Below, one piece after another: positions 1 to 64,000 of a stretch of DNA of 64,000 nucleotides (position 1 is its first letter; each line of letters opens with the position of its first letter). Position numbers and translations under genes: made by a program. The notes beneath the pieces were generated by a model. It ran no database searches. It saw nothing but the letters and a program-made list of their open reading frames with translations, and was not told where the DNA came from. The stretch is taken from the NCBI GenBank assembly GCA_030407315.1, contig JALQPE010002358.1:1-64000 (forward strand), read 5' to 3'. Origin of the DNA: Asparagopsis taxiformis (taxonomy: Eukaryota > Rhodophyta > Florideophyceae > Bonnemaisoniales > Bonnemaisoniaceae).

Positions 1-1915
1 GCTCTGGGTATGGTTGAAAGGCAACGTCACGGCATTCAGCCTCACAGAAGAGCCACAATGCAACGCGCCGACCCTAATGAGGAGCTGTTCGGAGACACTG
101 AGAGAACAGCTTCTCCAGTACGGGATTCTCCGCCCGGCGGGAACGGAACGAGCCCGAATGCTAAACGCAGACGACTAGATGAAAGCCCTTCTGGTGCAGG
201 AAGCTCGAGCAGGAATAGCGGTAACAGCGGTACCGCCGAAGCGGCCAGAGCTGATATAAAATCCATGCGTGCAGAAGATGAAGTGTTGATTCCTCCAGAA
301 ATGGACAACATGAAGGATCTGTCCTGCATACTTTCAACTGCAGCTTCAGAGACCTTTTGAAGAACTATGACGCTGTTGACAATCCTCGAAAGCCGCAAAT
401 CCGGGAAGGTGCTCAGTTGGTACTCACTGACCCGCCGTACATACTAGGCGTATGTCTGGCAGAGGAAACTCTGGTTACGATGTCCTCCGTCAGGAAGAAA
501 TCGAATACACGGTAGCTGAAATTTCCAAGGTGACGCGCAAGGGTGGTCATGTTCTCATATTCACATCTGCTGCTCTTTTCTACAATTGGGTATACGAGCT
601 TCGCAAAGTGAAATACTCTACGGGTAGTCCTATGTTCGCGGTTGATTCGCAGCCTATCGTCTGTACTCGGAGCCCCACCCATTTTACTTCGCCTCCGTAT
701 AGGATTACGACCAGTTTGTTAAATGTGGTCGAGCTGGTTGTACATGCTACGAAGCTGGGTAAGGGTAAAGAAGGCTGGGGGATGGTGAACTACCGAAATG
801 CAGGATACATCCCTTCTAGGTTCAAGGCTTGAACAAATGTCATCGACAACATCCCGCGCATCACAGCATCGGAGACGGTGAAATATTTGGACAAGGACAA
901 GAAAAAGGTTACGTTGCGCCCCGAGCAGAAGACCGTAGCTCTCATGCAAGAGCTCATTGGACGTTTCTCAAACCAGGAGACTTGGTCGTGGACATGTTTG
1001 CTGGCACTTTCTCGACTGCAGTTGCATGCCTTACTATGCACCACGGTCAGTACAGGAGGTTTGTGGGGTGTGAGAAGTTCACGGACTGCTTTGAACTATC
1101 CCTTCCTAGAGTCAATCTTGCATTTCTGCAGCAGGTCTCCATTGGGAACTTTGCTCAACAGTCCACGCCCGCCCTGCAGCAGCTGGCCACTTCTCAACTC
1201 GGAACTTCCGATGACGATTCCCACTCGAAGAACCCCTCCAGTTTACCAAGTTCGACACAACTTCCACCCCACCTCATCAGCTTTCTGACCGCCATTTGGT
1301 GCATCCCAGACCAGCACAATGACTTGATACACCTTCCTATTCACAAATGGCCACAATCACTGCTGGGCTTGTTGTCCACCATGGATAGTAAAACCCTGCT
1401 ATCAATTGATGCAATGGCACACAATGTATACGTTGCAACTTCAACTATACCTGCGGCCGTGATGGACTCTTCGCAAGAGTAGATATTGATACAGGAGATA
1501 TCGTCGGGTACTATTTGGGGCAGTGGTTTACAAGGATCTCTACCAAGCAAAACTGAAGACGTTTGGTACGGGTCCGACTTCGTTCTCGATTGAGCGCTTC
1601 CAGAAGTACGCAGTTCAAATCAAGGACCCAAATATCACCTGCTTGCTTCCGTCTACGTCTGGCCGCCCCATCTTCATTGTTCCATTCGAGTATTGCGCTG
1701 CTTCGAAAATCAACGACCCAACGTTCGTGGATCCAGCAGAGGGAACCGATCGCCCGTCGCGAACTGCTAATGTTAGTTGCTCCTCCCCTGTACAAGAACT
1801 CATCAGTGAGAGCTCTGTGTCTAGCTACCAAGTTGTATGTGTTACTGCTAACGAGGCTATCTCAGCTGGATCCGAGCTGTTTATCGAATACGGTCATGAT
1901 TACTTCACTGTCTAG
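1..1915 (+). pseudogene. DNA N6/N4 methyltransferase-like plus SET-domain gene remnant
   Basis: The gene enters from the left edge and is readable only by changing frame several times (near 340, 450, 830, 1450 and 1515). In order one sees a low-complexity linker with a basic KRRR patch, the motif LTDPPY (about 423-440), the strand RKGGHVLIFTS (about 537-570), then DLVVDMFAGTFSTAV (about 981-1025). DPPY followed by the DxFAG motif is the beta-class order of adenine/cytosine-N4 methyltransferases. After a Ser/Pro-rich linker comes a SET-like stretch: GRDGLFARVDIDTGDIVGYYLG (about 1455-1520), ASKINDPTF, and VTANEAISAGSELFIEYGHDYF (about 1845-1910). The methyltransferase part is homologous to the gene at 31395-34264. 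No intron signals were recognised, so decay is the simpler reading. The presence of both folds is seen; fusion into one protein is inferred from order and spacing. Confidence 0.65.
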
Positions 1916-2097
1916 CTGTTACCCTCTCACAGTCAAATTTCACAAATCCATCTCCATTAATGTTTTCACTCTGTTTCCCATACCTTCAATTTATTTTTAT
2001 CGTAATGTACTCTTTCCCCCCAAGCAAGCAATGCGTAGAAAAATTTCCCGTTTGGTACGTAATGCGTCTGCATAAGGTTGGACAAGGTGTATTCTGT

Positions 2098-2146
2098 GCG
2101 TAAAATTTGGTAATTTTTTGGGCTCAAAAATTACCAAATTTTACGC
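2098..2146. repeat. Perfect 21-bp-arm inverted repeat (hairpin)
   Basis: Arms 2098-2118 and 2126-2146 are exactly complementary and enclose the 7-nt loop TGGGCTC. The arms are AT-rich around the core AAATTTGGTAATTTTT. It could be the end or core of a small fold-back element, or an RNA hairpin. Confidence 0.9.
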
Positions 2147-2552
2147 TGCCTTGTATGTGTTCTGGCATAGCCACGGGCACCACACAACCCTACATGGCAT
2201 GTCGAAGGCTGAGGTTTGGATACCAGCCGTTCTTAGTTGTTTGCCTTGTTCCACATGCGGACGGTCTCCGCTTGTTCTTCAGCACAATGTAGAGAGAAAT
2301 GCAGGTACCACAACTGTCTTGTACATTGTACATCCATTCTCGCATTTCGTACATCATGCATGTACCACACGCAGGAAAAGCTGCTCAATGTACATTCTAT
2401 GTGGTATGAAGTTTAACGCTTCTATAATTATAGCGTTAACGCTCCTAGCAACAAAACAGCCCGGAAGAACAAACTGAGCCGTGGTCATCTACATAGTCAG
2501 CTAGTGCTGCTTACATAGTGCTGAGATTAAATTTCGGTGATTTTTCTAGCTA

Positions 2553-2624
2553 TGAAATTACTGCAGTAAAAACTGATCTACCTAAGTGCACTTGGGTAGA
2601 TCACTCTTTACTGCAGCAATTTCA
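2553..2624. repeat. 72-bp imperfect palindrome with no spacer
   Basis: The centre is AAGTGCACTT (2584-2593). Pairing every base p with 5177-p gives 36-bp arms with four mismatches, including a CTGCAGTAAA/TTTACTGCAG block. This looks like a fold-back or MITE-like core. Confidence 0.9.
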
Positions 2625-2943
2625 GCGCAAAAAAGATTACCAATTTCCTTGCCCCGAATATACCTTAGCCTACGTTCTGCAAACACATAGAGATGTAACC
2701 AAATAACTTCTCTGGCTGATTGCATTGCTGGCTCCATTGCTTTTGGGTATGCCCAGGACCGTTACTGCCCGCAGCTTTTGTAACGGCCGTACCAATGTCC
2801 TTATCCGTTACATCTTCCGTCCATGCTCGAGACAAGTTTCCCCTGGTCTCTTCTACTTATCCTTCCCTTCTCCTCAGCAACGTTTCCAGTTCTACTCAAG
2901 TACTCTATCCTGGGCGTGAACCATTCAACGGTTTCCAGCAAAA

Positions 2944-4617
2944 ATGAGAGATGATTTATCTTTGACTAGGTTTGCAAAGTTCGAAGAACGGTTCGCATCC
3001 CTCGAACAGTACATGCGCGATTCCCTTTCGTCTATTCAATTGGAGCTGGCGTGTATTCGATACATGGCCTCCGCTGCTGCCGGAACAAGCACTGTCCCTT
3101 CAGTTGTTCTGGATGAGAGATCAAGAAAAGCAGGTCAAATTGCCACGCTGGTGTCTTCTCTGTTCAACAACAGGCAGGTGACATCTCGATTCGTCGCTTT
3201 CAGAACTGTTGCAGAGCTTGTTAAAACCTTTGTTGACGCCAATTTGCTCAACAATTGTAATTCGAGGTCTGCAACATCACCACAGGTGGATTCCTGCACA
3301 ACGTTGCTTCTTGCTGCCCTGTCGTTTTCGCAGACATCAAGTTCAAATTCTGAGGTAAGCCAATCTAAGAGATCTCTTATCGGAACGGCAGTAGGGAAAC
3401 GACATGTGTTCTTAAAACGCTCTATTATCGGAACTGCGTTTATTTCAATGGCAAATGACAGAATTGTGCGATGGAAGGACTCGACGAGCAGGAATGCTGG
3501 GGTCCTCGATCCTGGGGAGGAGGAGGACTTGAACAGCAATGCTCTATCTCGAGACTATGCACTACGCAATGCTACAGTAGTGCCCATCGAAAAGCCGTCT
3601 TGGCTGCACATTTCCCAACGACCTCTTTTCCATGCCATGGATATTTCGATGCCCACGGAGGCAGAACGAAACGTGGAACAGTCTACGAATTTGCAGGTTA
3701 CTCTTTCAAAGCGTCGCCGACTGTCTGGTTCGAAAGAAGCACGCCGTACTGGTACATCCTCTTCATCTTCTTCCGCTGTATCCAACCTTTCTCCGTCTGA
3801 CTTACAGTCTATTCCGATTATTACCTCTGCACTACGGCAGCTTACACAGTTCTTCAACACTTCCCGGAAACGGATGAAAATAGAATTGGTCAAACAAGCA
3901 TTCTTCCTCATCCACCGAGATATGAAGGCAACTGTGGATGTTTCTCCTGCCCATGCTGTTTCCACAACAGAAATGTGTCCACCTGACTCTATTCCGACAA
4001 CTTCGAGAGCTTACGGAACAGGAGAAGAAGCTCTCGAAGTGTACTCAAAAAATGATTCCATCTTCTCAAATTTCATTCTGAGCCGTCCTGAGCTTCACAT
4101 TCAGGTTACTTACATAGTTCAGGTGAGCGGTGATATCGATGGTGAAAACATTGCGAGTACACGAGTGGAGAAGTTGGCTGTCTGTTCATTCTCCTTTCTT
4201 ACTCTAGCTATGATATTGTTATGCAGTTTTTGCCAATGTACACAACTGGAGATGCTCTGTCATCAACCCCATGCTATTCAAGCATGTTATAAGATTGCAA
4301 TATGCCTCCAAGGTTTATTTACCGAAGCCCTGAAACAACAGCCTACATCTCATTTTGGGAAGGATGGATTCCCCTTGCGCGTTACATGGGGACATCTTGA
4401 GCTCCGGGACTACCTCATGGGAGGTGACTGCCTCACGGGGATCATTAGAAAGAAGAGAAACCTAACAGCACAAGAATACGAGTCTGTCCGTTTCGTTTCA
4501 GGCTTCAGGCATACTGAGCGCTCAGAAGATAACCAAGCAAACAGACCAGTTTCCAATCATGATTATGTACCTCTCGAGGAGGATGATGAACTTGGTATTT
4601 CTTTAATTGGCATGTAG
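2944..4617 (+). CDS. Family A coiled-coil protein of unknown function, copy 1
   Basis: This 557-aa frame starts at an ATG. Residues 8-45 form an amphipathic coiled-coil-like stretch (FAKFEERFASLEQYMRDSLS). A Ser-rich basic segment (SKRRRLSGSKEARR, about 255-270) looks like a nuclear localisation signal. It is a paralogue of the protein at 8269-10332: both have the coiled coil, then a helical block, then the shared pattern R-(x)5-TAF-x-SM followed by an R/K-D pair, then PSWL or PKWL. A hydrophobic stretch near residue 400 (SFSFLTLAMILLCSF) is absent from the paralogue and could be an unspliced intron or a decayed segment. It converges with the family B fragment at 4749-5609. No known domain was recognised; a role in DNA or chromatin binding for a transposon is only inferred. 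Confidence 0.55.
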   Translation: MRDDLSLTRFAKFEERFASLEQYMRDSLSSIQLELACIRYMASAAAGTSTVPSVVLDERSRKAGQIATLVSSLFNNRQVTSRFVAFRTVAELVKTFVDANLLNNCNSRSATSPQVDSCTTLLLAALSFSQTSSSNSEVSQSKRSLIGTAVGKRHVFLKRSIIGTAFISMANDRIVRWKDSTSRNAGVLDPGEEEDLNSNALSRDYALRNATVVPIEKPSWLHISQRPLFHAMDISMPTEAERNVEQSTNLQVTLSKRRRLSGSKEARRTGTSSSSSSAVSNLSPSDLQSIPIITSALRQLTQFFNTSRKRMKIELVKQAFFLIHRDMKATVDVSPAHAVSTTEMCPPDSIPTTSRAYGTGEEALEVYSKNDSIFSNFILSRPELHIQVTYIVQVSGDIDGENIASTRVEKLAVCSFSFLTLAMILLCSFCQCTQLEMLCHQPHAIQACYKIAICLQGLFTEALKQQPTSHFGKDGFPLRVTWGHLELRDYLMGGDCLTGIIRKKRNLTAQEYESVRFVSGFRHTERSEDNQANRPVSNHDYVPLEEDDELGISLIGM

Positions 4618-4748
4618 AACTGTTCTAGCTGGAACACCGCCGTCTTCATGTGACTGTAGTAGTTCCCATTGCTTGCCTCTGCTCCGCAATGTATGCTTCA
4701 GAATAATTAAACTAGTTCTTCCATGTTCATCTCACTACCTGTATCATT

Positions 4749-5609
4749 TTATGTACTCCTCTGCCCTTTTCTCTGATTCACTATACCCACCACATCATTG
4801 ACCACATCTTCCGATATTAACTTGCCTATTCTACATGGTTCTTCCACACCACGGAATATGACATACGGCATATGCACTCTCAATGTTCCCCACAACATGT
4901 CACCAGCCCTTCCTCTTTTCCTTTGCGTCGTAGGTTCCCATTCAATGCGGAAACATTTCTTTCTTTCGCTTCTCCACCCTTCTAGACTCCCGTCACCATC
5001 GAACCCCCCGTGCACGCCACATATCGAGGGACATTCCTGCAGCTCCATTCCGTTCACATATTCACCTTGGACTACAGCACTACCGTTGCGAGCCAGACAA
5101 CATACGTTCAATTTAGATCCGGCAATGCAGAACGAGCTACTGCCAATTGCAACAGATGTCGACTGTGCTTCCATCGTTTCCGAGCACAATATCGTACCAA
5201 ACAACCGCAGAGCACATGGCCTCGCTGTTCCGTTCATGTCACCACACTCTTCATTCTCCTCCCCTTCCGAGTTGCTTATGTTACGCCTATGAACCAGAGA
5301 CTCAGTTCGCCATCTGTGCCCCAATCCTAGCAGATCCGATAGTGTGGAAAAACTGGAACACGTAATGTTCACAGCTTCTCCGCCATTTCCAGCCACTGCC
5401 GCGTGAAGCCCTGGGTACACTTTGTAATACCCCCCTCGATAGGTTTCTGCTGTTCCCTTTAGCATTTCCCGGAATAGCTCAGTGCTCAATGAGATTGGAA
5501 TCTGGACAGGTCCGCTAATAGCCGTTCCACTCGTGCATGCACCGTCAATCTCACCATGTGGGTAGCCACCCCCTGGGGTTGACAAAGTGCTTCGATTAAC
5601 CTGTTCCAC
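4749..5609 (-). pseudogene. Family B protein, C-terminal half only
   Basis: This 286-aa frame has no ATG at its 5' end (it opens at GTG). It corresponds to the C-terminal domain of the complete family B protein at 5884-7398. Shared landmarks are a central (A/K)LR(L/V)(F/L)G strand (CALRLFG versus CKLRVLG), a W-P-T segment before the end, and a closing block in which MPYVIFRG matches LPTVTFFG. The Tudor-like N-terminal domain and coiled coil are missing. It ends convergently with the family A gene at 2944-4617, about 130 bp away. It is probably a truncated copy of the gene next to it. Confidence 0.5.
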
Positions 5610-5883
5610 AACTTCACTGCGTATGAAATATTTGCAGATATAATATATTTAGATTAGTAAAACCATTGGAAATAATACAGCTCAAGACAGTACTAGAAAC
5701 AATGGCTATATATATTATAAAATCTATTTCCAGCACGTTATGTTCCGAATTTTTGCAATGGTATGGCGGACTTGAAATCTACGCCACGGTAGCTATTGTT
5801 TAATGTATCTTTTGTAAAACCTTAATGTTTCTCTGTCTTGAATGTCTTGGTACCAGTACTCGTTCACTTTATTGATTCTTTTA

Positions 5884-7398
5884 TCAGTGAATCGCTTGAT
5901 CAATTATCTTTTGAGATAACATATCCAGAACTTCATCACAAGTTGAACTTCCAAAGAAAGTTACTGTTGGTAAGACAAGCTCAACACGGCCAACTACAAT
6001 ATCTCCATCATAACATGAATTCTTTGACCAACTTCTAGCTGGAAGCTGAGTCAGTGGACGCCACAGTAGATGGAATGCTGTTTCCTTCAGAACATTGCCT
6101 CCTCCACTTTCAAAGGGATCGGAAACTGAAAGTTGTGGAAGTTCTGTCTCGTTAAGGCGATGAATGAAATGCCCATTTTCATTGTCCCAAGCCATAGAGT
6201 TTCTTTCCAGGACAACTTTGTTACCGTTTCCAATAATTGAGTTTTCCAGTTCTTTCCCAGCCGTCAACCCGAAAAAGAATTTTGCATTTCCTTGACTTTC
6301 GTCCTCCTCAAATCTAGAGACACCCAGAACTCGCAATTTACAGTTATGGTTACCCTTGCATTCTCTTAGTTTCCATATAGCTCGTTGACGATCTGATTGA
6401 TCCCACAATCCTATCCAGTTGCAAATTCCCCCAAATCCAGAGAACGTGATGTAGAATCGTGAAGCAGAAATACCTGGGCGCTGCATAGTGTTGAAATCAG
6501 GCCAAAACGAAACATTTTCTTGTCCTCTCGATATATTCTCTGCTATCCATCTCCAAAGTAGAAGGTCACAGTCAGCTGTAATTGATATGTTAGACTGCGT
6601 GAACCGTCTTCCTGGTGCTCGATCAGCGCTTTCGAGTTTTGGATACTGGTGTAGCAGTTGTAACATTTTTCGGCGAAGCGTTGCTTTGAAGACATTCACT
6701 CTCCCTTCTTTCATAGATTCGCTTCCGGCATCAATACGGTCGACGAGATTTTTCTCTAGTTTGCTCACTCGACGATTTAACTGCAAATACGATGTTTGGA
6801 TTGCATCCATGTGGTACTTCACTAAGTCTTCACCTCCTCGAGATACAGTAGATTTGCCTTCATTTGGTATATGGACGCCAGCATCTCCTTCACATTCATA
6901 TCGAGAAGACATGTCATTGCAGGGATCATAGTCTTGTAGACGCCACGAAACTTCAGGATTCAATTCATTTGAAACGGGCAATTCCTGTTCCCTAAGCAGG
7001 TTTCTTCTTAAAAAGAATACTTCACAGACCTGAGGCTTTAATCCGTGCATACCATGATACCGCAGGGTTCCATACCCAATGACGTCCCCGATATAAACCC
7101 TGTGAATTTCTTCAATGTCTGCCTTCCACCAAACCATCTCTCCGTCACTGAGCTCCCATAGAACTTCTATCAGATCTGTCTCTTGCGGAAGCTCTTCTAC
7201 ACTTTCAAGTGTATGTTTGGAAGATCCAGTGCAGGGTGTCTTGGTGATGATTCTCGGCGGAGTTGAAAGAGAACAAATTGGAGCGCTTTGTGACAGGGAA
7301 CTGGATTTGTTTGGAACAATTCTTCGAGGCAAATATGAAACTCTTTTCGATTTTCTCTTAGGATACCTTCTTGACAAAGAATGCTTAGCTTTCGCCAT
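5884..7398 (-). CDS. Family B protein: Tudor-like domain, coiled coil, novel C-terminal domain
   Basis: I take the ATG at 7398 as start (504 aa), because the protein then opens with a basic segment (MAKAKHSLSRRYPKRKSKR) like its relative at 23904-24776; an ATG at 7464 would add 22 hydrophobic residues. After the nuclear-localisation-like tail comes a Tudor/SH3-like segment around residues 65-130 (VLWELSDGEMVWWKADIEEI, then a YIGD turn and a beta-rich end). A short coiled coil (LNRRVSKLEKNLVDRI) follows near 200-220, then a conserved C-terminal domain shared with 4749-5609. It is divergent to the family A gene starting at 8269. Tudor-type barrels bind methylated lysine or arginine; that role here is inferred. 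Confidence 0.55.
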   Translation of the reverse strand: MAKAKHSLSRRYPKRKSKRVSYLPRRIVPNKSSSLSQSAPICSLSTPPRIITKTPCTGSSKHTLESVEELPQETDLIEVLWELSDGEMVWWKADIEEIHRVYIGDVIGYGTLRYHGMHGLKPQVCEVFFLRRNLLREQELPVSNELNPEVSWRLQDYDPCNDMSSRYECEGDAGVHIPNEGKSTVSRGGEDLVKYHMDAIQTSYLQLNRRVSKLEKNLVDRIDAGSESMKEGRVNVFKATLRRKMLQLLHQYPKLESADRAPGRRFTQSNISITADCDLLLWRWIAENISRGQENVSFWPDFNTMQRPGISASRFYITFSGFGGICNWIGLWDQSDRQRAIWKLRECKGNHNCKLRVLGVSRFEEDESQGNAKFFFGLTAGKELENSIIGNGNKVVLERNSMAWDNENGHFIHRLNETELPQLSVSDPFESGGGNVLKETAFHLLWRPLTQLPARSWSKNSCYDGDIVVGRVELVLPTVTFFGSSTCDEVLDMLSQKIIDQAIH

Positions 7399-8268
7399 GG
7401 TTTCTTTCAAAGTTTCACAGAAAACAAATTCCAGCGGAAAGGAGAACAGCTTGATTAGATCCATGACGCTTTGAAGATTGTCTATTTATACCACGTATAT
7501 GTCCTCTTACTCTTCCGTATTTTTTGGACGCAGAGTAATGCCGCTAGAGATCAATTCTAGAAACACTTTCTGTTACACCTGATAGATACCCAAATTCCCG
7601 CAAATGGCAGAGAAATAATATTCATATACGTTCCTACCTGGGCAGACGTATTCTTGACTTCAGATGGAGCACAGGGCAAACGTATAGAAAAGATTGTATC
7701 CGCTTGATATGAAGAATGGATTCACACTGGAAGTAGTGTAACGGCGAGAAACAGCACAGGATTTTGGATTATAACAACATTTAGATCCCCAAATGGTACG
7801 AAGAGGTCGGGTGAAGATCTGAAAACCTCTTTGAAATAGCCGTTCATCACAGAAAGTGATTGGAAATCGGTTGCCTAGTGGGTCTCCATGAGGATTTCGC
7901 GTAAAACTTGCGTCACGCAACGATACGGTATCGATAATTTTTCAGACAGGAATATGGTTCCTAGAGCATGTAAGCTCTCACCATCCAATTTTCTTGAACT
8001 GATAGAAGAATCAGGCCGAGAAATAATATGAATACTCAAGGACTGAAGCTCGTCGAGAACGTATAAATTCATCCGGTCCTCTTCATAAAACAAATCGAAA
8101 CGGGTCGAATAGAACGACTCATGTATCACGTGTAAAGTTCTAGAGAATTCTTCAATCCGTTCAACTCATTTTCAGCCTATAGAAGATGGTATCCCATCAT
8201 GCATTGGAATTTGGAGGCTAGGGTAGCATTCACAACTAAATAAACCTTGGGGAATCAAGGGAAAATGG
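7399..8268. other. Region between divergent family B and family A genes
   Basis: This 870-bp gap separates the divergent starts of the genes at 5884-7398 and 8269-10332, so it should hold both promoters. Two minus-strand frames (7660-7920 and 7875-8129) overlap across one frame change and may be a decayed coding piece, but nothing in them was recognised. Confidence 0.4.
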
Positions 8269-10332
8269 ATGATGCTCCGGAAAAAAGGTATAAGCACGGA
8301 TCGAGTGCTCAGAGAAGACTTCAGACTTCCGAAAGCATCAAATACACTGCAGAGGTTTTTCTTCAAGCTATCCGAATCACTGTGGTATTTAGACATCATG
8401 CCATTGAAGAGAAAAGGAGATCAAATCAACAAAACTCCCGGTATCCATCAGCCAGTGCAGAAACTGAAGCGGACATCTTTTCAAAATGCACCAAGAAAGG
8501 GAAATAAGCATTCTTCTCTTATAAATCCCAATCGTATCGATGATTCTGGTGGAACGAGTACTCAGCTGCACAAACCGGTGATTCATAATCAGCCAACTGC
8601 ATCGCCAATCCATTCGGAAGTTTATCCACATGATCGACCACGATATGACATATCATCTATACGGAGACTTCTCCTCGAATTTCAAAGCAGTCAAACAAAC
8701 TTCATCAAAGAAAGCCTCCATGAAATGGAAAAGAGCGTAGATAAAGTCTCTGCCAATGTGCAAAGATTGCAAAGCGAGGTTCAAACGCTTAGAGTTGTAA
8801 GTAATTCTCCAGCTGCAACAGGCTCTACAGTTCGCAAGAGTGCCATTTCAGGGAAGAAGAACATCACGTATGATTATCTTCTTGAAAATGAGATTCCATA
8901 CTTTCAGTTTGTGTTCAACTCCGAAGTAATATCTGCCGTGACAAGGTATGCAATTCTTTCAGAGCTCTCAGGACTGGTCTTGAATTCAGAAAACCTTGTG
9001 AAAGCTACAATAAGTTGCATTCGTGGAATGTTATTCGGATATATGCCTAAGGATAAGAAAACGGTTTTCGAATCTGGTCCAGGGGAAAGATTTTCTTTGC
9101 TCCGCCGAAAGGCTGTATACACAGCATTCCGCAGCATGTACAGAAACGATTTCAGACTTTTTCGGGATGAAGATCATGGATCTGACACGGGGTCTCTGGC
9201 TATTGATGAGACCATTCGAGTCCAAAATCAAAGTATTTTGCAGGAAAACATACTTGCAGAAGATAAGGAGCGTTCAATACCTCGCCCAAAATGGCTCCGA
9301 AAAGGGTACGTCGAACTCTGGCATGTAGACTTCGTTCGAGGGTGGCTGGAGAAGACAGGAAGCGAGTATCGGAGCCCATGGCGATCTGGCTGCGATCGCA
9401 TTCCAAACAATGGGTTCCCAAGGAATGTGATAGCAAAGTATGCTTCCATAAGACTTTGTAGACACTGGACGGAATATATGCACAATTTCAGGGAGCAAGC
9501 TCGCATTACTTTTTTCACAGAGCTGGGGTACTTGTTCTCACCTTGGTCAGAAAAAGACGTTGGGAAGAAATTGGGGACTCCAAACATCTCCTTTGCTTTC
9601 CCTAATGCATCGCACGCCTACGAAACTGTTTGTGAAATTCCTCTATGTACGAAAAGATCGGCAGATAATTTTGTGAGTGATGACCAGAATATTTCTCTGT
9701 ATCAAGGCGTTCTGCAGAAGAGCAAAGAAATGATACTTCGCGTGGAGCATGTTGTTTTCCTGCGAAGTACAGGCGGGAGTAGACGCGCCTCAAAGAACGG
9801 TCGTCCCGTTGTCTTGAGAAGAGTGATCAATTTTGTCCATGTAGCTTCCAAATTTCTCATTGCCTTTTTTGGAGGAAACGATCATGATGGGCTTCTTGAA
9901 ATACTGTCAGCACACAAAGGGTCACTTATATCATTGTACAGCCTTGCCTCACTTTTCCGTGAAATAGTCGAGGAGTTCTTCGAGGTTGCTGGGGAGGAAA
10001 AATTTTCTGGGAATTGTATTGGTGGTTTCGGAGACGATGAAGTAATGAAAAGCTCGGAAGAGAATACCTCCATTATGATGTATGATGAAACAGTGGTTTT
10101 GGAAGATTTGAAGTTGGGGGACCTTGTCCCATCAATGACCCAGCGCCAACGGATTTTGAGGAAGATATTGACCGGAATGACTGAGATAGAATTTAACAGA
10201 CTCCATATTGCTGACGAAGAGAATGGAACCGGTAGAAATTATATGACAGGTCGGGATCACTCCGACGAAGTCGACTCGTTCTGTGAGGAATCGAGAGAAG
10301 ATGAGCAGGATCTCGAGCAGTTCGACATGTGA
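8269..10332 (+). CDS. Family A coiled-coil protein of unknown function, copy 2
   Basis: This is a 687-aa intact frame. The ATG at 8269 opens it; an ATG at residue 44 (MPLKRKGDQ) is a reasonable alternative start that puts a basic segment at the N-terminus. A heptad-like coiled coil spans about residues 130-180 (SLHEMEKSVDKVSANVQRLQ). The central block (YFQFVFNSEVISAVTRYAIL, then RRKAVYTAFRSMYRNDFRLF, then PRPKWLRKGYVELW) matches the gene at 2944-4617. The C-terminal 100 residues are strongly acidic. No enzyme motif or zinc-binding pattern is visible. Its place beside a Tudor-like gene, and the recurrence of the A+B pair in this window, suggest that the two proteins work together. Confidence 0.6.
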   Translation: MMLRKKGISTDRVLREDFRLPKASNTLQRFFFKLSESLWYLDIMPLKRKGDQINKTPGIHQPVQKLKRTSFQNAPRKGNKHSSLINPNRIDDSGGTSTQLHKPVIHNQPTASPIHSEVYPHDRPRYDISSIRRLLLEFQSSQTNFIKESLHEMEKSVDKVSANVQRLQSEVQTLRVVSNSPAATGSTVRKSAISGKKNITYDYLLENEIPYFQFVFNSEVISAVTRYAILSELSGLVLNSENLVKATISCIRGMLFGYMPKDKKTVFESGPGERFSLLRRKAVYTAFRSMYRNDFRLFRDEDHGSDTGSLAIDETIRVQNQSILQENILAEDKERSIPRPKWLRKGYVELWHVDFVRGWLEKTGSEYRSPWRSGCDRIPNNGFPRNVIAKYASIRLCRHWTEYMHNFREQARITFFTELGYLFSPWSEKDVGKKLGTPNISFAFPNASHAYETVCEIPLCTKRSADNFVSDDQNISLYQGVLQKSKEMILRVEHVVFLRSTGGSRRASKNGRPVVLRRVINFVHVASKFLIAFFGGNDHDGLLEILSAHKGSLISLYSLASLFREIVEEFFEVAGEEKFSGNCIGGFGDDEVMKSSEENTSIMMYDETVVLEDLKLGDLVPSMTQRQRILRKILTGMTEIEFNRLHIADEENGTGRNYMTGRDHSDEVDSFCEESREDEQDLEQFDM

Positions 10333-12904
10333 TTTCCGCATAATCCACGACACTTATGCGCCTCTTCATAAAGACTTCGGAAGCACTTTCGTCAATGAAG
10401 CACCTTCCACGCATCCGAACAGTTTTCTCCATAATGTTCTGAATGAAGCTAGAGTTCCTCAACTGACCTTTCAGCTTTTCGGGTACCCTTTTCAAAGCTC
10501 ATGTTACCGCAACCAGGCATCATGGGGGATTGGAAATGACTACCTCCATCCTCCGAAAATCTTGAATGAATGTTCAACTTTCATGAAAATGTAAGCAGCG
10601 ATAGTAGTGGCGATGGAGCGGTTGAAAAGTGGTGCCGCATGCGGCTGCTGGTCCGAGCAATGCACAGGGATGAGAGATTATGGAGTAGAAAGTTGGTAAA
10701 TCATTTTTCGGTATAAAAATGTGACGCAAGAATTTAGCAGCAGACATGGGGACTACACGGGAGGTGGGATTACGGGATTTAGCGCGGGATTGCATTCGGA
10801 GGTGAACGATGACTGGAAAGGCAGCGAAGCGGATAGTGGTTTTGGCAAAAAAGATAGTCACATTTACTCGTTAAACGAGATGGTCGACTTTTGTATCACG
10901 AAAGTACAAAGAAATGGACATCGTCTCGATTACCGCCGAGCGGTTTTGGGCTGAGAAAAGCCGTTTGCCAAGAAGGTTTTGGAAAGCATACTCAGACCAA
11001 ACAACTGAGGTAAATTCCTTCATATTCACCACGCAGTCTGCGGTGCAATACAAAATCGATCCGGTTCATCGCAGAGCTTTTCATTCACACAAATACTCTA
11101 TTCATACATGCCATATGCACATAACGCCCCTGTCGCGTCGGATACCTTTACACAAAGCTTGCGCAAATGTGTGGGTAAGGTATATTGCCTCACAATCGAA
11201 TGCGAACGAGCGGTTCATAATCGCGCTTAGCAGTATGGGAGTTGTCTTATGTCGCAGTGGGAAACTAGCAGATGCGAAGTTTGCAAAATCGGGCGCGTGC
11301 ACAGCAAAGACAATATACTCATTCAGTTCTGTGGCGAGCATGCTAGAGTCATGTGGCAGTTGATTTCTCCATAGTAGGAAGATGATACAAGGCGAAAAAG
11401 ACGCATATCTGACATGATGGGCTAACGCCAAACTAGGCGGCGGATGACATGGTGGGGATCACGAGTAGTGATCTGGTCGTGTCTTTGGAGTAGGTAATGT
11501 AAGTCCGACGACGTGAGGATGCTTGATGACGGTTGGCACAAATCTTCAGCGACGTAGAGACTGTTGCTCACAGCGCCGGCGGAGAGCACGCGATGGAAAA
11601 CAATAGTTGGTAGAACTTGTACTTTTCAGAACACTTGTTCGTCCAGGTTCATCTCATGTGCTACCGGTGCAATTGAACGCTTGATTCGCGTGTATGCTCC
11701 CCGTGTTTGTGTGATGCCTGTTCGCTTGTAAAGTGGCGGTTTGACATGTACGCCACCGATTCGAATACTTGACCTAGGATGGAGAGCAATGCGTTAGGCG
11801 TATGCAAAAAACTCATCTCGATTGAGAAGATTGGCGATTGAGACGATTGGCTCCCGTTCAGGTTTGAGAGCAGCTAGGATTGTAGAAATGAATTGATCTT
11901 AATCATCAGTGAGGTGCATACACAGCAAAGGCTTCAGCGGAGCTTCACTGGAGTCACTCAAGGGCAGAGTAGCGGGTAGGGACAGCGGTACAGAGAAAGC
12001 AGCGCAAGTGAGATTATGAAGAAGATCAGAGACGCGGTTGTAGAGTCGACGGAGTGTCAAAAGGAGGTAATTTGAGAATTGAACGGCATGAGAGCTTACT
12101 AGATGGAAAGTTGATAAAGAATTTTGCAAAAGTCTGCCTGTGTAAGCTAAAATAACTTGTCATTTTTGGAAAATATTTTGACAGCGAAGCTTGTCGGGAT
12201 GCAAGTGACCTTGAATACCGTACCAGTTTGCTGATCGTGTGGTGTACCAGAATCCTTGGGGATCAGTTGGAAAAAACTTGTGCGGATCGGGCGATGACAC
12301 GAGCCAACTTCAATGTGCATACGTGCCCGTTCTCAATCATAATGCGCGTGGGGTTTAGATTAAATTGAGCGTAGACGGTTCGTGTCGTTGAGATCAAAGA
12401 AATATATCATGGACCTGTGTGCCGTGCACGGCATGCCGTCATATATTGTGTTCACACAGCCGCAGCCCGTCTTCTCAGGCGCTGTGTCGAGTGACCTCAC
12501 GGTCAAAGAAATAATAGAATGAAGAGCTGGAAATTGATAGTTCCAATTCTGTGACATTGTTGGGATATGCATATAACCAGCTGGTTAGTCTGAGGAGACA
12601 CAGTATTCTTTATAGTCTAGCTAGGAACCCGTTACCCCTGGCTGGCGAACTGCGATTTAGAAATGTACTTTGAAATCACACTCGCCTCATGGATACAGTT
12701 TTGATCCTTGAGGGTATGGGAGTTGGTCACTTTTACGATACAACATATTGAGATGAGGGACAAGTATGTCTGGGAGATGGGTAATCGCATGCTGTAGATT
12801 TCCTTCTGACCATATCCTGTTTTATTGAGTAACATTGCACGTAGATCAATACACTGAGAGCTGTATAACAGGATACGGATTACTGCTTTTTTAGGTGCAG
12901 ATCT
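10333..12904. other. No recognisable gene
   Basis: About 2.5 kb with only short open frames on either strand (the longest are about 110-150 codons, at 10914-11363 and 11102-11431). None has a recognised motif, and none continues across frame changes in the way the neighbouring pseudogenes do. Confidence 0.4.
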
Positions 12905-14469
12905 TTTCACCGTCAAACTTGCGAAGCGTCATGAGAAATTCTTCACCACACGTAAGCTTCTGTTCTTGCAAAGTACTAATATCTCCTCACCAACTTTGAT
13001 ACTTCCTAAGTAGTCCGGGTAGTAATGCAAGCCAGCCCGGTTTCGACCAATACTGATATCAGCGCACAGCTTATTCAGTTCACCTTCTACGGTCTACTTC
13101 TCATTGGTATTTACCTTCAACAGAGGCTTACCATCCGTGTCCCGAACGTGGCAGAAGTCGAGCTCATATTCATGGTCGAAGAATGCCTTGAGCACCGTCA
13201 CACACGCACCGGCAACTGTGGCATGACGTGCAGCATATGACGGGTACATCGGGCTTCCCTCCGCAAGCGCCATGGGCCGTAGTTACGTCTGGCGACTCTC
13301 ACCCTCCGGTGAACAATCGTCTCGGCGTGCATGTTCATCATCCGAAAGCTTATTCTGCTCACAGTTGTGTTGCTCAATGCGTCACAGAATATCGCAGTCC
13401 AGGTCATTCACCAGCTTTTCCACAAGGGCAAACTTGGGATCACCGTTTGTCTTCTTGAAGCGTTCCACAAGCCCGCCGATAGCCTCCGGACGAAGAAGAC
13501 GATGCAAGTTGCACCTTTGGAAGCGAAATGCCTTGAGTGCTCACGTAGCCACTTCCGTGCACAATGATAGGATGTGCGGTCCGCCAAACGTTGCAAATAC
13601 TTGCTGCTTATCTACATCGTCATCAGCCTGGAACGAAATGTGTGGATCGAACGGCGCCTTGATGTAGAGAAGGATGATGAAAGCATTCAAATATGCCTGG
13701 TACAACGCGTCGAAATGAACCCATGTCGCAAGGTTGCGTGGAGTTATAGTTGTAATGAAGCGGAACAGTGTATCATCATCGTGAATTTCACGTCGTAGTA
13801 AATCACAAGCGTTCTGCACATCTAGCCAGGATGCCCAAGATGTCATATAATCGCGTTTCGGCACTGCGACGCGGACACGCTGATCCATTCGCATACTTCC
13901 ATACTGAATGGAACCATCCGAAATTTGCTGTGCATCGCCGATACCTTTCGTGGCTACGAGTAAGAACTGAGACAGATACGGGCCGAAGTTCTCACCGATC
14001 GTCACACTACGGAATACATTTTTCTTGGTATAAGGGCACCCCTCAATCTAGCAATCTCTCCATCGGTCAATGTTGACAGACGCTGTGAAGGCTGCTCAAT
14101 GAACTGTACCCAACGAGTGCGACTGATGGCTGCGGTTGCACATCCATCACGTTCAAACTCTATGAACGGCACATCACGAAGAAGACCTATCTAATAGCTC
14201 TCTGAAATCCCTGTGTCGAGGTCATCACTGTCGAGTTTCGGCGCCGGTGGTACGGTGACAGCTTGGACATCAGGGCCTTCTAGATCGTTTGTGAGACCGG
14301 CGGCTATGGATTCCCAGGGGCTCGTATCGGCAAAAGGATGATTGTCACCCTTGGAAGCAATACCAGATATGAAGCGAGGATCCTCATCGATTCCAAGTTT
14401 AAGGCGTCTCAGCTCGAGAGGCCTCTCAACTCGTTCAGTGTCGGGGGAATTGAGTGATCTCAAATTCAA
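12905..14469 (-). pseudogene. Vanadium-dependent bromoperoxidase (red-algal type), decayed
   Basis: Reading the minus strand across several frame changes and stops gives the landmarks of algal vanadium haloperoxidases in order: FGPYLSQFLL (about 13975), QYGSMRMDQRVRVAVPKRDYMT, ASWLDVQNA, FISTITPRNLATWVHFDALYQAYLN (about 13700), FATFGGPHILSLCTEVAT (13541-13595), FRFQRCNLHRLLRPEAIGG (about 13500), EGSPMYPSYAARHATVAGAC (about 13200-13265), and GRNRAGLHYYPDY near 13040. These enzymes oxidise bromide with hydrogen peroxide, using vanadate held by Lys/Arg/Ser-Gly-His/Arg/His. Here the Ser-Gly of the SGH vanadate-binding motif has become Ala-Arg, and stops or frameshifts occur near 14195, 14030, 13540, 13400 and 13290. 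The gene is dead, but its family is the best lineage marker in the window. Confidence 0.85.
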
Positions 14470-15021
14470 AGTCCAGTTGGATATGTTTTACAACTTCGCG
14501 GTCGTGTGAAGAGTGTGCAAACCGAGGCGCGCAGATTGCAAGAACTTTTTGTTTCGGAAACCCGCAAGTATGGGATCCTATAATCAGTTGGATAGTAGAT
14601 GTAGCATGAGCCGTAATGGACATATTCAACCCGTCGCAAGTGTGATACTGTTCTGCAACCCCTGCCCTAATGTGTTGATGATGGATAGACAGCTTTCAGC
14701 GTATGTGGACACAAATTCAATTTCAATTGGCTGGAAAATTCAAAACTCAGGTACTATCATAACTTGTAATCCAAAATATCCACTCTCTGATATATCTCCC
14801 CTGCCTTTGCCGAATAAAAGTTGAATCACACAACTACTTCAATGCATCAATGGCACGTTGGGCTTACCTCTTTAATTGAATGGAAACGGCGCGTGAGTTT
14901 CCTACAGTATTTGACCCTCATTCCCAAACTGCAAATTGCTTCCAGAAGTATCATTGCTTCATTGCCTAGCAAACACCCGACTCTATGCTCCTGGAGCTAA
15001 GGTGCCTTGATTCGAGGTGAG
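14470..15021. other. No recognisable gene
   Basis: A gap between the bromoperoxidase remnant and the 3' end of the next minus-strand gene. A minus-strand frame at 14435-14629 overlaps the presumed bromoperoxidase N-terminus but was not recognised. Confidence 0.35.
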
Positions 15022-17808
15022 CTATATATCGTGTGTACGCAAGTCATATTCGAAGCTATAGAACACGTGTTCTTTGTTCTCCTTTCCTCTCTGCATTGAT
15101 GTGTAAAGATAGGCATGCGATTGACTCATTGCGTACAGGTCAGCATCTTCTATTCCAAGTTCCGCGTGTGGCAAGTCGCCACGAATGATAAAAATAGAGA
15201 ATGGAGGAATCTCGATAACTGTGGAAGAGAGTGTACCAGCTATACTGCTGACGATTTCATGAGGTCCAAACATCATTATATGACTCTTGTCCCATACACG
15301 CATATGACATGAGTCGTGTCCAGATATGTATATTCCATATTGGGCTTCAAACGTAGAAGGGCACCAGGCAGTGTCTGAATTCTTGTAAGGAATAACAGGG
15401 GAGCAGGTTCGAGGTGCTTGACGTGGTGCATTTTTAGTTCTTCGCATAGCAACAATCCCTTCAGATGGAAACCGTAGAGGTTTTGAATTGTTCCTGTCTT
15501 CTATTATGCTCTCTCCCAAAGCGCCAATATAGACTTCCACTCGCCGCAGACATTTTTCAATAGATTCTGTTTCCGGCATATCCATTTCATCGAAGTTAGC
15601 AACATAAATTCCTTCAATATCATGACCATGGGAACTATTCTCATCTTCGTCGTCCCCCAGAATCACCCATGGACTCGTATCGCCACTACGTGGAAATGCA
15701 ATGGTGCATTTGCTCAAAATGAAATCAATGTCCTTGAAAATGTGCGAGCCTTTTGTTATTTCGGGTAAACAAATGTATCCGTTATGCTCCAAGCGAGCAA
15801 TACTTTGCAACCGGAAAGCATTAAATGACAGATCAACATCAGATGATGGGAAAAGGTATAGAGCTGCGCAAGAAGCTGTAATTTCTTGCCGAATAGCAGT
15901 CATTTCCGTTTTGGATACTACACCTTGCCAGGCCGCATCAGTCGAGCACGCTGTTGGGAGGTCTGAGATGCATGGTACCTTTGGTAGAATATCACATTCA
16001 GACCCATTAGACCCTGGGACGACCATTTTTTTCCCCAAACAGGCTGATGAAAAACGTCTTTTTGTCCCGGTGTATTTCGAAGGTGGTATATACGCAGGGT
16101 CAGAAACCTTGGAGCGCCTCCGAACTGATACCATGTCATTACTACTGTCTCCATTGTTGTCTGGTTCATTAACGTTAGTTTCAGACTGACCATTTTTGCT
16201 CGAAACAGAGATAACATTGCGCATGAATATTGCAGGGTCAAAATAATTTGGATCACGAGCATGAGATTTTCCCAGTTTGCATACCGAAGCAGCCTCACCA
16301 ACCCTTGCTTTGGCAACATTAGAATTGTATTGGTCACCTGTTCCCCAGAGAAGAGCAAATGAAACGACTACATCGACAAGTAAATACCGCCGGAAACATG
16401 GTTGTGGGTGGGAATCCAGGCGAGAGCAAAGAAGGTGATGTAGTCTGATTGGTTTTCTAGTTGAACCTCTGGCAGCCAACGAGCCTTGGAAGGACTGCTT
16501 GGCAACTGCCAGGAGTTGGTGAACAAATTGGAAGAGAACATTGACTGTATTTTCAGTCTTCTGAGATGGCAATCTCTCCAATCTGTTCAGATTACCACTG
16601 CACTCCCTTCGGTACAAAACTAATAGCATAGCACATTTCTCCTCATCGTTAGCCCGTGTAAATACGTCCAGGCCAAAATTCTGCAGTGTCCAATACTTTG
16701 ATGTCAGTCTGACGTTGTTAAATGTGAACTGCTCCATGGAAATTCGATATGCGATTGGAGTAGCAAATAGCCCCATAGATGCAGTGATGTAGGCTGCTTG
16801 ACGTTTTCTGAAACTGGATGTTACACGTTCAGTACCTCCGATGACCTCAGAATCCCATTCAGGACAGTCTCTTCTCAATGTTTTTGAGCTCTGGCAGTAG
16901 CCGATAAGTCTGACATTCTGCGCTCTGTCAATGATTGAAGCCTGTAGAGGCCACAGATGAGAATGCAATTGGCCAGATCTGACACTCTCCAGCACAGTTC
17001 TTTCATTACCAAACTCATATAGACACGCTGCAACAAAGCTACGTGACAAGCACATATTGTCTGAGAATGACATAGCGCGTGTACCGTAGTTCCCCAAATT
17101 GCTCACTGCTCCAATCATTATTTTCTCTAACGGGGTTAGATTCGATTTATGACGTTCTCCACATGGTGTAAAAATTGTGCATGGTACTCCTGCATCCATA
17201 TTAGGTATGTTTCTCGGCCCTGTAGTCTCTTTCCTCAGCTGCATAAAAGCAGCAACAAGCTGCACTCCACCTATCAATTCGAATCTACATTCCTGTCCAG
17301 TATCATGAGAAGAAGATGTACAGTCTGATTCACTGTCGAGACGGCTGTGTGGTTGTTGCACTGGGCAGACAAGTATTTTACCGGAGTAATTCAACCAACC
17401 ACTTTCCAATAGACTTCTCTTCAGCATCTGAACTTGTCCACTGTCAACATTGCGCAAAGGAAGTTGCGGATGCGAAAGCTTCAACAGCTCATCCTCCGAG
17501 AGCATTACTGGTACCAACCTATGAGGTATTAAATGCATTAAGTTCACCATTGAGTTTTCATGAGAGAATATCGTTTCGAGCTGTGCTGAATACTCAGAAA
17601 AATGCTGAGTTGTCCAGGGCTTATTTATACTCTGTGAAAGTGCGTATTGAGAGATTTCTTTCCTTGGCTCTTTTTGGGCAACGGTCCTGCGCTTCGGAGA
17701 TTCATGCTGTTCATCGGATGCGGGCAATCTGGAAGTTGTGGACATCATATCCGTCGTATTGGACTGTCCAGGTCTTTTGCGAGTAGTGGCTTTTGGATCT
17801 GCTTGCAT
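15022..17808 (-). CDS. Large protein with ParB-like N-terminal domain and possible 2-oxoglutarate-dioxygenase-like C-terminal domain
   Basis: This is an intact 928-aa frame starting at an ATG. Residues about 95-215 follow the ParB/Srx-like pattern: HRLVPVMLSEDEL, a helix pair (VQMLKRSLLESGWLN), a strand (KILVCPV), then FELIGGVQLVAAF where active ParB-like proteins have a GxHR box; that box is lost here. The middle is helical with no known motif. A Lys/Arg-rich segment near 550-575 may be a nuclear localisation signal. The last 130 residues have a double-stranded beta-helix look (HMRVWDKSHIMMF, then a Pro-Pro turn, then FIIRGDLPHAELG at about 870), similar to the distal His strand of Fe(II)/2-oxoglutarate dioxygenases or cupins. 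It is divergent to the CACTA transposase, 640 bp away. The ParB-like call is moderate and the dioxygenase-like call is weak. Confidence 0.55.
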   Translation of the reverse strand: MQADPKATTRKRPGQSNTTDMMSTTSRLPASDEQHESPKRRTVAQKEPRKEISQYALSQSINKPWTTQHFSEYSAQLETIFSHENSMVNLMHLIPHRLVPVMLSEDELLKLSHPQLPLRNVDSGQVQMLKRSLLESGWLNYSGKILVCPVQQPHSRLDSESDCTSSSHDTGQECRFELIGGVQLVAAFMQLRKETTGPRNIPNMDAGVPCTIFTPCGERHKSNLTPLEKIMIGAVSNLGNYGTRAMSFSDNMCLSRSFVAACLYEFGNERTVLESVRSGQLHSHLWPLQASIIDRAQNVRLIGYCQSSKTLRRDCPEWDSEVIGGTERVTSSFRKRQAAYITASMGLFATPIAYRISMEQFTFNNVRLTSKYWTLQNFGLDVFTRANDEEKCAMLLVLYRRECSGNLNRLERLPSQKTENTVNVLFQFVHQLLAVAKQSFQGSLAARGSTRKPIRLHHLLCSRLDSHPQPCFRRYLLVDVVVSFALLWGTGDQYNSNVAKARVGEAASVCKLGKSHARDPNYFDPAIFMRNVISVSSKNGQSETNVNEPDNNGDSSNDMVSVRRRSKVSDPAYIPPSKYTGTKRRFSSACLGKKMVVPGSNGSECDILPKVPCISDLPTACSTDAAWQGVVSKTEMTAIRQEITASCAALYLFPSSDVDLSFNAFRLQSIARLEHNGYICLPEITKGSHIFKDIDFILSKCTIAFPRSGDTSPWVILGDDEDENSSHGHDIEGIYVANFDEMDMPETESIEKCLRRVEVYIGALGESIIEDRNNSKPLRFPSEGIVAMRRTKNAPRQAPRTCSPVIPYKNSDTAWCPSTFEAQYGIYISGHDSCHMRVWDKSHIMMFGPHEIVSSIAGTLSSTVIEIPPFSIFIIRGDLPHAELGIEDADLYAMSQSHAYLYTSMQRGKENKEHVFYSFEYDLRTHDI

Positions 17809-18448
17809 GTTGAAATAGGTCGTAAGGGAGAGTACACTTCTCTAAGGCCGTATGGTGCAAAGCCAGTGGAGCTTGCACAATATTTATCTCATGGCATTGA
17901 AAAGCTGCACGTCTAAAAAGTTTACTGTTCATATTTTGAGTGAAGCTTGGTATTGAGAGAAATTACAGTAGGCAGACTAGAAGCTCACGAAGGAGCAAGA
18001 GAAGATATACATATATCAATTTTTTGCATTAAATTGCAACCCTGCTTCTAAAATTGGCAAGGTAGCTAATTTTTTTAAATGAAATTCTACTTTTTGAATC
18101 CATTGTGCTTATGAGGGGTATGTTTTCGGATATTGTTTCGAGTCCGTGGCTGCAGATATCCGGATGTACAGAATATGGCCTACAGGACAGAATTCATCTC
18201 CGGAGAGCCATATAACGAGGGCTAAAAGTGGCTCAGAATAATTGAAATAGAAGTTCTATACAGAGAAATGACTGGTGATCTGCCAATAACATGTAACGAT
18301 CCCTACGACGGACCGGCTCCCAACGCCAGCAGAAACTTTACACAATCCTAAGAGGACAAGCTCTTCAAGACACATTTAGAATACCCACATTTCCAAAAGA
18401 GTCTCAGACTGTGAGAAATTGCAAAGTTCGCAGCCACACCCATCTTTG
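17809..18448. promoter_or_regulatory. Presumed bidirectional promoter region
   Basis: This 640-bp AT-rich gap lies between the divergent starts of the ParB-like gene (minus) and the transposase (plus). A divergent pair sharing one control region is typical of genes of one element. No specific TATA or repeat motif was assigned. Confidence 0.35.
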
Positions 18449-21400
18449 ATGGGGCGCCACAAACCTCAACTCTTTCGTGAACGTCGGAGAAGGTCGCTTC
18501 GATCTGGATGGGAAGATCTTGCAGGAGGTAAACAACAATATTCTAGTCTTTTTCGAGGCCTCGAACCCAATGATCGCAGACGCTCCCAGTCTATTGCTCT
18601 GAATTCCATGCCTCTGCCTCGCGGCGAAACATCTCCCCGAGGAAAAGAAAATTTCTCAGCGCAGCAATATATCCAAGATTCAAATCCCTGTGAGATTATC
18701 TTCGATACCGAAAGGAACAGCCCGTTGGAATTGCCGTTCCTCACACACAACACGTTACAAAACACCAACGCTATCCATGAATCTTCACCGAGATGGAACG
18801 AAACATACTCATCAGATGGAGAACTACTGTGTTCAGAAGGGGATGAAAGCGATGAACAGTCAAATGTCTGGAACTCTGAAAATCAATCTACTCAGAAAGG
18901 CATAAATGGAGAATATGCTGATGGAAGAACGATTCAAATGCTTGAAGAAATGGAAAAACAGTTGAGAACGCTATTGTCTTGGCCAAAAATGCTTTCAATC
19001 TTGTCTGTTTCAGGCATAGATCGTTTCACTGTCAAACAGTATGAACTTTTTATTTCACTGGCAAGGTCTCTAGACGATTCTCATTCATTTCCATCTTACT
19101 CAACAATACATGGTTCGATATGGAATTGCCTTCTTGATGTATGCTTTCCGAAGTCTCATGTGGTCAAGTTTCACCCGACTTCGAACTTTCAGGAGGTAGA
19201 GGCCTCTGAACAGAGCACTGGTGCAGAATTATCATCAGCAGTCACTGGAACATCGAACTCCGGAGATCCCCAGGCTCTGTCGTCACCGAACCAGAGGAAA
19301 CAATCCGTAAGAATTGTACTGCCTTCCGAGTGGGTGAGGAAGGATATTGCTACTCTAACGTTCTTCGAAGAAATATGCAAGAAGCATTCCGATACGGAAG
19401 GGCCTTCGATTGAGAAATCTCCTGCAGTAACTATGAGGGAGAATTTTGCTCTTCCTTCCAGGCAGTTTTATGTACTGGGTACCTCAGGACTTGAAAGAGC
19501 TTGTCCAGGAGACATTATTTCTTTTCCGTGCAGAAGTTTACCACCGACAATTGAAGGTTTTTCACTTGAGAGGTATGGATGGCGATGTTCGGAGCCATCT
19601 ACAGCAGAGAATGTCACGATGTTAACAGGGAAAATAGGAACAGTCTGGATGGTCGGAACATGCGACATTTCTTCCAGTTCAGAGAAGAATTCAAACGAGA
19701 GCTTGGACGCTGAAGTGCGGATCCAGTTCGAAGAAATCGCCCAACGTTTCTCATCTGAACAGCCTAAAGAACATAACTATCCGACTCGGAAGCTACGAAG
19801 AGTGGGCTTAAACAAGAGAAGGGGTGCGTTATACTCTAGTGGAAAAATCTCTAATATGCAATCTTGTACTAGTGGAACGAACGATGGGAACAACACCGAA
19901 CTTCTCGAACAATTGAATACAAAATATCCTTCTGTTTTACCAGGCGATCTCTGTGCTTCAATATATCCTTTCGCTGAGTCCCATGCGCCCAGGGATGGAA
20001 AACAAGATCCTTCTTGTTACTTTGTTGCACGATTCTGGAAGGGTCGTAACAGGGATGATATGGAACGACTAATCTGGATGGAAGTTAAAAGTAATTCGAG
20101 AGATACACCCAATGATCAAGATCCAGATGGTGAAGGATTCGGAAAAATATCAAGTTGTAACCTGCTCTACGAATGTACCGTGGTGGGGTTTGCGAAAAAA
20201 GTACAGACTAGTTCTTTACGAAATGAAATCGAAAATGAGCTTGCACCTCAGCGCGAGATCGATCATTGCTCAAAATTGCATTCAGTATCTGGGAGTCTGG
20301 AAAACGGAAAGAATTTCGTAATATATCGAATGATGCTTTACCATGATGACTTTAACCCATCCTCGTCTTTGTATTCGCAAGGATCTGCGGGTGGCGTTTA
20401 TATGGTTCCGTTGGGTCTATCTTCCGCAGCCCGGAACACCCCATCCTCAACACGTGTTATTTCAGTAACACCACCAGGAGTTAATTCAACAAAAGTATTG
20501 AAATATATTGTCGAGGACCTCGTTGAGGGTACTGTGAATGGAGTTGAATGTGTGAGTCCATACGGTGACGACTTGGTAGCATTCATAGATGTAACTGCAT
20601 GCGTTGCTGATTACCCTGCAGCAGCAAGCGCTGTGGATGTCATGGGACATATTTCAAACGTTCCATGCACTCACTGCATATTTCCAAGACGCCGAAACGA
20701 CATTGGGAGTGCTCTTGGGTATTCAACTGATTTGCACTCGATGAGACCTTCCCAATTTCGATGTGCACAAAGAACCATAGCGGTAAGGAAGAATAATTTT
20801 ATGGTTCGAGATGCGCAGTCGCTAGGAATGAAACCTGGAGGAGTAGATTATCTTGAGGAGTCACCGTACTTCATGCTCCACAATGAACTGTCGAAAAAGA
20901 GGCATCTGATTCCTCTGACAAATCAAAATGTTCCTGTTGTTTCAGGGATTTTCGATCCTTACAGAAACTCAGCAGTGGCTCCAGATCACCTATTCATGGG
21001 TCTTGCTCGTAATTTACTTGACCTATGCTTCTCTCGCCTTACTACCGATGAGGTTCGAATGTCCGTTGACATAACTATATGCGGAGCGTTACGGTCGAAC
21101 GGGCTGCATCGTCAGGTAAGCGTGTATAACATACAGAGAAAGAGTTTGAACAGCATGACAATTACTGGTGTTTTTAGTGTTCTCCTTGTTTCTTCACGAG
21201 TTTTCCTTCAGCAATCAGAACTTGTTGACATATTCTGCGTTCAACTTCTCCAGGAACTGTCCAACCTGGTCTCTGAGACATACTGGTGGCCCAAGACGGA
21301 AATTGACGGACAATTGGCGGCTCCGTACTGTTCAGATGGCGGTCTGGCCCTTCGAAACGAGAAACTTCATAAAATGGCAACTAGGTATGTGAGTTCAGTC

Positions 21401-22507
21401 CATTCGTACTGCACTCAATATCCTGAAGCAGGTAAGATTCTTGACAAACCAAATCTTCATCGAATGCTAGAACTTTTTGTGCATACGATACCCATTTTTG
21501 GTCATGTTTCTATTGTATCAGAGATGGTCCTAGAGAGCGTCCATCAACCACTTAAGCGCTGTCTCTCTCGAGATAATAATCACGGGTCTTATGTGACAGC
21601 AATTGAACATGTACTGTGCCAGGATTGGCAAATCAGGATTGCGACTCTGATTGAAAGAAGCGAAAGAGACCGTCGGAATGAAATCCCTGTCAGCTCCGAA
21701 AAACAAGACGCTACGTTGAGGAGTATGCGAAGTTTATTTCTGGGTCACGAGGCTCTGCGTCTTGATGAATCAGATAGGCTCTGGGAAAAGTTCGCATTGG
21801 AGACAGATAGAAGGATTAAGGAAGCTTTGCAGAATCCTGTTTCGAAATTTTTGGCAGGAACAAAAGGCGTTAATGCGTCATGGACAGAAAATGATCGAAG
21901 ATGGGAAGGAGCTGGTCGTATCTCCATGGCTTTTAGTAAAGAGGTGGAGTTGGGAAAAGCAATGCTGTCCGATGCTATCATTCCAGGGGAAAATACTCAA
22001 GAGCTGTTGGTCTCCGAGGAAATAATCGTGTATGATCGCGCAAGATTTATACAACAGAAAAGAAGTGGAATGAGAAGGAAATCCTATGCTCATAATATTC
22101 TGCGGGCTGGAAGTGTGATACAAGTAGTTTGCGAGGATCATAAACTCCATCAGGACTTTGTCGACAACGAACCATTGGTTTCTTCCAAGGGATTCAGTGG
22201 GAAAGCTGGCGTGTTTCTGGTATGTGGAATTATCGGTGTAAATAATACACGCTTATGGGTGGTGTCAAGGAGAATGTACATGGATGGTAACACTGGTCTC
22301 TATAGTGTGAAGGAATACGGACGGGTACAACTAGTTGAACTTTCGAAAGTGGTGAGGAGAACTGGAGCAGTTCATGCATGCAAACAAGACGGAAATTGCA
22401 CAGTTCTCCTGAAAGAGAAAAAGATCGAACACTGCAGGTCAATCTATAATGGTGGAAACTATCACGTAATTCTGCGGTGTAATGGCTATCCGCCAAGAAT
22501 GGGGTAG
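18449..22507 (+). CDS. CACTA (En/Spm, Tnp2-type) transposase
   Basis: I start at the ATG at 18449 (1352 aa); the frame is open 10 codons further upstream but from a TTG. The N-terminal 600 residues are divergent. The catalytic core follows the Tnp2/Transposase_21 pattern: YHDDFNP with the first Asp near residue 633, GGVYMVPLGL, ISVTPPGVNS, then CVADYPAAASAVDVMGH with the Cys pair CTHC near 739, then the second catalytic Asp in APDHLFMGLARNLLDL (about 845), and the Glu in SEMVLESVHQPLKRCL (about 1025). A C-terminal extension of about 150 residues ends in a beta-rich region. The frame has no break, so the protein could be active. CACTA transposases cut and paste elements with CACTR-type ends; the ends of this element were not found. 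Its neighbours are the ParB-like gene and a family B gene. Confidence 0.85.
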   Translation: MGRHKPQLFRERRRRSLRSGWEDLAGGKQQYSSLFRGLEPNDRRRSQSIALNSMPLPRGETSPRGKENFSAQQYIQDSNPCEIIFDTERNSPLELPFLTHNTLQNTNAIHESSPRWNETYSSDGELLCSEGDESDEQSNVWNSENQSTQKGINGEYADGRTIQMLEEMEKQLRTLLSWPKMLSILSVSGIDRFTVKQYELFISLARSLDDSHSFPSYSTIHGSIWNCLLDVCFPKSHVVKFHPTSNFQEVEASEQSTGAELSSAVTGTSNSGDPQALSSPNQRKQSVRIVLPSEWVRKDIATLTFFEEICKKHSDTEGPSIEKSPAVTMRENFALPSRQFYVLGTSGLERACPGDIISFPCRSLPPTIEGFSLERYGWRCSEPSTAENVTMLTGKIGTVWMVGTCDISSSSEKNSNESLDAEVRIQFEEIAQRFSSEQPKEHNYPTRKLRRVGLNKRRGALYSSGKISNMQSCTSGTNDGNNTELLEQLNTKYPSVLPGDLCASIYPFAESHAPRDGKQDPSCYFVARFWKGRNRDDMERLIWMEVKSNSRDTPNDQDPDGEGFGKISSCNLLYECTVVGFAKKVQTSSLRNEIENELAPQREIDHCSKLHSVSGSLENGKNFVIYRMMLYHDDFNPSSSLYSQGSAGGVYMVPLGLSSAARNTPSSTRVISVTPPGVNSTKVLKYIVEDLVEGTVNGVECVSPYGDDLVAFIDVTACVADYPAAASAVDVMGHISNVPCTHCIFPRRRNDIGSALGYSTDLHSMRPSQFRCAQRTIAVRKNNFMVRDAQSLGMKPGGVDYLEESPYFMLHNELSKKRHLIPLTNQNVPVVSGIFDPYRNSAVAPDHLFMGLARNLLDLCFSRLTTDEVRMSVDITICGALRSNGLHRQVSVYNIQRKSLNSMTITGVFSVLLVSSRVFLQQSELVDIFCVQLLQELSNLVSETYWWPKTEIDGQLAAPYCSDGGLALRNEKLHKMATRYVSSVHSYCTQYPEAGKILDKPNLHRMLELFVHTIPIFGHVSIVSEMVLESVHQPLKRCLSRDNNHGSYVTAIEHVLCQDWQIRIATLIERSERDRRNEIPVSSEKQDATLRSMRSLFLGHEALRLDESDRLWEKFALETDRRIKEALQNPVSKFLAGTKGVNASWTENDRRWEGAGRISMAFSKEVELGKAMLSDAIIPGENTQELLVSEEIIVYDRARFIQQKRSGMRRKSYAHNILRAGSVIQVVCEDHKLHQDFVDNEPLVSSKGFSGKAGVFLVCGIIGVNNTRLWVVSRRMYMDGNTGLYSVKEYGRVQLVELSKVVRRTGAVHACKQDGNCTVLLKEKKIEHCRSIYNGGNYHVILRCNGYPPRMG

Positions 22508-23903
22508 AACAGATTTCAAGCAATAGGATTTCAAGGGACGCGGAAGGTATTTTACCTTCACAGCGTTAGCTGAAGTACGAACAAGCAGTTGACAGATTGA
22601 AGACCGTAGCGGCACAGTCTGCACTCAACATGTGTTATCCAGCAGTTTCGGTGGCTCAGCGCACGCATTTTGAAATCAGAATGTCCGTCGGCGCCCAGCA
22701 TCCGAGCGATAGAAACTGTCTGGTCTCAAATTTCCTACGCACTGATGCGTAGCAGTCGGCATGTCTGAGGCAAACGTTCGTGGTCGCCCCCAGAAGGGAA
22801 ATATGTCTGCAGTTCCTCACCCCTCAGGAGGAACGTTTCTACGGTTAGGTCATCGCTTTCGTCCTACTCCCACCATCCAACTCTATCTCAAGACTCCGTA
22901 GCTTAGTCCGGACCGCTACCGGCAGGGCTATTGTTACACGCTCCGGCAGAACCTCAGCCCGAAGGACTACATAACTCCTATCCCTCGTAGCTGTCGGGAA
23001 ACACTTCTGGTACACATTGCTATAATACTGCGTTCTCTTATATATCTATCAATGACCACATCGAGTTCTGGGTGTTGGATGCAAGCAGAATAATGCTGGA
23101 ACATATTGATAATGGAATCATAGAAAAAAGTTCTCTTACCGTTTTTACGATAAATGAGGAGAGAAAAAGCAAGACATAATTTAGGAAATGTTTCCATGAG
23201 CACTATGAGAAACACTAGTCTAATGGGAAGAATCTATATATCTGGAATCGAAAAGTGTCAAATGAATGCAGAAAATCATTCTTTTGCAGTGAAAATAGTA
23301 CAGTGACACATTGCAGCTATGTCGTCAAACATTATATTTCACATTTGTTCTATTCTGAACTTCTTTCTTCAGTTATTTGAAAGCATCAGGATGCATCCCC
23401 TACTTATTTCAACGAATAAATCTACATTCCTAATAAAAAAACATTATCGAATGTTTTTCTGTCTATCATTGCTGACGAACATTTTTTAGGTTAATACTTC
23501 TTGGGAGCATAGTTCAAGCTGTTTTACATTCCCCCTCTTCAAGAACGAAAAGTCAATTATTGCTTCCAAGTACAAAACATTCGGTTTAGTATTTTTTGCA
23601 CAATCCCAGACAACGTTACATTAATGGTCATCATAATCAAAGGTTACTGAGTACTTCATTTACTTTTGGAGTAATGATGGTTACAATCTGAAAGGTGTGC
23701 GGGGAAAATTTCACCGGGGATACATCGATGCATTCGTAATACTCCAATACTTTAATGAATTTTTGCAGCCTAGAAAAAGATTGATCAAGTACTATTGTAA
23801 TGCCCTATTAACTTTTGTAGCAATGGAGAAACCTCATACCAAATTTTCCGATGTATTTCGAGCAATACGTCACCCCGATGATTTTCTTGCTACACATCCA
23901 TCA
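22508..23903. other. AT-rich region, no recognisable gene
   Basis: This is the stretch after the transposase. A 72-codon plus frame (23697-23915) and an 82-codon minus frame (22967-23215) have no recognised domain. A pyrimidine-rich CATTCCCCCTCTTC at about 23529 resembles the polypurine tract of the Copia element but has no LTR next to it. Confidence 0.4.
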
Positions 23904-24776
23904 CTATTTTCTTGATTTCATTGTCACGGAATAATTATTCTGTACGCAGTGTTTCTCTACCGCACGCTGCAAGAGCATTAACAAAATCTTACCAGCCGAT
24001 ACTGTTGATGCACAATTTAGAACCCTTTCGTTCCAACCAAGCCGAATCTCGCTAGCATTTCCAGAAAGCATTATATTTTCTAGTGTTCTCAGCCTTGTCT
24101 CCATACCACTGTATGTTTTGACGTCAAGTCCTGATTCCACTTTTGGCTTCTTCCTCTGCGGTGATATCGCTTCAGATTCTCCATCTGATTGGTCATGACG
24201 TTCTACTCTCTCCGCTTCGTAATCCACAGCCTCTCCATTGCTCGTTCGCCACGGTGTCGGGGGCTGGCCCCCCGACATCAACTTATTTCCGAGCAGAAAC
24301 TTTACGTTTTCGTAGGCGACACAAGGATAATTCATTTCAGGAATAGCATCGTATAAAAATCTGCCTTCTGCCACTGCCATTTCATTATGACTCGGCTTCA
24401 CAGCGTTCGAATGCCGCCACGTAGTGACTTCCAAGACTGAAATATCCTTTTCCTCCCTTGTCAACCTCACGATTGCATCATCCACATCCTTTCCATTCTG
24501 CTCCACCACACCAGGCGTGTACATTCCATCTCCTCTGTCTACGTCGATGCGGTCTCCCACTGACGGCTTACCACTGCAGACAGGATACTGCTCAGGAAGT
24601 TTCATTTCCACAACCGTAGCCTTCCACCATATTGCGTCATCGCCAACTTGGAACCATACGTCTATTTCCGTTCCGACACATGGGAGTGCATCTACGGCAG
24701 CTGCCCGCTTACGCTCACGACCAGCTTTCGCTTTTTCGCTCTGTCGCCTAATTCGCAATGATTCACGCTTCGTCAA
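23904..24776 (-). pseudogene. Family B protein, N-terminal half (Tudor-like domain)
   Basis: This 290-aa frame opens at TTG; no ATG lies nearby, so the start is unknown or spliced. It has a basic tail (RRQSEKAKAGRERKRA), then DVWFQVGDDAIWWKATVVEM at about residues 38-58, which aligns with LWELSDGEMVWWKADIEEI of the protein at 5884-7398. After a second beta-rich segment and an acidic/basic linker (SPQRKKPKVE) comes the same short coiled coil (METRLRTLENIMLSG). It stops where the conserved C-terminal domain of the family should begin. It converges with the transposase gene at a distance of 1.4 kb. It is either a truncated copy or a form in which only the reader half is kept. Confidence 0.5.
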
Positions 24777-26403
24777 AGTTCCTCCACGAAATAAAGACTC
24801 TACAACGCACTATCTGCAATTTGGTTTAGGACAAGTCTTCGTCGACTTCTTCACTAGATACTACTTCACCCATGTCTGTAACGTCCAATTTTTCATTTTT
24901 ATCGTATGATACGAAATCACTACCTTGTTCCCCACTGCCGCACAAGTTTTCAAATCCACTAATACTGCGTTTAAGAAACTAGTAACGCTTAAAGCCAGGC
25001 CGGAACTCACTATTCAGGTCAATCTTGTGTATGCGGGAGTGACTTTATTACAAAATTTTGCGACTTCGACAGTAACTATGCCGTAGTATCTGTGCTAAAA
25101 GCCAACATAGATGGTGCCATTCTTTACTAAGTAATACTACAGAAACTAAACTCAAGTACAATTATCTACTCTTTCGACCGTACCCTACCCATGGTAGAAC
25201 AATGAACATAACGAGATTAGCTAGTTCACGTCATACACTCTTTATCTCGCCTCTTTCATATGATTCTGCATGGATGTCCAAAACGTGACGTCATCGAAGC
25301 GTATGGCGCGTTGGAACAGTCAGTACCACTCCATCCCTCTACCGTCACTACATTGCTACGACTACCACCAGTACCTCAGACCGGCGTGACCATCAATGTT
25401 CATGGTTCGAGTCCAACATGGTACTGTCATACATATGGTTCCCTCGTTTCGTGATTCCAGCAAGTAAATTCTAAAAATAATGGAATATGCCACCTCCGGT
25501 CACCGTCATGACCAACGCGACGTGTTTTTGTCCTTTCCAATGTTATTTTTCCGTACAGTAGTGGAAAATTCCAGCATGTCACGGTGCTTATACCCACTCC
25601 CACGGCGCAGTTTCATTCCACTCTATTCTTACGGTATTTCCACTACTTATCTATGGCACGGCGCCGGTAATTTCTGCGATTTTTTATGGTTCGTCATTCC
25701 ACTAATTTCTAATGGTCCAGACCATAAAATTTACTGGTTTTTCAAAAAATTGCTTATCCTGTGCTCCCAGAGCCGGCTCGACAAAGCTTTTGCAGCAGCC
25801 ATTGTAGAGCTGACGGACGGCGTGACACTTACCGGCGCCGATGAAGACCTCGCACTCGTAGAATTCGATGCAGATAGACTTATGGCGTCGAACTACTTAT
25901 CGGCGATGGACCTTTTGTTCCGACTGAAGCGTTTGCTGTACTCGACTTAGAAGCATCCACAGACGGTGCAACTGAAGTCGAACCAGCACTTGCAGATGAT
26001 ATCGCCAATCCATTCGACGTATTCGACGGCGACGGATTCGCGGAATTACTCGCTACGGTTGACGGACTCGGTCCTGATGAGAACCATGGCCGGTTGGTAG
26101 CCCTCGGAACAACTGTTGGTGATGTATTCGGTGTTGTAGCGGTCGATGTCGACGACATGGATAGATGGAAGCTGGGAGCGGACAAACATTGGGCTACAAG
26201 TAGTGCAGTGGAAGGCGGGTGAATAGGGTAGTAAACGGCAAGGTTTCGTACCAGTGAGAGTGACATTTCACGAACAGCATGGAGCGAGTCACGCGGTAGG
26301 CATCCCATGGGGATCATAGTCGGCCATATGGAGCGCTGGGAGACAATGAGCAAAAGCAACAGAGGACGGTATGAAAGGATTGCTCGAAAAGTGGTGCAGA
26401 TTT
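24777..26403. other. Mostly non-coding; possible acidic coding remnant
   Basis: No recognised gene. On the plus strand an Asp/Glu-rich reading runs from the end of the frame at 25480-25950 and, after one frame change near 25918, continues to about 26223 (DDIANPFDVFDGDGFAELL). Its opposite strand is an open Ser/Thr/Pro frame, so the signal may be compositional. The region from 25250 to 25750 has many ATGGT/ACCAT and CCACTA words that could be subterminal repeats of a transposon; this was not proven. Confidence 0.3.
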
Positions 26404-26440
26404 GAGTAGCGCTTCACATATAATATGTGAAGCGCTACTC
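26404..26440. repeat. Perfect 37-bp palindrome
   Basis: Eighteen-base arms (26404-26421 and 26423-26440) flank a single A and are exactly complementary; the core is GCTTCACATAT/ATATGTGAAGC. It lies where homology to TOG-domain proteins ends. Confidence 0.95.
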
Positions 26441-27479
26441 GCGTTGGAGTCCTTTGTAAGTATCTTTCGAAGGCGAACAAAGATTTCTTGGTGGGTCCCA
26501 GGGACTAGTCTGGCATCACCAATGATACTGATCGCAGCGTCCAGTGCTTGTTTACGAGCACTCCACTTTTTCGAATCGAGCGCAAAGTACCAATCTTTGG
26601 TGACCCCTTCAATCTCAATCTTGACTTTGCTGAGTTTTTCAAGAAGGTCGATTTCCTCTGCAAGATCAATTTCCTCTTCTTCGGCGATTCCGTCGCCGAA
26701 TCCATCGTATTCATCACTACCACCGCCCTCTTGTGCGCTGGCACGAACACGCTGCTCCATAGCGCGAGTTAGTTTCTTGGGTTTAGGTTTTCGATTTTCG
26801 CGTTGGCTTCGAAGGCGGCTTCGACCTCTTTGGCAGTGACCTCTTTCGCGTTCTTCACGACGACTTTAACTTTGTCGCCTATCCAACGGTGCAATTCGAT
26901 GACCAGTGCTTTAGCAGCGTTACGAACCGTTTCCTGAGAATGTCCGAAAAGTGGGGGGAGTTTTGTTGTAATCGCAAGAATAGGTACTGCGGAGCTTTCA
27001 TACGTCGAAAGAGCTTGTAAGATGCTGTCCACAGAAGCGGCAACAACTTTGGGGGTTCTGTGCTTGAAACCGTTAGCAGCCATGGTTTCCATCGCCACAT
27101 CACCCGCGTCTGCGCCAACAAACATTAAAAACGCATCAATTACTTTGCTCTTATTAAGAGGCCGACCAGCCAAACCTTTGTCTACGATGCCCTTGACAAC
27201 GTCTGTGGCGACTCGCTTGACTAGCGGCGGAGGAGCGGTATCCGCAAACTTTGCAATAGCTTCGAAGCCAATGAGCTGAGCGGGGGCATTTGCGTCGCGA
27301 GCAATTTTTGGAAGTGCAACCACAAAGTCTGTGTAAATCTTGCTGTCCTCTGGAGCGACATTGAATTTGTCAGTGAGTTCGCGGTAGGCGGCTTCTCTAA
27401 CCTTCCAGTTTTTGTGCGAGGTACGTTCAGAGAGCGGTAGCTTTGCAGCTTCTGCAACGGGATCAACGTCCGGTTCCAT
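26404..27479 (-). pseudogene. XMAP215/CKAP5/MOR1-type TOG-domain microtubule protein, 5' fragment
   Basis: The ATG at 27479 opens a full first TOG domain (236 aa): LPLSERTSHKNWKVREAAYRELTDKF, then HEAT-repeat helices including KSKVIDAFLMFVGADAGDVA. A frame change near 26775, in a run of four A residues, leads into a basic linker and an acidic stretch, then the start of TOG2 (DWYFALDSKKWSARKQALDA and VRLRKILTKDSN). Homology ends at a perfect palindrome after about one third of TOG2, whereas the family normally has two to five TOG domains. These proteins bind tubulin dimers and speed microtubule growth. Truncation at a palindrome suggests a rearrangement breakpoint. The frameshift looks like loss of one A and might be a sequencing error. 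Confidence 0.8.
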
Positions 27480-27990
27480 GTGTGTTTAAGAAGTTGGGTA
27501 CGTCAGGTGTGAGATGAGTGATGAAGCGCAAGGTATAGAAACAAGCACAGAGAGCCGCATATGAGTGCTGGGATAGATGCAGGCGAAAGCGAGTGACAGA
27601 GTTCAGCGCTGCCCAAAAATTGGCGCTCGTTGCGCCGACCCATTTGAAGTTTTGAATCTGAGCATTACAGTATTGAATTAAGCAGCGATTGCTGGAATAA
27701 TGGAATTAATTTCTGGGCATTGCAGGATAGATGCAACTGTTTCTTTGCACATGTTGCGAGCACAACTTTTCAACTTGTTCCCGCCCGTCGCTACGGGGGA
27801 AAAGGTCTCTATTGTCGTTGTCGCGATTCATTCGCACACCCTTTAAAAACGACGACCGCAATGCCAATCAAATGCGCTTGGCAAGTTCTCAAACCGGCTT
27901 GCAGTGCATCTACGAGTGATACGAATCTCACATGATTTCGTTCACAATTGTGACGCACACATTTGGTTTCCGTTTAATTGGACTACTGCA
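27480..27990. other. Upstream region of the TOG gene; no gene seen
   Basis: About 500 bp between the TOG start codon and the 3' end of the small membrane-protein gene. It should hold the TOG promoter. Small plus-strand frames at 27720-27935 have no features of a gene. Confidence 0.35.
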
Positions 27991-28182
27991 CTACACGCTT
28001 TTTCGCAAGCCCAGCAGATAATAAATGAGGTAGGCCACTAAGCCGAGCAGAAGAGTGACTATAAGGAACATGACGAAATGATCTGGATCATCATGACGAC
28101 TCTCGGCATGGGCTTTGGAGTGGCGCTCACTTGGCAGGCGTCTTCTTCTCGCAGTTGTAGAATCTCCGTTGGTCGTATCCAT
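27991..28182 (-). CDS. Small tail-anchored membrane protein
   Basis: The ATG at 28182 gives 63 aa. A basic, hydrophilic N-terminus (RRRRLPSERHSKAHAESR) is followed by one C-terminal transmembrane helix (FVMFLIVTLLLGLVAYLIYYLL) and a short LRKSV end, which is the layout of tail-anchored ER proteins. The segment ERHSKAHAES faintly recalls the EKHSKNI region of RAMP4/SERP, but that match is too short to name it. It is divergent to the M50 protease remnant, with only 36 bp between the two start codons, so the two would share a promoter. Confidence 0.55.
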   Translation of the reverse strand: MDTTNGDSTTARRRRLPSERHSKAHAESRHDDPDHFVMFLIVTLLLGLVAYLIYYLLGLRKSV

Positions 28183-28218
28183 CGCGCTCTGTTTCACAAC
28201 ATTCTAACCTTGCGGTGA

Positions 28219-29120
28219 ATGGCGCTCGACAACCGGCAGCGAAGCACGAGTGCCGGCATCTTCCTGCTCGGATTTATCATTTTCATTCACGAAAGCGGTC
28301 ATTATCTAGCCGCTAGACTACAGGGGAGTCGGGTGAAGAACTTTTCTATTGGGTTTGGTCCCAAGCTATTCTCATTCACGGCGGACGATTCGGAGATGGA
28401 ATTCACTGTAAGAGCTCTGGCACTGGGAGGTTATGTAGCGTTTCCGGAACATTCGCGTATCGACGCGGAGACGGAGGAGGAAAAGATCGACGACGATCCT
28501 GACTTGTTACAAAATCGTCCTGTTCTGGATCGAGCGATTGTGATCTCGGCTGGGGTTATTGTGAATATTATTCTAGCATGGGATGCAATTTTCACGTCTG
28601 TTTCGTCAATCGGGCTACCGACGTACTCGTTCAACGCTGGTGTGACGATTGCAAACATAGTGGACAGCAATGGTGCGGGGGCAAAAGCTGGTCTTACTAT
28701 GGGCGATGTGATTCTAAAGGTGGACGGGGAGACAGTACCAGAACCATTGGACAGCGCGAGTATGGTGGTGGAGAAAATCCGGACGAGTCGAGAACGCGCG
28801 ATGAATTTTCGAGTATTACGCGAGAAGGAATTGAATATGTCTGTTAGAGCGAAATGCTTTTGAAGCAGACGCGGAAGGGAGTGGCTAGTATATTTACAAA
28901 CTTTGAGCAATCTTCAAAGCAGCTTTCAGGACCGATTGGCGTCGTGTCTATGGGGGCGGATTTGGCGCGCAACGACACGGCAGCACTATTGAAGTTCTGC
29001 GCTGTGTTTCCATTGCATGGCAAGTTGACGCTCACCCCTGTCTCGTTGCTCCCAGTTGAGCCCAATATGCCTCAAGTTTGTACCAATTCTGCGGAATCGC
29101 GCACACTAACGGATTGTTGA
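28219..29120 (+). pseudogene. M50 site-2-type zinc metalloprotease (RseP/S2P-like), decayed
   Basis: The ATG at 28219 opens a frame with the first transmembrane helix and zinc site FLLGFIIFIHESGHYLAARL (HExxH), then FSIGFGPKLFSF and LALGGYVAFPEH, all hallmarks of the family. A PDZ domain follows (DSNGAGAKAGLTMGDVILKVDGE). The frame ends at 28863. The continuation is in another frame (28854-29120) and shows QLSGPIGVVSMGADLARNDTAALL, but the last transmembrane helix and the NxLPxPxLDGG zinc ligand motif are scrambled (LTPVSLLPVEPNMPQ), and about 35 residues of PDZ sequence are missing. Family members cut membrane proteins within the bilayer; cyanobacterial-type versions act in plastids. This copy could not be active. 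Confidence 0.8.
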
Positions 29121-29345
29121 TGACTTTTTCTAGTGTTCAGCTCACGCATCACGCTTATCAGCAGATAACCTCCTGTCGTCGCTATTCACTAGCATGACGG
29201 AAGAGTAAAATGGTTGCTGACATTTATGTTTCTACTCCCATAGATCTAGTTGACATCGAAGTGTTTGGAAAGTAAATGTATCTAGCACTCCTCCTCGAAG
29301 ATAAGGTACATCTAGAATAGCAGAACTTACACTAACTGAATCTGT
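29121..29345. other. Short spacer, no gene
   Basis: Nothing was recognised between the protease remnant and the DUF7869-type derivative. Confidence 0.3.
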
Positions 29346-30167
29346 TCAAGCACGACCAGTCTTTGGTAGCAAACAAGGTTGGTATTTGCAGGTTAGTGCA
29401 TGACCTGCACACTTCTTGTACCAGTGCAATTTGAAGTGGGAGACGTTGCATTCTCGATCTTTCTTCGTTGAGAGAATCTTGCCAAGCCAGAAAGGCTCCT
29501 CAGATGTACAACCGTCTCCTTTGATAATAACAAATGAATTGGTTGCATATTTTTCATCACTATCACCACGTTCGACACAATCGTCTTCATCGGAACCATT
29601 ACTACCATTATCACCGCATCCATCGCCACCACCATCTCCGAAATCAATGCACTGCTCAGATATATTGTCTTGTTCATCGCCCTGCTGTTCTTCTACGTTG
29701 TTACCTGACAATATCCTCTTAGTCTTCTATAGAATATCTCTTGAATAAAGGAACGTAGAAATTAGAAACACATAACAAACTCGTATTGTGCCATATTTGT
29801 AACACTTGAAATCCTTCACGAACAGTGATTCCAGAAATAAACGCAGCTCCGCTTTGTTCATTTTCGCAACTCTTTTCAGGTCTTCACAGAGCTTTTCTCC
29901 ATCAACATGCTTGAAGCAGAAATCCTTACAGCAGGTTAAACTTTTTAGCTCCTTGTCACTTACGCTTTTCTCAATTTCAATGGCTTTGGTAGCCCTCTTC
30001 GCCTTTAGGCCGCTAGCCTGAGCTTCTTGGATGCGTTTCCCAGAGCGGGAGGAGCCAGAGTTGGCTGAACGTGGCGCTTTCCTCCCTACCGTAGAACGGA
30101 TATTGACGACCGGGGATGTGCGAGGAGACTTTTTCGCTAGAGTCTTCCGTTTCACTGTACCTTCCAT
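29346..30167 (-). mobile_element. Internally deleted DUF7869-type transposon gene
   Basis: The ATG at 30167 opens 146 aa with a Lys/Arg/Ser-rich tail and a cysteine-containing segment (LTCCKDFCFKHVDGEKLCEDL, then MNKAELRLFLESLF) of the kind found at the N-terminus of DUF7869 proteins. The next frame (29711-29346) carries the C-terminal module only: EEPFWLGKILSTKK, then HFKLHWYKKC, then KYQP. This matches MPFWLGQI, LFIRWYEVYDKG and GKYRP in the larger copy at 49776-51029. The whole catalytic middle (DN, NK, GHTHSDID) is absent. A possible small intron (GTTATG to TTGTCAG) could join the two frames. It is a non-autonomous derivative, like deletion derivatives of other DNA transposons. Confidence 0.6.
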
Positions 30168-31394
30168 GGTGTTTCTGACAACCCATCACATTTCGCCAAT
30201 GTAGAGTAGCAGCTACAACGCAATTAAATAAAAACAGAACGATGTTCTGAAATTTGTATCATAACGTCGCTCTGGCTGGAAGCTTCCAGCAACACAATTG
30301 ATATTTGATACGAACTTAAAATTTTTAATGTTCTGTAAACTTTCCAAAAACCTTTACACTTGTACAGAAAGGTGCACAACTTCTTCCCGAGCCCAAAAAC
30401 ACTACGAGACTATCCAAATTCCCTTTGTAGATTGCAAGAAATTTAAGTAACACTGAACTGTGTTCTGGTTCTCGCATCAGAACCTTGTTCTGTCTCGAAG
30501 CGTCCCGCCCAAAAATGACCAGAACGGTTTAGACCCAGTAACCGTTGCGAAGCTATTAAAATCCCATATGTACTCTCCATAAAGGTTAGGTGAAAAAGAA
30601 CTGTGTTCAGGTTATATCATCAGAATGACTTTCTGTTCAGAAGCTTCCAGCCCAAAAGAGACATTCAGAATTAATTGGAACTATTTTTCTGTCGACTATG
30701 CGGACCGGAAAATGTGACACGGGAGGTGAATACATCCTCCAAGTTGGACAAGATTGATACCTATCCGCGAATATTGATATTTGATGCATAGGTTTCAAGT
30801 CCTAAGATTAGCTTGAGCATTCTGACACATCATCTCGGGACGATTATTTCCATTTGAATGTAACCTCGCGAGACTATACCCTTCAAAATTGCCATCGGAA
30901 TATCAAAAAATTTTGGGCCCTAAGCCCACCAATTATGGTCACTCAATGCAGTCTATGTGAAAAACGTTTCTATTGGTTATGCGAAGGATAGAACAAAATA
31001 TCTGTTGTCAAATACTGATATTTTCTAGACAGATAAACGACACCATTGGCCCGGCTTTCTATTCCATATATCACTTCCATATAGTTTCTCATCTCTCTGA
31101 TGACCATGTGATTGCCAGGTGTGCCGAAAGTACTACTCCCGAAATGCAGATTGATTGGGAGGAATGAAATCTGACTGAAATGCAACTTTACAAATTTTGA
31201 ACTCGTAAAAGGTTCACTGACTTACTTATCATGGAACTCAACACTTGCGAGAAACCTCTTCATGTAGCAAAAGGAGGCTCCAATCATTCAATTATCCTGT
31301 CGTTTTCGTTCCTCGTTTCTGGACAAAGGTTCAGCCTGGTCAACTTCACAGCGCGAAACCACAGTTTTACTCAGAACTCGATTGTGACCAGAAG
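30168..31394. other. Non-coding region with a degenerate repeated unit
   Basis: No gene was recognised. A unit beginning ACTGTGTTC(T/A)GGTT and ending near CCAGCCCAAAA or CCCGCCCAAAA occurs at about 30455 and 30602, with a third partial copy at about 30235 (GATGTTCTG, then GAAGCTTCCAG). The word TTGATATTTGAT occurs at about 30298 and 30774. It looks like old element sequence. The promoter of the next gene should lie near its right end. Confidence 0.4.
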
Positions 31395-34264
31395 ATGAGT
31401 AAGCGATTCTTTCAAGCAAAACACAAAATGAGCTCGACAGAACCTAGTTCTGGTCGGGAGGATGCATCCGTTAAAGCATTGTTTGCTGATATCATGGAAG
31501 GCTCGACAAACAGCCGTGTAGATCCTCGATCTTGCATTCCGTTGACATCAATTCGTCAAATATCCCGCTCTGGTGTCTTGAGATTGAAGTCTATATTCAG
31601 TGGAGGTTCCACAGTTTCTTCGGGAAAGAGAGATGGAATGCCCATAGAGAATATTGGAGATGGATTTGTTGCTGGATCTGATAATGCTATTGTTGTAGAG
31701 CTAACGGGAGGTTTGAAAAGACATGTGTTGGACTTCTTCCGATCTAAACTCGGCTCGGACGGGGAACCTATCTCTGAATCCCAAGCCGCAGAAAAAGCAG
31801 AAGGTCGTTCTGTCTGGTACGGAGTAGTAGACGGAATGCACAGAATGACTGCTATTCGTGAATTAATAGACGAAGATCCAGAACACTGGGAGTCTTTCTT
31901 GTGGCCTGTGACTATTCCGAAAGGCGGACACAGCTTGCAAACTTTGAAGCAATTAGGAAGGAATCAGAATAAGAAACATGATGCATCCTTTTACATCGAA
32001 TCAACTTTCTATGATACTTTGGTCGGTATAAGAGATGAAGCTGACCGATTGAAGACCATGTCGAATGGTAGAGCTCCATCTGCGAAATAGATCGCTTCAG
32101 CGTATGATGGTTGTACGCATCTGAAGGACAATACTATAAGACAAGCAGCAACAACAGCAGTTAGACTTCCACTAAGTGTAATACATGAGATCGGAGTAAT
32201 CATGAACGAAGAGCACCCGGATTTGGCAGAACCAAGTTCTGCTGAATATAAACCGCTGGAAAAATCCATGAATATGCGATGCACCGATTGTCGAGTATAC
32301 AGGAAATTCATCAACATAACTTCAATCAAGTCCGCGACAAATTTCATGAGAGCCTCAGGTCCGGACGGAGAAAAGAATCAAATCAACACGTTCCACCGGC
32401 TGAGGGAAATTTCTAGAACGAACAAGTTCAAAGCAGCATCGTATAAGGTAACAGTGGAGCAGTTTGAGAGTGCTTGTAGTGCAATGAGGGAGGCTCGAAA
32501 GTTTGAAGCTCTTTTAGAAGATGATGAATGGCCGTCTGGAATGGAAGTAGTCAAGCACAACTTACTCCGTACCACAAAATTTGATTGTGAAGTTACTGCC
32601 AATTTCGGGAATGATGGAGATGTTTTAGATTCTCTTCTTAAACAATATCGGAAAGTTTGTCCTGAGGCTGCACCCCTTAAAGAAAAAAGTTTTCCGAGAA
32701 TTTCACCAGGGAGAAAGAACTTCAGGCTAAAGACAATTGTACTGCCTTAGCTTCCGCGGATGATTCTCTTCCAATCGCAGCTGAAGATATCACTAAAGGG
32801 GGTGAAGTTTCTGAAGATCAAGTTCCACATCCAGTGCCGAGCATCACTATAGAAGGAAAGGCACCAAGAACATTACCACAGGATCTAGGCGATATGCCTC
32901 AATCAGAAGTCTTGACCAAACCTAATTCGGAACCAAATTCCGTTCAACCGAAGCAGGTTAACAGGAATAATTCCGCTCCATCAAACGCTCCGAGTGCCAA
33001 TTCTGTCCGACTGAATACGCGTCCAAAACGAGTTGCTTGTACTACAGAAGTGCTGGATGAGAAAATTAACTATCTTGACGAAATGGGTGTTTCATGCCAC
33101 CAGATGAAATGGCAAGATTTTGATAAGACCGTTTGGACAGATGGTGATGCTCTCTTCGATCTTATACTGACAGATCCACCGTATGGGACGCCTAAATCTC
33201 GTTCTTTGCGAAACACTTCTTACGATAACTTCATAGATGACAAGGAAGTGAAAGAGATATGTCAGTTTGCCAGGCGCGTCTTGAAGCCGGGAGGGTGGTT
33301 TCTTGCATTTGTTTCATTTCGAAACTTCGAACTTTTCTACAACGAACTTCACCGCATCGGATTTGCCGGACCAGAATACCCATTCGTAATTATGAAGGAT
33401 ACCAGTACGATGCAAGCTCACAGAGGTGATCAGTTTCCTCAGAACGCTTGTGAATTTTCTGTCATTGCAAGGGCACCAGGAATTTCGAAAAGTGCATTCA
33501 AGCCAGATTTGAGGAGCCCTTACAACTTCGTTCCTTCAAAGACAAGCAGACGGTTTGCTGCTATGTCAGGTATACCCGTTTCAAAAGAAAAGCTCCTTTT
33601 GCCAGGCACGAAATCTCCCGTCCTAACAGAGGAGAAAAATGTGGGTCTGCTTGCTGAACTAATCAATACATTTTGTCCAGAACGGGGTTCTGTTTTGGAT
33701 ATTTACGGAGGTACTTTCACTACTGGAATAGCTTCGATGCGAACTGCACGTTCATGTGTAGTAATCGAGTCAAGCGCATCTACATTTCGTCTTGCCCATG
33801 AGAGGCTACGTGCAGTGGCAGAGATACTGTATCGAAAAAGTCCATCCTCACACCACGCAATGAAGAAGAGAAAGACACGAGAGAATTCAAAAGCTGAAAG
33901 CAGTGGAGAAATCACGAAGATGATCGAAAAGAGCAGTACTATTGTTCAAAGTGGAAAAGATATGCTGAAAGGAGGGGACAGAGTTGAATTACTCCTTGAT
34001 GGAATCACTATTGGTCATGCAAAGCTTCTGTCAGCTCCAGATAGTGACAGTGATTTACATACTTCTATTCATAATGTTCCTCTCTCTGAGTACGAGAAAG
34101 ATGGACAGAAGCTAGTTGCATGCTATTCCTTCAAAGTTAAGGAGGATGCTGGCGATAAAAAATACCCATATGGTTATGGAGGCATCGAGAAGCCTCCGGG
34201 AAACCTGAAGGGCTTAGCGGGAATATTCTCTTGGGACATACACAGCATGAGATGTTCCAATTGA
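31395..34264 (+). pseudogene. ParB-like / DNA methyltransferase fusion gene with two lesions
   Basis: The ATG at 31395 (MSKRFFQAKHK) starts a protein of about 950 residues once two lesions are ignored: an in-frame TAG at 32088-32090 and a one-base loss in a run of A at about 32685. The N-terminal part has a ParB/Srx-like core ending in WYGVVDGMHRMTAIREL, with the GxHR box intact. A helical region and a Pro/Ser/Asn linker follow. The methyltransferase domain shows DLILTDPPYGTPKS (about 33163-33200), RRVLKPGGWFLAFVS, and GSVLDIYGGTFTTGIASM (about 33686-33740), the beta-class order of N6-adenine/N4-cytosine enzymes. A beta-rich tail (GGDRVELLLDGITIGHAKLL) ends the protein. ParB-methylase fusions are known from bacterial phage-like elements. 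The Copia LTR begins 23 bp after the stop codon. Confidence 0.7.
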
Positions 34265-34286
34265 GATAATGATGTTTGCGAATGTG

Positions 34287-34774
34287 TGTTGAAACGAATT
34301 GGTCGCTTACCAAGCGTTTATTGAATCTGCGAGCTCACTACATAATTTGTATTCTCGCCGAGGTGCGCCGGCGGTGCTAAGGACAGCCTGTTCAAGGCTG
34401 CTCCAGACAGACTGTCACTGACAGTCTGTCCTAGCAAGCACCCGCTGCCAATCTGGTACACGTGGGCTTCTCTATCATATCACCCACACGTGTACACTTA
34501 TCATAACATTTTCCCTCTGCCATGATGGCAACCCATCCTGGCATTTCTAATTACTAATTGAAAGTATGAGAAACAAATTGAAACTTCAGACGCTATTATC
34601 TCCATGAAGAAAGGTCGTAGAAGCTTCGGAGAAGTTGCTACCCGACTAATTCGGGCACGCTGAACACGATGAGATAGGTTTCGGAGCGCCTAGAGCACTC
34701 CTTCTAGGAGAAATCGAGGGTCAAAGTTTTCTCACGTAATTGAGCCCCTCAGGGCCAATTCCAGTGCTTCAACA
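34287..34774 (-). repeat. Copia 3' LTR
   Basis: This 488-bp LTR has termini TGTTGAA/TTCAACA. It contains a perfect 12-bp-arm hairpin (34406-34417 with 34419-34430), a 6-bp hairpin just upstream (34385-34401), and a third inverted pair around CACGTG (about 34459-34495), which could structure the transcript 3' end. The last codon and the stop of pol (TGT TGA) are the first six bases of this LTR. Confidence 0.95.
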
Positions 34775-37700
34775 CTCCCCCTCTTTGACCTTCTCGATTA
34801 ATGATTTGGTAGTTACCCCCATAAGTTCACGAAGCTTGACGAACTGAACCCTTTGCAGAGGCTTAGTGAGGACATCCGCTACCATATCAGATGTTGGACA
34901 GTAGTCGAAATCGAACATCCCTTCGAGGAGGCAATCCCGGACAAAGTGATACCGAATGTCGATATGCTTTGTGCGGGTTCCAGAAGCATCGTTCCTAGCC
35001 ATTTTGATAGATCCTTGATTATCCACATTGATGAGGATAGGATCTGCAGGATTTGTACCGCTGCTGAAACCAACGATGTTTCTCAGCCAGATTGCCTCCT
35101 TCACTGCTGCACTGAGAGCCATGTATTCTGCTTCTGAGGAAGACTGGGCTACGCAGCCTTGCTTACGAGACTTCCAGCTCACCGCTCCTCCAGCCATCTT
35201 GAAGACATAGCCACTGGTCGACTTCCGGTTGATAGTACAACCGCCCCAGTCCGAGTCGCTGTACCCGACTGGTGCAAGTGTTGCTGTAGCTTTATACATC
35301 ACGCCAAAGTCCCGTGTACCAGCGATGTAGCGTAGGACACGTTTAACGGCTACCCAGAGAGCTTTTGTCGGGGCCTCAACGAACTGTGCAAGTCTCCCAA
35401 CGGCAAATGCGATGTCAGGGCGAGTTCCAACCGCTAGGTACATCAGGCTGCCAATTGCTCTGCGATAGAGCGTAGAGTCTATGGGCTCAGTTTCGGTATC
35501 CGCGACGGAGATCTGAGCTTGCATTGGCGTAACAACCGGACTTGCATTTTCCATTCCAAACCGTTCCAATACCTTCTCAGCGTAGCGAGACTGGTTCAAG
35601 TGTAGCAGTCCTTTCGAGGTGTTGCGCGCAATCTCTAGTCCAAGACATACCCGAGCTCTACCACAATCCTTCATCTCGAAACGCTTGCTGAACTCTGCTT
35701 TCAGCTCATCCAACATATCTCTACTGCTTGAAGCAAGAAGAATATCGTCGACGTATAGTGCAATGATGATCATAGAGTCGTCACGATACCTGACGTAGAA
35801 ACATGGATCGTACGGAGAGCTCTGGAAGTCGAGCTGTGAAATGAGAAAGTCATCGATCTTAGCATGCCACTGCCTCGGAGCTTGTTTGAGTCCGTATAGA
35901 GCCTTTTGCAGTTTGCAGACATGGTCTGGATGCTTCGAGTCGATGAATCCCTCCGGCTGCTCCATGAAGATGTCCTGCTCGAGATCTCCGTAGAGAAAGG
36001 CTGTTTTGACGTCCATTTGGTCGCAGTGCAAATCGTGGTGGACAGTGAGCGCAAAGAACATGCGAAGAGTACAGAACTGGACAACGGGGGCATAAGTCTC
36101 GGAGTAGTCGATGCCGTACTTCTGCTGGAATCCTCGAGTTACGAGTCGAGCTTTGTGTTTGATCGAGTGCTCACCAGTTTCACTGACAACATCTTTGCGT
36201 TTGAAGACCCACTTCGAAGTGAGGAGGTTGAGAGCTTCACTGCGGGGGACCAGAATCCAGGTGCCATTTGCTTCGAGGGAATCCATCTCGGACTGAATGG
36301 CCTCAATCCAGAGATCTTTCTCCTCCCCCTTGGTCACCTCAGTGAAGGTAAGAAGATGTTCCGGAGTGGTATCAGCAGTAGTGGAGACAAGGGCAGTTGT
36401 TTTCCACCACTCACCCGGAGGTTTACGAGATCGAGAAGATTTACGCGGAGCGTTAAGGAGAGACTCATCAGTAGATGCTGAGGGAGTTGGTGGAGGAGAT
36501 TGAGGTTGTGGAGCGTTGGTGTCAGAGTCAGAGTCCGAATGGGATGAGGGAGGAGTATCCTGTTTGGTAGAGAGACCAGACTTGCTGTCTCCATCCCATG
36601 GCTCAGTATTGGACTCAGGAGCAGCATCAACGCTGTTGTAGTCTGTATCAGAAGATGGTAAACGCTTCTTCTGCAGCTCGTCGAACACTACGTCTCGCGA
36701 CACAACGACCTTTTCATTTGCTGTGTCCCATAGTTTGTAGGCTTTCTGGGAGCTTGCGTATCCAAGCATAATTGCTTCCTTTGCCCGCAAATCAAGGGTC
36801 TGAAGAAGTTTATCAGGCGTTTTGTACCAGCATCTACTTCCGAACGTTCGCATATGAGCAATACTCGGTTTCCTACCATACCAGATCTCATACGGAGTAT
36901 TTCTAGTTGGCAGGGAGCGGCTGGTGACACGGTTACGAATGTAGGCAGCACAGGAGAGTGCTTCTGCCCAGAACTCGAATGGGGTGTTGCTGTGATGGAG
37001 CATGGCACGAATTTGATCTTTGAGGGTTCTGTTCATTCTCTCTGCCACACCATTCTGTTGCGGAGTGTATGCACAGGTGGTCTGACGTTTGATTCCTTTG
37101 CTGTCGAGGAAGGAGGTAAAGTCGTTTGAGAAGAACTCTCCCCCTCCATCCGAGCGTAGTTGGCGGAGTTTACAACCAGTTTGCGTTTCAGCAATGCGCA
37201 GGAATCTCTGGAAGGAGTCGAAGCAATCGGACTTACGGTGGAGCGGGTATACCGTTAGCCATCGGGACTTGTCATCGATGAATGTCACAAAGTAGCGAGC
37301 TCCCCCTTTCGAGAGTACTTCCATCGGCCCTGCCAGATCTGTGTGAACCAACTGGAGTAGCTCAGATGCTCTCGTTTCGGAGAGCTTTGGAATAGCTGCT
37401 CGGGGCATTTTGCCGGTTATGCATCCTTCACATGGGGCACCTGCATCTGATTTCTGAGATTTGATTCGGAGGCCCTTCACGGCAGATAGCTGTTCCATGC
37501 GTGAGATACCGGACTTGTTGACATGCCCGAGCCGCTCGTGCCAGAGCTGTAGCGAGGCCACACAGGCTGTTTGCTGCACATGATCTTTTGGGGCCTTTGA
37601 CGAGAAGAGATCAATGGCATAGAGTCCCTTGCTTCTCCGTCCAGTGGCTATCGGTTTGTTGTTCTGAGTCAGGATGACTGTATTGTTATTGAACTGCACC

Positions 37701-38506
37701 GATATGCCTCGAGTAGTGAGGGTGCTGACGGAGATGAGAGAAAATACAAAAGAGGGAACGTGGAGAACGTCACGAAGTATGCACTGTTTTATTTCCCCAT
37801 ATAGAGAGATCATTAAACGAACATCACCACGGCCGACTGCCATTGAGGTAGACTTATCTCCCAGAGTTACGGAGAACGGTGTTATTTCCTTATAGGAAAC
37901 AAACATGGAGCGATCGAAGGTCATGTGAGAGGTGGCAGCAGAGTCTATGTACCAAGTTGATGTATGAAGAGATCCAGGAGTAGTTGACATGAGGCAAACA
38001 TACTCTTTCTCTTCATCATTATGGAAAGTAGACGCGGAAACAGAGTTTGATGGAGGATTGCCTTCTGAATCGGTGAGAGTAACCATGGCAGAAGGTTTAG
38101 ACCGTGCAGGCCGAGAGCGGGATGGACGGCCATACTTTTGCCAACAATACGGTTCAGTGTGGTTGGTACGACCGCAATGAGTGCATTTCTTTCGGTTACT
38201 GCCGGGCTGTTTCCCAGACCTGGATAATAATGCAGCCGAGTCAGAAGAAGAGCTTCCAGGTTTCAAAATAGAAGCTCTACGTTCCTCCTGAAGAAGGAGA
38301 CTTCGGACTTTGTCGAAGGTGAATGTAGGATCCTCATCACCTATAGCATCAAGAGCAGTAATGAGTGTCTGGAAGGAAGAAGGAAGGCCATTGAGGACAG
38401 CCATAGCCATTTCCTTGTCGTCGATGATCACGCCCATAGAGCTGAGGACCGAGGCCATCTGTCGAACACGATTAATGTAGACGAGCATCTGTTCACCGGG
38501 CTTCAT
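34769..38506 (-). CDS. Copia Gag-Pol polyprotein (zinc knuckle, protease, integrase, RT, RNase H)
   Basis: This is a 1245-aa frame. In order: the end of Gag, a CCHC knuckle (CTHCGRTNHTEPYC, residues 108-121), protease WYIDSAATSHM, GAG-pre-integrase LQLWHERLGHVNKSG with the CEGCITGKM Cys pair, an integrase core with Asp in HTDLAGPM, Asp in RSDGGGEF and Glu in NGVAERMNRT, then RVT_2 reverse transcriptase with FLYGDLEQDIFM and YVDDILLAS, and RNase H ending GYSDSDWGG and SSSEAEYMALS. All catalytic residues are present. The reading frame starts with an ATG whose last two bases are part of the stop codon of the upstream gag frame (ATGA overlap), so translation needs reinitiation, a frameshift, or correction of a base-call error. 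Confidence 0.92.
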   Translation of the reverse strand: MKPGEQMLVYINRVRQMASVLSSMGVIIDDKEMAMAVLNGLPSSFQTLITALDAIGDEDPTFTFDKVRSLLLQEERRASILKPGSSSSDSAALLSRSGKQPGSNRKKCTHCGRTNHTEPYCWQKYGRPSRSRPARSKPSAMVTLTDSEGNPPSNSVSASTFHNDEEKEYVCLMSTTPGSLHTSTWYIDSAATSHMTFDRSMFVSYKEITPFSVTLGDKSTSMAVGRGDVRLMISLYGEIKQCILRDVLHVPSFVFSLISVSTLTTRGISVQFNNNTVILTQNNKPIATGRRSKGLYAIDLFSSKAPKDHVQQTACVASLQLWHERLGHVNKSGISRMEQLSAVKGLRIKSQKSDAGAPCEGCITGKMPRAAIPKLSETRASELLQLVHTDLAGPMEVLSKGGARYFVTFIDDKSRWLTVYPLHRKSDCFDSFQRFLRIAETQTGCKLRQLRSDGGGEFFSNDFTSFLDSKGIKRQTTCAYTPQQNGVAERMNRTLKDQIRAMLHHSNTPFEFWAEALSCAAYIRNRVTSRSLPTRNTPYEIWYGRKPSIAHMRTFGSRCWYKTPDKLLQTLDLRAKEAIMLGYASSQKAYKLWDTANEKVVVSRDVVFDELQKKRLPSSDTDYNSVDAAPESNTEPWDGDSKSGLSTKQDTPPSSHSDSDSDTNAPQPQSPPPTPSASTDESLLNAPRKSSRSRKPPGEWWKTTALVSTTADTTPEHLLTFTEVTKGEEKDLWIEAIQSEMDSLEANGTWILVPRSEALNLLTSKWVFKRKDVVSETGEHSIKHKARLVTRGFQQKYGIDYSETYAPVVQFCTLRMFFALTVHHDLHCDQMDVKTAFLYGDLEQDIFMEQPEGFIDSKHPDHVCKLQKALYGLKQAPRQWHAKIDDFLISQLDFQSSPYDPCFYVRYRDDSMIIIALYVDDILLASSSRDMLDELKAEFSKRFEMKDCGRARVCLGLEIARNTSKGLLHLNQSRYAEKVLERFGMENASPVVTPMQAQISVADTETEPIDSTLYRRAIGSLMYLAVGTRPDIAFAVGRLAQFVEAPTKALWVAVKRVLRYIAGTRDFGVMYKATATLAPVGYSDSDWGGCTINRKSTSGYVFKMAGGAVSWKSRKQGCVAQSSSEAEYMALSAAVKEAIWLRNIVGFSSGTNPADPILINVDNQGSIKMARNDASGTRTKHIDIRYHFVRDCLLEGMFDFDYCPTSDMVADVLTKPLQRVQFVKLRELMGVTTKSLIEKVKEGEC
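34775..34786 (-). other. Copia polypurine tract
   Basis: On the minus strand the purine run AAAGAGGGGGAG sits directly against the 3' LTR, as required for plus-strand DNA priming. It also encodes the end of the polyprotein (KEGE). Confidence 0.85.
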
Positions 38507-38850
38507 AGTGGCGTATAGAAATCACGCCTTGCAGCTAGTTTGTTTAGGAGAGTGTGCCTTTGGTGCACGTTACAGATCTCCTGCCACATTTCCAGAGCAG
38601 TAGTGGTGTGTGACACGTTCTTGAGCATCTCATCAGACAACGTGATCCCGATGGTCATCCGAGCAGTTTTGTCTTTGCGAAGCCACTTGGACAGTGCTTC
38701 CTGTTCTGCCGGGCGTGGAGGACGTAGGTCAGGATCGATCATTTCGTCCACCTCGCGGTGTCCGAGGATGAGCTCCATCTTTTGCTTCCATGAGTGGAAG
38801 TTGGAGTAGTCCAGCTTTTCAATGCGAATGCCGGATGAAGTGCTCTCCAT
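38503..38850 (-). CDS. Copia Gag N-terminal part
   Basis: This 115-aa frame starts at the ATG at 38850 and shows the usual UBN2/Gag start (LDYSNFHSWKQKMELILGH) and LNKLAARRDFYT. It ends at TGA (38503-38505), overlapping the ATG of the Pol frame. In other Copia elements the two parts are one frame, and the expected next residues (MKPGEQMLVYINRVRQ) are exactly the start of the downstream frame. A one-base loss in a C run at about 38512 would explain the break. Confidence 0.85.
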   Translation of the reverse strand: MESTSSGIRIEKLDYSNFHSWKQKMELILGHREVDEMIDPDLRPPRPAEQEALSKWLRKDKTARMTIGITLSDEMLKNVSHTTTALEMWQEICNVHQRHTLLNKLAARRDFYTPL

Positions 38851-39034
38851 GGCTCTGCAATAAGTCTTATCTGTTCGACCCTTCCCAAGTGGACAACCGA
38901 TAGTCGTCTAGGACCAAGCTGGGATCTATAGGATAGAGACTTTTAGCTAAGAGCAAGATGAGTGGAGAACAAGAAAACAAGGTTTATGAAAGAGAAATCA
39001 GCTAGATTTCTATTGTGTCTAGAGAAAAGGAGTA

Positions 39035-39551
39035 CTACTTATCGGAGGAGGAAGAAGCCTTAGAGGCTTTAGGGGCTTTGAGAGTCTTCTCGATGCCACG
39101 GTGGCGACTACCGCGGAGGTGGTTGTCGAACTCGCTCTGGGTGCGAACGATGACACCGCAGGGCTTGCAGACCTTGAGACCACCTTCCTTCAGGCGTTCG
39201 ATAGTCTTCTTATGTCTAGAGCCGCTGAAGTGTGCGACTCTAGACTCGGCGGAGTTGAGAAAGACGTTGCAGTGATGGCACCTCGAGCGGTTTGCCTTCT
39301 TGTGAGCGGCGTACTTCTTCTTGTTGTCCCTCCTTTCGGCGATGCTGTAGGCTTTGCGGAAGACCCGGTCTTGAAGAGAATCCCCCTCGCGACGAAGCCT
39401 GGGAGGCTGCTCGTCGGTGCGCGGTTCCACGCGGTCTTCGTCACTGCTAAACACTGCAGAGAGAAGAGAACAAGAGAGTTAGAAGTTATACCGATCAATA
39501 CTAAGGTCTAAACCTTGAAATAGACCGAAAGGTGAAAGGTATAAACTTACT
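39035..39551 (-). CDS. Two-zinc-finger ORF in the Copia leader, start codon made by splicing
   Basis: The 139-aa protein (MFSSDEDRVEPRTD...) has two C2H2 fingers of the U1/JAZ type: CHHCNVFLNSAESRVAHFSGSRH and CKPCGVIVRTQSEFDNHLRGSRH, each followed by Lys/Arg-rich linkers; such fingers often bind double-stranded RNA or RNA-DNA hybrids. The reading frame lacks an ATG in the genomic sequence. A 97-nt intron (39550 down to 39454) with a perfect donor (GTAAGT) and a pyrimidine tract ending CTCTCTGCAG joins an upstream A (39551) to TG (39453-39452), forming ATG. It lies between the primer-binding site and gag, where Copia elements normally have no gene. It was probably captured from the host. Confidence 0.7.
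39454..39550 (-). other. Predicted 97-nt spliceosomal intron
   Basis: Donor GTAAGT at 39550-39545, and a polypyrimidine tract followed by CAG at 39456-39454 on the minus strand. Removal fuses A with TG into the start codon of the zinc-finger ORF. Confidence 0.7.
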
Positions 39552-39730
39552 TGTGGATAGAGTTGATGAGAAAACCAAACGTCCGATGAGTTTATTCGGT
39601 GATATGTAAAGGCTATAACGCTATACCGATCAGGACAAGGTCACTGTCTTACAAGAGCAGGACCGAGTTGAGAAAGGTATAGACTAGCCAATATAAAAGC
39701 AAAGGCCAATTCCAGTAATTGGGCCTTGAA

Positions 39731-39818
39731 TGGCCCGGTAGCCGAGTCGGTTGGACGGTCCACGTCGATGTATAGATCCTTGGTTCAAACCCCAGCAACG
39801 ACGCTGGCCAAACTTTTT
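39731..39818 (+). other. tRNA-like sequence (degenerate, Pol III boxes and T-run)
   Basis: An A-box match (TAGCCGAGTCGG, 39739-39750) and a B-box match (GGTTCAAACCC, 39782-39792) are spaced as in a tRNA, followed by TTTTT at 39814-39818. The D stem pairs and the acceptor ends pair partly (5 of 7), but no anticodon stem forms. It is probably a tRNA-derived SINE head or a dead tRNA copy, antisense to the Copia element it lies in. Confidence 0.5.
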
Positions 39819-39851
39819 CCTTCGCACGCGAACCCCAGATGAAAGAATGAT

Positions 39852-40220
39852 GTCACCTGATGACGATGACCCGGAAACGGATGGCAAGATGACAGAGTGT
39901 CAGTATGACACAGTGTGGATGACAGGATGTCAGTGTCAGTGACAGGATGACACAGTGTCGGCGCGGAGCGGCGACAGAGGTGCGGCGCGGCGACAGAGGT
40001 GCGGCGCGGCGACAGAGGTGCGCTGCGATCGTCGGGGGAGCGTGAAGGAGACGCTCAGCAAGACCGCGGAAGCGCGGCAAGGCGCAGAACGGAAGAAAAG
40101 CGAGTAGACGAAGAGAAGAGAGAACGAGGCGAGAACGAGACGAAATAGGTAAGAGAACGCCGACGCAAACGACGCACTTACCAAAGCGCTAGAGAATAAG
40201 AAACGACCCGAGCGAGCGCA
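39852..40220. other. GC-rich Copia 5' leader
   Basis: This is the transcribed leader between the primer-binding site and the zinc-finger ORF. It includes a purine-rich GAGAACGAG tract and near-repeated GGTGCGGCGCGGCGACAGA units at 39967-40017 (about 18-bp period, three copies). No gene was recognised. Confidence 0.5.
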
Positions 40221-40234
40221 CTGGGCCCATGACC
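40221..40234 (-). other. Copia primer-binding site, half-tRNA type (initiator Met)
   Basis: Plus-strand CTGGGCCCATGACC directly abuts the LTR. It is nearly identical to the anticodon stem-loop of eukaryotic initiator tRNA-Met (CTGGGCCCATAACC, one difference). Priming from an internal half-tRNA fragment is known for Drosophila copia and yeast Ty5; here it is inferred. Confidence 0.75.
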
Positions 40235-40722
40235 TGTTGAAACGAATTGGTCGCTTACCGAGCGTTTATTGAATCTGCGAGCTCACTACATAATTTGTAT
40301 TCTCGCCGAGGTGCGCCGGCGGTGCTAAGGACAGCCTGTTCAAGGCTGCTCCAGACAGACTGTCACTGACAGTCTGTCCTAGCAAGCACCCGCTGCCAAT
40401 CTGGTACACGTGGGCTTCTCTATCATATCACCCACACGTGTACACTTATCATAACATTTTCCCTCTGCCATGATGGCAACCCATCCTGGCATTTCTAATT
40501 ACTAATTGAAAGTATGAGAAACAAATTGAAACTTCAGACGCTATTATCTCCATGAAGAAAGGTCGTAGAAGCTTCGGAGAAGTTGCTACCCGACTAATTC
40601 GGGCACGCTGAACACGATGAGATAGGTTTCGGAGCGCCTAGAGCACTCCTTCTAAGAGAAATCGAGGGTCAAAGTTTTCTCACGTAATTGAGCCCCTCAG
40701 GGCCAATTCCAGTGCTTCAACA
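40235..40722 (-). repeat. Copia 5' LTR
   Basis: 488 bp, nearly identical to the other LTR. No TATA box was assigned with confidence. Its outer end (40722) directly abuts a truncated Gypsy gag gene. Confidence 0.95.
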
Positions 40723-42338
40723 GTTTTCCGAGCGGTGTCGCCGAGACTCTGGGCTCTCATTCTTACATCTTGAAATGACATGCGGGGGTTCCTCGCGACA
40801 TCGTCGCGGACCACGTGCTGCGAATATGACGAAAGCCCGTCGATATATGCGGCCATCAGTGACCGTTCTTGGAATGCGTCCCCGCAACGGAGTGCCGCTT
40901 TCCTGAGGCGGAAAGCAAATTGGTCTTCGCTTTCACCGACGACCTGACGCATTTGCGTGACTTCTCGGAAAGATGCCTGCAGGACCGATTCCTTCGCATA
41001 AGCGGGAAGTAGCCAGTTAACGGCCTCGGGGTAAGAGTAGATCACATCCACCCCGGGGCGGGCGTCTTCGAAGCCAGTGCCACGGCCCACATATGATAGC
41101 ATTGTCTCCCGGGCTTCGCCTCCCATGAAGTATTTCATGAGGGGCAGGGCAGCACCCTCGGCCACGCCCGTTTCGTCACATGCGAATTTTAAGTTTTTGA
41201 GGAAAGCTAGTACGGCGATCGGGTCCTCACCGGTAAATATGGGTACCGTCATGACATGCTTGAGTTGGCGAGCTGTCTTGGACAAGCCCTGTGCCACTTC
41301 GTCATCATATCGACTATCGCGCTTGCGTAAGCGGTAAGTACGGTACGATAAAACCTTGGTGAAGCGTTCGTTTAGCGGCTTCAGTTCGATCAGGCCCGGA
41401 TACACGTCGTCGCCAAGGGTACGCTGATGCGGCGACGGTACTTCTTGGGTGACACCCGAGGCATCTCGCATGAGATTCAACCAACGGCGGGTGTCTTCGT
41501 GCTCTTGGTCCATTACCAATTTGGGTAATTCGGTTGGCGCGGCAATGCGCTCCTGCTGCGGTTCCTTCGTCACCTCCTGTGGTGACGCTTGCACTGATTC
41601 TTCGACCCGAGTAATTGCTAGCGTCTCTTGCACGAGGCGCACAACCTCCTCCGATAGGGTTGATTCTATTTCCCTGCGTGCCCACCGCATGACCGCGGGC
41701 TCCAGTTGCCTTAAGAGGATAGGTAGTATCTCCGCTACGAGTGATGCCTTCATGTCTTCGTAGGACTGCCGGGGGTTGACCCGGGCCTCTTGATCTATCT
41801 CCTCGCGAGCGATTTCTCTGGCGATTGCTCGCGCTTGTTTGACGTTGACGGATTCCAAACTTCTTTCCCTGCCCCTTCCCATTACGGAAGACCGCTTTTT
41901 CGGAGGCTCATCCGGAAAGGCAAAAATAGACGGCAGCGATTCTATCTCCAAATTTGGTAATGATCCGACCGTGACGGCGGGTTCCATGGCTACTGGCACC
42001 CCCGTTTCTGGTCCCGCTGATGCGCTCGGCTGACCGACAGTGGAGCGCGGGTCCGTGGTCAGGCCCACCCTGACCGGAAGATCGGACTTCACCTCCGTCT
42101 GCTTCGGGGATGAGAACTCCAATCGTTGCACCGGGTTGCCGTTACCGGATTCCGGCGAATTTTTCGACGACGCGGCCGATGCTGCCCTTCGCTGCGAGCG
42201 CGTCCGTGGCGAGCGCATGGGCGGAATGCTTGCGGGTCCCCTTCTCGGTTTTCCGCTAGTTTGCGCCGTCTTTGATGACGACGCTTCCTTCGCCTTGGCC
42301 AACGAGCTGGCCGTAGGGCGATTCACGTTCGGTGACAT
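40723..42338 (-). pseudogene. Gypsy #3 gag, truncated by the Copia LTR
   Basis: The ATG at 42338 opens about 538 codons before the LTR sequence takes over. The protein has a Ser/Pro-rich N-terminus, a helical region, then a retrotransposon Gag core (FTGEDPIAVLAFLKNLKFACDETG, ALPLMKYFMGGEARETMLSYVG, AAYIDGLSSYSQHVVRDDV). It is about one third identical by eye to the Gag of Gypsy #2 at 47400-48200. The zinc knuckle and all of pol are missing, because the sequence beyond 40722 is Copia. Confidence 0.85.
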
Positions 42339-42602
42339 AACTATTTTGCGTTAGAATGCAATTGACTTGTTGAGGTTATTCTTCTCCAAGGGTTTTACGT
42401 CTGTCGACGATTATCACTACGACGCGTGGTCGATTTACAGTGACCTGCGATCCAACCTCAGTGGATCGGCTTACTCACAATTTTCCTAATTGGTAAGGAA
42501 TTTGTATCTTCACGCTGATACGCGATATTCACGCTGATAAGCGGTGTATCAAGCCCACTCGGCGAAATGTTCTTGCAACTTGTGTAACTTGATCCTTCCG
42601 GA

Positions 42603-42620
42603 TTCTAGGTCGAGAGACCA
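42603..42620 (-). other. Gypsy #3 primer-binding site
   Basis: Minus-strand TGGTCTCTCGACCTAGAA lies 3 nt inside the LTR end (CCTACA). The same 18-mer with one or two changes follows the LTRs of Gypsy #2 (46321) and Gypsy #1 (51689). The matching tRNA was not identified. Confidence 0.6.
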
Positions 42621-42623
42621 GAA

Positions 42624-43357
42624 TGTAGGACTTAACTGGCGCTTAGACGTAATGACTTAGGTAGTCGTCCAAACGTCTCGAGTAGTCGCCGGAGAGGCGG
42701 CTTCGCACTCCTGGCTTTTGTTAACCCGAAGCGGTAAAGCGTAGTCGCACTGCCGACGACCGCCCACTGGCCTCGACTCGGTAGGTGGTAGAGCGGTTTG
42801 AATCGGAAGGATCTTGATCACCCTTAGAGGAAAATCCACCAGGGCGACACACGAGCCAACGGTGGCTAGGTCGGATCACGGAAAAAGGCGGGCGTTTTAG
42901 CGGTTAGTCAACTCAGAACGGACGGCGCGACACACGGTGTATGTCGGTTCCGAGCACTCACGCTTAGACGAAACTGTTGACCTTGATCAGCCTCACACGC
43001 GTAGACGTCGTGTTGGCGTTCCGTGGTAACCCGGGGACCACGGTACGTTACGCACCCACGCCGTGATGCGGAACGGAACAATCCCTAAGACGGAAACGAT
43101 TGATACGAGTGTCGTAAACGGTGCGTCACCTCCAGGGTTAACTTGGATCGGTACCTTAGAGGGGGTTTGTTACCTTTTACTCATTGGAGAAGGGTCACTA
43201 CTTGTAATTGCGTACCGGGGCCGAGTGGTCCGTCCCGAGGGCCCAATGGGGGGGGGGCCGCGCCGGCGGCCGCGGTGGTTTTGCAATACGTGTACTACGA
43301 CCAATAACCCTACACGTGGCGCTCGCCATGCTCGCATGTGCGCCCGCCAATTCTACA
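42624..43357 (-). repeat. Gypsy #3 5' LTR (proposed)
   Basis: On the minus strand it starts TGTAGAATTGG (43357) and ends CCTACA (42624), about 734 bp, so the ends are TGTAG/CTACA. It shares a block (GCGCCACGTGTAG) with the start of the Gypsy #2 LTR. The other LTR is not in the window, so the limits are inferred from the ends and the primer-binding site. Confidence 0.55.
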
Positions 43358-43976
43358 TAATTTCCAAAATTTCCAAATTACGCAAGGAAACTGCTGGTTT
43401 CGAAACGATAGCTACTGGCGGATGCATTGAGTGCTCGCCCGTTTCAGCTCTTGTCCCACACCCACAAGGGGCAAATTTTAACTAAGCTGACTCAGCTAAC
43501 TTTACACTGTAACACTAACAGTCGGTGATGTCGCGGGCTCCCGCAGTCGCCATAATCAGGGATCTGATTGGTGCACATAAGGATATTTATTCCTAACTGT
43601 CTACCTACCCTAACTGTTTACAGTAACTTAGTTTAGTATAAAATGCCTCTGGATTAGCCAGAGTGCTTAACCTTTAGAGGTAACGTAAACTCACGTGGAA
43701 TTTACGACTCCACTGAACAGTGTTTGCATTGCTCTATTCCATCCTTCCAGGACGAATTAGCTTTAGCTATACAGCTTGACGGATTACGTCTTTCGCTCCA
43801 TCAATACGCACTTCGTGCGTGGGCACCCCCAACCTTCACCCGGTATTACCGGCAGACCTTTCGTGGCATACTCGCAATTGGCGGTTGACGCAAGATTCGC
43901 TTGCTCTACCACACTACCGAGGCTCGGGACACCTGTAGGGTGGTTTTGCCGCTTTGCGGATTTTCTACCTACTACA
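43358..43976. other. Possible solo LTR or element end with TATA box
   Basis: No gene. Plus-strand TATAAAAT at about 43639 and candidate ends TGTAACAC (43508) and TACTACA (43976) suggest an LTR of about 470 bp inserted in the pol gene to its right. The flanking bases do not form a target-site duplication, so this is tentative. Confidence 0.3.
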
Positions 43977-45543
43977 GTTTCCTTGAATGACTTTTCCTCC
44001 TTCATGTAAGCATTCTGAAGAACATATGACGGAAGCGATTGAGCTAGATGAAACATGAATTCCTTACTGCAAAATTGTTCAAAGTATAAAGATATATCCT
44101 CTTTCTCAGTACTGCACAACTCAGTACCAGGTTGCAGCTCAATTCCATTGCACATCAAATTAATTTGTGCTGTAGAATGATGTGGTGTATCATCAGAGAC
44201 GGATACAATACGTCATGTCTCACATTGTAGTTTTAGCTTTTCAATATCACCATCATCATAAAGGACTGTATGCTTCAGTGTATCGGGAGAATACTCTGAT
44301 ATTGTACCACGATAGTATTGGTTGTCATCTGGCCAATAAACCTCGATGACCTGACCTACATGAGGTACTTCATATGTATAGTTAATATGTTCACTGTCGA
44401 AATCATGACCAATGTCAACTGGGTTGCAGTTTACATCAATTCCATCATTGCTGACTGAATCGATCTGCAAATCATGATTTGAGTCACCATCTGTCCTGTC
44501 AGAAATAGCTTCGCTGAGCGCAGAATCCATATAATCAATTTATTCTTGAATAGCAGTAGCCAGAGAGCTATCAGACAGAGCAGGTCTAACATCCTCAATA
44601 GAAGCTGAAATTGTCCGACCACTTTTACCAGGAACAGTCACTGTTCTGGAGGCATGATCATAAGAAAGAACAGTTTTTGCAGCTGTCCATTTGCCTCTCT
44701 TCTCATTATTACGCTTGATATATATTTGAACAAGATCACCAACACTAATAGGTACTTCACTGATGGCCTTCGAACGTAGTATAAGTGTAAGCTTTCGCTT
44801 TGCCAACAATGCATTGTGTGCGTCACTGACATCATCAGGGATTGCTGAAGGAAATTTGCCATCACACACAGGTCGTGTAAAACCTTTTGCCATTTCATTG
44901 GCAGACATGACATCATTACCATATAAATCATTGGAGATTCGAATAGCTCTTTGAATAAGCAGCATGATCGTGAGGTTATTAGAAGTATCGCCATCAGATT
45001 TGAGTCGCAAATACAAATCCCGAATAATGTGATGTTTAGATTCAATCACATTCTTATTGTGACGGCGAGGCGGTAATATACGCGAGGTAATACCATTCCG
45101 ATGAAGATAGTCCGTGAAGGTCTTATTCCTGAATGCAGCATCACATACAATAGTATCCGGCGTCCAAAAAGGAGTAAACCAAAGCATCTCAAAAGCCGTA
45201 ATGGCAGCCATCATCGAGGTATCAGACACAACTGTACCAACAGAATACCGGGTTACTGAATCCATGACATGAAATATTTTGAGCTCACCCACAAAGAAGT
45301 GGTCAATACACACAACTTGATTAAACTCTCGGGATAGAGAACTTAAAGACACTTTCCTAGTCCGATCAGGTGTGCTTGTAGTGTTACAAATGGAACACGT
45401 CTCAAGAACAGAGCTCAGATATTTCTGTACATCGGAATCCCATATATTATTACGTTAAAGTAATATCTTAATATCAGTGTAGGAAGAGTGCCCACAAATA
45501 TGATGGTGGACCTTATCAATAATCTTCTTTGTGATGCAATTTA
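43977..45543 (-). pseudogene. Retroelement integrase-Tudor-RT remnant
   Basis: On the minus strand, from the right edge: an H2C2 integrase zinc-binding segment (KVHHHICGHSSYTDIKILL, then LETCSIC) with one stop near 45457, then an integrase core with Asp in VVCIDHFF, Asp in IVCDAAFRNKTF and Glu in HNKNVIESKHHIIRDLYLRL, then an SH3-like integrase C-terminal part (GDLVQIYIKRN). After an in-frame TAA at 44540 comes a Tudor-like barrel (GQVIEVYWPDDNQYYRGTI, then LYDDGDIEKLKL). After a further frame change, an AYMKEEKSFKETV segment (about 43985-44025) resembles the entry of a reverse transcriptase. The integrase-then-RT order is Copia-like, but the integrase is divergent from the Copia element here. 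The right end is cut by the Gypsy #2 LTR. Confidence 0.65.
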
Positions 45544-46318
45544 TGTTGCAAGTGCGCGCGCGGGTCGGAGCGATGCGTCGCGTTGAGTCCGCGTGCATCC
45601 GCGTTTAGTTAGTTAGTAAGCGAGCGTACGCGTGGCGATACAATTACGTGTCACAGCGCGCTTGCGCGAACGCGTGCGATTGCGAGCTTGGCGCCACGTG
45701 TAGCGCCTTTTGCGAATTTCCCTTTATTTTCCCTTTTTGGGTTTTTTATGACGAAAGTCTTTTTCCCAAATATTTCCCTTTTTGCGTGCGAGCGAGCGGC
45801 CGCCGGCCGGCCGCGCGAGGACAACCTGTCCTTAGTAGTTAGCTATTAATGGTCGTTCCGCTTCGCACCTTACCAATAAACAGCCAGCATCTTCGCAGCT
45901 ACGAGTTAAGCGTTTAGCGAATCGCGAGGACCGATTGCGTTGAAACGTTGCGTGCGGGTTGCTCACGATCGCAGACGTTCGCGTGCGCGCTGCGCATAAA
46001 CCGATCGTCGAACCGCGTCGCACCGCGATAGCGCGCGTTGCGTCGCACGCCACTAGGCCAGGGATTTACGACCCCTGTGTGGATCGCGTTGTGCTCGAGT
46101 CTACTCGGTGATCTCACCCTGAGATCACGGCTTGCGCCGGCCCGCGAATCCCGTGTTGCGATCGTTCCCTACGCGTTCCGCCGTTGTACCACCCGTTCGC
46201 CAGCGCGACCGAGCGACGCGCGAACGCAAGTTCAACCAGCGCGTTACGGTTCACCTCGCCCTGACACGGCTGCAATTCTAGAACTCCCTTAGCGATCGCC
46301 ACCCCGGCTGGTCCTACA
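45544..46318 (+). repeat. Gypsy #2 5' LTR (proposed)
   Basis: The base composition changes sharply at about 45545, from AT-rich to GC-rich with many CGCG words. The proposed start is TGTTGCAAG and the end is CCTACA, 2 nt before the primer-binding site. It shares GCGCCACGTGTAG with the Gypsy #3 LTR. The limits are uncertain by a few bases at the left. Confidence 0.5.
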
Positions 46319-46342
46319 ACTGGTCTCCCGACCTAGAATTGC
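46272..46342 (+). repeat. Inverted repeat across the Gypsy #2 LTR / primer-site junction
   Basis: GCAATTCTAG (46272-46281) pairs perfectly with CTAGAATTGC (46333-46342), enclosing the LTR end and the primer-binding site in a 51-nt loop. Gypsy #1 has the equivalent stem at 51662-51708 with a compensating base change. Confidence 0.8.
46321..46338 (+). other. Gypsy #2 primer-binding site
   Basis: TGGTCTCCCGACCTAGAA, shared with Gypsy #1 and #3 apart from two pyrimidine positions. Confidence 0.6.
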
Positions 46343-46894
46343 GCGAACCGACGTGCGAACTCAGCGAAGCAGAGAAACTCCGCTTGGGGAAAACACGGGA
46401 CGCCAAACCTATCGCTTACTCTAATTCTTCTTTTATCCGTTCGTCGTGCGCGACAGCGAGGGCGACTGACGCGTGCGCGCGTATCGCTATCCCGGAAGCG
46501 GTGCTATAGCCTCTCTGGTCTGTATAACTACCCTATCTCTACTACGACGGTTCGCAGCGCGGAACGACGCGATCGAAGACGCAGCGCGTGGGCGCGCTAG
46601 TTCGCAACCCTAACGCGGGTTCGGCGGTGCCGAAAATATTGGGTTCGCGAGCGATCGAGACCCGTCTTCACGTGTTCCGAGCGAGGAAGAAGCCCTCCTC
46701 GAGCGAACTCGTCCCCCTCACCCTTACTACGCGCGCCCGATACGCAGACAATTTTCGGGAAGCGCTTCCCTTTTTACTTGCCAATTTTTCGACGCACCGA
46801 CGCGAGGTTTTGACGCGCGCCGAACTCCCCTTTCTCCTTCCCCATCATCCCTTTTTCCCTTTTCCCGAGGCGACGATCGAACGCAACCGCGCCG

Positions 46895-48867
46895 ATGGAT
46901 CCATCCGCGCCCGAGCGATCGAATGCGCCGACCGAACCGCCGCCAGTCGCGTCGCAAACGTACGCAGTCGACGCGCTGGTCGCTTCACATATCCCTGACC
47001 CTACCGCTTCTCCGTGGCCGCCGTTACCGACGCAAGCGCTCGCGAGCATCAACGACGACGCGCAAACGTCCGACGATGGCGCCGCAACGAAGCGCGAAGC
47101 CGAGTTCCGCGTTTCAGACGTGCACGCTACGCCGTCCGCAACGCTTCCGAGCTTGGTTCGACAAGTAGTGGACGACCCCACGTTCCAATGCATGCTCCAG
47201 GCTGAAGTACGAGCTGCAGTGGACCTCGCTATCAAAGGCCAATCACGTGGATTGACGGCTCAGATGAGGGCGCAAGTCCACAACCTAATCGTCACTACGA
47301 TGGACTCCCGCGAGGAGCACAATATTGAACGCGCGAACGTCGCTGCGCGCGAAAACCGAACGCGAACCCGCAGCGCGCGCGACCCCTACGAACTACGCGC
47401 GCAACGCGGACCCCGAAGGATGGCTGGAACTGGCGCGCCAGGACCTGTCATTCGACGACCACCCGCATTCGGACAGCGACGATGGACCCGCGCATCCTGG
47501 GCTGGTAGAGATCCAGCCGTTGAACGAGCTGTTCACGCGCGCGCTTTCGTATCGCACATACCGCTTGCGTTCTACGGACCGCGCGTTTAACCGAACGATT
47601 GCGAGCGAACTGGCTAACACCGCGAAAATGGTGCGCCATTCGATGCAAGGAGAGAATTTCACGGGCGCTGACGGAATCGCCGTGCTATCGTTCCTGAAGT
47701 ATTTCAAGAGCGCATGCGACGACACCGGCGTATCCGAAGGCGCAGCGTTGCCGATTCTCAAGTATTTCCTGGCCGACGAGGCGCGCGACACGTTACAAAC
47801 GTACGTGGGACGAACGTTCCGAGGAGCGCGCGCGGGCGTCGATTCGATTACGTGTTACGCGGAAGCCGTTCAGTGGCTCCTGCTGACCTATGCGCGCGAA
47901 GGCGACGTCGCGCAAGCGTATCGTGACGTAGCGCAACAAACGCAAGACCCGAAGGAAACCGAAACGCAATTCGCTACGAGACTACGATGCCGCGCGCTGC
48001 GCTGCGGCGATGCGTTTAGCGAGCGAACGCTTGTTTCTATTTTCGTCGATGGTCTACGACCCTATGCGCAACACCTCGTACGGGACGCGCTGTCTCGCGA
48101 ACCGCGGCGATACACCTTTCGAGAGCTAGTCTCTATGGCGCAGAGCCACGGGGACACGCACCGAGCGATGACGCCGACGACGAGCGCGCGACCGCTATTA
48201 CGGCGAACTCCTGCGCTCTACGTGGAAGAGGAGGAGACACCAACGATGCAAGCGCTGACCGTGGGGCATACCCCGCCATCAGGCTTCTCATCGCCAAAAA
48301 GTCTCAACATCCGCCGCGACGCCGCACGCTCCGCGCGAACGGAAGTTCTCGACCCCGAGCCCCATGCGAAGTCCAACCTCGCTTGGCACCCCTTCGTCGA
48401 ATTATCGCACGCCACGCTCTCGCGACGCATCGCCCGCCGACCGCTCGCGACGCTTTGCGCATAACGACGACCGAGAACGCGAACGCGCGGGACCGTACAC
48501 GGCGCACATACCGCGCGCAACTTACCCACCGCCTATCGTGAGACAGACGGCCCCGGCCGACACGTCTCGCACAGTGGCGTTCCGCTGTCTGATATGCCGG
48601 AAGTTTGGGCATCCCATGGTAAGCTGCTCGCTGCTCTCATCCGAGCAGCAGGCCGCGATTCGCGAGATGCATAGCCACGCGCGCCTAACGCCCGAAGAAC
48701 TGAACCTGCAGCGTAACGTTCAGGTTTTCGAAGTTTCCGCGGACGATGACGCACGCGAGCGCGAAAGCGAACGCACGCGCGAAGATGACGCGCACGACGG
48801 CGAGCAGCTCACGCCCCACTCGGTTCGCTTCGCAGAAGACCCGGGAAACGCCTACGAGGAGTCGTAG
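46895..48867 (+). pseudogene. Gypsy #2 gag (two frame changes)
   Basis: The ATG at 46895 opens an acidic, Ala/Pro-rich N-terminus. After a frame change near 47370 comes the Gag core (FTGADGIAVLSFLKYFKSACDDTG, ILKYFLADEARDTLQTYVG, SIFVDGLRPYAQHLVRDAL). After another near 48440 comes the zinc knuckle CLICRKFGHPMVSC (CX2CX4HX4C, about 48586-48627) and an acidic end. Strand composition is very rich in GCG and CGC. Confidence 0.8.
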
Positions 48868-48959
48868 CGGGTGGGCCGACTCCTCTCCACCCAACGGATA
48901 CGCGACGCGCGACGACGCAACCGCCGCGCGAAAAACCGCCTCCGTTACCACCCGAAACA

Positions 48960-49601
48960 GTGGTCCTGTTTCAGACCCCTACCGCGAACTACAAACTCGA
49001 GATACGCGTTGGATATAATCTACGCACGGCCACCGCGGTGACCGCTGTGCTTGATACCGGCGCGGGCCCGAGCCTCATTCGCGAGAACGTATTAGGCGCT
49101 GATTGGAAGCGCCTCGTTACGCCGCCGACGCTGCGCTGCGCGATTATCGACGCGAATGGACGACGCCTCGCGCCGAACGCGTCATTGCGACTTAGCGTTC
49201 TTCTAGGTGCCCGCGCGCACCTTCAAACTTTCCTGGTGATGCCGCGCTTATCCGTCCCTTGCATTCTGGGAGCAGACTTCATCGACCGTGTGGTTCGGAT
49301 GATCTATACTGGGCCGCAGCGCGCGTTGCGAACCCGCTATGGAGACCACGTTCCGATGCTCCCACGCACGCCGACGAAACCGCGCCGCGCACCGACCCCC
49401 AAGACTACCCGACCGACAGATTTCGCGCCAATCCGCGTCGCGCGTCGCACGTCGATTCCGCCGCACGCGACGCGAGCTATCGAAGTCACCACGGGCGCTG
49501 ACGGACGCTGCATCACGATACCCGCGACCGACCTCTACGGACAGAAGTTGTTGCGTCTAGCCAATGGTGAAACGCAGGTTAAAAGGAACGTGCCCTTCAA
49601 A
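48960..49601 (+). pseudogene. Gypsy #2 pol start (aspartic protease), interrupted
   Basis: A retropepsin domain is clear: AVLDTGAGPSLIREN with the catalytic Asp, and PCILGADFIDRVV near its end. A linker and a beta-rich segment (ATRAIEVTTGADG, then LLRLANGETQV) follow and align with the equivalent part of Gypsy #1 (TVNVTTDATG, then LRIANGVVDV). Homology and GC-rich composition stop at about 49600, where AT-rich sequence of the DUF7869 element begins. No RT, RNase H or integrase of this element is in the window. Confidence 0.8.
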
Positions 49602-51029
49602 CACTGATTTTTGTATGAACAGAATATATTTTCGAGTTAAGAATAAATTTGTTTCGAAAATGATTGAATAAATTTCCATATTCTGATATTGATTGACCTT
49701 TTCATAAATGTTCCGAAATCGATTGATCTCATGGTTATTTCATTTCCGTGGTGCAGAAATATTACAAAGAACAGTTCAGTATTTCCCCAATGCTACTAAA
49801 CCTGCTCTAATTTCCTTCTCTACTCCTGCTCTGAGTTTCTTGTTCGTCAAAGAATCAAACTCAGCTATTACTGTATCCACAGAAATATTCCCTTGCCAAG
49901 GGTCTATATTTTTTCCTCTTCCAACTGTCGCCGGACGATACTTACCACTCCATGCATCCCCTTTGTCATACACTTCATACCATCTTATGAACAGATTTCT
50001 TGTCACGCCACTTCCATCCTGGATACATTCGATAATCTGTCCTAGCCAGAAAGGCATTTCCTTCGTACATCCGTATCCATTAACAGCAACAAATCGATTC
50101 TTAGAATAAGGTAGGTCTGTTTGAGCCATCATTTCCTGTAAATTTTCTTCATCCTCGTCAAACCCATGGTTGGAAAAACTCTGATTACTGTAAATTCCAT
50201 TCAGCTCTACGCACTCTTCCAAGTTCCAATGTAGTGGTTCGTCTCTGTCCCTGTACACTTGAGCAACCAGTGCATGAAGTGATCTCATTTTAGCGACACT
50301 GTTCACCCTTACCTCCTCTGATCTGAGCCTTAGAAGAATTTCTTCCTTATCTGGTGGACAGACAACAGAGTTACAGGGTGCCGTGTGAAGGTTTGGTGGA
50401 GATCGAGTAAATCCTTTGAGACCATTGGTCAATGCTGGAAGGCTTCTCCACTGGTCATCACAAGAAATTTTGACATCACAAGCAGTTTCGAAGAAGGCAG
50501 AACCCCGTTCTGTTTCGGGATCTCTGAAGAATCTGAAGTAGCGGTACTTTAAAAAAGGTTTCACCTTCCCAATACAGTTTTCCATCTTACATAAACCCGA
50601 GAAATTGATAATATGTAGCATGCGGGAGACAGATGGTTCAGGCGTGAAAGACTTTCGCAGTTCATCGTGGAGATCCTCCATAGTTGCTGCGTTATTGAAT
50701 TTTAGTCTCCTTGATGTACAACTGAAGGCTTGGTCGATATCAGAGTGAGTGTGTCCTATAGGAAGGAAAGACACAAATATCTCTTCGTACACACCCCATG
50801 CCACTAAGCATTCCAAGTAGCAGAACAAGAATGAATTTTTGTTCTCCCGTGTGCAATTGTCAACTTGCAAAAAAAGTTTTCCCTGTAGTTTAGATTCTAA
50901 TGCTTTGCTTGAAAGCGTTCTGTGAAGCGCTTCCACGATATGGTTAGCACCAGTTTCAAATTTTGCGGTCATGGTGTACAACGAGAGATGTTTTCGAGCA
51001 CCATGCTCTCGTACACCTATCAGCCTGAC
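49602..51029 (-). mobile_element. DUF7869-type DNA element, 3' part
   Basis: The element appears to begin at CACTGATTTTTG (49602), immediately after the broken Gypsy #2 pol, and is cut on the right by the Gypsy #1 LTR at 51030. The 170 bp between 49602 and the end of the gene are AT-rich and non-coding. CACTR-like ends would be compatible with a CACTA-type cut-and-paste element, but the other end is outside the window. Confidence 0.5.
49776..51029 (-). CDS. DUF7869-domain transposase-like protein, C-terminal part
   Basis: The frame is open from the Gypsy LTR junction to the stop at 49776 (about 418 residues of element sequence). It shows the DUF7869 signature LFLQVDNCTRENKNSFLFCYLECL, VYEEIFVSFLPIGHTHSDIDQAFS, whose spaced Asp, Asn and His-Asp residues look like a DDE-type nuclease core, and whose relatives are multicopy in oomycete and algal genomes. 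After a cysteine-poor middle comes an SH3/BAH-like C-terminal module (MPFWLGQIIECIQDG, then LFIRWYEVYDKGDAWSGKYRP). The same module is in the deleted copy at 29346-30167. The N-terminal part should lie beyond the right end of Gypsy #1. The frame has no break. Confidence 0.7.
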   Translation of the reverse strand, partial: VRLIGVREHGARKHLSLYTMTAKFETGANHIVEALHRTLSSKALESKLQGKLFLQVDNCTRENKNSFLFCYLECLVAWGVYEEIFVSFLPIGHTHSDIDQAFSCTSRRLKFNNAATMEDLHDELRKSFTPEPSVSRMLHIINFSGLCKMENCIGKVKPFLKYRYFRFFRDPETERGSAFFETACDVKISCDDQWRSLPALTNGLKGFTRSPPNLHTAPCNSVVCPPDKEEILLRLRSEEVRVNSVAKMRSLHALVAQVYRDRDEPLHWNLEECVELNGIYSNQSFSNHGFDEDEENLQEMMAQTDLPYSKNRFVAVNGYGCTKEMPFWLGQIIECIQDGSGVTRNLFIRWYEVYDKGDAWSGKYRPATVGRGKNIDPWQGNISVDTVIAEFDSLTNKKLRAGVEKEIRAGLVALGKY

Positions 51030-51687
51030 TGTAGTATACGTGGCAATTCCGAAATTGCAAATATTTACGCTTTCCGCGGAATTCGAATTTCGGCGGATAC
51101 GACCGGCGACAGCAATGCACGAACATTGCTGGCGCATGCGCGCGCGCAACCGGCACACGTGTGCAACGAACGTATTGGCAACGGCCAACGGACCAACGGG
51201 TCCCTACGTGTGACCCACAAGGTCCTTTCCCATTCGGGGACGTTACGAGTAGTGTTTACACTGTAAAGCGATGCCATCGTGGCCATATAGGTATTGGCAT
51301 CGTGCCGGGAGGGAAAGGGGACAAGACAACGATCGAGCAACGGCTCTAGTCTACGACTGACTTCTACGTTACGTTTACGTTTTGCCTAGCGAGGCTTCGT
51401 CTCCGTCGAGCTGCGTACTCCCTATCCATCGCCGCACGTAAGGCTGATTGCGTGTAGTGCCTCCGGGCTTGGTTGAGAGCGCCTCCGGTGACGTACCACC
51501 TCGTTTGCTAACGTAATCCTCGCGTGGATTGTTGCGTCGAGACGCTCGTGTCTACTCGCTAACCTATCTCTACCGTTCTACCTAACATACAGTCAAAACA
51601 CCAGCGGGTGGACTGCTCGTTTCGTTTCGTAAGGACAGCGTGTCCGTGGCTCGTACCAGCTACTTCTAGAACTAACGTTGTTCCACA
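51030..51687 (+). repeat. Gypsy #1 5' LTR
   Basis: The start is fixed by identity with the 3' LTR and by the break in the DUF7869 gene. The end at TTCCACA (51687) is proposed, because TGG of the shared primer site follows after one base; this gives about 658 bp. Confidence 0.7.
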
Positions 51688-51708
51688 CTGGTCTTCCGAC
51701 CTAGAAGT
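51662..51708 (+). repeat. Inverted repeat across the Gypsy #1 LTR / primer-site junction
   Basis: ACTTCTAG (51662-51669) pairs with CTAGAAGT (51701-51708), with a 31-nt loop holding the LTR end. This is the same architecture as in Gypsy #2, with one A:T pair replaced by C:G. Confidence 0.8.
51689..51706 (+). other. Gypsy #1 primer-binding site
   Basis: TGGTCTTCCGACCTAGAA. Part of it (TCCGACCTA) is complementary to the 3' acceptor strand of plant-type tRNA-Tyr, but the fit to the terminal CCA is off by two bases, so the primer is unresolved. Confidence 0.55.
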
Positions 51709-51786
51709 TGCTACGAGCATAACGACAACCAACGAGGTTGAGCTCTTTTACGTTAACGAAAAGCTACGTGCTACAGACGACGGTCT

Positions 51787-54189
51787 ATGAATTACGCTGT
51801 GTCGAATTCCAGCGCGTCGCCCAGGCAACCGTTGCCAACGTCAGCGGACGCCGAAGCCGACGTGGCCTTGTCAGCAGAAGCGATCTTCGCGACTGATCGA
51901 TCTATCCCGCCGGATATCGAGGCGATCGGCCAGCTACCACGTACGGTAAGCCCGTTTGAGTCCGTGAGTATGGACCCCGCAACGCGCGGTCAGCTCAACG
52001 AAGGGAACGTGACTCCCACGGCACTACGTGTAGTGTACGAAGACCTTCGAGGTCACATCGAAAGGGCGAGCGACGCGGCCGTCGACGAAGCCGTAAGGCA
52101 GAGACTCGGAGTCTCGGAGCGCGAAGCTCGTGCGTTACGTGAACGCTCAGCGACCCTCGAACGGGAAAACGAAGATTTACGAAACCGCCTCTCCGCCGTG
52201 GAGGGAAGACTCGACTCGTTTGTCGTAGTATTCAACGAAATCGTCGCCGGACGTTCCGCTCCGCCGAGCGGAAGCGATCCGAATTACGAAGGCTCGCGCG
52301 CCTATAACTCGCAATCCTCCCCGGCCGTTCCGGGAGGATACCCACCAACACCCGGTCCGACGACCCCGACAACGTACGGAAGGGGGGCGACAGTGCAACG
52401 AGCCATCGCCAACCCCGACGAGACGCCACGAAGGCAATTACGTTTTAACGATACGCCAGACCACGCGCGGTCGGCGGACGCAGCACGAGCTGCGCAATTC
52501 GATACGAGAGCTCCCCCGCCACGTGAAACGTACATTCCGTGGCTGGGTACGTTCGGCACGACGGACACGCGAGTCCACGAAAACGAACGTGCCGACGCGG
52601 TACGCTTACCAGGGAACGCCCTCGGACCCGTTTGCCACGCGTTGGCAGAGCACACGACAATGCTCGACGCATTTGCGAACGTGGTCTCGTACCGCATGTA
52701 CCGACTCAACGATGTACGTGAACATCTCTACGTGAACGAGAGTCAAAGCGTACATAAGCTCAAACGTGAGCTGGAGGGACTTTTCCCTACGTTAAAGCCG
52801 TTCTCCGGCCGGAATCCGATTACGTTACTCGGATTCCTCGCCCAAATACGTGATGGGTTCAGCACACTCGGAGTGTGCGAGGGAGTGGCAGTACGTGCGC
52901 TGCACTTCTTCCTCGAAGGGGACGCCCGACGGTTCTACGATTCCCAGTGTACGACTGGTGTGATCACGACTGATCCGACGAAGAGGTTCTCGTGGCCTCA
53001 CGTGATCAACGCGTTGATCAAACGATACCTGCAAGACGACGTGCTGCAGGAGGCCTACGAAAAGGTCACGATGATCACGCAGAGTCCTAACGAGGACGAG
53101 AATCAGTACGCTGATAGACTCGACACCGCCACGCGGGCGTGTAACTACGTGTTTACGGACCGACTCCTCGTTCACCACTACGTGCGTGGTTTGCTGCCCT
53201 CGACGCGGGCAGCCGTGACGGAACGACTCCGGTCACTCCCCGAACGAGAGAGGAACGACCTCACCGTTGTGAGACGATTGGCGACGGCCGAAGGAACGAC
53301 CTTCCGTGCACGTACGGCAGCTGTCGCGTCAGCCGCGAAACCGAAAGTGCGGTTTCCGGTGAAGCCTACGTTGGCTATTTCCGACCACGAGTCGAGGAAG
53401 TTCGCGGACTACGATGAGTCCGCGTACTTACGTAATGAACGGGCTAGCGAGCCCAGTTACCACGATGGTAACCCGAACATCCCCGCGAGGGACGATGACG
53501 ACGTGTCGCTCGCTGCGGCTCACGTTGCCGAGAATTTGGAGGCGATCCTCTTCACGAACGGGCCGCCGCCCAACGATACGAAAACGGCAAACGAAAAGCC
53601 GGACGAGCTCGAAGCTCGATTGAACCGTCCATGCGAGGACGTGCCGAAGCTCACGAGCGAGCAGACGCAATTGGCGCACTCCGTAATCCCGAATGATTAC
53701 TGGACGCTGTCGTGTTGGTCATGCCGCGAAGATGGCCACTCGACGTTTACGTGTCCGCGTCTGACGCCAGATCAACGGATCTTTTTCGCGTACAAGTACT
53801 ACCTCTTCCACGTGAAGAGCAACCCACGTCAGGCTGAGTACTTCCGCCAACGAATGGCCAAACGTAACCAGGAACGACCTGGCGAGCGAGGGAACGTGAC
53901 CCCGCGGAGGTACGGCACGCCGCCTACGATACTCCGAAACCCCAATCGTGACGGGGGAAGGCCCTTCGACAGGCGCCGCGGCGACTTTCGTAATGACCGA
54001 CGTGACCCCCGCCCGTGGGCGAACGAACGAAATGGCCAGCGTAATGGCCGCAGCGGAGTCTACGTGACGACCTCCGCTGACGAAACACCACTCGAGGTGG
54101 AAACGAGTCACGATGACGAACGAGCTTCGTGGGCTCACGACGACGACGTGTCGAACGGCCCCGCGCCGGAAAACGACCAGGCGATGTAG
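51787..54189 (+). CDS. Gypsy #1 Gag
   Basis: This is an intact 800-aa frame from an ATG. A coiled coil (about residues 110-155: REARALRERSATLERENEDLRNRL region) is followed by a Pro/Gly-rich linker and a helical Gag core (LLGFLAQIRDGFSTLGVCEG, ALHFFLEGDARRFYDSQC, HHYVRGLLPSTRAAV). The zinc knuckle CWSCREDGHSTFTC (CX2CX4HX4C) is at about residue 643, followed by a strongly basic Arg/Asn-rich tail suited to RNA binding. The stop at 54187-54189 overlaps the pol frame, which is in the -1 frame. No canonical slippery heptamer is visible in the overlap. Confidence 0.88.
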   Translation: MNYAVSNSSASPRQPLPTSADAEADVALSAEAIFATDRSIPPDIEAIGQLPRTVSPFESVSMDPATRGQLNEGNVTPTALRVVYEDLRGHIERASDAAVDEAVRQRLGVSEREARALRERSATLERENEDLRNRLSAVEGRLDSFVVVFNEIVAGRSAPPSGSDPNYEGSRAYNSQSSPAVPGGYPPTPGPTTPTTYGRGATVQRAIANPDETPRRQLRFNDTPDHARSADAARAAQFDTRAPPPRETYIPWLGTFGTTDTRVHENERADAVRLPGNALGPVCHALAEHTTMLDAFANVVSYRMYRLNDVREHLYVNESQSVHKLKRELEGLFPTLKPFSGRNPITLLGFLAQIRDGFSTLGVCEGVAVRALHFFLEGDARRFYDSQCTTGVITTDPTKRFSWPHVINALIKRYLQDDVLQEAYEKVTMITQSPNEDENQYADRLDTATRACNYVFTDRLLVHHYVRGLLPSTRAAVTERLRSLPERERNDLTVVRRLATAEGTTFRARTAAVASAAKPKVRFPVKPTLAISDHESRKFADYDESAYLRNERASEPSYHDGNPNIPARDDDDVSLAAAHVAENLEAILFTNGPPPNDTKTANEKPDELEARLNRPCEDVPKLTSEQTQLAHSVIPNDYWTLSCWSCREDGHSTFTCPRLTPDQRIFFAYKYYLFHVKSNPRQAEYFRQRMAKRNQERPGERGNVTPRRYGTPPTILRNPNRDGGRPFDRRRGDFRNDRRDPRPWANERNGQRNGRSGVYVTTSADETPLEVETSHDDERASWAHDDDVSNGPAPENDQAM

Positions 54190-57100
54190 GTCACGAGCCA
54201 CCCACATCGCCTGAACCCTTACGTAAAAGGGGGACGACCGACGTCGATGATTGGTCCTCCGCAGGCTCACCGATGAACGAGAGCTACGTAAAGCTCACGG
54301 CCGCGAAGGCCAACTCGAGTCACACGACACCCGACGTGGGGGAAGAAACGAAGTCCGACGGGACGAACGAACCTCACACGAAGAGGAAGCCTCGCAGACG
54401 AGCGAGACGCGCTACCCGGAAGCACGACGCTTCCGAGCGCGAGAAAGCCAAACACGCGGCTTATACGAAGCGTGTCGACGCAAAAGAAGCCATACGGGCT
54501 CACACGATGAAGCGACGAACCGCTAGCGAAGACGTAGACCGCGCGCCGGTCAGGACCGAACCGTTGGTCCTCGACGGGCATACGTGCCTACTTGCGTCGA
54601 AGCATTATATCGTGTCCGGAACGATCGGACTAGACCTCAACGTGATGAGGGCGATTACCATCGCGATGGATACGTGCAGCGGCTACAACTTGATACGAAC
54701 AAGTTTACTACCCTACGACTGGGTCGACCGCTGTCTACGTGACGAAGAGCTACCGAAGCTCGGAGACGCCAACGGGCGACGTTTGCCTATCGAAGGCGCC
54801 ATCCTGCTTCGTGTCAGGTTGGGGAACTCGCTGTTCCGCGTAAAATTCTTCGTAGCCAACACGCTGGCTGTTCCCGTTATAATGGGCACGTCGTTCATGT
54901 CGAAGCATGTCGATGCTATACGCTGTCGAGCGCAGACAATCGACCTCCATCGGGGGGATACGATACCCATTATCGCGGAGGGTGATACGACGACTCCGTA
55001 CGAGGAGGGGGAAGAGACGAATCCAAACGTGGAACACCCGAAACGCCGCGAGCGTAACGCGGCCTCGAATAGGCCGAGCCGAACGTTCTCGGTTCGCCTG
55101 ACGAAGTACACGCGTGTACCGGCGATGTCGCAACGGACCGTCAACGTGACGACGGATGCGACCGGACTCGTGTTCCTCGAACCGAAAGCGTCGGTGCAAT
55201 TCCGGCATGGGCTGCGCATAGCCAACGGAGTGGTCGACGTAGGACCGAGAGAGACGTTCTCTATCATCGTGTCGAACTTCACGAAGAAGGACCGCGAATT
55301 GCCGAAAGGCGCAACGATTGCGTACGCGGTACGCTCCCCGTTGGGAATCGTCCCACTCAAGCGTGAGGGCGGCGAAGCCCTCGCGAAGGTTTTGAACCTA
55401 CCGCTAGTCGACGCGACGACGCGGACGAATACGAACGGGTTGGGCGACGAAACGCCAGACCCGTTGGTCAACGAAAAGGGGAACGACCCCGCCACGGATT
55501 GGCAGTCGACAATCGATTTGTCGCACCTCGACGACGAGGATTTACGAAAGCGCATCAACGAGATGCTAGCTACACATTCGTCAATGTGGACGAGCGGACG
55601 CCTCGGCGAAATCAATGCTACGGAGCATCGAATCGAACTCGAACCGGGCACGCGGCCCATACGTTCAATGCCCTATCGTCAGGGTCCGGCTCTACGTACG
55701 ATAGCCGAGGAGCAGATCACGAAGATGCTCAACGAAGGGGTTATCGAACCCGCGTCCAGCGAATGGGCGTCACCAATCGTGTTGGTGCCGAAGAAGGACG
55801 GATCCTTACGTTTCTGTGTCGACTACAGGCGTTTGAACGCGAAAACGATCGCTGATTCGTACCCGCTTCCTCGTATGGAAGATTGCCTCGATTCGTTGGC
55901 GACGCCGCCATCTTCACGACACTCGATTGTAACGCCGGTTACTGGCAAGTGCCCGTCTCCGCCGAGGACCGTGATAAGACAACGTTTACGTCTTTCATGG
56001 GAACGTATCGCTACGTGCGAATGCCATTCGGGCTACGAAATGCCCCCGCTACGTTTCAGCGGACGTTGGACATCATCCTCTCCGGAGTACGTTGGCAATC
56101 GTGCCTTGTCTACTTAGACGACGTAATCGTCTTTTCGAAAGACCTCGAGTCTCACCTGGGTCACGTTGACCAGGTGCTTTCCCTGCTACGCGCAGCGGGA
56201 GTAACGTTAAAGCTCACGAAGTGCTCGTTCTTTCAACCACGAGTTGACTACCTGGGGCACGTGATTACCCCAGGGAAGCTGCACGTCGCAGCACGGAACA
56301 AGGAAGCCTTTCGTACGGCTACGTTCCCACGCGACAAGACGCAATGTCGATCGTTTTTGGGCGCGGCCAACGTTTACCGCCGTTTCGTAAAGGCGTATGC
56401 CGAGATCGCTCGGCCACTCAACACGATGTTGAAGAAGGACGCTTCCCCCGATTGGACGAACCCAACGGACGCGCAAACGAATGCGTTCGAAACGTTGAAG
56501 ACAATACTGGTGTCGCCACCAGTATTGCACCTTCCGAAGGCGGGACGTCCGTTCATGATCGATACCGACGCGTCGGCGTATCAGCTGGGAGCTACGTTGC
56601 TCCAGCAGCAGAACGAAGACAAGCCCAACGAATGGGTGCCGATTGGGTACTGGTCGAAGACCCTTAACGAAACCGAACGTGGTTACTCGGCGACCGAGCG
56701 CGAGTGCTACTCCGTCGTCTGGGCGATAACGTCGCTCCGACCCTACGTAGAGGGTCAGCGGTTCACCGTACGTACGGACCACGAAGCCTTACGTTGGCTG
56801 ATGACGTTAACGGACGCGTCCGGACGACTACTACGATGGAGGCTACGCGTTGCCGAATTCGATTTCGAAGTTACGTACAGGCCTGGGCGCGTGCACCAGG
56901 TACCTGACGCTTTATCACGTGTGATATCTACGTATGACGACGGTCGGCCCGTCGACGATGACGTACCATCGTACGGGGACGCGGTCCTCGTGACGACTCG
57001 CAGTCGGCGACAACCCACACGAAATGGGCAAGGACGAACGACGTCCGTACGTAAAAAGGCAACGAATGCCAGGGGTCACGACGACCCGTCGAACGAGACT

Positions 57101-58717
57101 CGTGATGAACGAACATCAGCCACGACGGCTGGCCACGATGGCCTCGAGTTCAACCGCGACGCGTCGCTCGATGACGTTCTTGACGAGGAACCGGATTTCC
57201 TCGACGAACAGCGCGCTGCCGAAGACGATTCGGCACGCGTGCCACCAGCTGACGTTCAGCTTCCCATTACGAGGGACGAGCTTATCGAAGCTCAACGCGA
57301 GGACGCGTTCTGTCAAACGATACTGACACGACAGTCCGAGACGCAGGACGCTGCATTCTTCGAAGGCCACGATGGCCTACTCCGACGCCGGAACCCTCAC
57401 GATGAGGAACGTACACAAATCGTTGTGCCGGCTTCGTTACGGCCACGGCTGCTGGAGTTAACGCACCACCACGTCCTCGCTGGACATCCCGGGCAAACGC
57501 GTATGTACTATACCCTACGGAGGACGTACTACTGGCCCGCGATGGCCGCCGACATCCACGCAACGGTACGAAACTGCGTTGGATGTGCGAAGAACCGCGT
57601 GAAGCTTCGCAAACGGACGAACCCGTTACGTTTATTTCCGGCTACGGAGCCGCTGCGAGACCTATGTATCGACATACTAGGTCCGCTTACGAAGAACACG
57701 CGTGGTAACCGATTTATCCTCGTTATAACGGACCGCTTCACGAAGCTGACTAGAGTCGTACCTCTACGAAATATCGATTCCGCCAACGTGGCGAGCGCGT
57801 TCGTCAACGCGTGGGTCTTCTCGTATGGACCCCCACGGACGCTCATAAGCGATAACGGAAAGCAGTTCGCTGCTAAGTTTTTCCAGCGCGTCTGCAACGA
57901 AATTGGCGTAACGAACGTCTTCACGTCGACGTACCACCCCCAAACGAACGGGCAGGTGGAGCGCTACAACAGGACGATCCTGGCGATGCTGCGCAATTAC
58001 GTGAACGAAAACCAGAACGACTGGGATCGATACGCATCGGCGTTAACGTTTGCGTACAACACGCATGTGCATTCGAGCACGGGCACGACGCCCTTCGATT
58101 TGATTCTCACGAATCCACCGCCACCGTTGGCGCTACACACGTCGGTAACGAACCGCGAACTACCCGACGGGGGAGGGCGAGCCACTTACGTTCGTGAGCT
58201 CGCCGCAACGATGGATAACGCGTATCGAACGCTGAAGGCCGCGCAGGCACGTTATAAACGAAATTTCGACAAGCGAGTCCGTGTCTCGAATCGAAACATC
58301 CGCGCGGGAGAATACGTATTCATCGACCCGACGGACGGGACCACGAAGGGCACGAAGCTCGGCAACCACGCGTTGGGACCGTTCCGCGTACTACGTAACG
58401 ACGTACGAACGTTCGTCATCCAACGAGGAGACGTAGTTGAACGTGTCAACTCGGACCGCGTTGCGTACGCGCCAACGCCGGCGAACGCGCCCCCGCCGGA
58501 GCCATACGATGCCACCGAGGCAGACCTCGACAAGAACCGCGACGGTCCGGCGTATGTAGTAGACGACCTACTCAACCATCGCGTAAACGATGACGGAACG
58601 TTAGACTTCCTCGTGAAGTGGGTCGGGTATCGTAACCCTACGTGGGAACCCCGCCGGAACGTATCTGAAGAGAGCGTCTCTCGATACTTCGCACGCGTGC
58701 GACGAGCAACAACGTGA
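54129..58717 (+). CDS. Gypsy #1 Pol (protease, RT, RNase H, integrase, chromodomain), one frameshift
   Basis: Two frames (54129-56117 and 55883-58717) together give about 1500 residues. The protease region reads IAMDTCSGYNLI, with Cys where Gly is usual. RT starts VLVPKKDGSLRFCVDYRRLNAKT; the frame breaks at about 55898-55900, just before FTTLDCNAGYWQ, consistent with one G missing from a GG run. RT continues with MPFGLRNAPATF and YLDDVIVFS. RNase H (FMIDTDASAYQLGATLLQ), the integrase HHCC finger (HHHVLAGHPGQTRMYY, then CVGCAKNR) and the DDE core (CIDILGPL, ISDNGKQF, NGQVERYNRT) follow. A chromodomain (FLVKWVGYRNPTWEPRRNV) closes the protein. Chromodomains steer integration to marked heterochromatin. 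The GGCCACGATGGCC-type hairpins lie within the coding frame. Confidence 0.9.
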
Positions 58718-58840
58718 AAGGCCACGACGGCCCCCGAAAACGCACACGAGCGTCGGGTTAAGCGCACGCGTGCGCGACGTTGCACGATGCAACAAACGAA
58801 GGCGACGAGCCGCACGAACGAGAAGCGAAGGCACAACGAG

Positions 58841-58871
58841 TGGCCGGGACGTCCACCCTTGCGTTGGGGGG
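58841..58871 (+). repeat. Second copy of the polypurine-tract region
   Basis: TGGCCGGGACGTCCAC (58841-58856), followed by the G-run GCGTTGGGGGGG, repeats the 16-mer at 63811-63826 that precedes the true polypurine tract. Confidence 0.75.
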
Positions 58872-59960
58872 GCGCGATGCGTGCTAGAGCCGTCGCTCTT
58901 TTCGTTTTCGACACCATACGTTGGTGGAGGCACGAGCGCCAACGAAAGATTGGACGACGAGTCCACGCGCGGACGATTCACACGATGTGAAGAGCCACGA
59001 CTGGCTCGACAGTGTTGACCGTCCCACGGGCAAAGGTGACGACACCACGGGCCACGGACGGACAACACGTCAGATTTTTCGCGCGAAAAATTATACGTGG
59101 GCCAGCGGGCCATGGACGCACGGTACGAAAAATCGGGCCGATTACAGTGCGCTAATCCGGCCAAATCTCGGGACACGCGTGCCCCGAAAATTTCGTAATT
59201 TCGGCACGTCACGTGAGCCATCGTACGTCCCCGTGGACAGCCGCTGACAACGAGTCGCATCGACCAACGAGGTCAACGCCAAACAGCTCGCGAGCTAACG
59301 GCAACGTGACGCCGGAAGGCGGAGAAACGACGTAGGACGGACGCGTCCCCAGCGAAGATGGCAACGGCCTCATTACGAAACTCCCCGCACGAAGCGGAAC
59401 GAAGCTATACGTTAGCCGACGAATTAGACCAACGGGTCTCAGCGCACGAAGCGCGCGAGTAAAGCGTGCGAACGACGAGCCAACGAGGCCGCGACGACGG
59501 ACGGCGAACCGTATCGCCATCGTGAGGCACGACGCCGAACGCGGTAGCCACGTACGGCAACCACGGAACGACACAACGGTGTCCTGCCACGCGGGCATAA
59601 CGAACGACGCGCGAAAGCGAAAAGCCCGCCGGCCAGTCGAACGCACGCAACGAAACACGAATACGCAACGGCGTACAAGCTGGTAGCCAACGTAAACGGC
59701 ACAGCTGAAGGCAACAAGCCGACGAAAAGTTGGCTCACGTAACAGCCTCAAACGCCCGCGGGCATGCGAAACGACTGCGTCAATCGCGTCCCCGTCGGGT
59801 TCGCAAGTCGAATAAACGGAATTACGCAACGGCGTAGAGGGCGAGCATTACGTATGCCCAGGTGCACGTCGCACCACATAACGGATGAGCCAACGAAACG
59901 CTCCTCGGACGCCGCGGCGAACGACGCCACCACGCGAAGCGGACTAGCGCAACGAGTGCG

Positions 59961-60654
59961 CCACCGGCTAACGTGAAGCCGCGGGAACGTGAAGCGCGAC
60001 GGCGCTAACGGTGTTAACGGCTATACGAAAAGCCAAGCCCGCCGGCAAAGACGTTGTCAACGGAACCGCGACGCACCACGACTTACTGCCGCGTACACGC
60101 AACGGCGTGAAACGTCAAGCCAACTCACGCGCGAGTCGGCCTGACGCTTCGCGAATTTTCTGCCCAGCTCATCGGAGCAAATTAAAATTGGCACCGACGT
60201 GCTACGTGCCAGAGAGCTCGAACGCTCAACGAAATTCGACACCCGACGGGGTTATCCGCACGAGAAACGACGGCGGAAACGATTTCCGAGATAGTTACAA
60301 AATGATAACGCCACTGGCCAACGTGAAGCCGCGGAAACGCGATGCGCGACGGCGCTAATGACGTCAACGGCTATACGAAAAGCCAAGCCCGCCGGCCACC
60401 ACGTCGTCGGCGAAACCGCAACGTGCTGCGACGAATTGCTGCGTACACGCCACGGCGTAGAACGTCAAACCGACTCACGCGCACGTCGGTCTGAGGTTCG
60501 ACGAATTTTTCACCAAGCTCATCGGAGCAAATTAAAATTGGCACCGACGTGCTACGTGCCAAAGAGCTCGAACGCTCAACGAAATTCGACACCCGACGGG
60601 GTTATTCGGACGAGGAACGACGGCGGAAACGATTTCTGAGTTAGTTACTAAATG
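59961..60654 (+). repeat. Two-copy tandem repeat, about 350 bp per unit
   Basis: Unit 1 (59961-60310) and unit 2 (60311-60654) both start CCAC(C/T)GGC(T/C)AACGTGAAGCC and share long blocks such as GAGCAAATTAAAATTGGCAC and the run ending in AAATGATA. By eye they are roughly 85 percent identical. Confidence 0.85.
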
Positions 60655-61017
60655 ATACGCACGCCAACGGGCTCTACGATCGAGGTTAACGTACCACTCG
60701 CAGTGAAAAGCCGCCGCTACGCGCCGCCGCTTTGCCGAATAATTGCGTGTGTTACGAACTTGCCAACGGGCACGCGCCGCCGCGAACTCGAAGCACGGGC
60801 TACGTAAGCCGTACGACACCCGACGGGGTAGACGCCACAACAAAAAAAATTGTGGGGAGGGGCTTAACGCTAAACCCCTCCTCTGCGGCAGACGACCTGC
60901 CAAACGCAAATTACGAAGCTCAACGGAGCCATGCGATTACGCAAAGAAACAAGACGAAGTTTACGAAGCAATACGATGCTAGAGCCGACGTGGCCTACGA
61001 ACTAACCTAGGAACGAC

Positions 61018-63392
61018 CTAGTAGCGACGAGAACGCTTGCCCGCAGGGTCATACGGACCAGGGCCTTCGCCGCGGCTATCGTGGCTGCGGCTGCGACCGG
61101 GCTGAACGAAGCCCGGCGCGTACGGATCGACGGTCTGCGTGACCACGGGGGCTCGCTCGCGACGAGACGCGGGATCCCTAGCGTAAGGATCCGCAGTCCC
61201 GTGACTGCGCGTATCCGAAGGGCGCGCCGGAGCGGGGTCGCGTGGCAGGTACGCCGCTGCGTGACCATACCCGTCGGGGTCGCCGAAGCCGCCGCCACTC
61301 GCGTAACCGTAAGGTTCATTACGAACGCCAACGGGCGGCGCGTAACTACGAGTCGCCGCGGCGAGACGTTCCGGAATCGCGCGTTCCGTTGCCAAGCGGG
61401 CAGTCAGGTCCAACGTCTGGGCCCTGAACTCTTCGGCTGCGCGAGCCACGGACGAGATGAGGGAACGGATAACCCAGCCGTCCGCACGAGGCGGAGCGGA
61501 CATCGACGTACCAAGAAGCCGACGGGCATCCTCATCGGAGACGCGGTCGTCCAGGCTAACGAAGCGTGGCGCGCGTTCGGCCGGCGTGGCCACATTCGGA
61601 CGACCGACCTGGGCAACGTTGCCCCCTCCCGTAGCCTCGCGTGGCACGATCTCTCGAGGATCCGGCGCACGCGGCGCTTCGGTTTGATGGCCACGACGGC
61701 CAGAACGCGTCCCTCGGGGGCGCTCGTTGCCCCCGAGGCCGCCGAAATAACCGGCACGATTGCCACGACGGCGTTCGGAACGGGAAGCGACCCGCGGCAC
61801 GTAAGCCCCATCGCTACGAACGGAGACGAACTCCTGGTTATCGCCGCTTGCGTAATCGGGACGTATAACCCGATATTCCGGCCCCAACGCAAGGGCGCCG
61901 CGAACCTCAGCCAACGCGCTGGTAACGGAGACGAACGTGTCGGAACCGTCCACCGGGATTGCACGAAGCATCTCGTAGTCGGCCAGGAAGTCCAACGTGG
62001 ACTCCGGCAGTAGGCACGCACGCCCGAACACACGACGTTCCACAAACAGCGAGCACGCGAGCATCGCTGCGTGTTCGATGTCCACGGCCATGAGGAAACG
62101 TTCCTTCACGGGGGCAGGCGCGTCCTTCACGGCATCGGTGAAATAATGTACCACGCGTGGTAATAACGTGGACGACCCACGGGGGTACGGAAACTCCTCT
62201 ACTACGTCCGGCAACGGCGGGAAGTAGAGCTCGCTCGGGACGACCCACGGAGCTGACGCGTGCGACACGCGGTAGTCGTCCGCGTTCACGTGGCGGAGAG
62301 CGAAGTGGTCGTCGTACGACACGGCGCTTTTGGAGATGACGCTCAACGAAAGAGCAGTCTTCCATTCGGCACGTTGCCTTTCGGAAAGTGTCCGCGGACA
62401 TACGAATACGGACGCCACCGAGATGAACGGCGGTTCCTCGGGCGTCCCCTTCCACAGGAAGGCGTCCATACGATCGACGTAGATCGCGTCGTTGGCGTCA
62501 CGCAACCACGAGCGGTCGCAACGTATCGACGCCGGGATCTGGTAACGTTCCGATCCCGGTGGCCCGTTGGCGAAACGACGCCCGGCTGCCCGCCCCCACG
62601 TATCCTCGGCGGAACGCATGTAGTCGACAACCGCGCGGGCGTCTAGACGATCTTTTGCCAACGTGGCGAGATCGTCGTTCGTGATACCCACGCGGGGGGC
62701 AACGCAGCCCACGCGTGGGTCAGGACGCCTACGTTTAGCGCCGCACCGCCACGTGAGGCGGTGCCGACCGTCCCAACGGGGTCACCACCCTCCGGCGAGG
62801 GATCCTGGCGAGGAGAACGCGGCGAGCCATCACGACGAGGCACGCCCGTGCGGGCCGCCGCCACAGCACGACGCGAACGAGCGGCCGCTGCCATCGCGGC
62901 TACACCCATCGACGGGGCCGCGGCAGCCGGAATGACGGGTGACGAATTCCCCGAGTCGGACGCCGTTGCGTCATCATCACGTGGGGCATCGGCCCTAGCA
63001 GCCTCGGCAGGCGTCACGGAAGCCGCCAGGCGAGACGGAGCCATGGGGCGAGACGAAGAGGCGGCGGCCTGAGGAGCAACGGCTTCTCCCGCCCTAACGG
63101 ATGGGGCGGGCGCGACGGACGCTTCCGTCGCTGGCGGCGCACCGGCCCCGACGAGGGAGGGAGCGCCCTGCGAAGGGTTCCTCGCTCCACCTCCAGCAGA
63201 GCCGGCGGGCCGCGGGGTGTTAGCATCGGTACTACGAGTCGTAACCATCGTGGTTACGCTGTACACGATAATTATGACGAGTGCAACGAGCACGACGACG
63301 AGAGCCACGCGGGCTAGACGAAACAAGAGAACGAAGGGAACGGAGGAAATAATACCCAGCGGGGGAAAGAGATAAGGAATAACGAAAGGCAA
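61018..63392 (-). CDS. Antisense ORF in the Gypsy #1 tail, unknown protein
   Basis: Two overlapping minus frames (63392-62643 and 62712-61018) read as one protein of about 790 residues if one frame change between 62643 and 62712 is allowed. The N-terminus has a hydrophobic helix (VALVVVLVALVIIIVYSV) but opens at TTG; the first ATG (63248) lies just after it. A long Ala/Pro/Ser linker follows, then a globular part (about 320 residues with regular hydrophobic spacing, for example FLMAVDIEHAAMLACSLFVERR), and an Arg/Gly/Tyr/Pro-rich end. No domain was recognised. Antisense ORFs between pol and the 3' LTR are known in some plant Gypsy elements. In GC-rich sequence long frames can arise by chance; the opposite strand also has a 310-codon frame. 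Confidence 0.45.
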
Positions 63393-63826
63393 CGGCCTGG
63401 ATGACGATGGTGAGAGGAAGGGTGAGCGACGATCGCTATCACGTTAAGCCGCCGCTTAAATATCCTTCGGACGACCGTTGTCGAAATGCCCGCTGGCAGA
63501 TTCACGAAAAGGCCGCGGCCTGCGCACGTATCGCGCTGAATTGAAGCACACCCGCGTGGTGGAATTGGACACTGCATCCGTTGCAGGGAAACGCCTAAGC
63601 GAGGCATTGACGTACGACGCCAACGGGCGGGCCGCGATGATTACGAAAGAGCCGGAGCGCACGCGCGCGCTCCGGCGCCGTGGCGATTCGATCAGCCAAC
63701 CGGGCCATGTACGTTTCAACGAGATTTTTCGGGACAACTGCCACGTCCGCAGTTGTACCCGAAAAGGCGCCACGGCCCCGTGTCTCAGGAGCGTCCTGAC
63801 GGGCCTCGCGTGGCCGGGACGTCCAC
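63393..63826. other. Region between the antisense ORF and the 3' end
   Basis: No gene was recognised. It should contain the promoter of the antisense ORF if that is expressed. Confidence 0.35.
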
Positions 63827-63840
63827 GTGTGGGGGTGGGG
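63827..63840 (+). other. Gypsy #1 polypurine tract
   Basis: GTGTGGGGGTGGGG lies 3 nt before the 3' LTR, in the position needed for plus-strand priming. It is interrupted by three T. Confidence 0.7.
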
Positions 63841-63843
63841 CTG

Positions 63844-64000
63844 TGTAGTATACGTGGCAATTCCGAAATTGCAAATATTTACGCTTTCCGCGGAATTCGA
63901 ATTTCGGCGGATACGACCGGCGACAGCAATGCACGAACATTGCTGGCGCATGCGCGCGCGCAACCGGCACACGTGTGCAACGAACGTATTGGCAACGGCC
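63844..64000 (+). repeat. Gypsy #1 3' LTR (start only)
   Basis: These 157 bases are identical to 51030-51186. The rest lies beyond the window. Confidence 0.95.

Follow-up and report, generated by a model that had tools for sequence, protein, structure and literature searches.

The window, a 64,000-nucleotide stretch of Asparagopsis taxiformis DNA, lies in contig C2232, whose start is overlapped by contig C2231. It contains one complete element (E2), parts of two further repeats (E1 and E3) and a retrotransposon:

1..5614, no strand assigned: E1, left of the E2 insertion, with recurrent copies
1..1912, + strand: 3′ part of the E1 methyltransferase-SET gene, which joins SET to a DNA methyltransferase of N4/N6 type (5′ part in C2231)
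2920..4617, + strand: A1, family A gene of E1, with genome-wide copies
4749..5614, − strand: C-terminal half of B_outer, an E1 gene that E2 has split (frame B1, 4749-5648; empty-site join)
5615..23951, + strand: E2, complete EnSpm/CACTA-like element of 18,337 bp, ends CACTGCGTA...TACGCAGTG, from copy boundaries and flanks
5884..7485, − strand: B2, open frame of family B of E2, homologous to B_outer ("Tudor-like" by eye only)
8227..10332, + strand: A2, open frame for the family A protein of E2, homologous to A1 (coiled-coil by eye)
15022..17841, − strand: P, 939-codon frame, C-terminus related to dioxygenase-like proteins with HxD replaced by PRT
18380..22507, + strand: E2 transposase (tnp2/Transposase_21-like), long open frame with an ATG at 18449
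23952..24809, − strand: N-terminal half of B_outer (frame B3, 23904-24809; empty-site join), 43% identical to its counterpart in a sister element, E4
23952..25763, no strand assigned: E1, portion to the right of E2, terminus ...TTGCTTATCCTGTG, CACAGG, where copies stop
26442..34286, no strand assigned: E3, part of a third repeat, truncated at each side, with recurrent copies
26442..27485, − strand: host-type XMAP215/CLASP TOG gene fragment in E3 (Pfam 2.2e-49), repeated with E3
28219..28863, + strand: RseP-type M50 protease fragment in E3 (Pfam 1.8e-27; TIGR00054 6e-40, 137.4 bits against a cut-off of 147.55)
31221..34264, + strand: E3 gene(s), a frame bearing a DGxHR ParB/DndB-like motif followed by an N4/N6-type DNA methyltransferase
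34287..40722, − strand: Copia retrotransposon, LTRs 99.6% identical, without target duplication

Copies were sought in the 141-Mb genome assembly that contains the window. Copy numbers are lower bounds because only part of the candidates was scored (the fraction is given with each search; it was 29 of 1758 in the one other), and neighboring contigs may count one locus twice, as C2231 and C2232 do, a bias in the opposite direction.

The ends that E2 shares with its copies are sharp and the flanks of the copies are unrelated. DNA identity starts at 5613-5615 (contigs C483, C250, and C398) and stops at 23951 (C250 and C398), and this end pair ranked first, tied for the top score, in a blind end scan. 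A preliminary description of the region expected its genes to lie between matching CACTR ends, and E2 has such terminal inverted repeats, CACTGCGTA at both ends. It also expected the 3-bp target duplications of EnSpm/CACTA elements; the duplication is instead 2 bp in all three E2 copies with both ends seen (TT at 5613-5614 and 23952-23953 in the window, CA in C398, GT in C250) and in E4. The E2 and E4 ends are of the CA...TG form, with duplications in the 2-5 bp range described for the CMCT group (EnSpm, Mirage, Chapaev, Transib, and Plavaka; PMC12730594). The ends do not fit Plavaka: its ends are defined as TGT...ACA or CATCA...TGATG (PMC12730594), those found here are CACTG and CACAG, and the Plavaka profile matches only at E=0.1. 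No repeated subterminal motif in E2 rose above shuffles. The C483 copy is 100% identical across 17,996 bp and sits at a different site; E2 has therefore moved very recently.

E2 contains four genes, B2, A2, P, and the transposase. The transposase had been called apparently intact at 18449-22507, and its frame is open from 18380 onward. The match to Transposase_21 is weak (piece 20300-21000, E=0.0051, 16.5 bits against a cut-off of 28.6). It is related to a second transposase in C398 (E=1.2e-47 among 23 proteins and 2000 shuffled sequences) and has own-genome relatives at 32% and 37% identity (34 of 1840 candidates scored); a protein search found no relative among 7985 scored candidates. CMCT transposases have C(2)C and H(3-4)H between the second D and the last E (PMC12730594); the E2 translation contains CTHC, with histidines following, by eye, at a different spacing.

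P had been described as ParB-like; at its otherwise unassigned N-terminus the resemblance is by eye only. We drop this identity, as it is unsupported by every profile or shuffle test made (Pfam, PHROGs, NCBIfam, HHalign, and shuffles). The P C-terminus shares homology with dioxygenase-like proteins encoded by the sister elements E1 and E4 (E=1e-16 among 23 proteins and 2000 shuffled sequences; shuffle z=18.7). A protein search with P gave no relative among 5102 scored candidates, and the single-sequence fold of its C-terminus (pLDDT 37) was unusable.

Between the window and C398 copies of E2, dN/dS is 0.26 for B2, 0.28 for A2, 0.32 for P, and 0.50 for the transposase, with a significant silent excess in each gene (Fisher p<=0.003). 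In this comparison the accessory genes are constrained at least as much as the transposase. The window and C250 copies have too few changes for dN/dS.

The two family A genes of the preliminary description hold up, as A1 and A2 are related by Smith-Waterman alignment (z=7.6, 0/1000 shuffles). B_outer and B2 are similarly related (z=6.2, 0/1000), and the C398 family members reach only z=2.3 (A) and 2.8 (B) by the same test. BLASTP at 1e-3 gave no within-family match, an HMM search gave none for A and E=0.017 for B (23 proteins and 2000 shuffled sequences), and HHalign gave probabilities of 6.7 and 11.5. There is no Pfam Tudor match for B1, B2, or B3. The ParB, Tudor, and dioxygenase labels used here are motif-based and find no support in library profiles (DndB at E=0.042 being the best match) or solved structures. 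B1 and B3 belong to a single gene, which E2 splits into two halves; therefore, there are two B genes and not three. Rejoined with one TT, the halves form a single open frame of 573 codons, and removal of one duplication also restores the open frame of the interrupted A gene of E4.

The A1-B part of E1 occurs at 98-99% identity in 25/25 scored places besides the window and C2231, 20 of which also carry the whole of 1-2134 (27 of 742 candidates scored). At the right end, 35 of 39 other places end no more than 8 bases from 25763, including C2000 at its own contig end (40 of 232 candidates scored). Three others stop earlier, and C635 continues past. The three copies read at this end have differing flanks. 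The left end was not found: there is no CACAGG terminus in C2231:11001-50935, nor with a looser search in C2231:11001-31000. No transposase was seen in E1. A1 has at least 78 genome-wide matches at E<=0.001 (78 of 1247 candidates scored), 36 at 80-85% and 42 at 94-100%, two of these 42 being the window locus itself; further neighboring contigs may overlap too. Six of six A1 copies of E1 look near-neutral against the window copy (pN/pS 0.69-1.05).

Two beta-class DNA methyltransferases, one adjoining a SET domain, had been predicted, and profiles recover both. In the E1 gene, the piece at 820-1482 matches the beta class below the cut-off (7.2e-5, 23.3 bits against 26.7) and is followed by SET (1.3e-4, 22.8 bits against 22.4). 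The frame-breaking indels are absent from the overlapping C2231 and fall in the error-prone start of C2232; of the 44 alignment columns at which the overlapping contigs differ, 12 lie within window 26-2839 and 29 within the final ~600 bp of C2231. One in-frame TGA is common to both contigs. The methyltransferase-SET family includes 37 relatives, with Pfam N6_N4_Mtase in 37/37 and Pfam SET in 22. DPP is invariant in 18 aligned sequences (the query and 17 of the 37 relatives), and DPPY is present in the C2231 methyltransferase and in the family. Of the two marks of N4/N6 (beta-class) enzymes, the N6_N4_Mtase domain and DPPY, the domain scores above cut-off in 32681-34264 and in the E4 copy. The usual SET core motif is NHxC; the family consensus has INDP...GEEL in its place. 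The dioxygenase-like proteins carry HLD and EHAG in E1 and in one of the two E4 proteins, HND in one outside E4, and HFA in place of HxD in the other E4 protein, and the motif is lost in P (the alignment includes one short stray fragment). True 2-oxoglutarate/Fe(II) dioxygenases are defined by HxD...H...R and a beta-helix fold; searches of library profiles and PDB returned no match for the proteins here.

E3 is found at 19 or more further places (19 of 490 candidates scored); 19/19 match up to 34283-34284 and 14 start at 26442. Two copies read at both cut points run on beyond them. The E3 gene(s) have an in-frame stop at 32088-32090 and a frame change near 32700, and the methyltransferase at 32681-34264 matches N6_N4_Mtase at 7.7e-15. 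The ParB-like label comes from a DGxHR-type motif seen by eye, the best profile match being Pfam DndB at only E=0.042; nothing relevant to the ParB-like proteins was found in PHROGs, NCBIfam, or PDB.

The sister element E4 occupies C398 22858-66870, 44,013 bp including a nested E2 copy, with CACAGCATGAGCAA ends and a 2-bp duplication, CG. Both E4 ends and the E1 right end have CACAG, not CACTR. Between its matching ends E4 contains a transposase, which reads in more than one frame, a methyltransferase-SET gene (SET at 18.9 bits, below the 22.4 cut-off), two ParB-like and two dioxygenase-like genes, and A and B genes. This gene set supports a family of large DNA transposons with DNA- and histone-modifying cargo, as first proposed, at the level of the family and not at the window locus.

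The region is probably a nest of several large transposable elements, one inside another, an explanation built on the observed ends, 2-bp duplications, nesting, recurrence of copies, E4 gene set, and constraint on the four E2 genes. E2 (18.3 kb), with its own transposase and accessory A2, B2, and P, has inserted into the B gene of E1. The latter is a distinct high-copy element that appears to be of the same broad type and to carry A, B, dioxygenase-like, and DNA-methyltransferase-SET genes. E3 is a cut piece of a third repeat beside them, with another DNA methyltransferase. The gene families do recur within the region, as reported, and their source is two related nested elements and a third repeat rather than one element. 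We predict that the E2 transposase cuts at the CAC...GTG ends and that the accessory proteins may bind the element. The methyltransferase and SET may write marks and the dioxygenase-like proteins may remove marks, and by such self-marking the element might escape silencing or control the timing of its own movement. Taken whole, self-marking included as its predicted part, this is the account we think likely.

It is rather unlikely that the accessory genes are chance-captured passengers (Pack-type) with no role for the element. The obvious host gene fragments in E3 (TOG and the RseP-type protease), the near-neutral A1 among recent E1 copies, and the broken frames in E1 and E4 genes would fit capture, but the same gene kinds recur, diverged, in E1, E2, and E4 (E1 and E4 share 47% identity in A and 43% in the N-half of B), and the constraint on the E2 accessory genes against C398 argues for a role.

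The preliminary description favored a single giant CACTA transposon over 1-34264 carrying all listed genes, which is now very improbable even though all lie within 34 kb and E4 carries such a set. Copies of E2 stop at 5615 and 23951, those of E1 mostly near 25763, and 0/19 E3 places match the E1 part of the same query; copy ends refute one element at this locus. That reading is wrong here because the two methyltransferases, SET, A1, and the interrupted B gene all lie outside the E2 ends. Ends tight around 18449-22507 that shut out the other genes had been named as evidence against it, and half of this was found.

Equally improbable, and rejected, is a viral origin, with the genes left behind by a large DNA virus or virus-like element that had integrated. 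The N4/N6 methyltransferases are phage-type (top PHROG hit a phage DNA methyltransferase, 1.7e-24) and at least 80 IMG/VR loci match the methyltransferase domain, but the best segments among the matches listed cover query residues 140-425 and not SET, and the E2 transposase and E3 methyltransferase have no relative in IMG/VR. A Pfam scan of 20 of the 33 long frames showed no capsid or packaging gene, and transposon ends and target duplications are present. An ordinary host chromatin-gene cluster near an unrelated transposon is scarcely credible, with no point found in its favor and with A1, the methyltransferase-SET part, and E3 at at least 78, 20, and 19 places, ends coinciding.

Classical plant CACTA En/Spm elements have TNPD and TNPA, CACT ends, and a 3-bp duplication. 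E2 shares an apparently TNPD-like transposase and CACT ends, but has at least three accessory genes unlike TNPA, the 2-bp duplication, and no subterminal repeat above shuffles. PMC12477816 already describes giant EnSpm elements of red algae that carry accessory genes, as well as algal transposons with ParB-methyltransferases. By citation there, red algae have giant EnSpm elements with multiple accessory genes (Bostrychia moritziana; Petroll et al. 2025, Curr Biol) and ParB-plus-methyltransferase proteins in transposons. By that description they resemble the elements here in their giant size, in having several accessory genes, in a probable EnSpm-type transposase, and in a methyltransferase paired with what here is a putative ParB-like part; as the comparison is with the citation alone, the methyltransferase-SET, dioxygenase-like, A, and B genes may already be described. 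In Ectocarpus, Sola1-1_Ec32 and giant EnSpm/KDZ elements are giant DNA transposons with nested insertions, and Sola1-1_Ec32 encodes an accessory protein with ParB and an N4C/N6A methyltransferase on the strand opposite to the transposase (PMC12477816). Size and nesting are alike, as is the pairing of a methyltransferase with a putative ParB-like part here; by the same account that protein belongs to a Sola1 element, whereas here the ParB-like/methyltransferase pair is in E3 and the methyltransferase of the EnSpm-like E1 and E4 is fused to SET. Fungal TET-positive EnSpm/Plavaka/KDZ transposons also have CA...TG ends and 2-5 bp duplications, and their cargo is a dioxygenase, proposed to counter silencing (PMC12730594). 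Compared with that description, library profiles gave no match for the dioxygenase-like proteins of the present elements, and a DNA methyltransferase-SET writer is added.

A bolder idea, which we hold only tentatively, is an EnSpm-like lineage with a full chromatin kit. One polypeptide (DNA methyltransferase-SET) would methylate both DNA (N4C or N6A) and histones, with ParB-like proteins as binders and dioxygenase-like ones as erasers, and the element could thereby write and erase its own epigenetic state. E2 might then be a pared-down relative, left with A, B, and a dioxygenase-like protein that has lost catalysis, and it might land preferentially in bigger cousins (two of four flanks seen). 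Should the methyltransferase-SET protein mark both the DNA and the nucleosomes of its own element, this would be a rare transposon with its own two-layer epigenetic writer. The nest also offers a clean genome for reading ends, empty sites, and recent movement, and the copies of E1 are many and near-identical.

The neighbourhood consists of independent units with defined ends, nested in one another; the unit that carries the CACTA transposase has moved recently, and its accessory genes are under constraint. Own-genome searches used the 141.5-Mb assembly of 3156 contigs (here C plus a number; the window is C2232:1–64000). The sequence is eukaryotic, and its RseP-type protease fragment hints at an organism with plastids, probably an alga. 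Translation and Pfam scans, covering 20 of the 33 frames of at least 200 codons plus pieces, reproduced the genes of the preliminary description, apart from corrections such as the B gene count. The main features are:

4749–5648 and 23904–24809, minus strand: family B frames B1 and B3
5615–23951: E2, the transposase's element, 18,337 bp
15022–17841, minus strand: gene P of E2
up to 25763: E1, the outer high-copy EnSpm/CACTA-like element
26442–34284: piece of E3, a third repeat, with a TOG fragment, an RseP-type protease fragment, a DUF7869-like remnant and ParB-like/methyltransferase frames
34287–40722: Copia element right of E3, young (LTRs 99.6% identical)
C398:22858–66870: E4, a complete relative, 44,013 bp, 19,613 of it a nested E2 copy; its genes are B, A, two dioxygenase-like, two ParB-like, methyltransferase-SET (a DNA methylase fused to SET) and transposase

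The transposase has 57 own-genome matches (34 of 1840 first-look candidates scored), and copies of at least 84% identity lie on nine contigs (C483, C2232, C2231, C398, C250, C2228, C2797, C2798, C768), of which C2231 is the same locus as the window. Identity to C250, C398 and C483 starts at 5613–5615, and identity to C250 and C398 stops at 23951; the C483 copy leaves its contig at the equivalent of 23608. A blind scan for CACTR pairs, which used no copies, ranked the 5615/23951 pair first, tied for the top score. The termini read CACTGCGTA...TACGCAGTG and are flanked by a 2-bp duplication, TT in the window, CA in C398 and GT in C250. One transposon with the whole gene list had been proposed; from that list E2 contains only B2, A2 (its family B and A genes), P and the transposase.

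E2 moved recently, because the C483 copy is 100% identical to it over 17,996 bp at a different flank, adjoining Ty3-type sequence. The C398 copy differs from the window between 12520 and 14823. Between these two copies dN/dS is 0.26 for B2, 0.28 for A2, 0.32 for P and 0.50 for the transposase, and the excess of silent changes is significant for each gene (p 1e-8 to 0.003). The comparison with C250 gives ratios of 0.19–0.67 from 3 to 23 changes per gene, too few to say much. Another family of EnSpm-like transposases, with 37% identity to that of E2, occurs with identical scores at 18 places in 17 contigs (including C55, C294, C466 and C1550) and was therefore probably active recently.

Three B genes had been counted; there are B2 and one gene interrupted by E2. 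B1 and B3 lie in the same orientation, one on each side of E2, and rejoining the flanks with one TT opens an uninterrupted 573-codon frame, which argues that they are one gene; joins dropping 0, 1 or 3 bases give longest frames of 291–328 codons. In C398, the E2 copy at 27454–47066 splits gene A of E4, and its removal with one CA gives an open frame.

Of 1247 candidates for A1, the family A gene of E1, 78 were scored, and 78 matches reach E≤0.001: 42 at 94–100%, two of them the window locus itself, and 36 at 80–85%. Against six other copies the window's A1 has a pN/pS of 0.69–1.05, near neutral. The DNA of 1–5614 recurs at 98–99% (27 of 742 candidates scored): the A1–B part is present in all 25 scored places beyond the window and C2231, and 1–2134 is also present whole in 20 of them. 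Towards the right end, the match breaks off at query 1810–1820, or window 25761–25771, in 35 of 39 other places (in one of them the contig itself ends here); in three it ends sooner (query 1432, 1536 and 1572), and in C635 it continues to 2089, including shared flank. Three copies that were read have a common terminus, ...CTTATCCTGTG or CTTTTCCTGTG, and diverge just after it, which places the right end of E1 at 25763.

C2231 carries the locus further left, with a dioxygenase-like gene at 21708–23888 and the start of methyltransferase-SET from 24884 onwards. Other E1 copies match it only from 21795 onward, and the left end of E1 was not found in the C2231 sequence searched. Over 24.4 kb, C2231 is 99.82% identical to the window. 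The 44 alignment columns in which they differ are concentrated at the two contig ends, with 12 in window 26–2839 and 29 in C2231's final 600 bp; contig-end errors are therefore the best reading of the frame breaks in 1–1912, although one in-frame TGA there is common to both. Indels cluster in window 1–2900 and C2231:50300–50935, where two overlapping contigs of the one locus end, and reading frames close to a contig end in this assembly are not to be relied on. The E1 spacer has two hairpin-forming inverted repeats (2098–2146 and 2536–2641), and other E1 copies have extra hairpin-like matches at this point.

The general idea of large DNA transposons with DNA- and chromatin-modifying cargo stands, and the E4 gene set between matching ends is its best support. 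E4 has CACAGCATGAGCAA at both ends and a duplicated CG. Its methyltransferase-SET is an open 1207-codon frame (N6_N4_Mtase 1.5e-13; SET 0.0021, 18.9 bits, below cut-off), and its transposase is spread over more than one frame. Identity to E1 is 47% for A and 43% for the N-half of B.

Among 7996 scored candidates from a 5.8-billion-protein set, 37 are relatives of methyltransferase-SET at E≤0.001; precomputed Pfam annotations give the methylase in 37/37 and SET also in 22/37. DPP is kept in all 18 aligned sequences (17 of the 37 relatives plus the query), where the SET core reads INDP. IMG/VR holds at least 85 loci with a relative, and among the 80 loci listed the best segments are the methyltransferase part only; no relative of the E2 transposase or the E3 methyltransferase was found there. 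The C-terminus of P is related to the dioxygenase-like proteins of E1 and E4 (E=1e-16; shuffle test z=18.7). The HxD motif is HLD in the E1 protein and one of the two in E4, HFA in the other, HND in one further protein outside E4 and PRT in P. The labels "dioxygenase" and "ParB" are motif readings; none of these proteins had a relevant match in the profile libraries or solved structures searched. Families A and B cohere across E1 and E2 by shuffle test only (z=7.6 and 6.2; C398 members alone, 2.3 and 2.8).

Judging from domain knowledge, the transposase would act at the CAC...GTG ends, the methyltransferase-SET protein may write DNA and histone methylation, and the dioxygenase-like and ParB-like partners may bind or remove marks. 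The net effect could be evasion of silencing or timing of transposition, as proposed for TET-positive fungal transposons (PMC12730594) and for ParB-methyltransferases in Ectocarpus (PMC12477816). No title or abstract opening describing an EnSpm element with a methyltransferase-SET gene was found; bioRxiv and Petroll et al. 2025 lay outside this search, so we do not claim the combination as unreported.

The E3 stretch recurs in 19/19 scored places besides the window (19 of 490 candidates scored), 14 of which begin at 26442. Two copies, inspected over short stretches, continue past both 26442 and 34284, which shows that E3 is truncated in the window. Between its ParB-like and methyltransferase frames there are a stop and a change of frame here. 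The fragments within 26442–28863 come from two host-type genes (TOG microtubule protein and RseP-type protease) and are multiplied as part of E3, likely an instance of gene capture. A near-perfect 37-bp palindrome (26404–26440) lies precisely at the left cut and is absent from the two inspected copies, where other sequence follows.

A target duplication was looked for around the Copia element and none was found, which may reflect recombination between copies or an assembly mis-join; sequence right of 40722 therefore need not have adjoined E3. There, a DUF7869 protein (49776–51203, Pfam 2.7e-45) runs into a Ty3-type LTR. The E3 remnant at 29349–29726 (region 29349–30185) is related to its C-terminal part (BLASTP 6.6e-10), and the two possibly represent another transposon protein family. 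Near a Ty3-type element, a 350-bp unit is duplicated in tandem at 59959–60657, the two copies being 86% alike.
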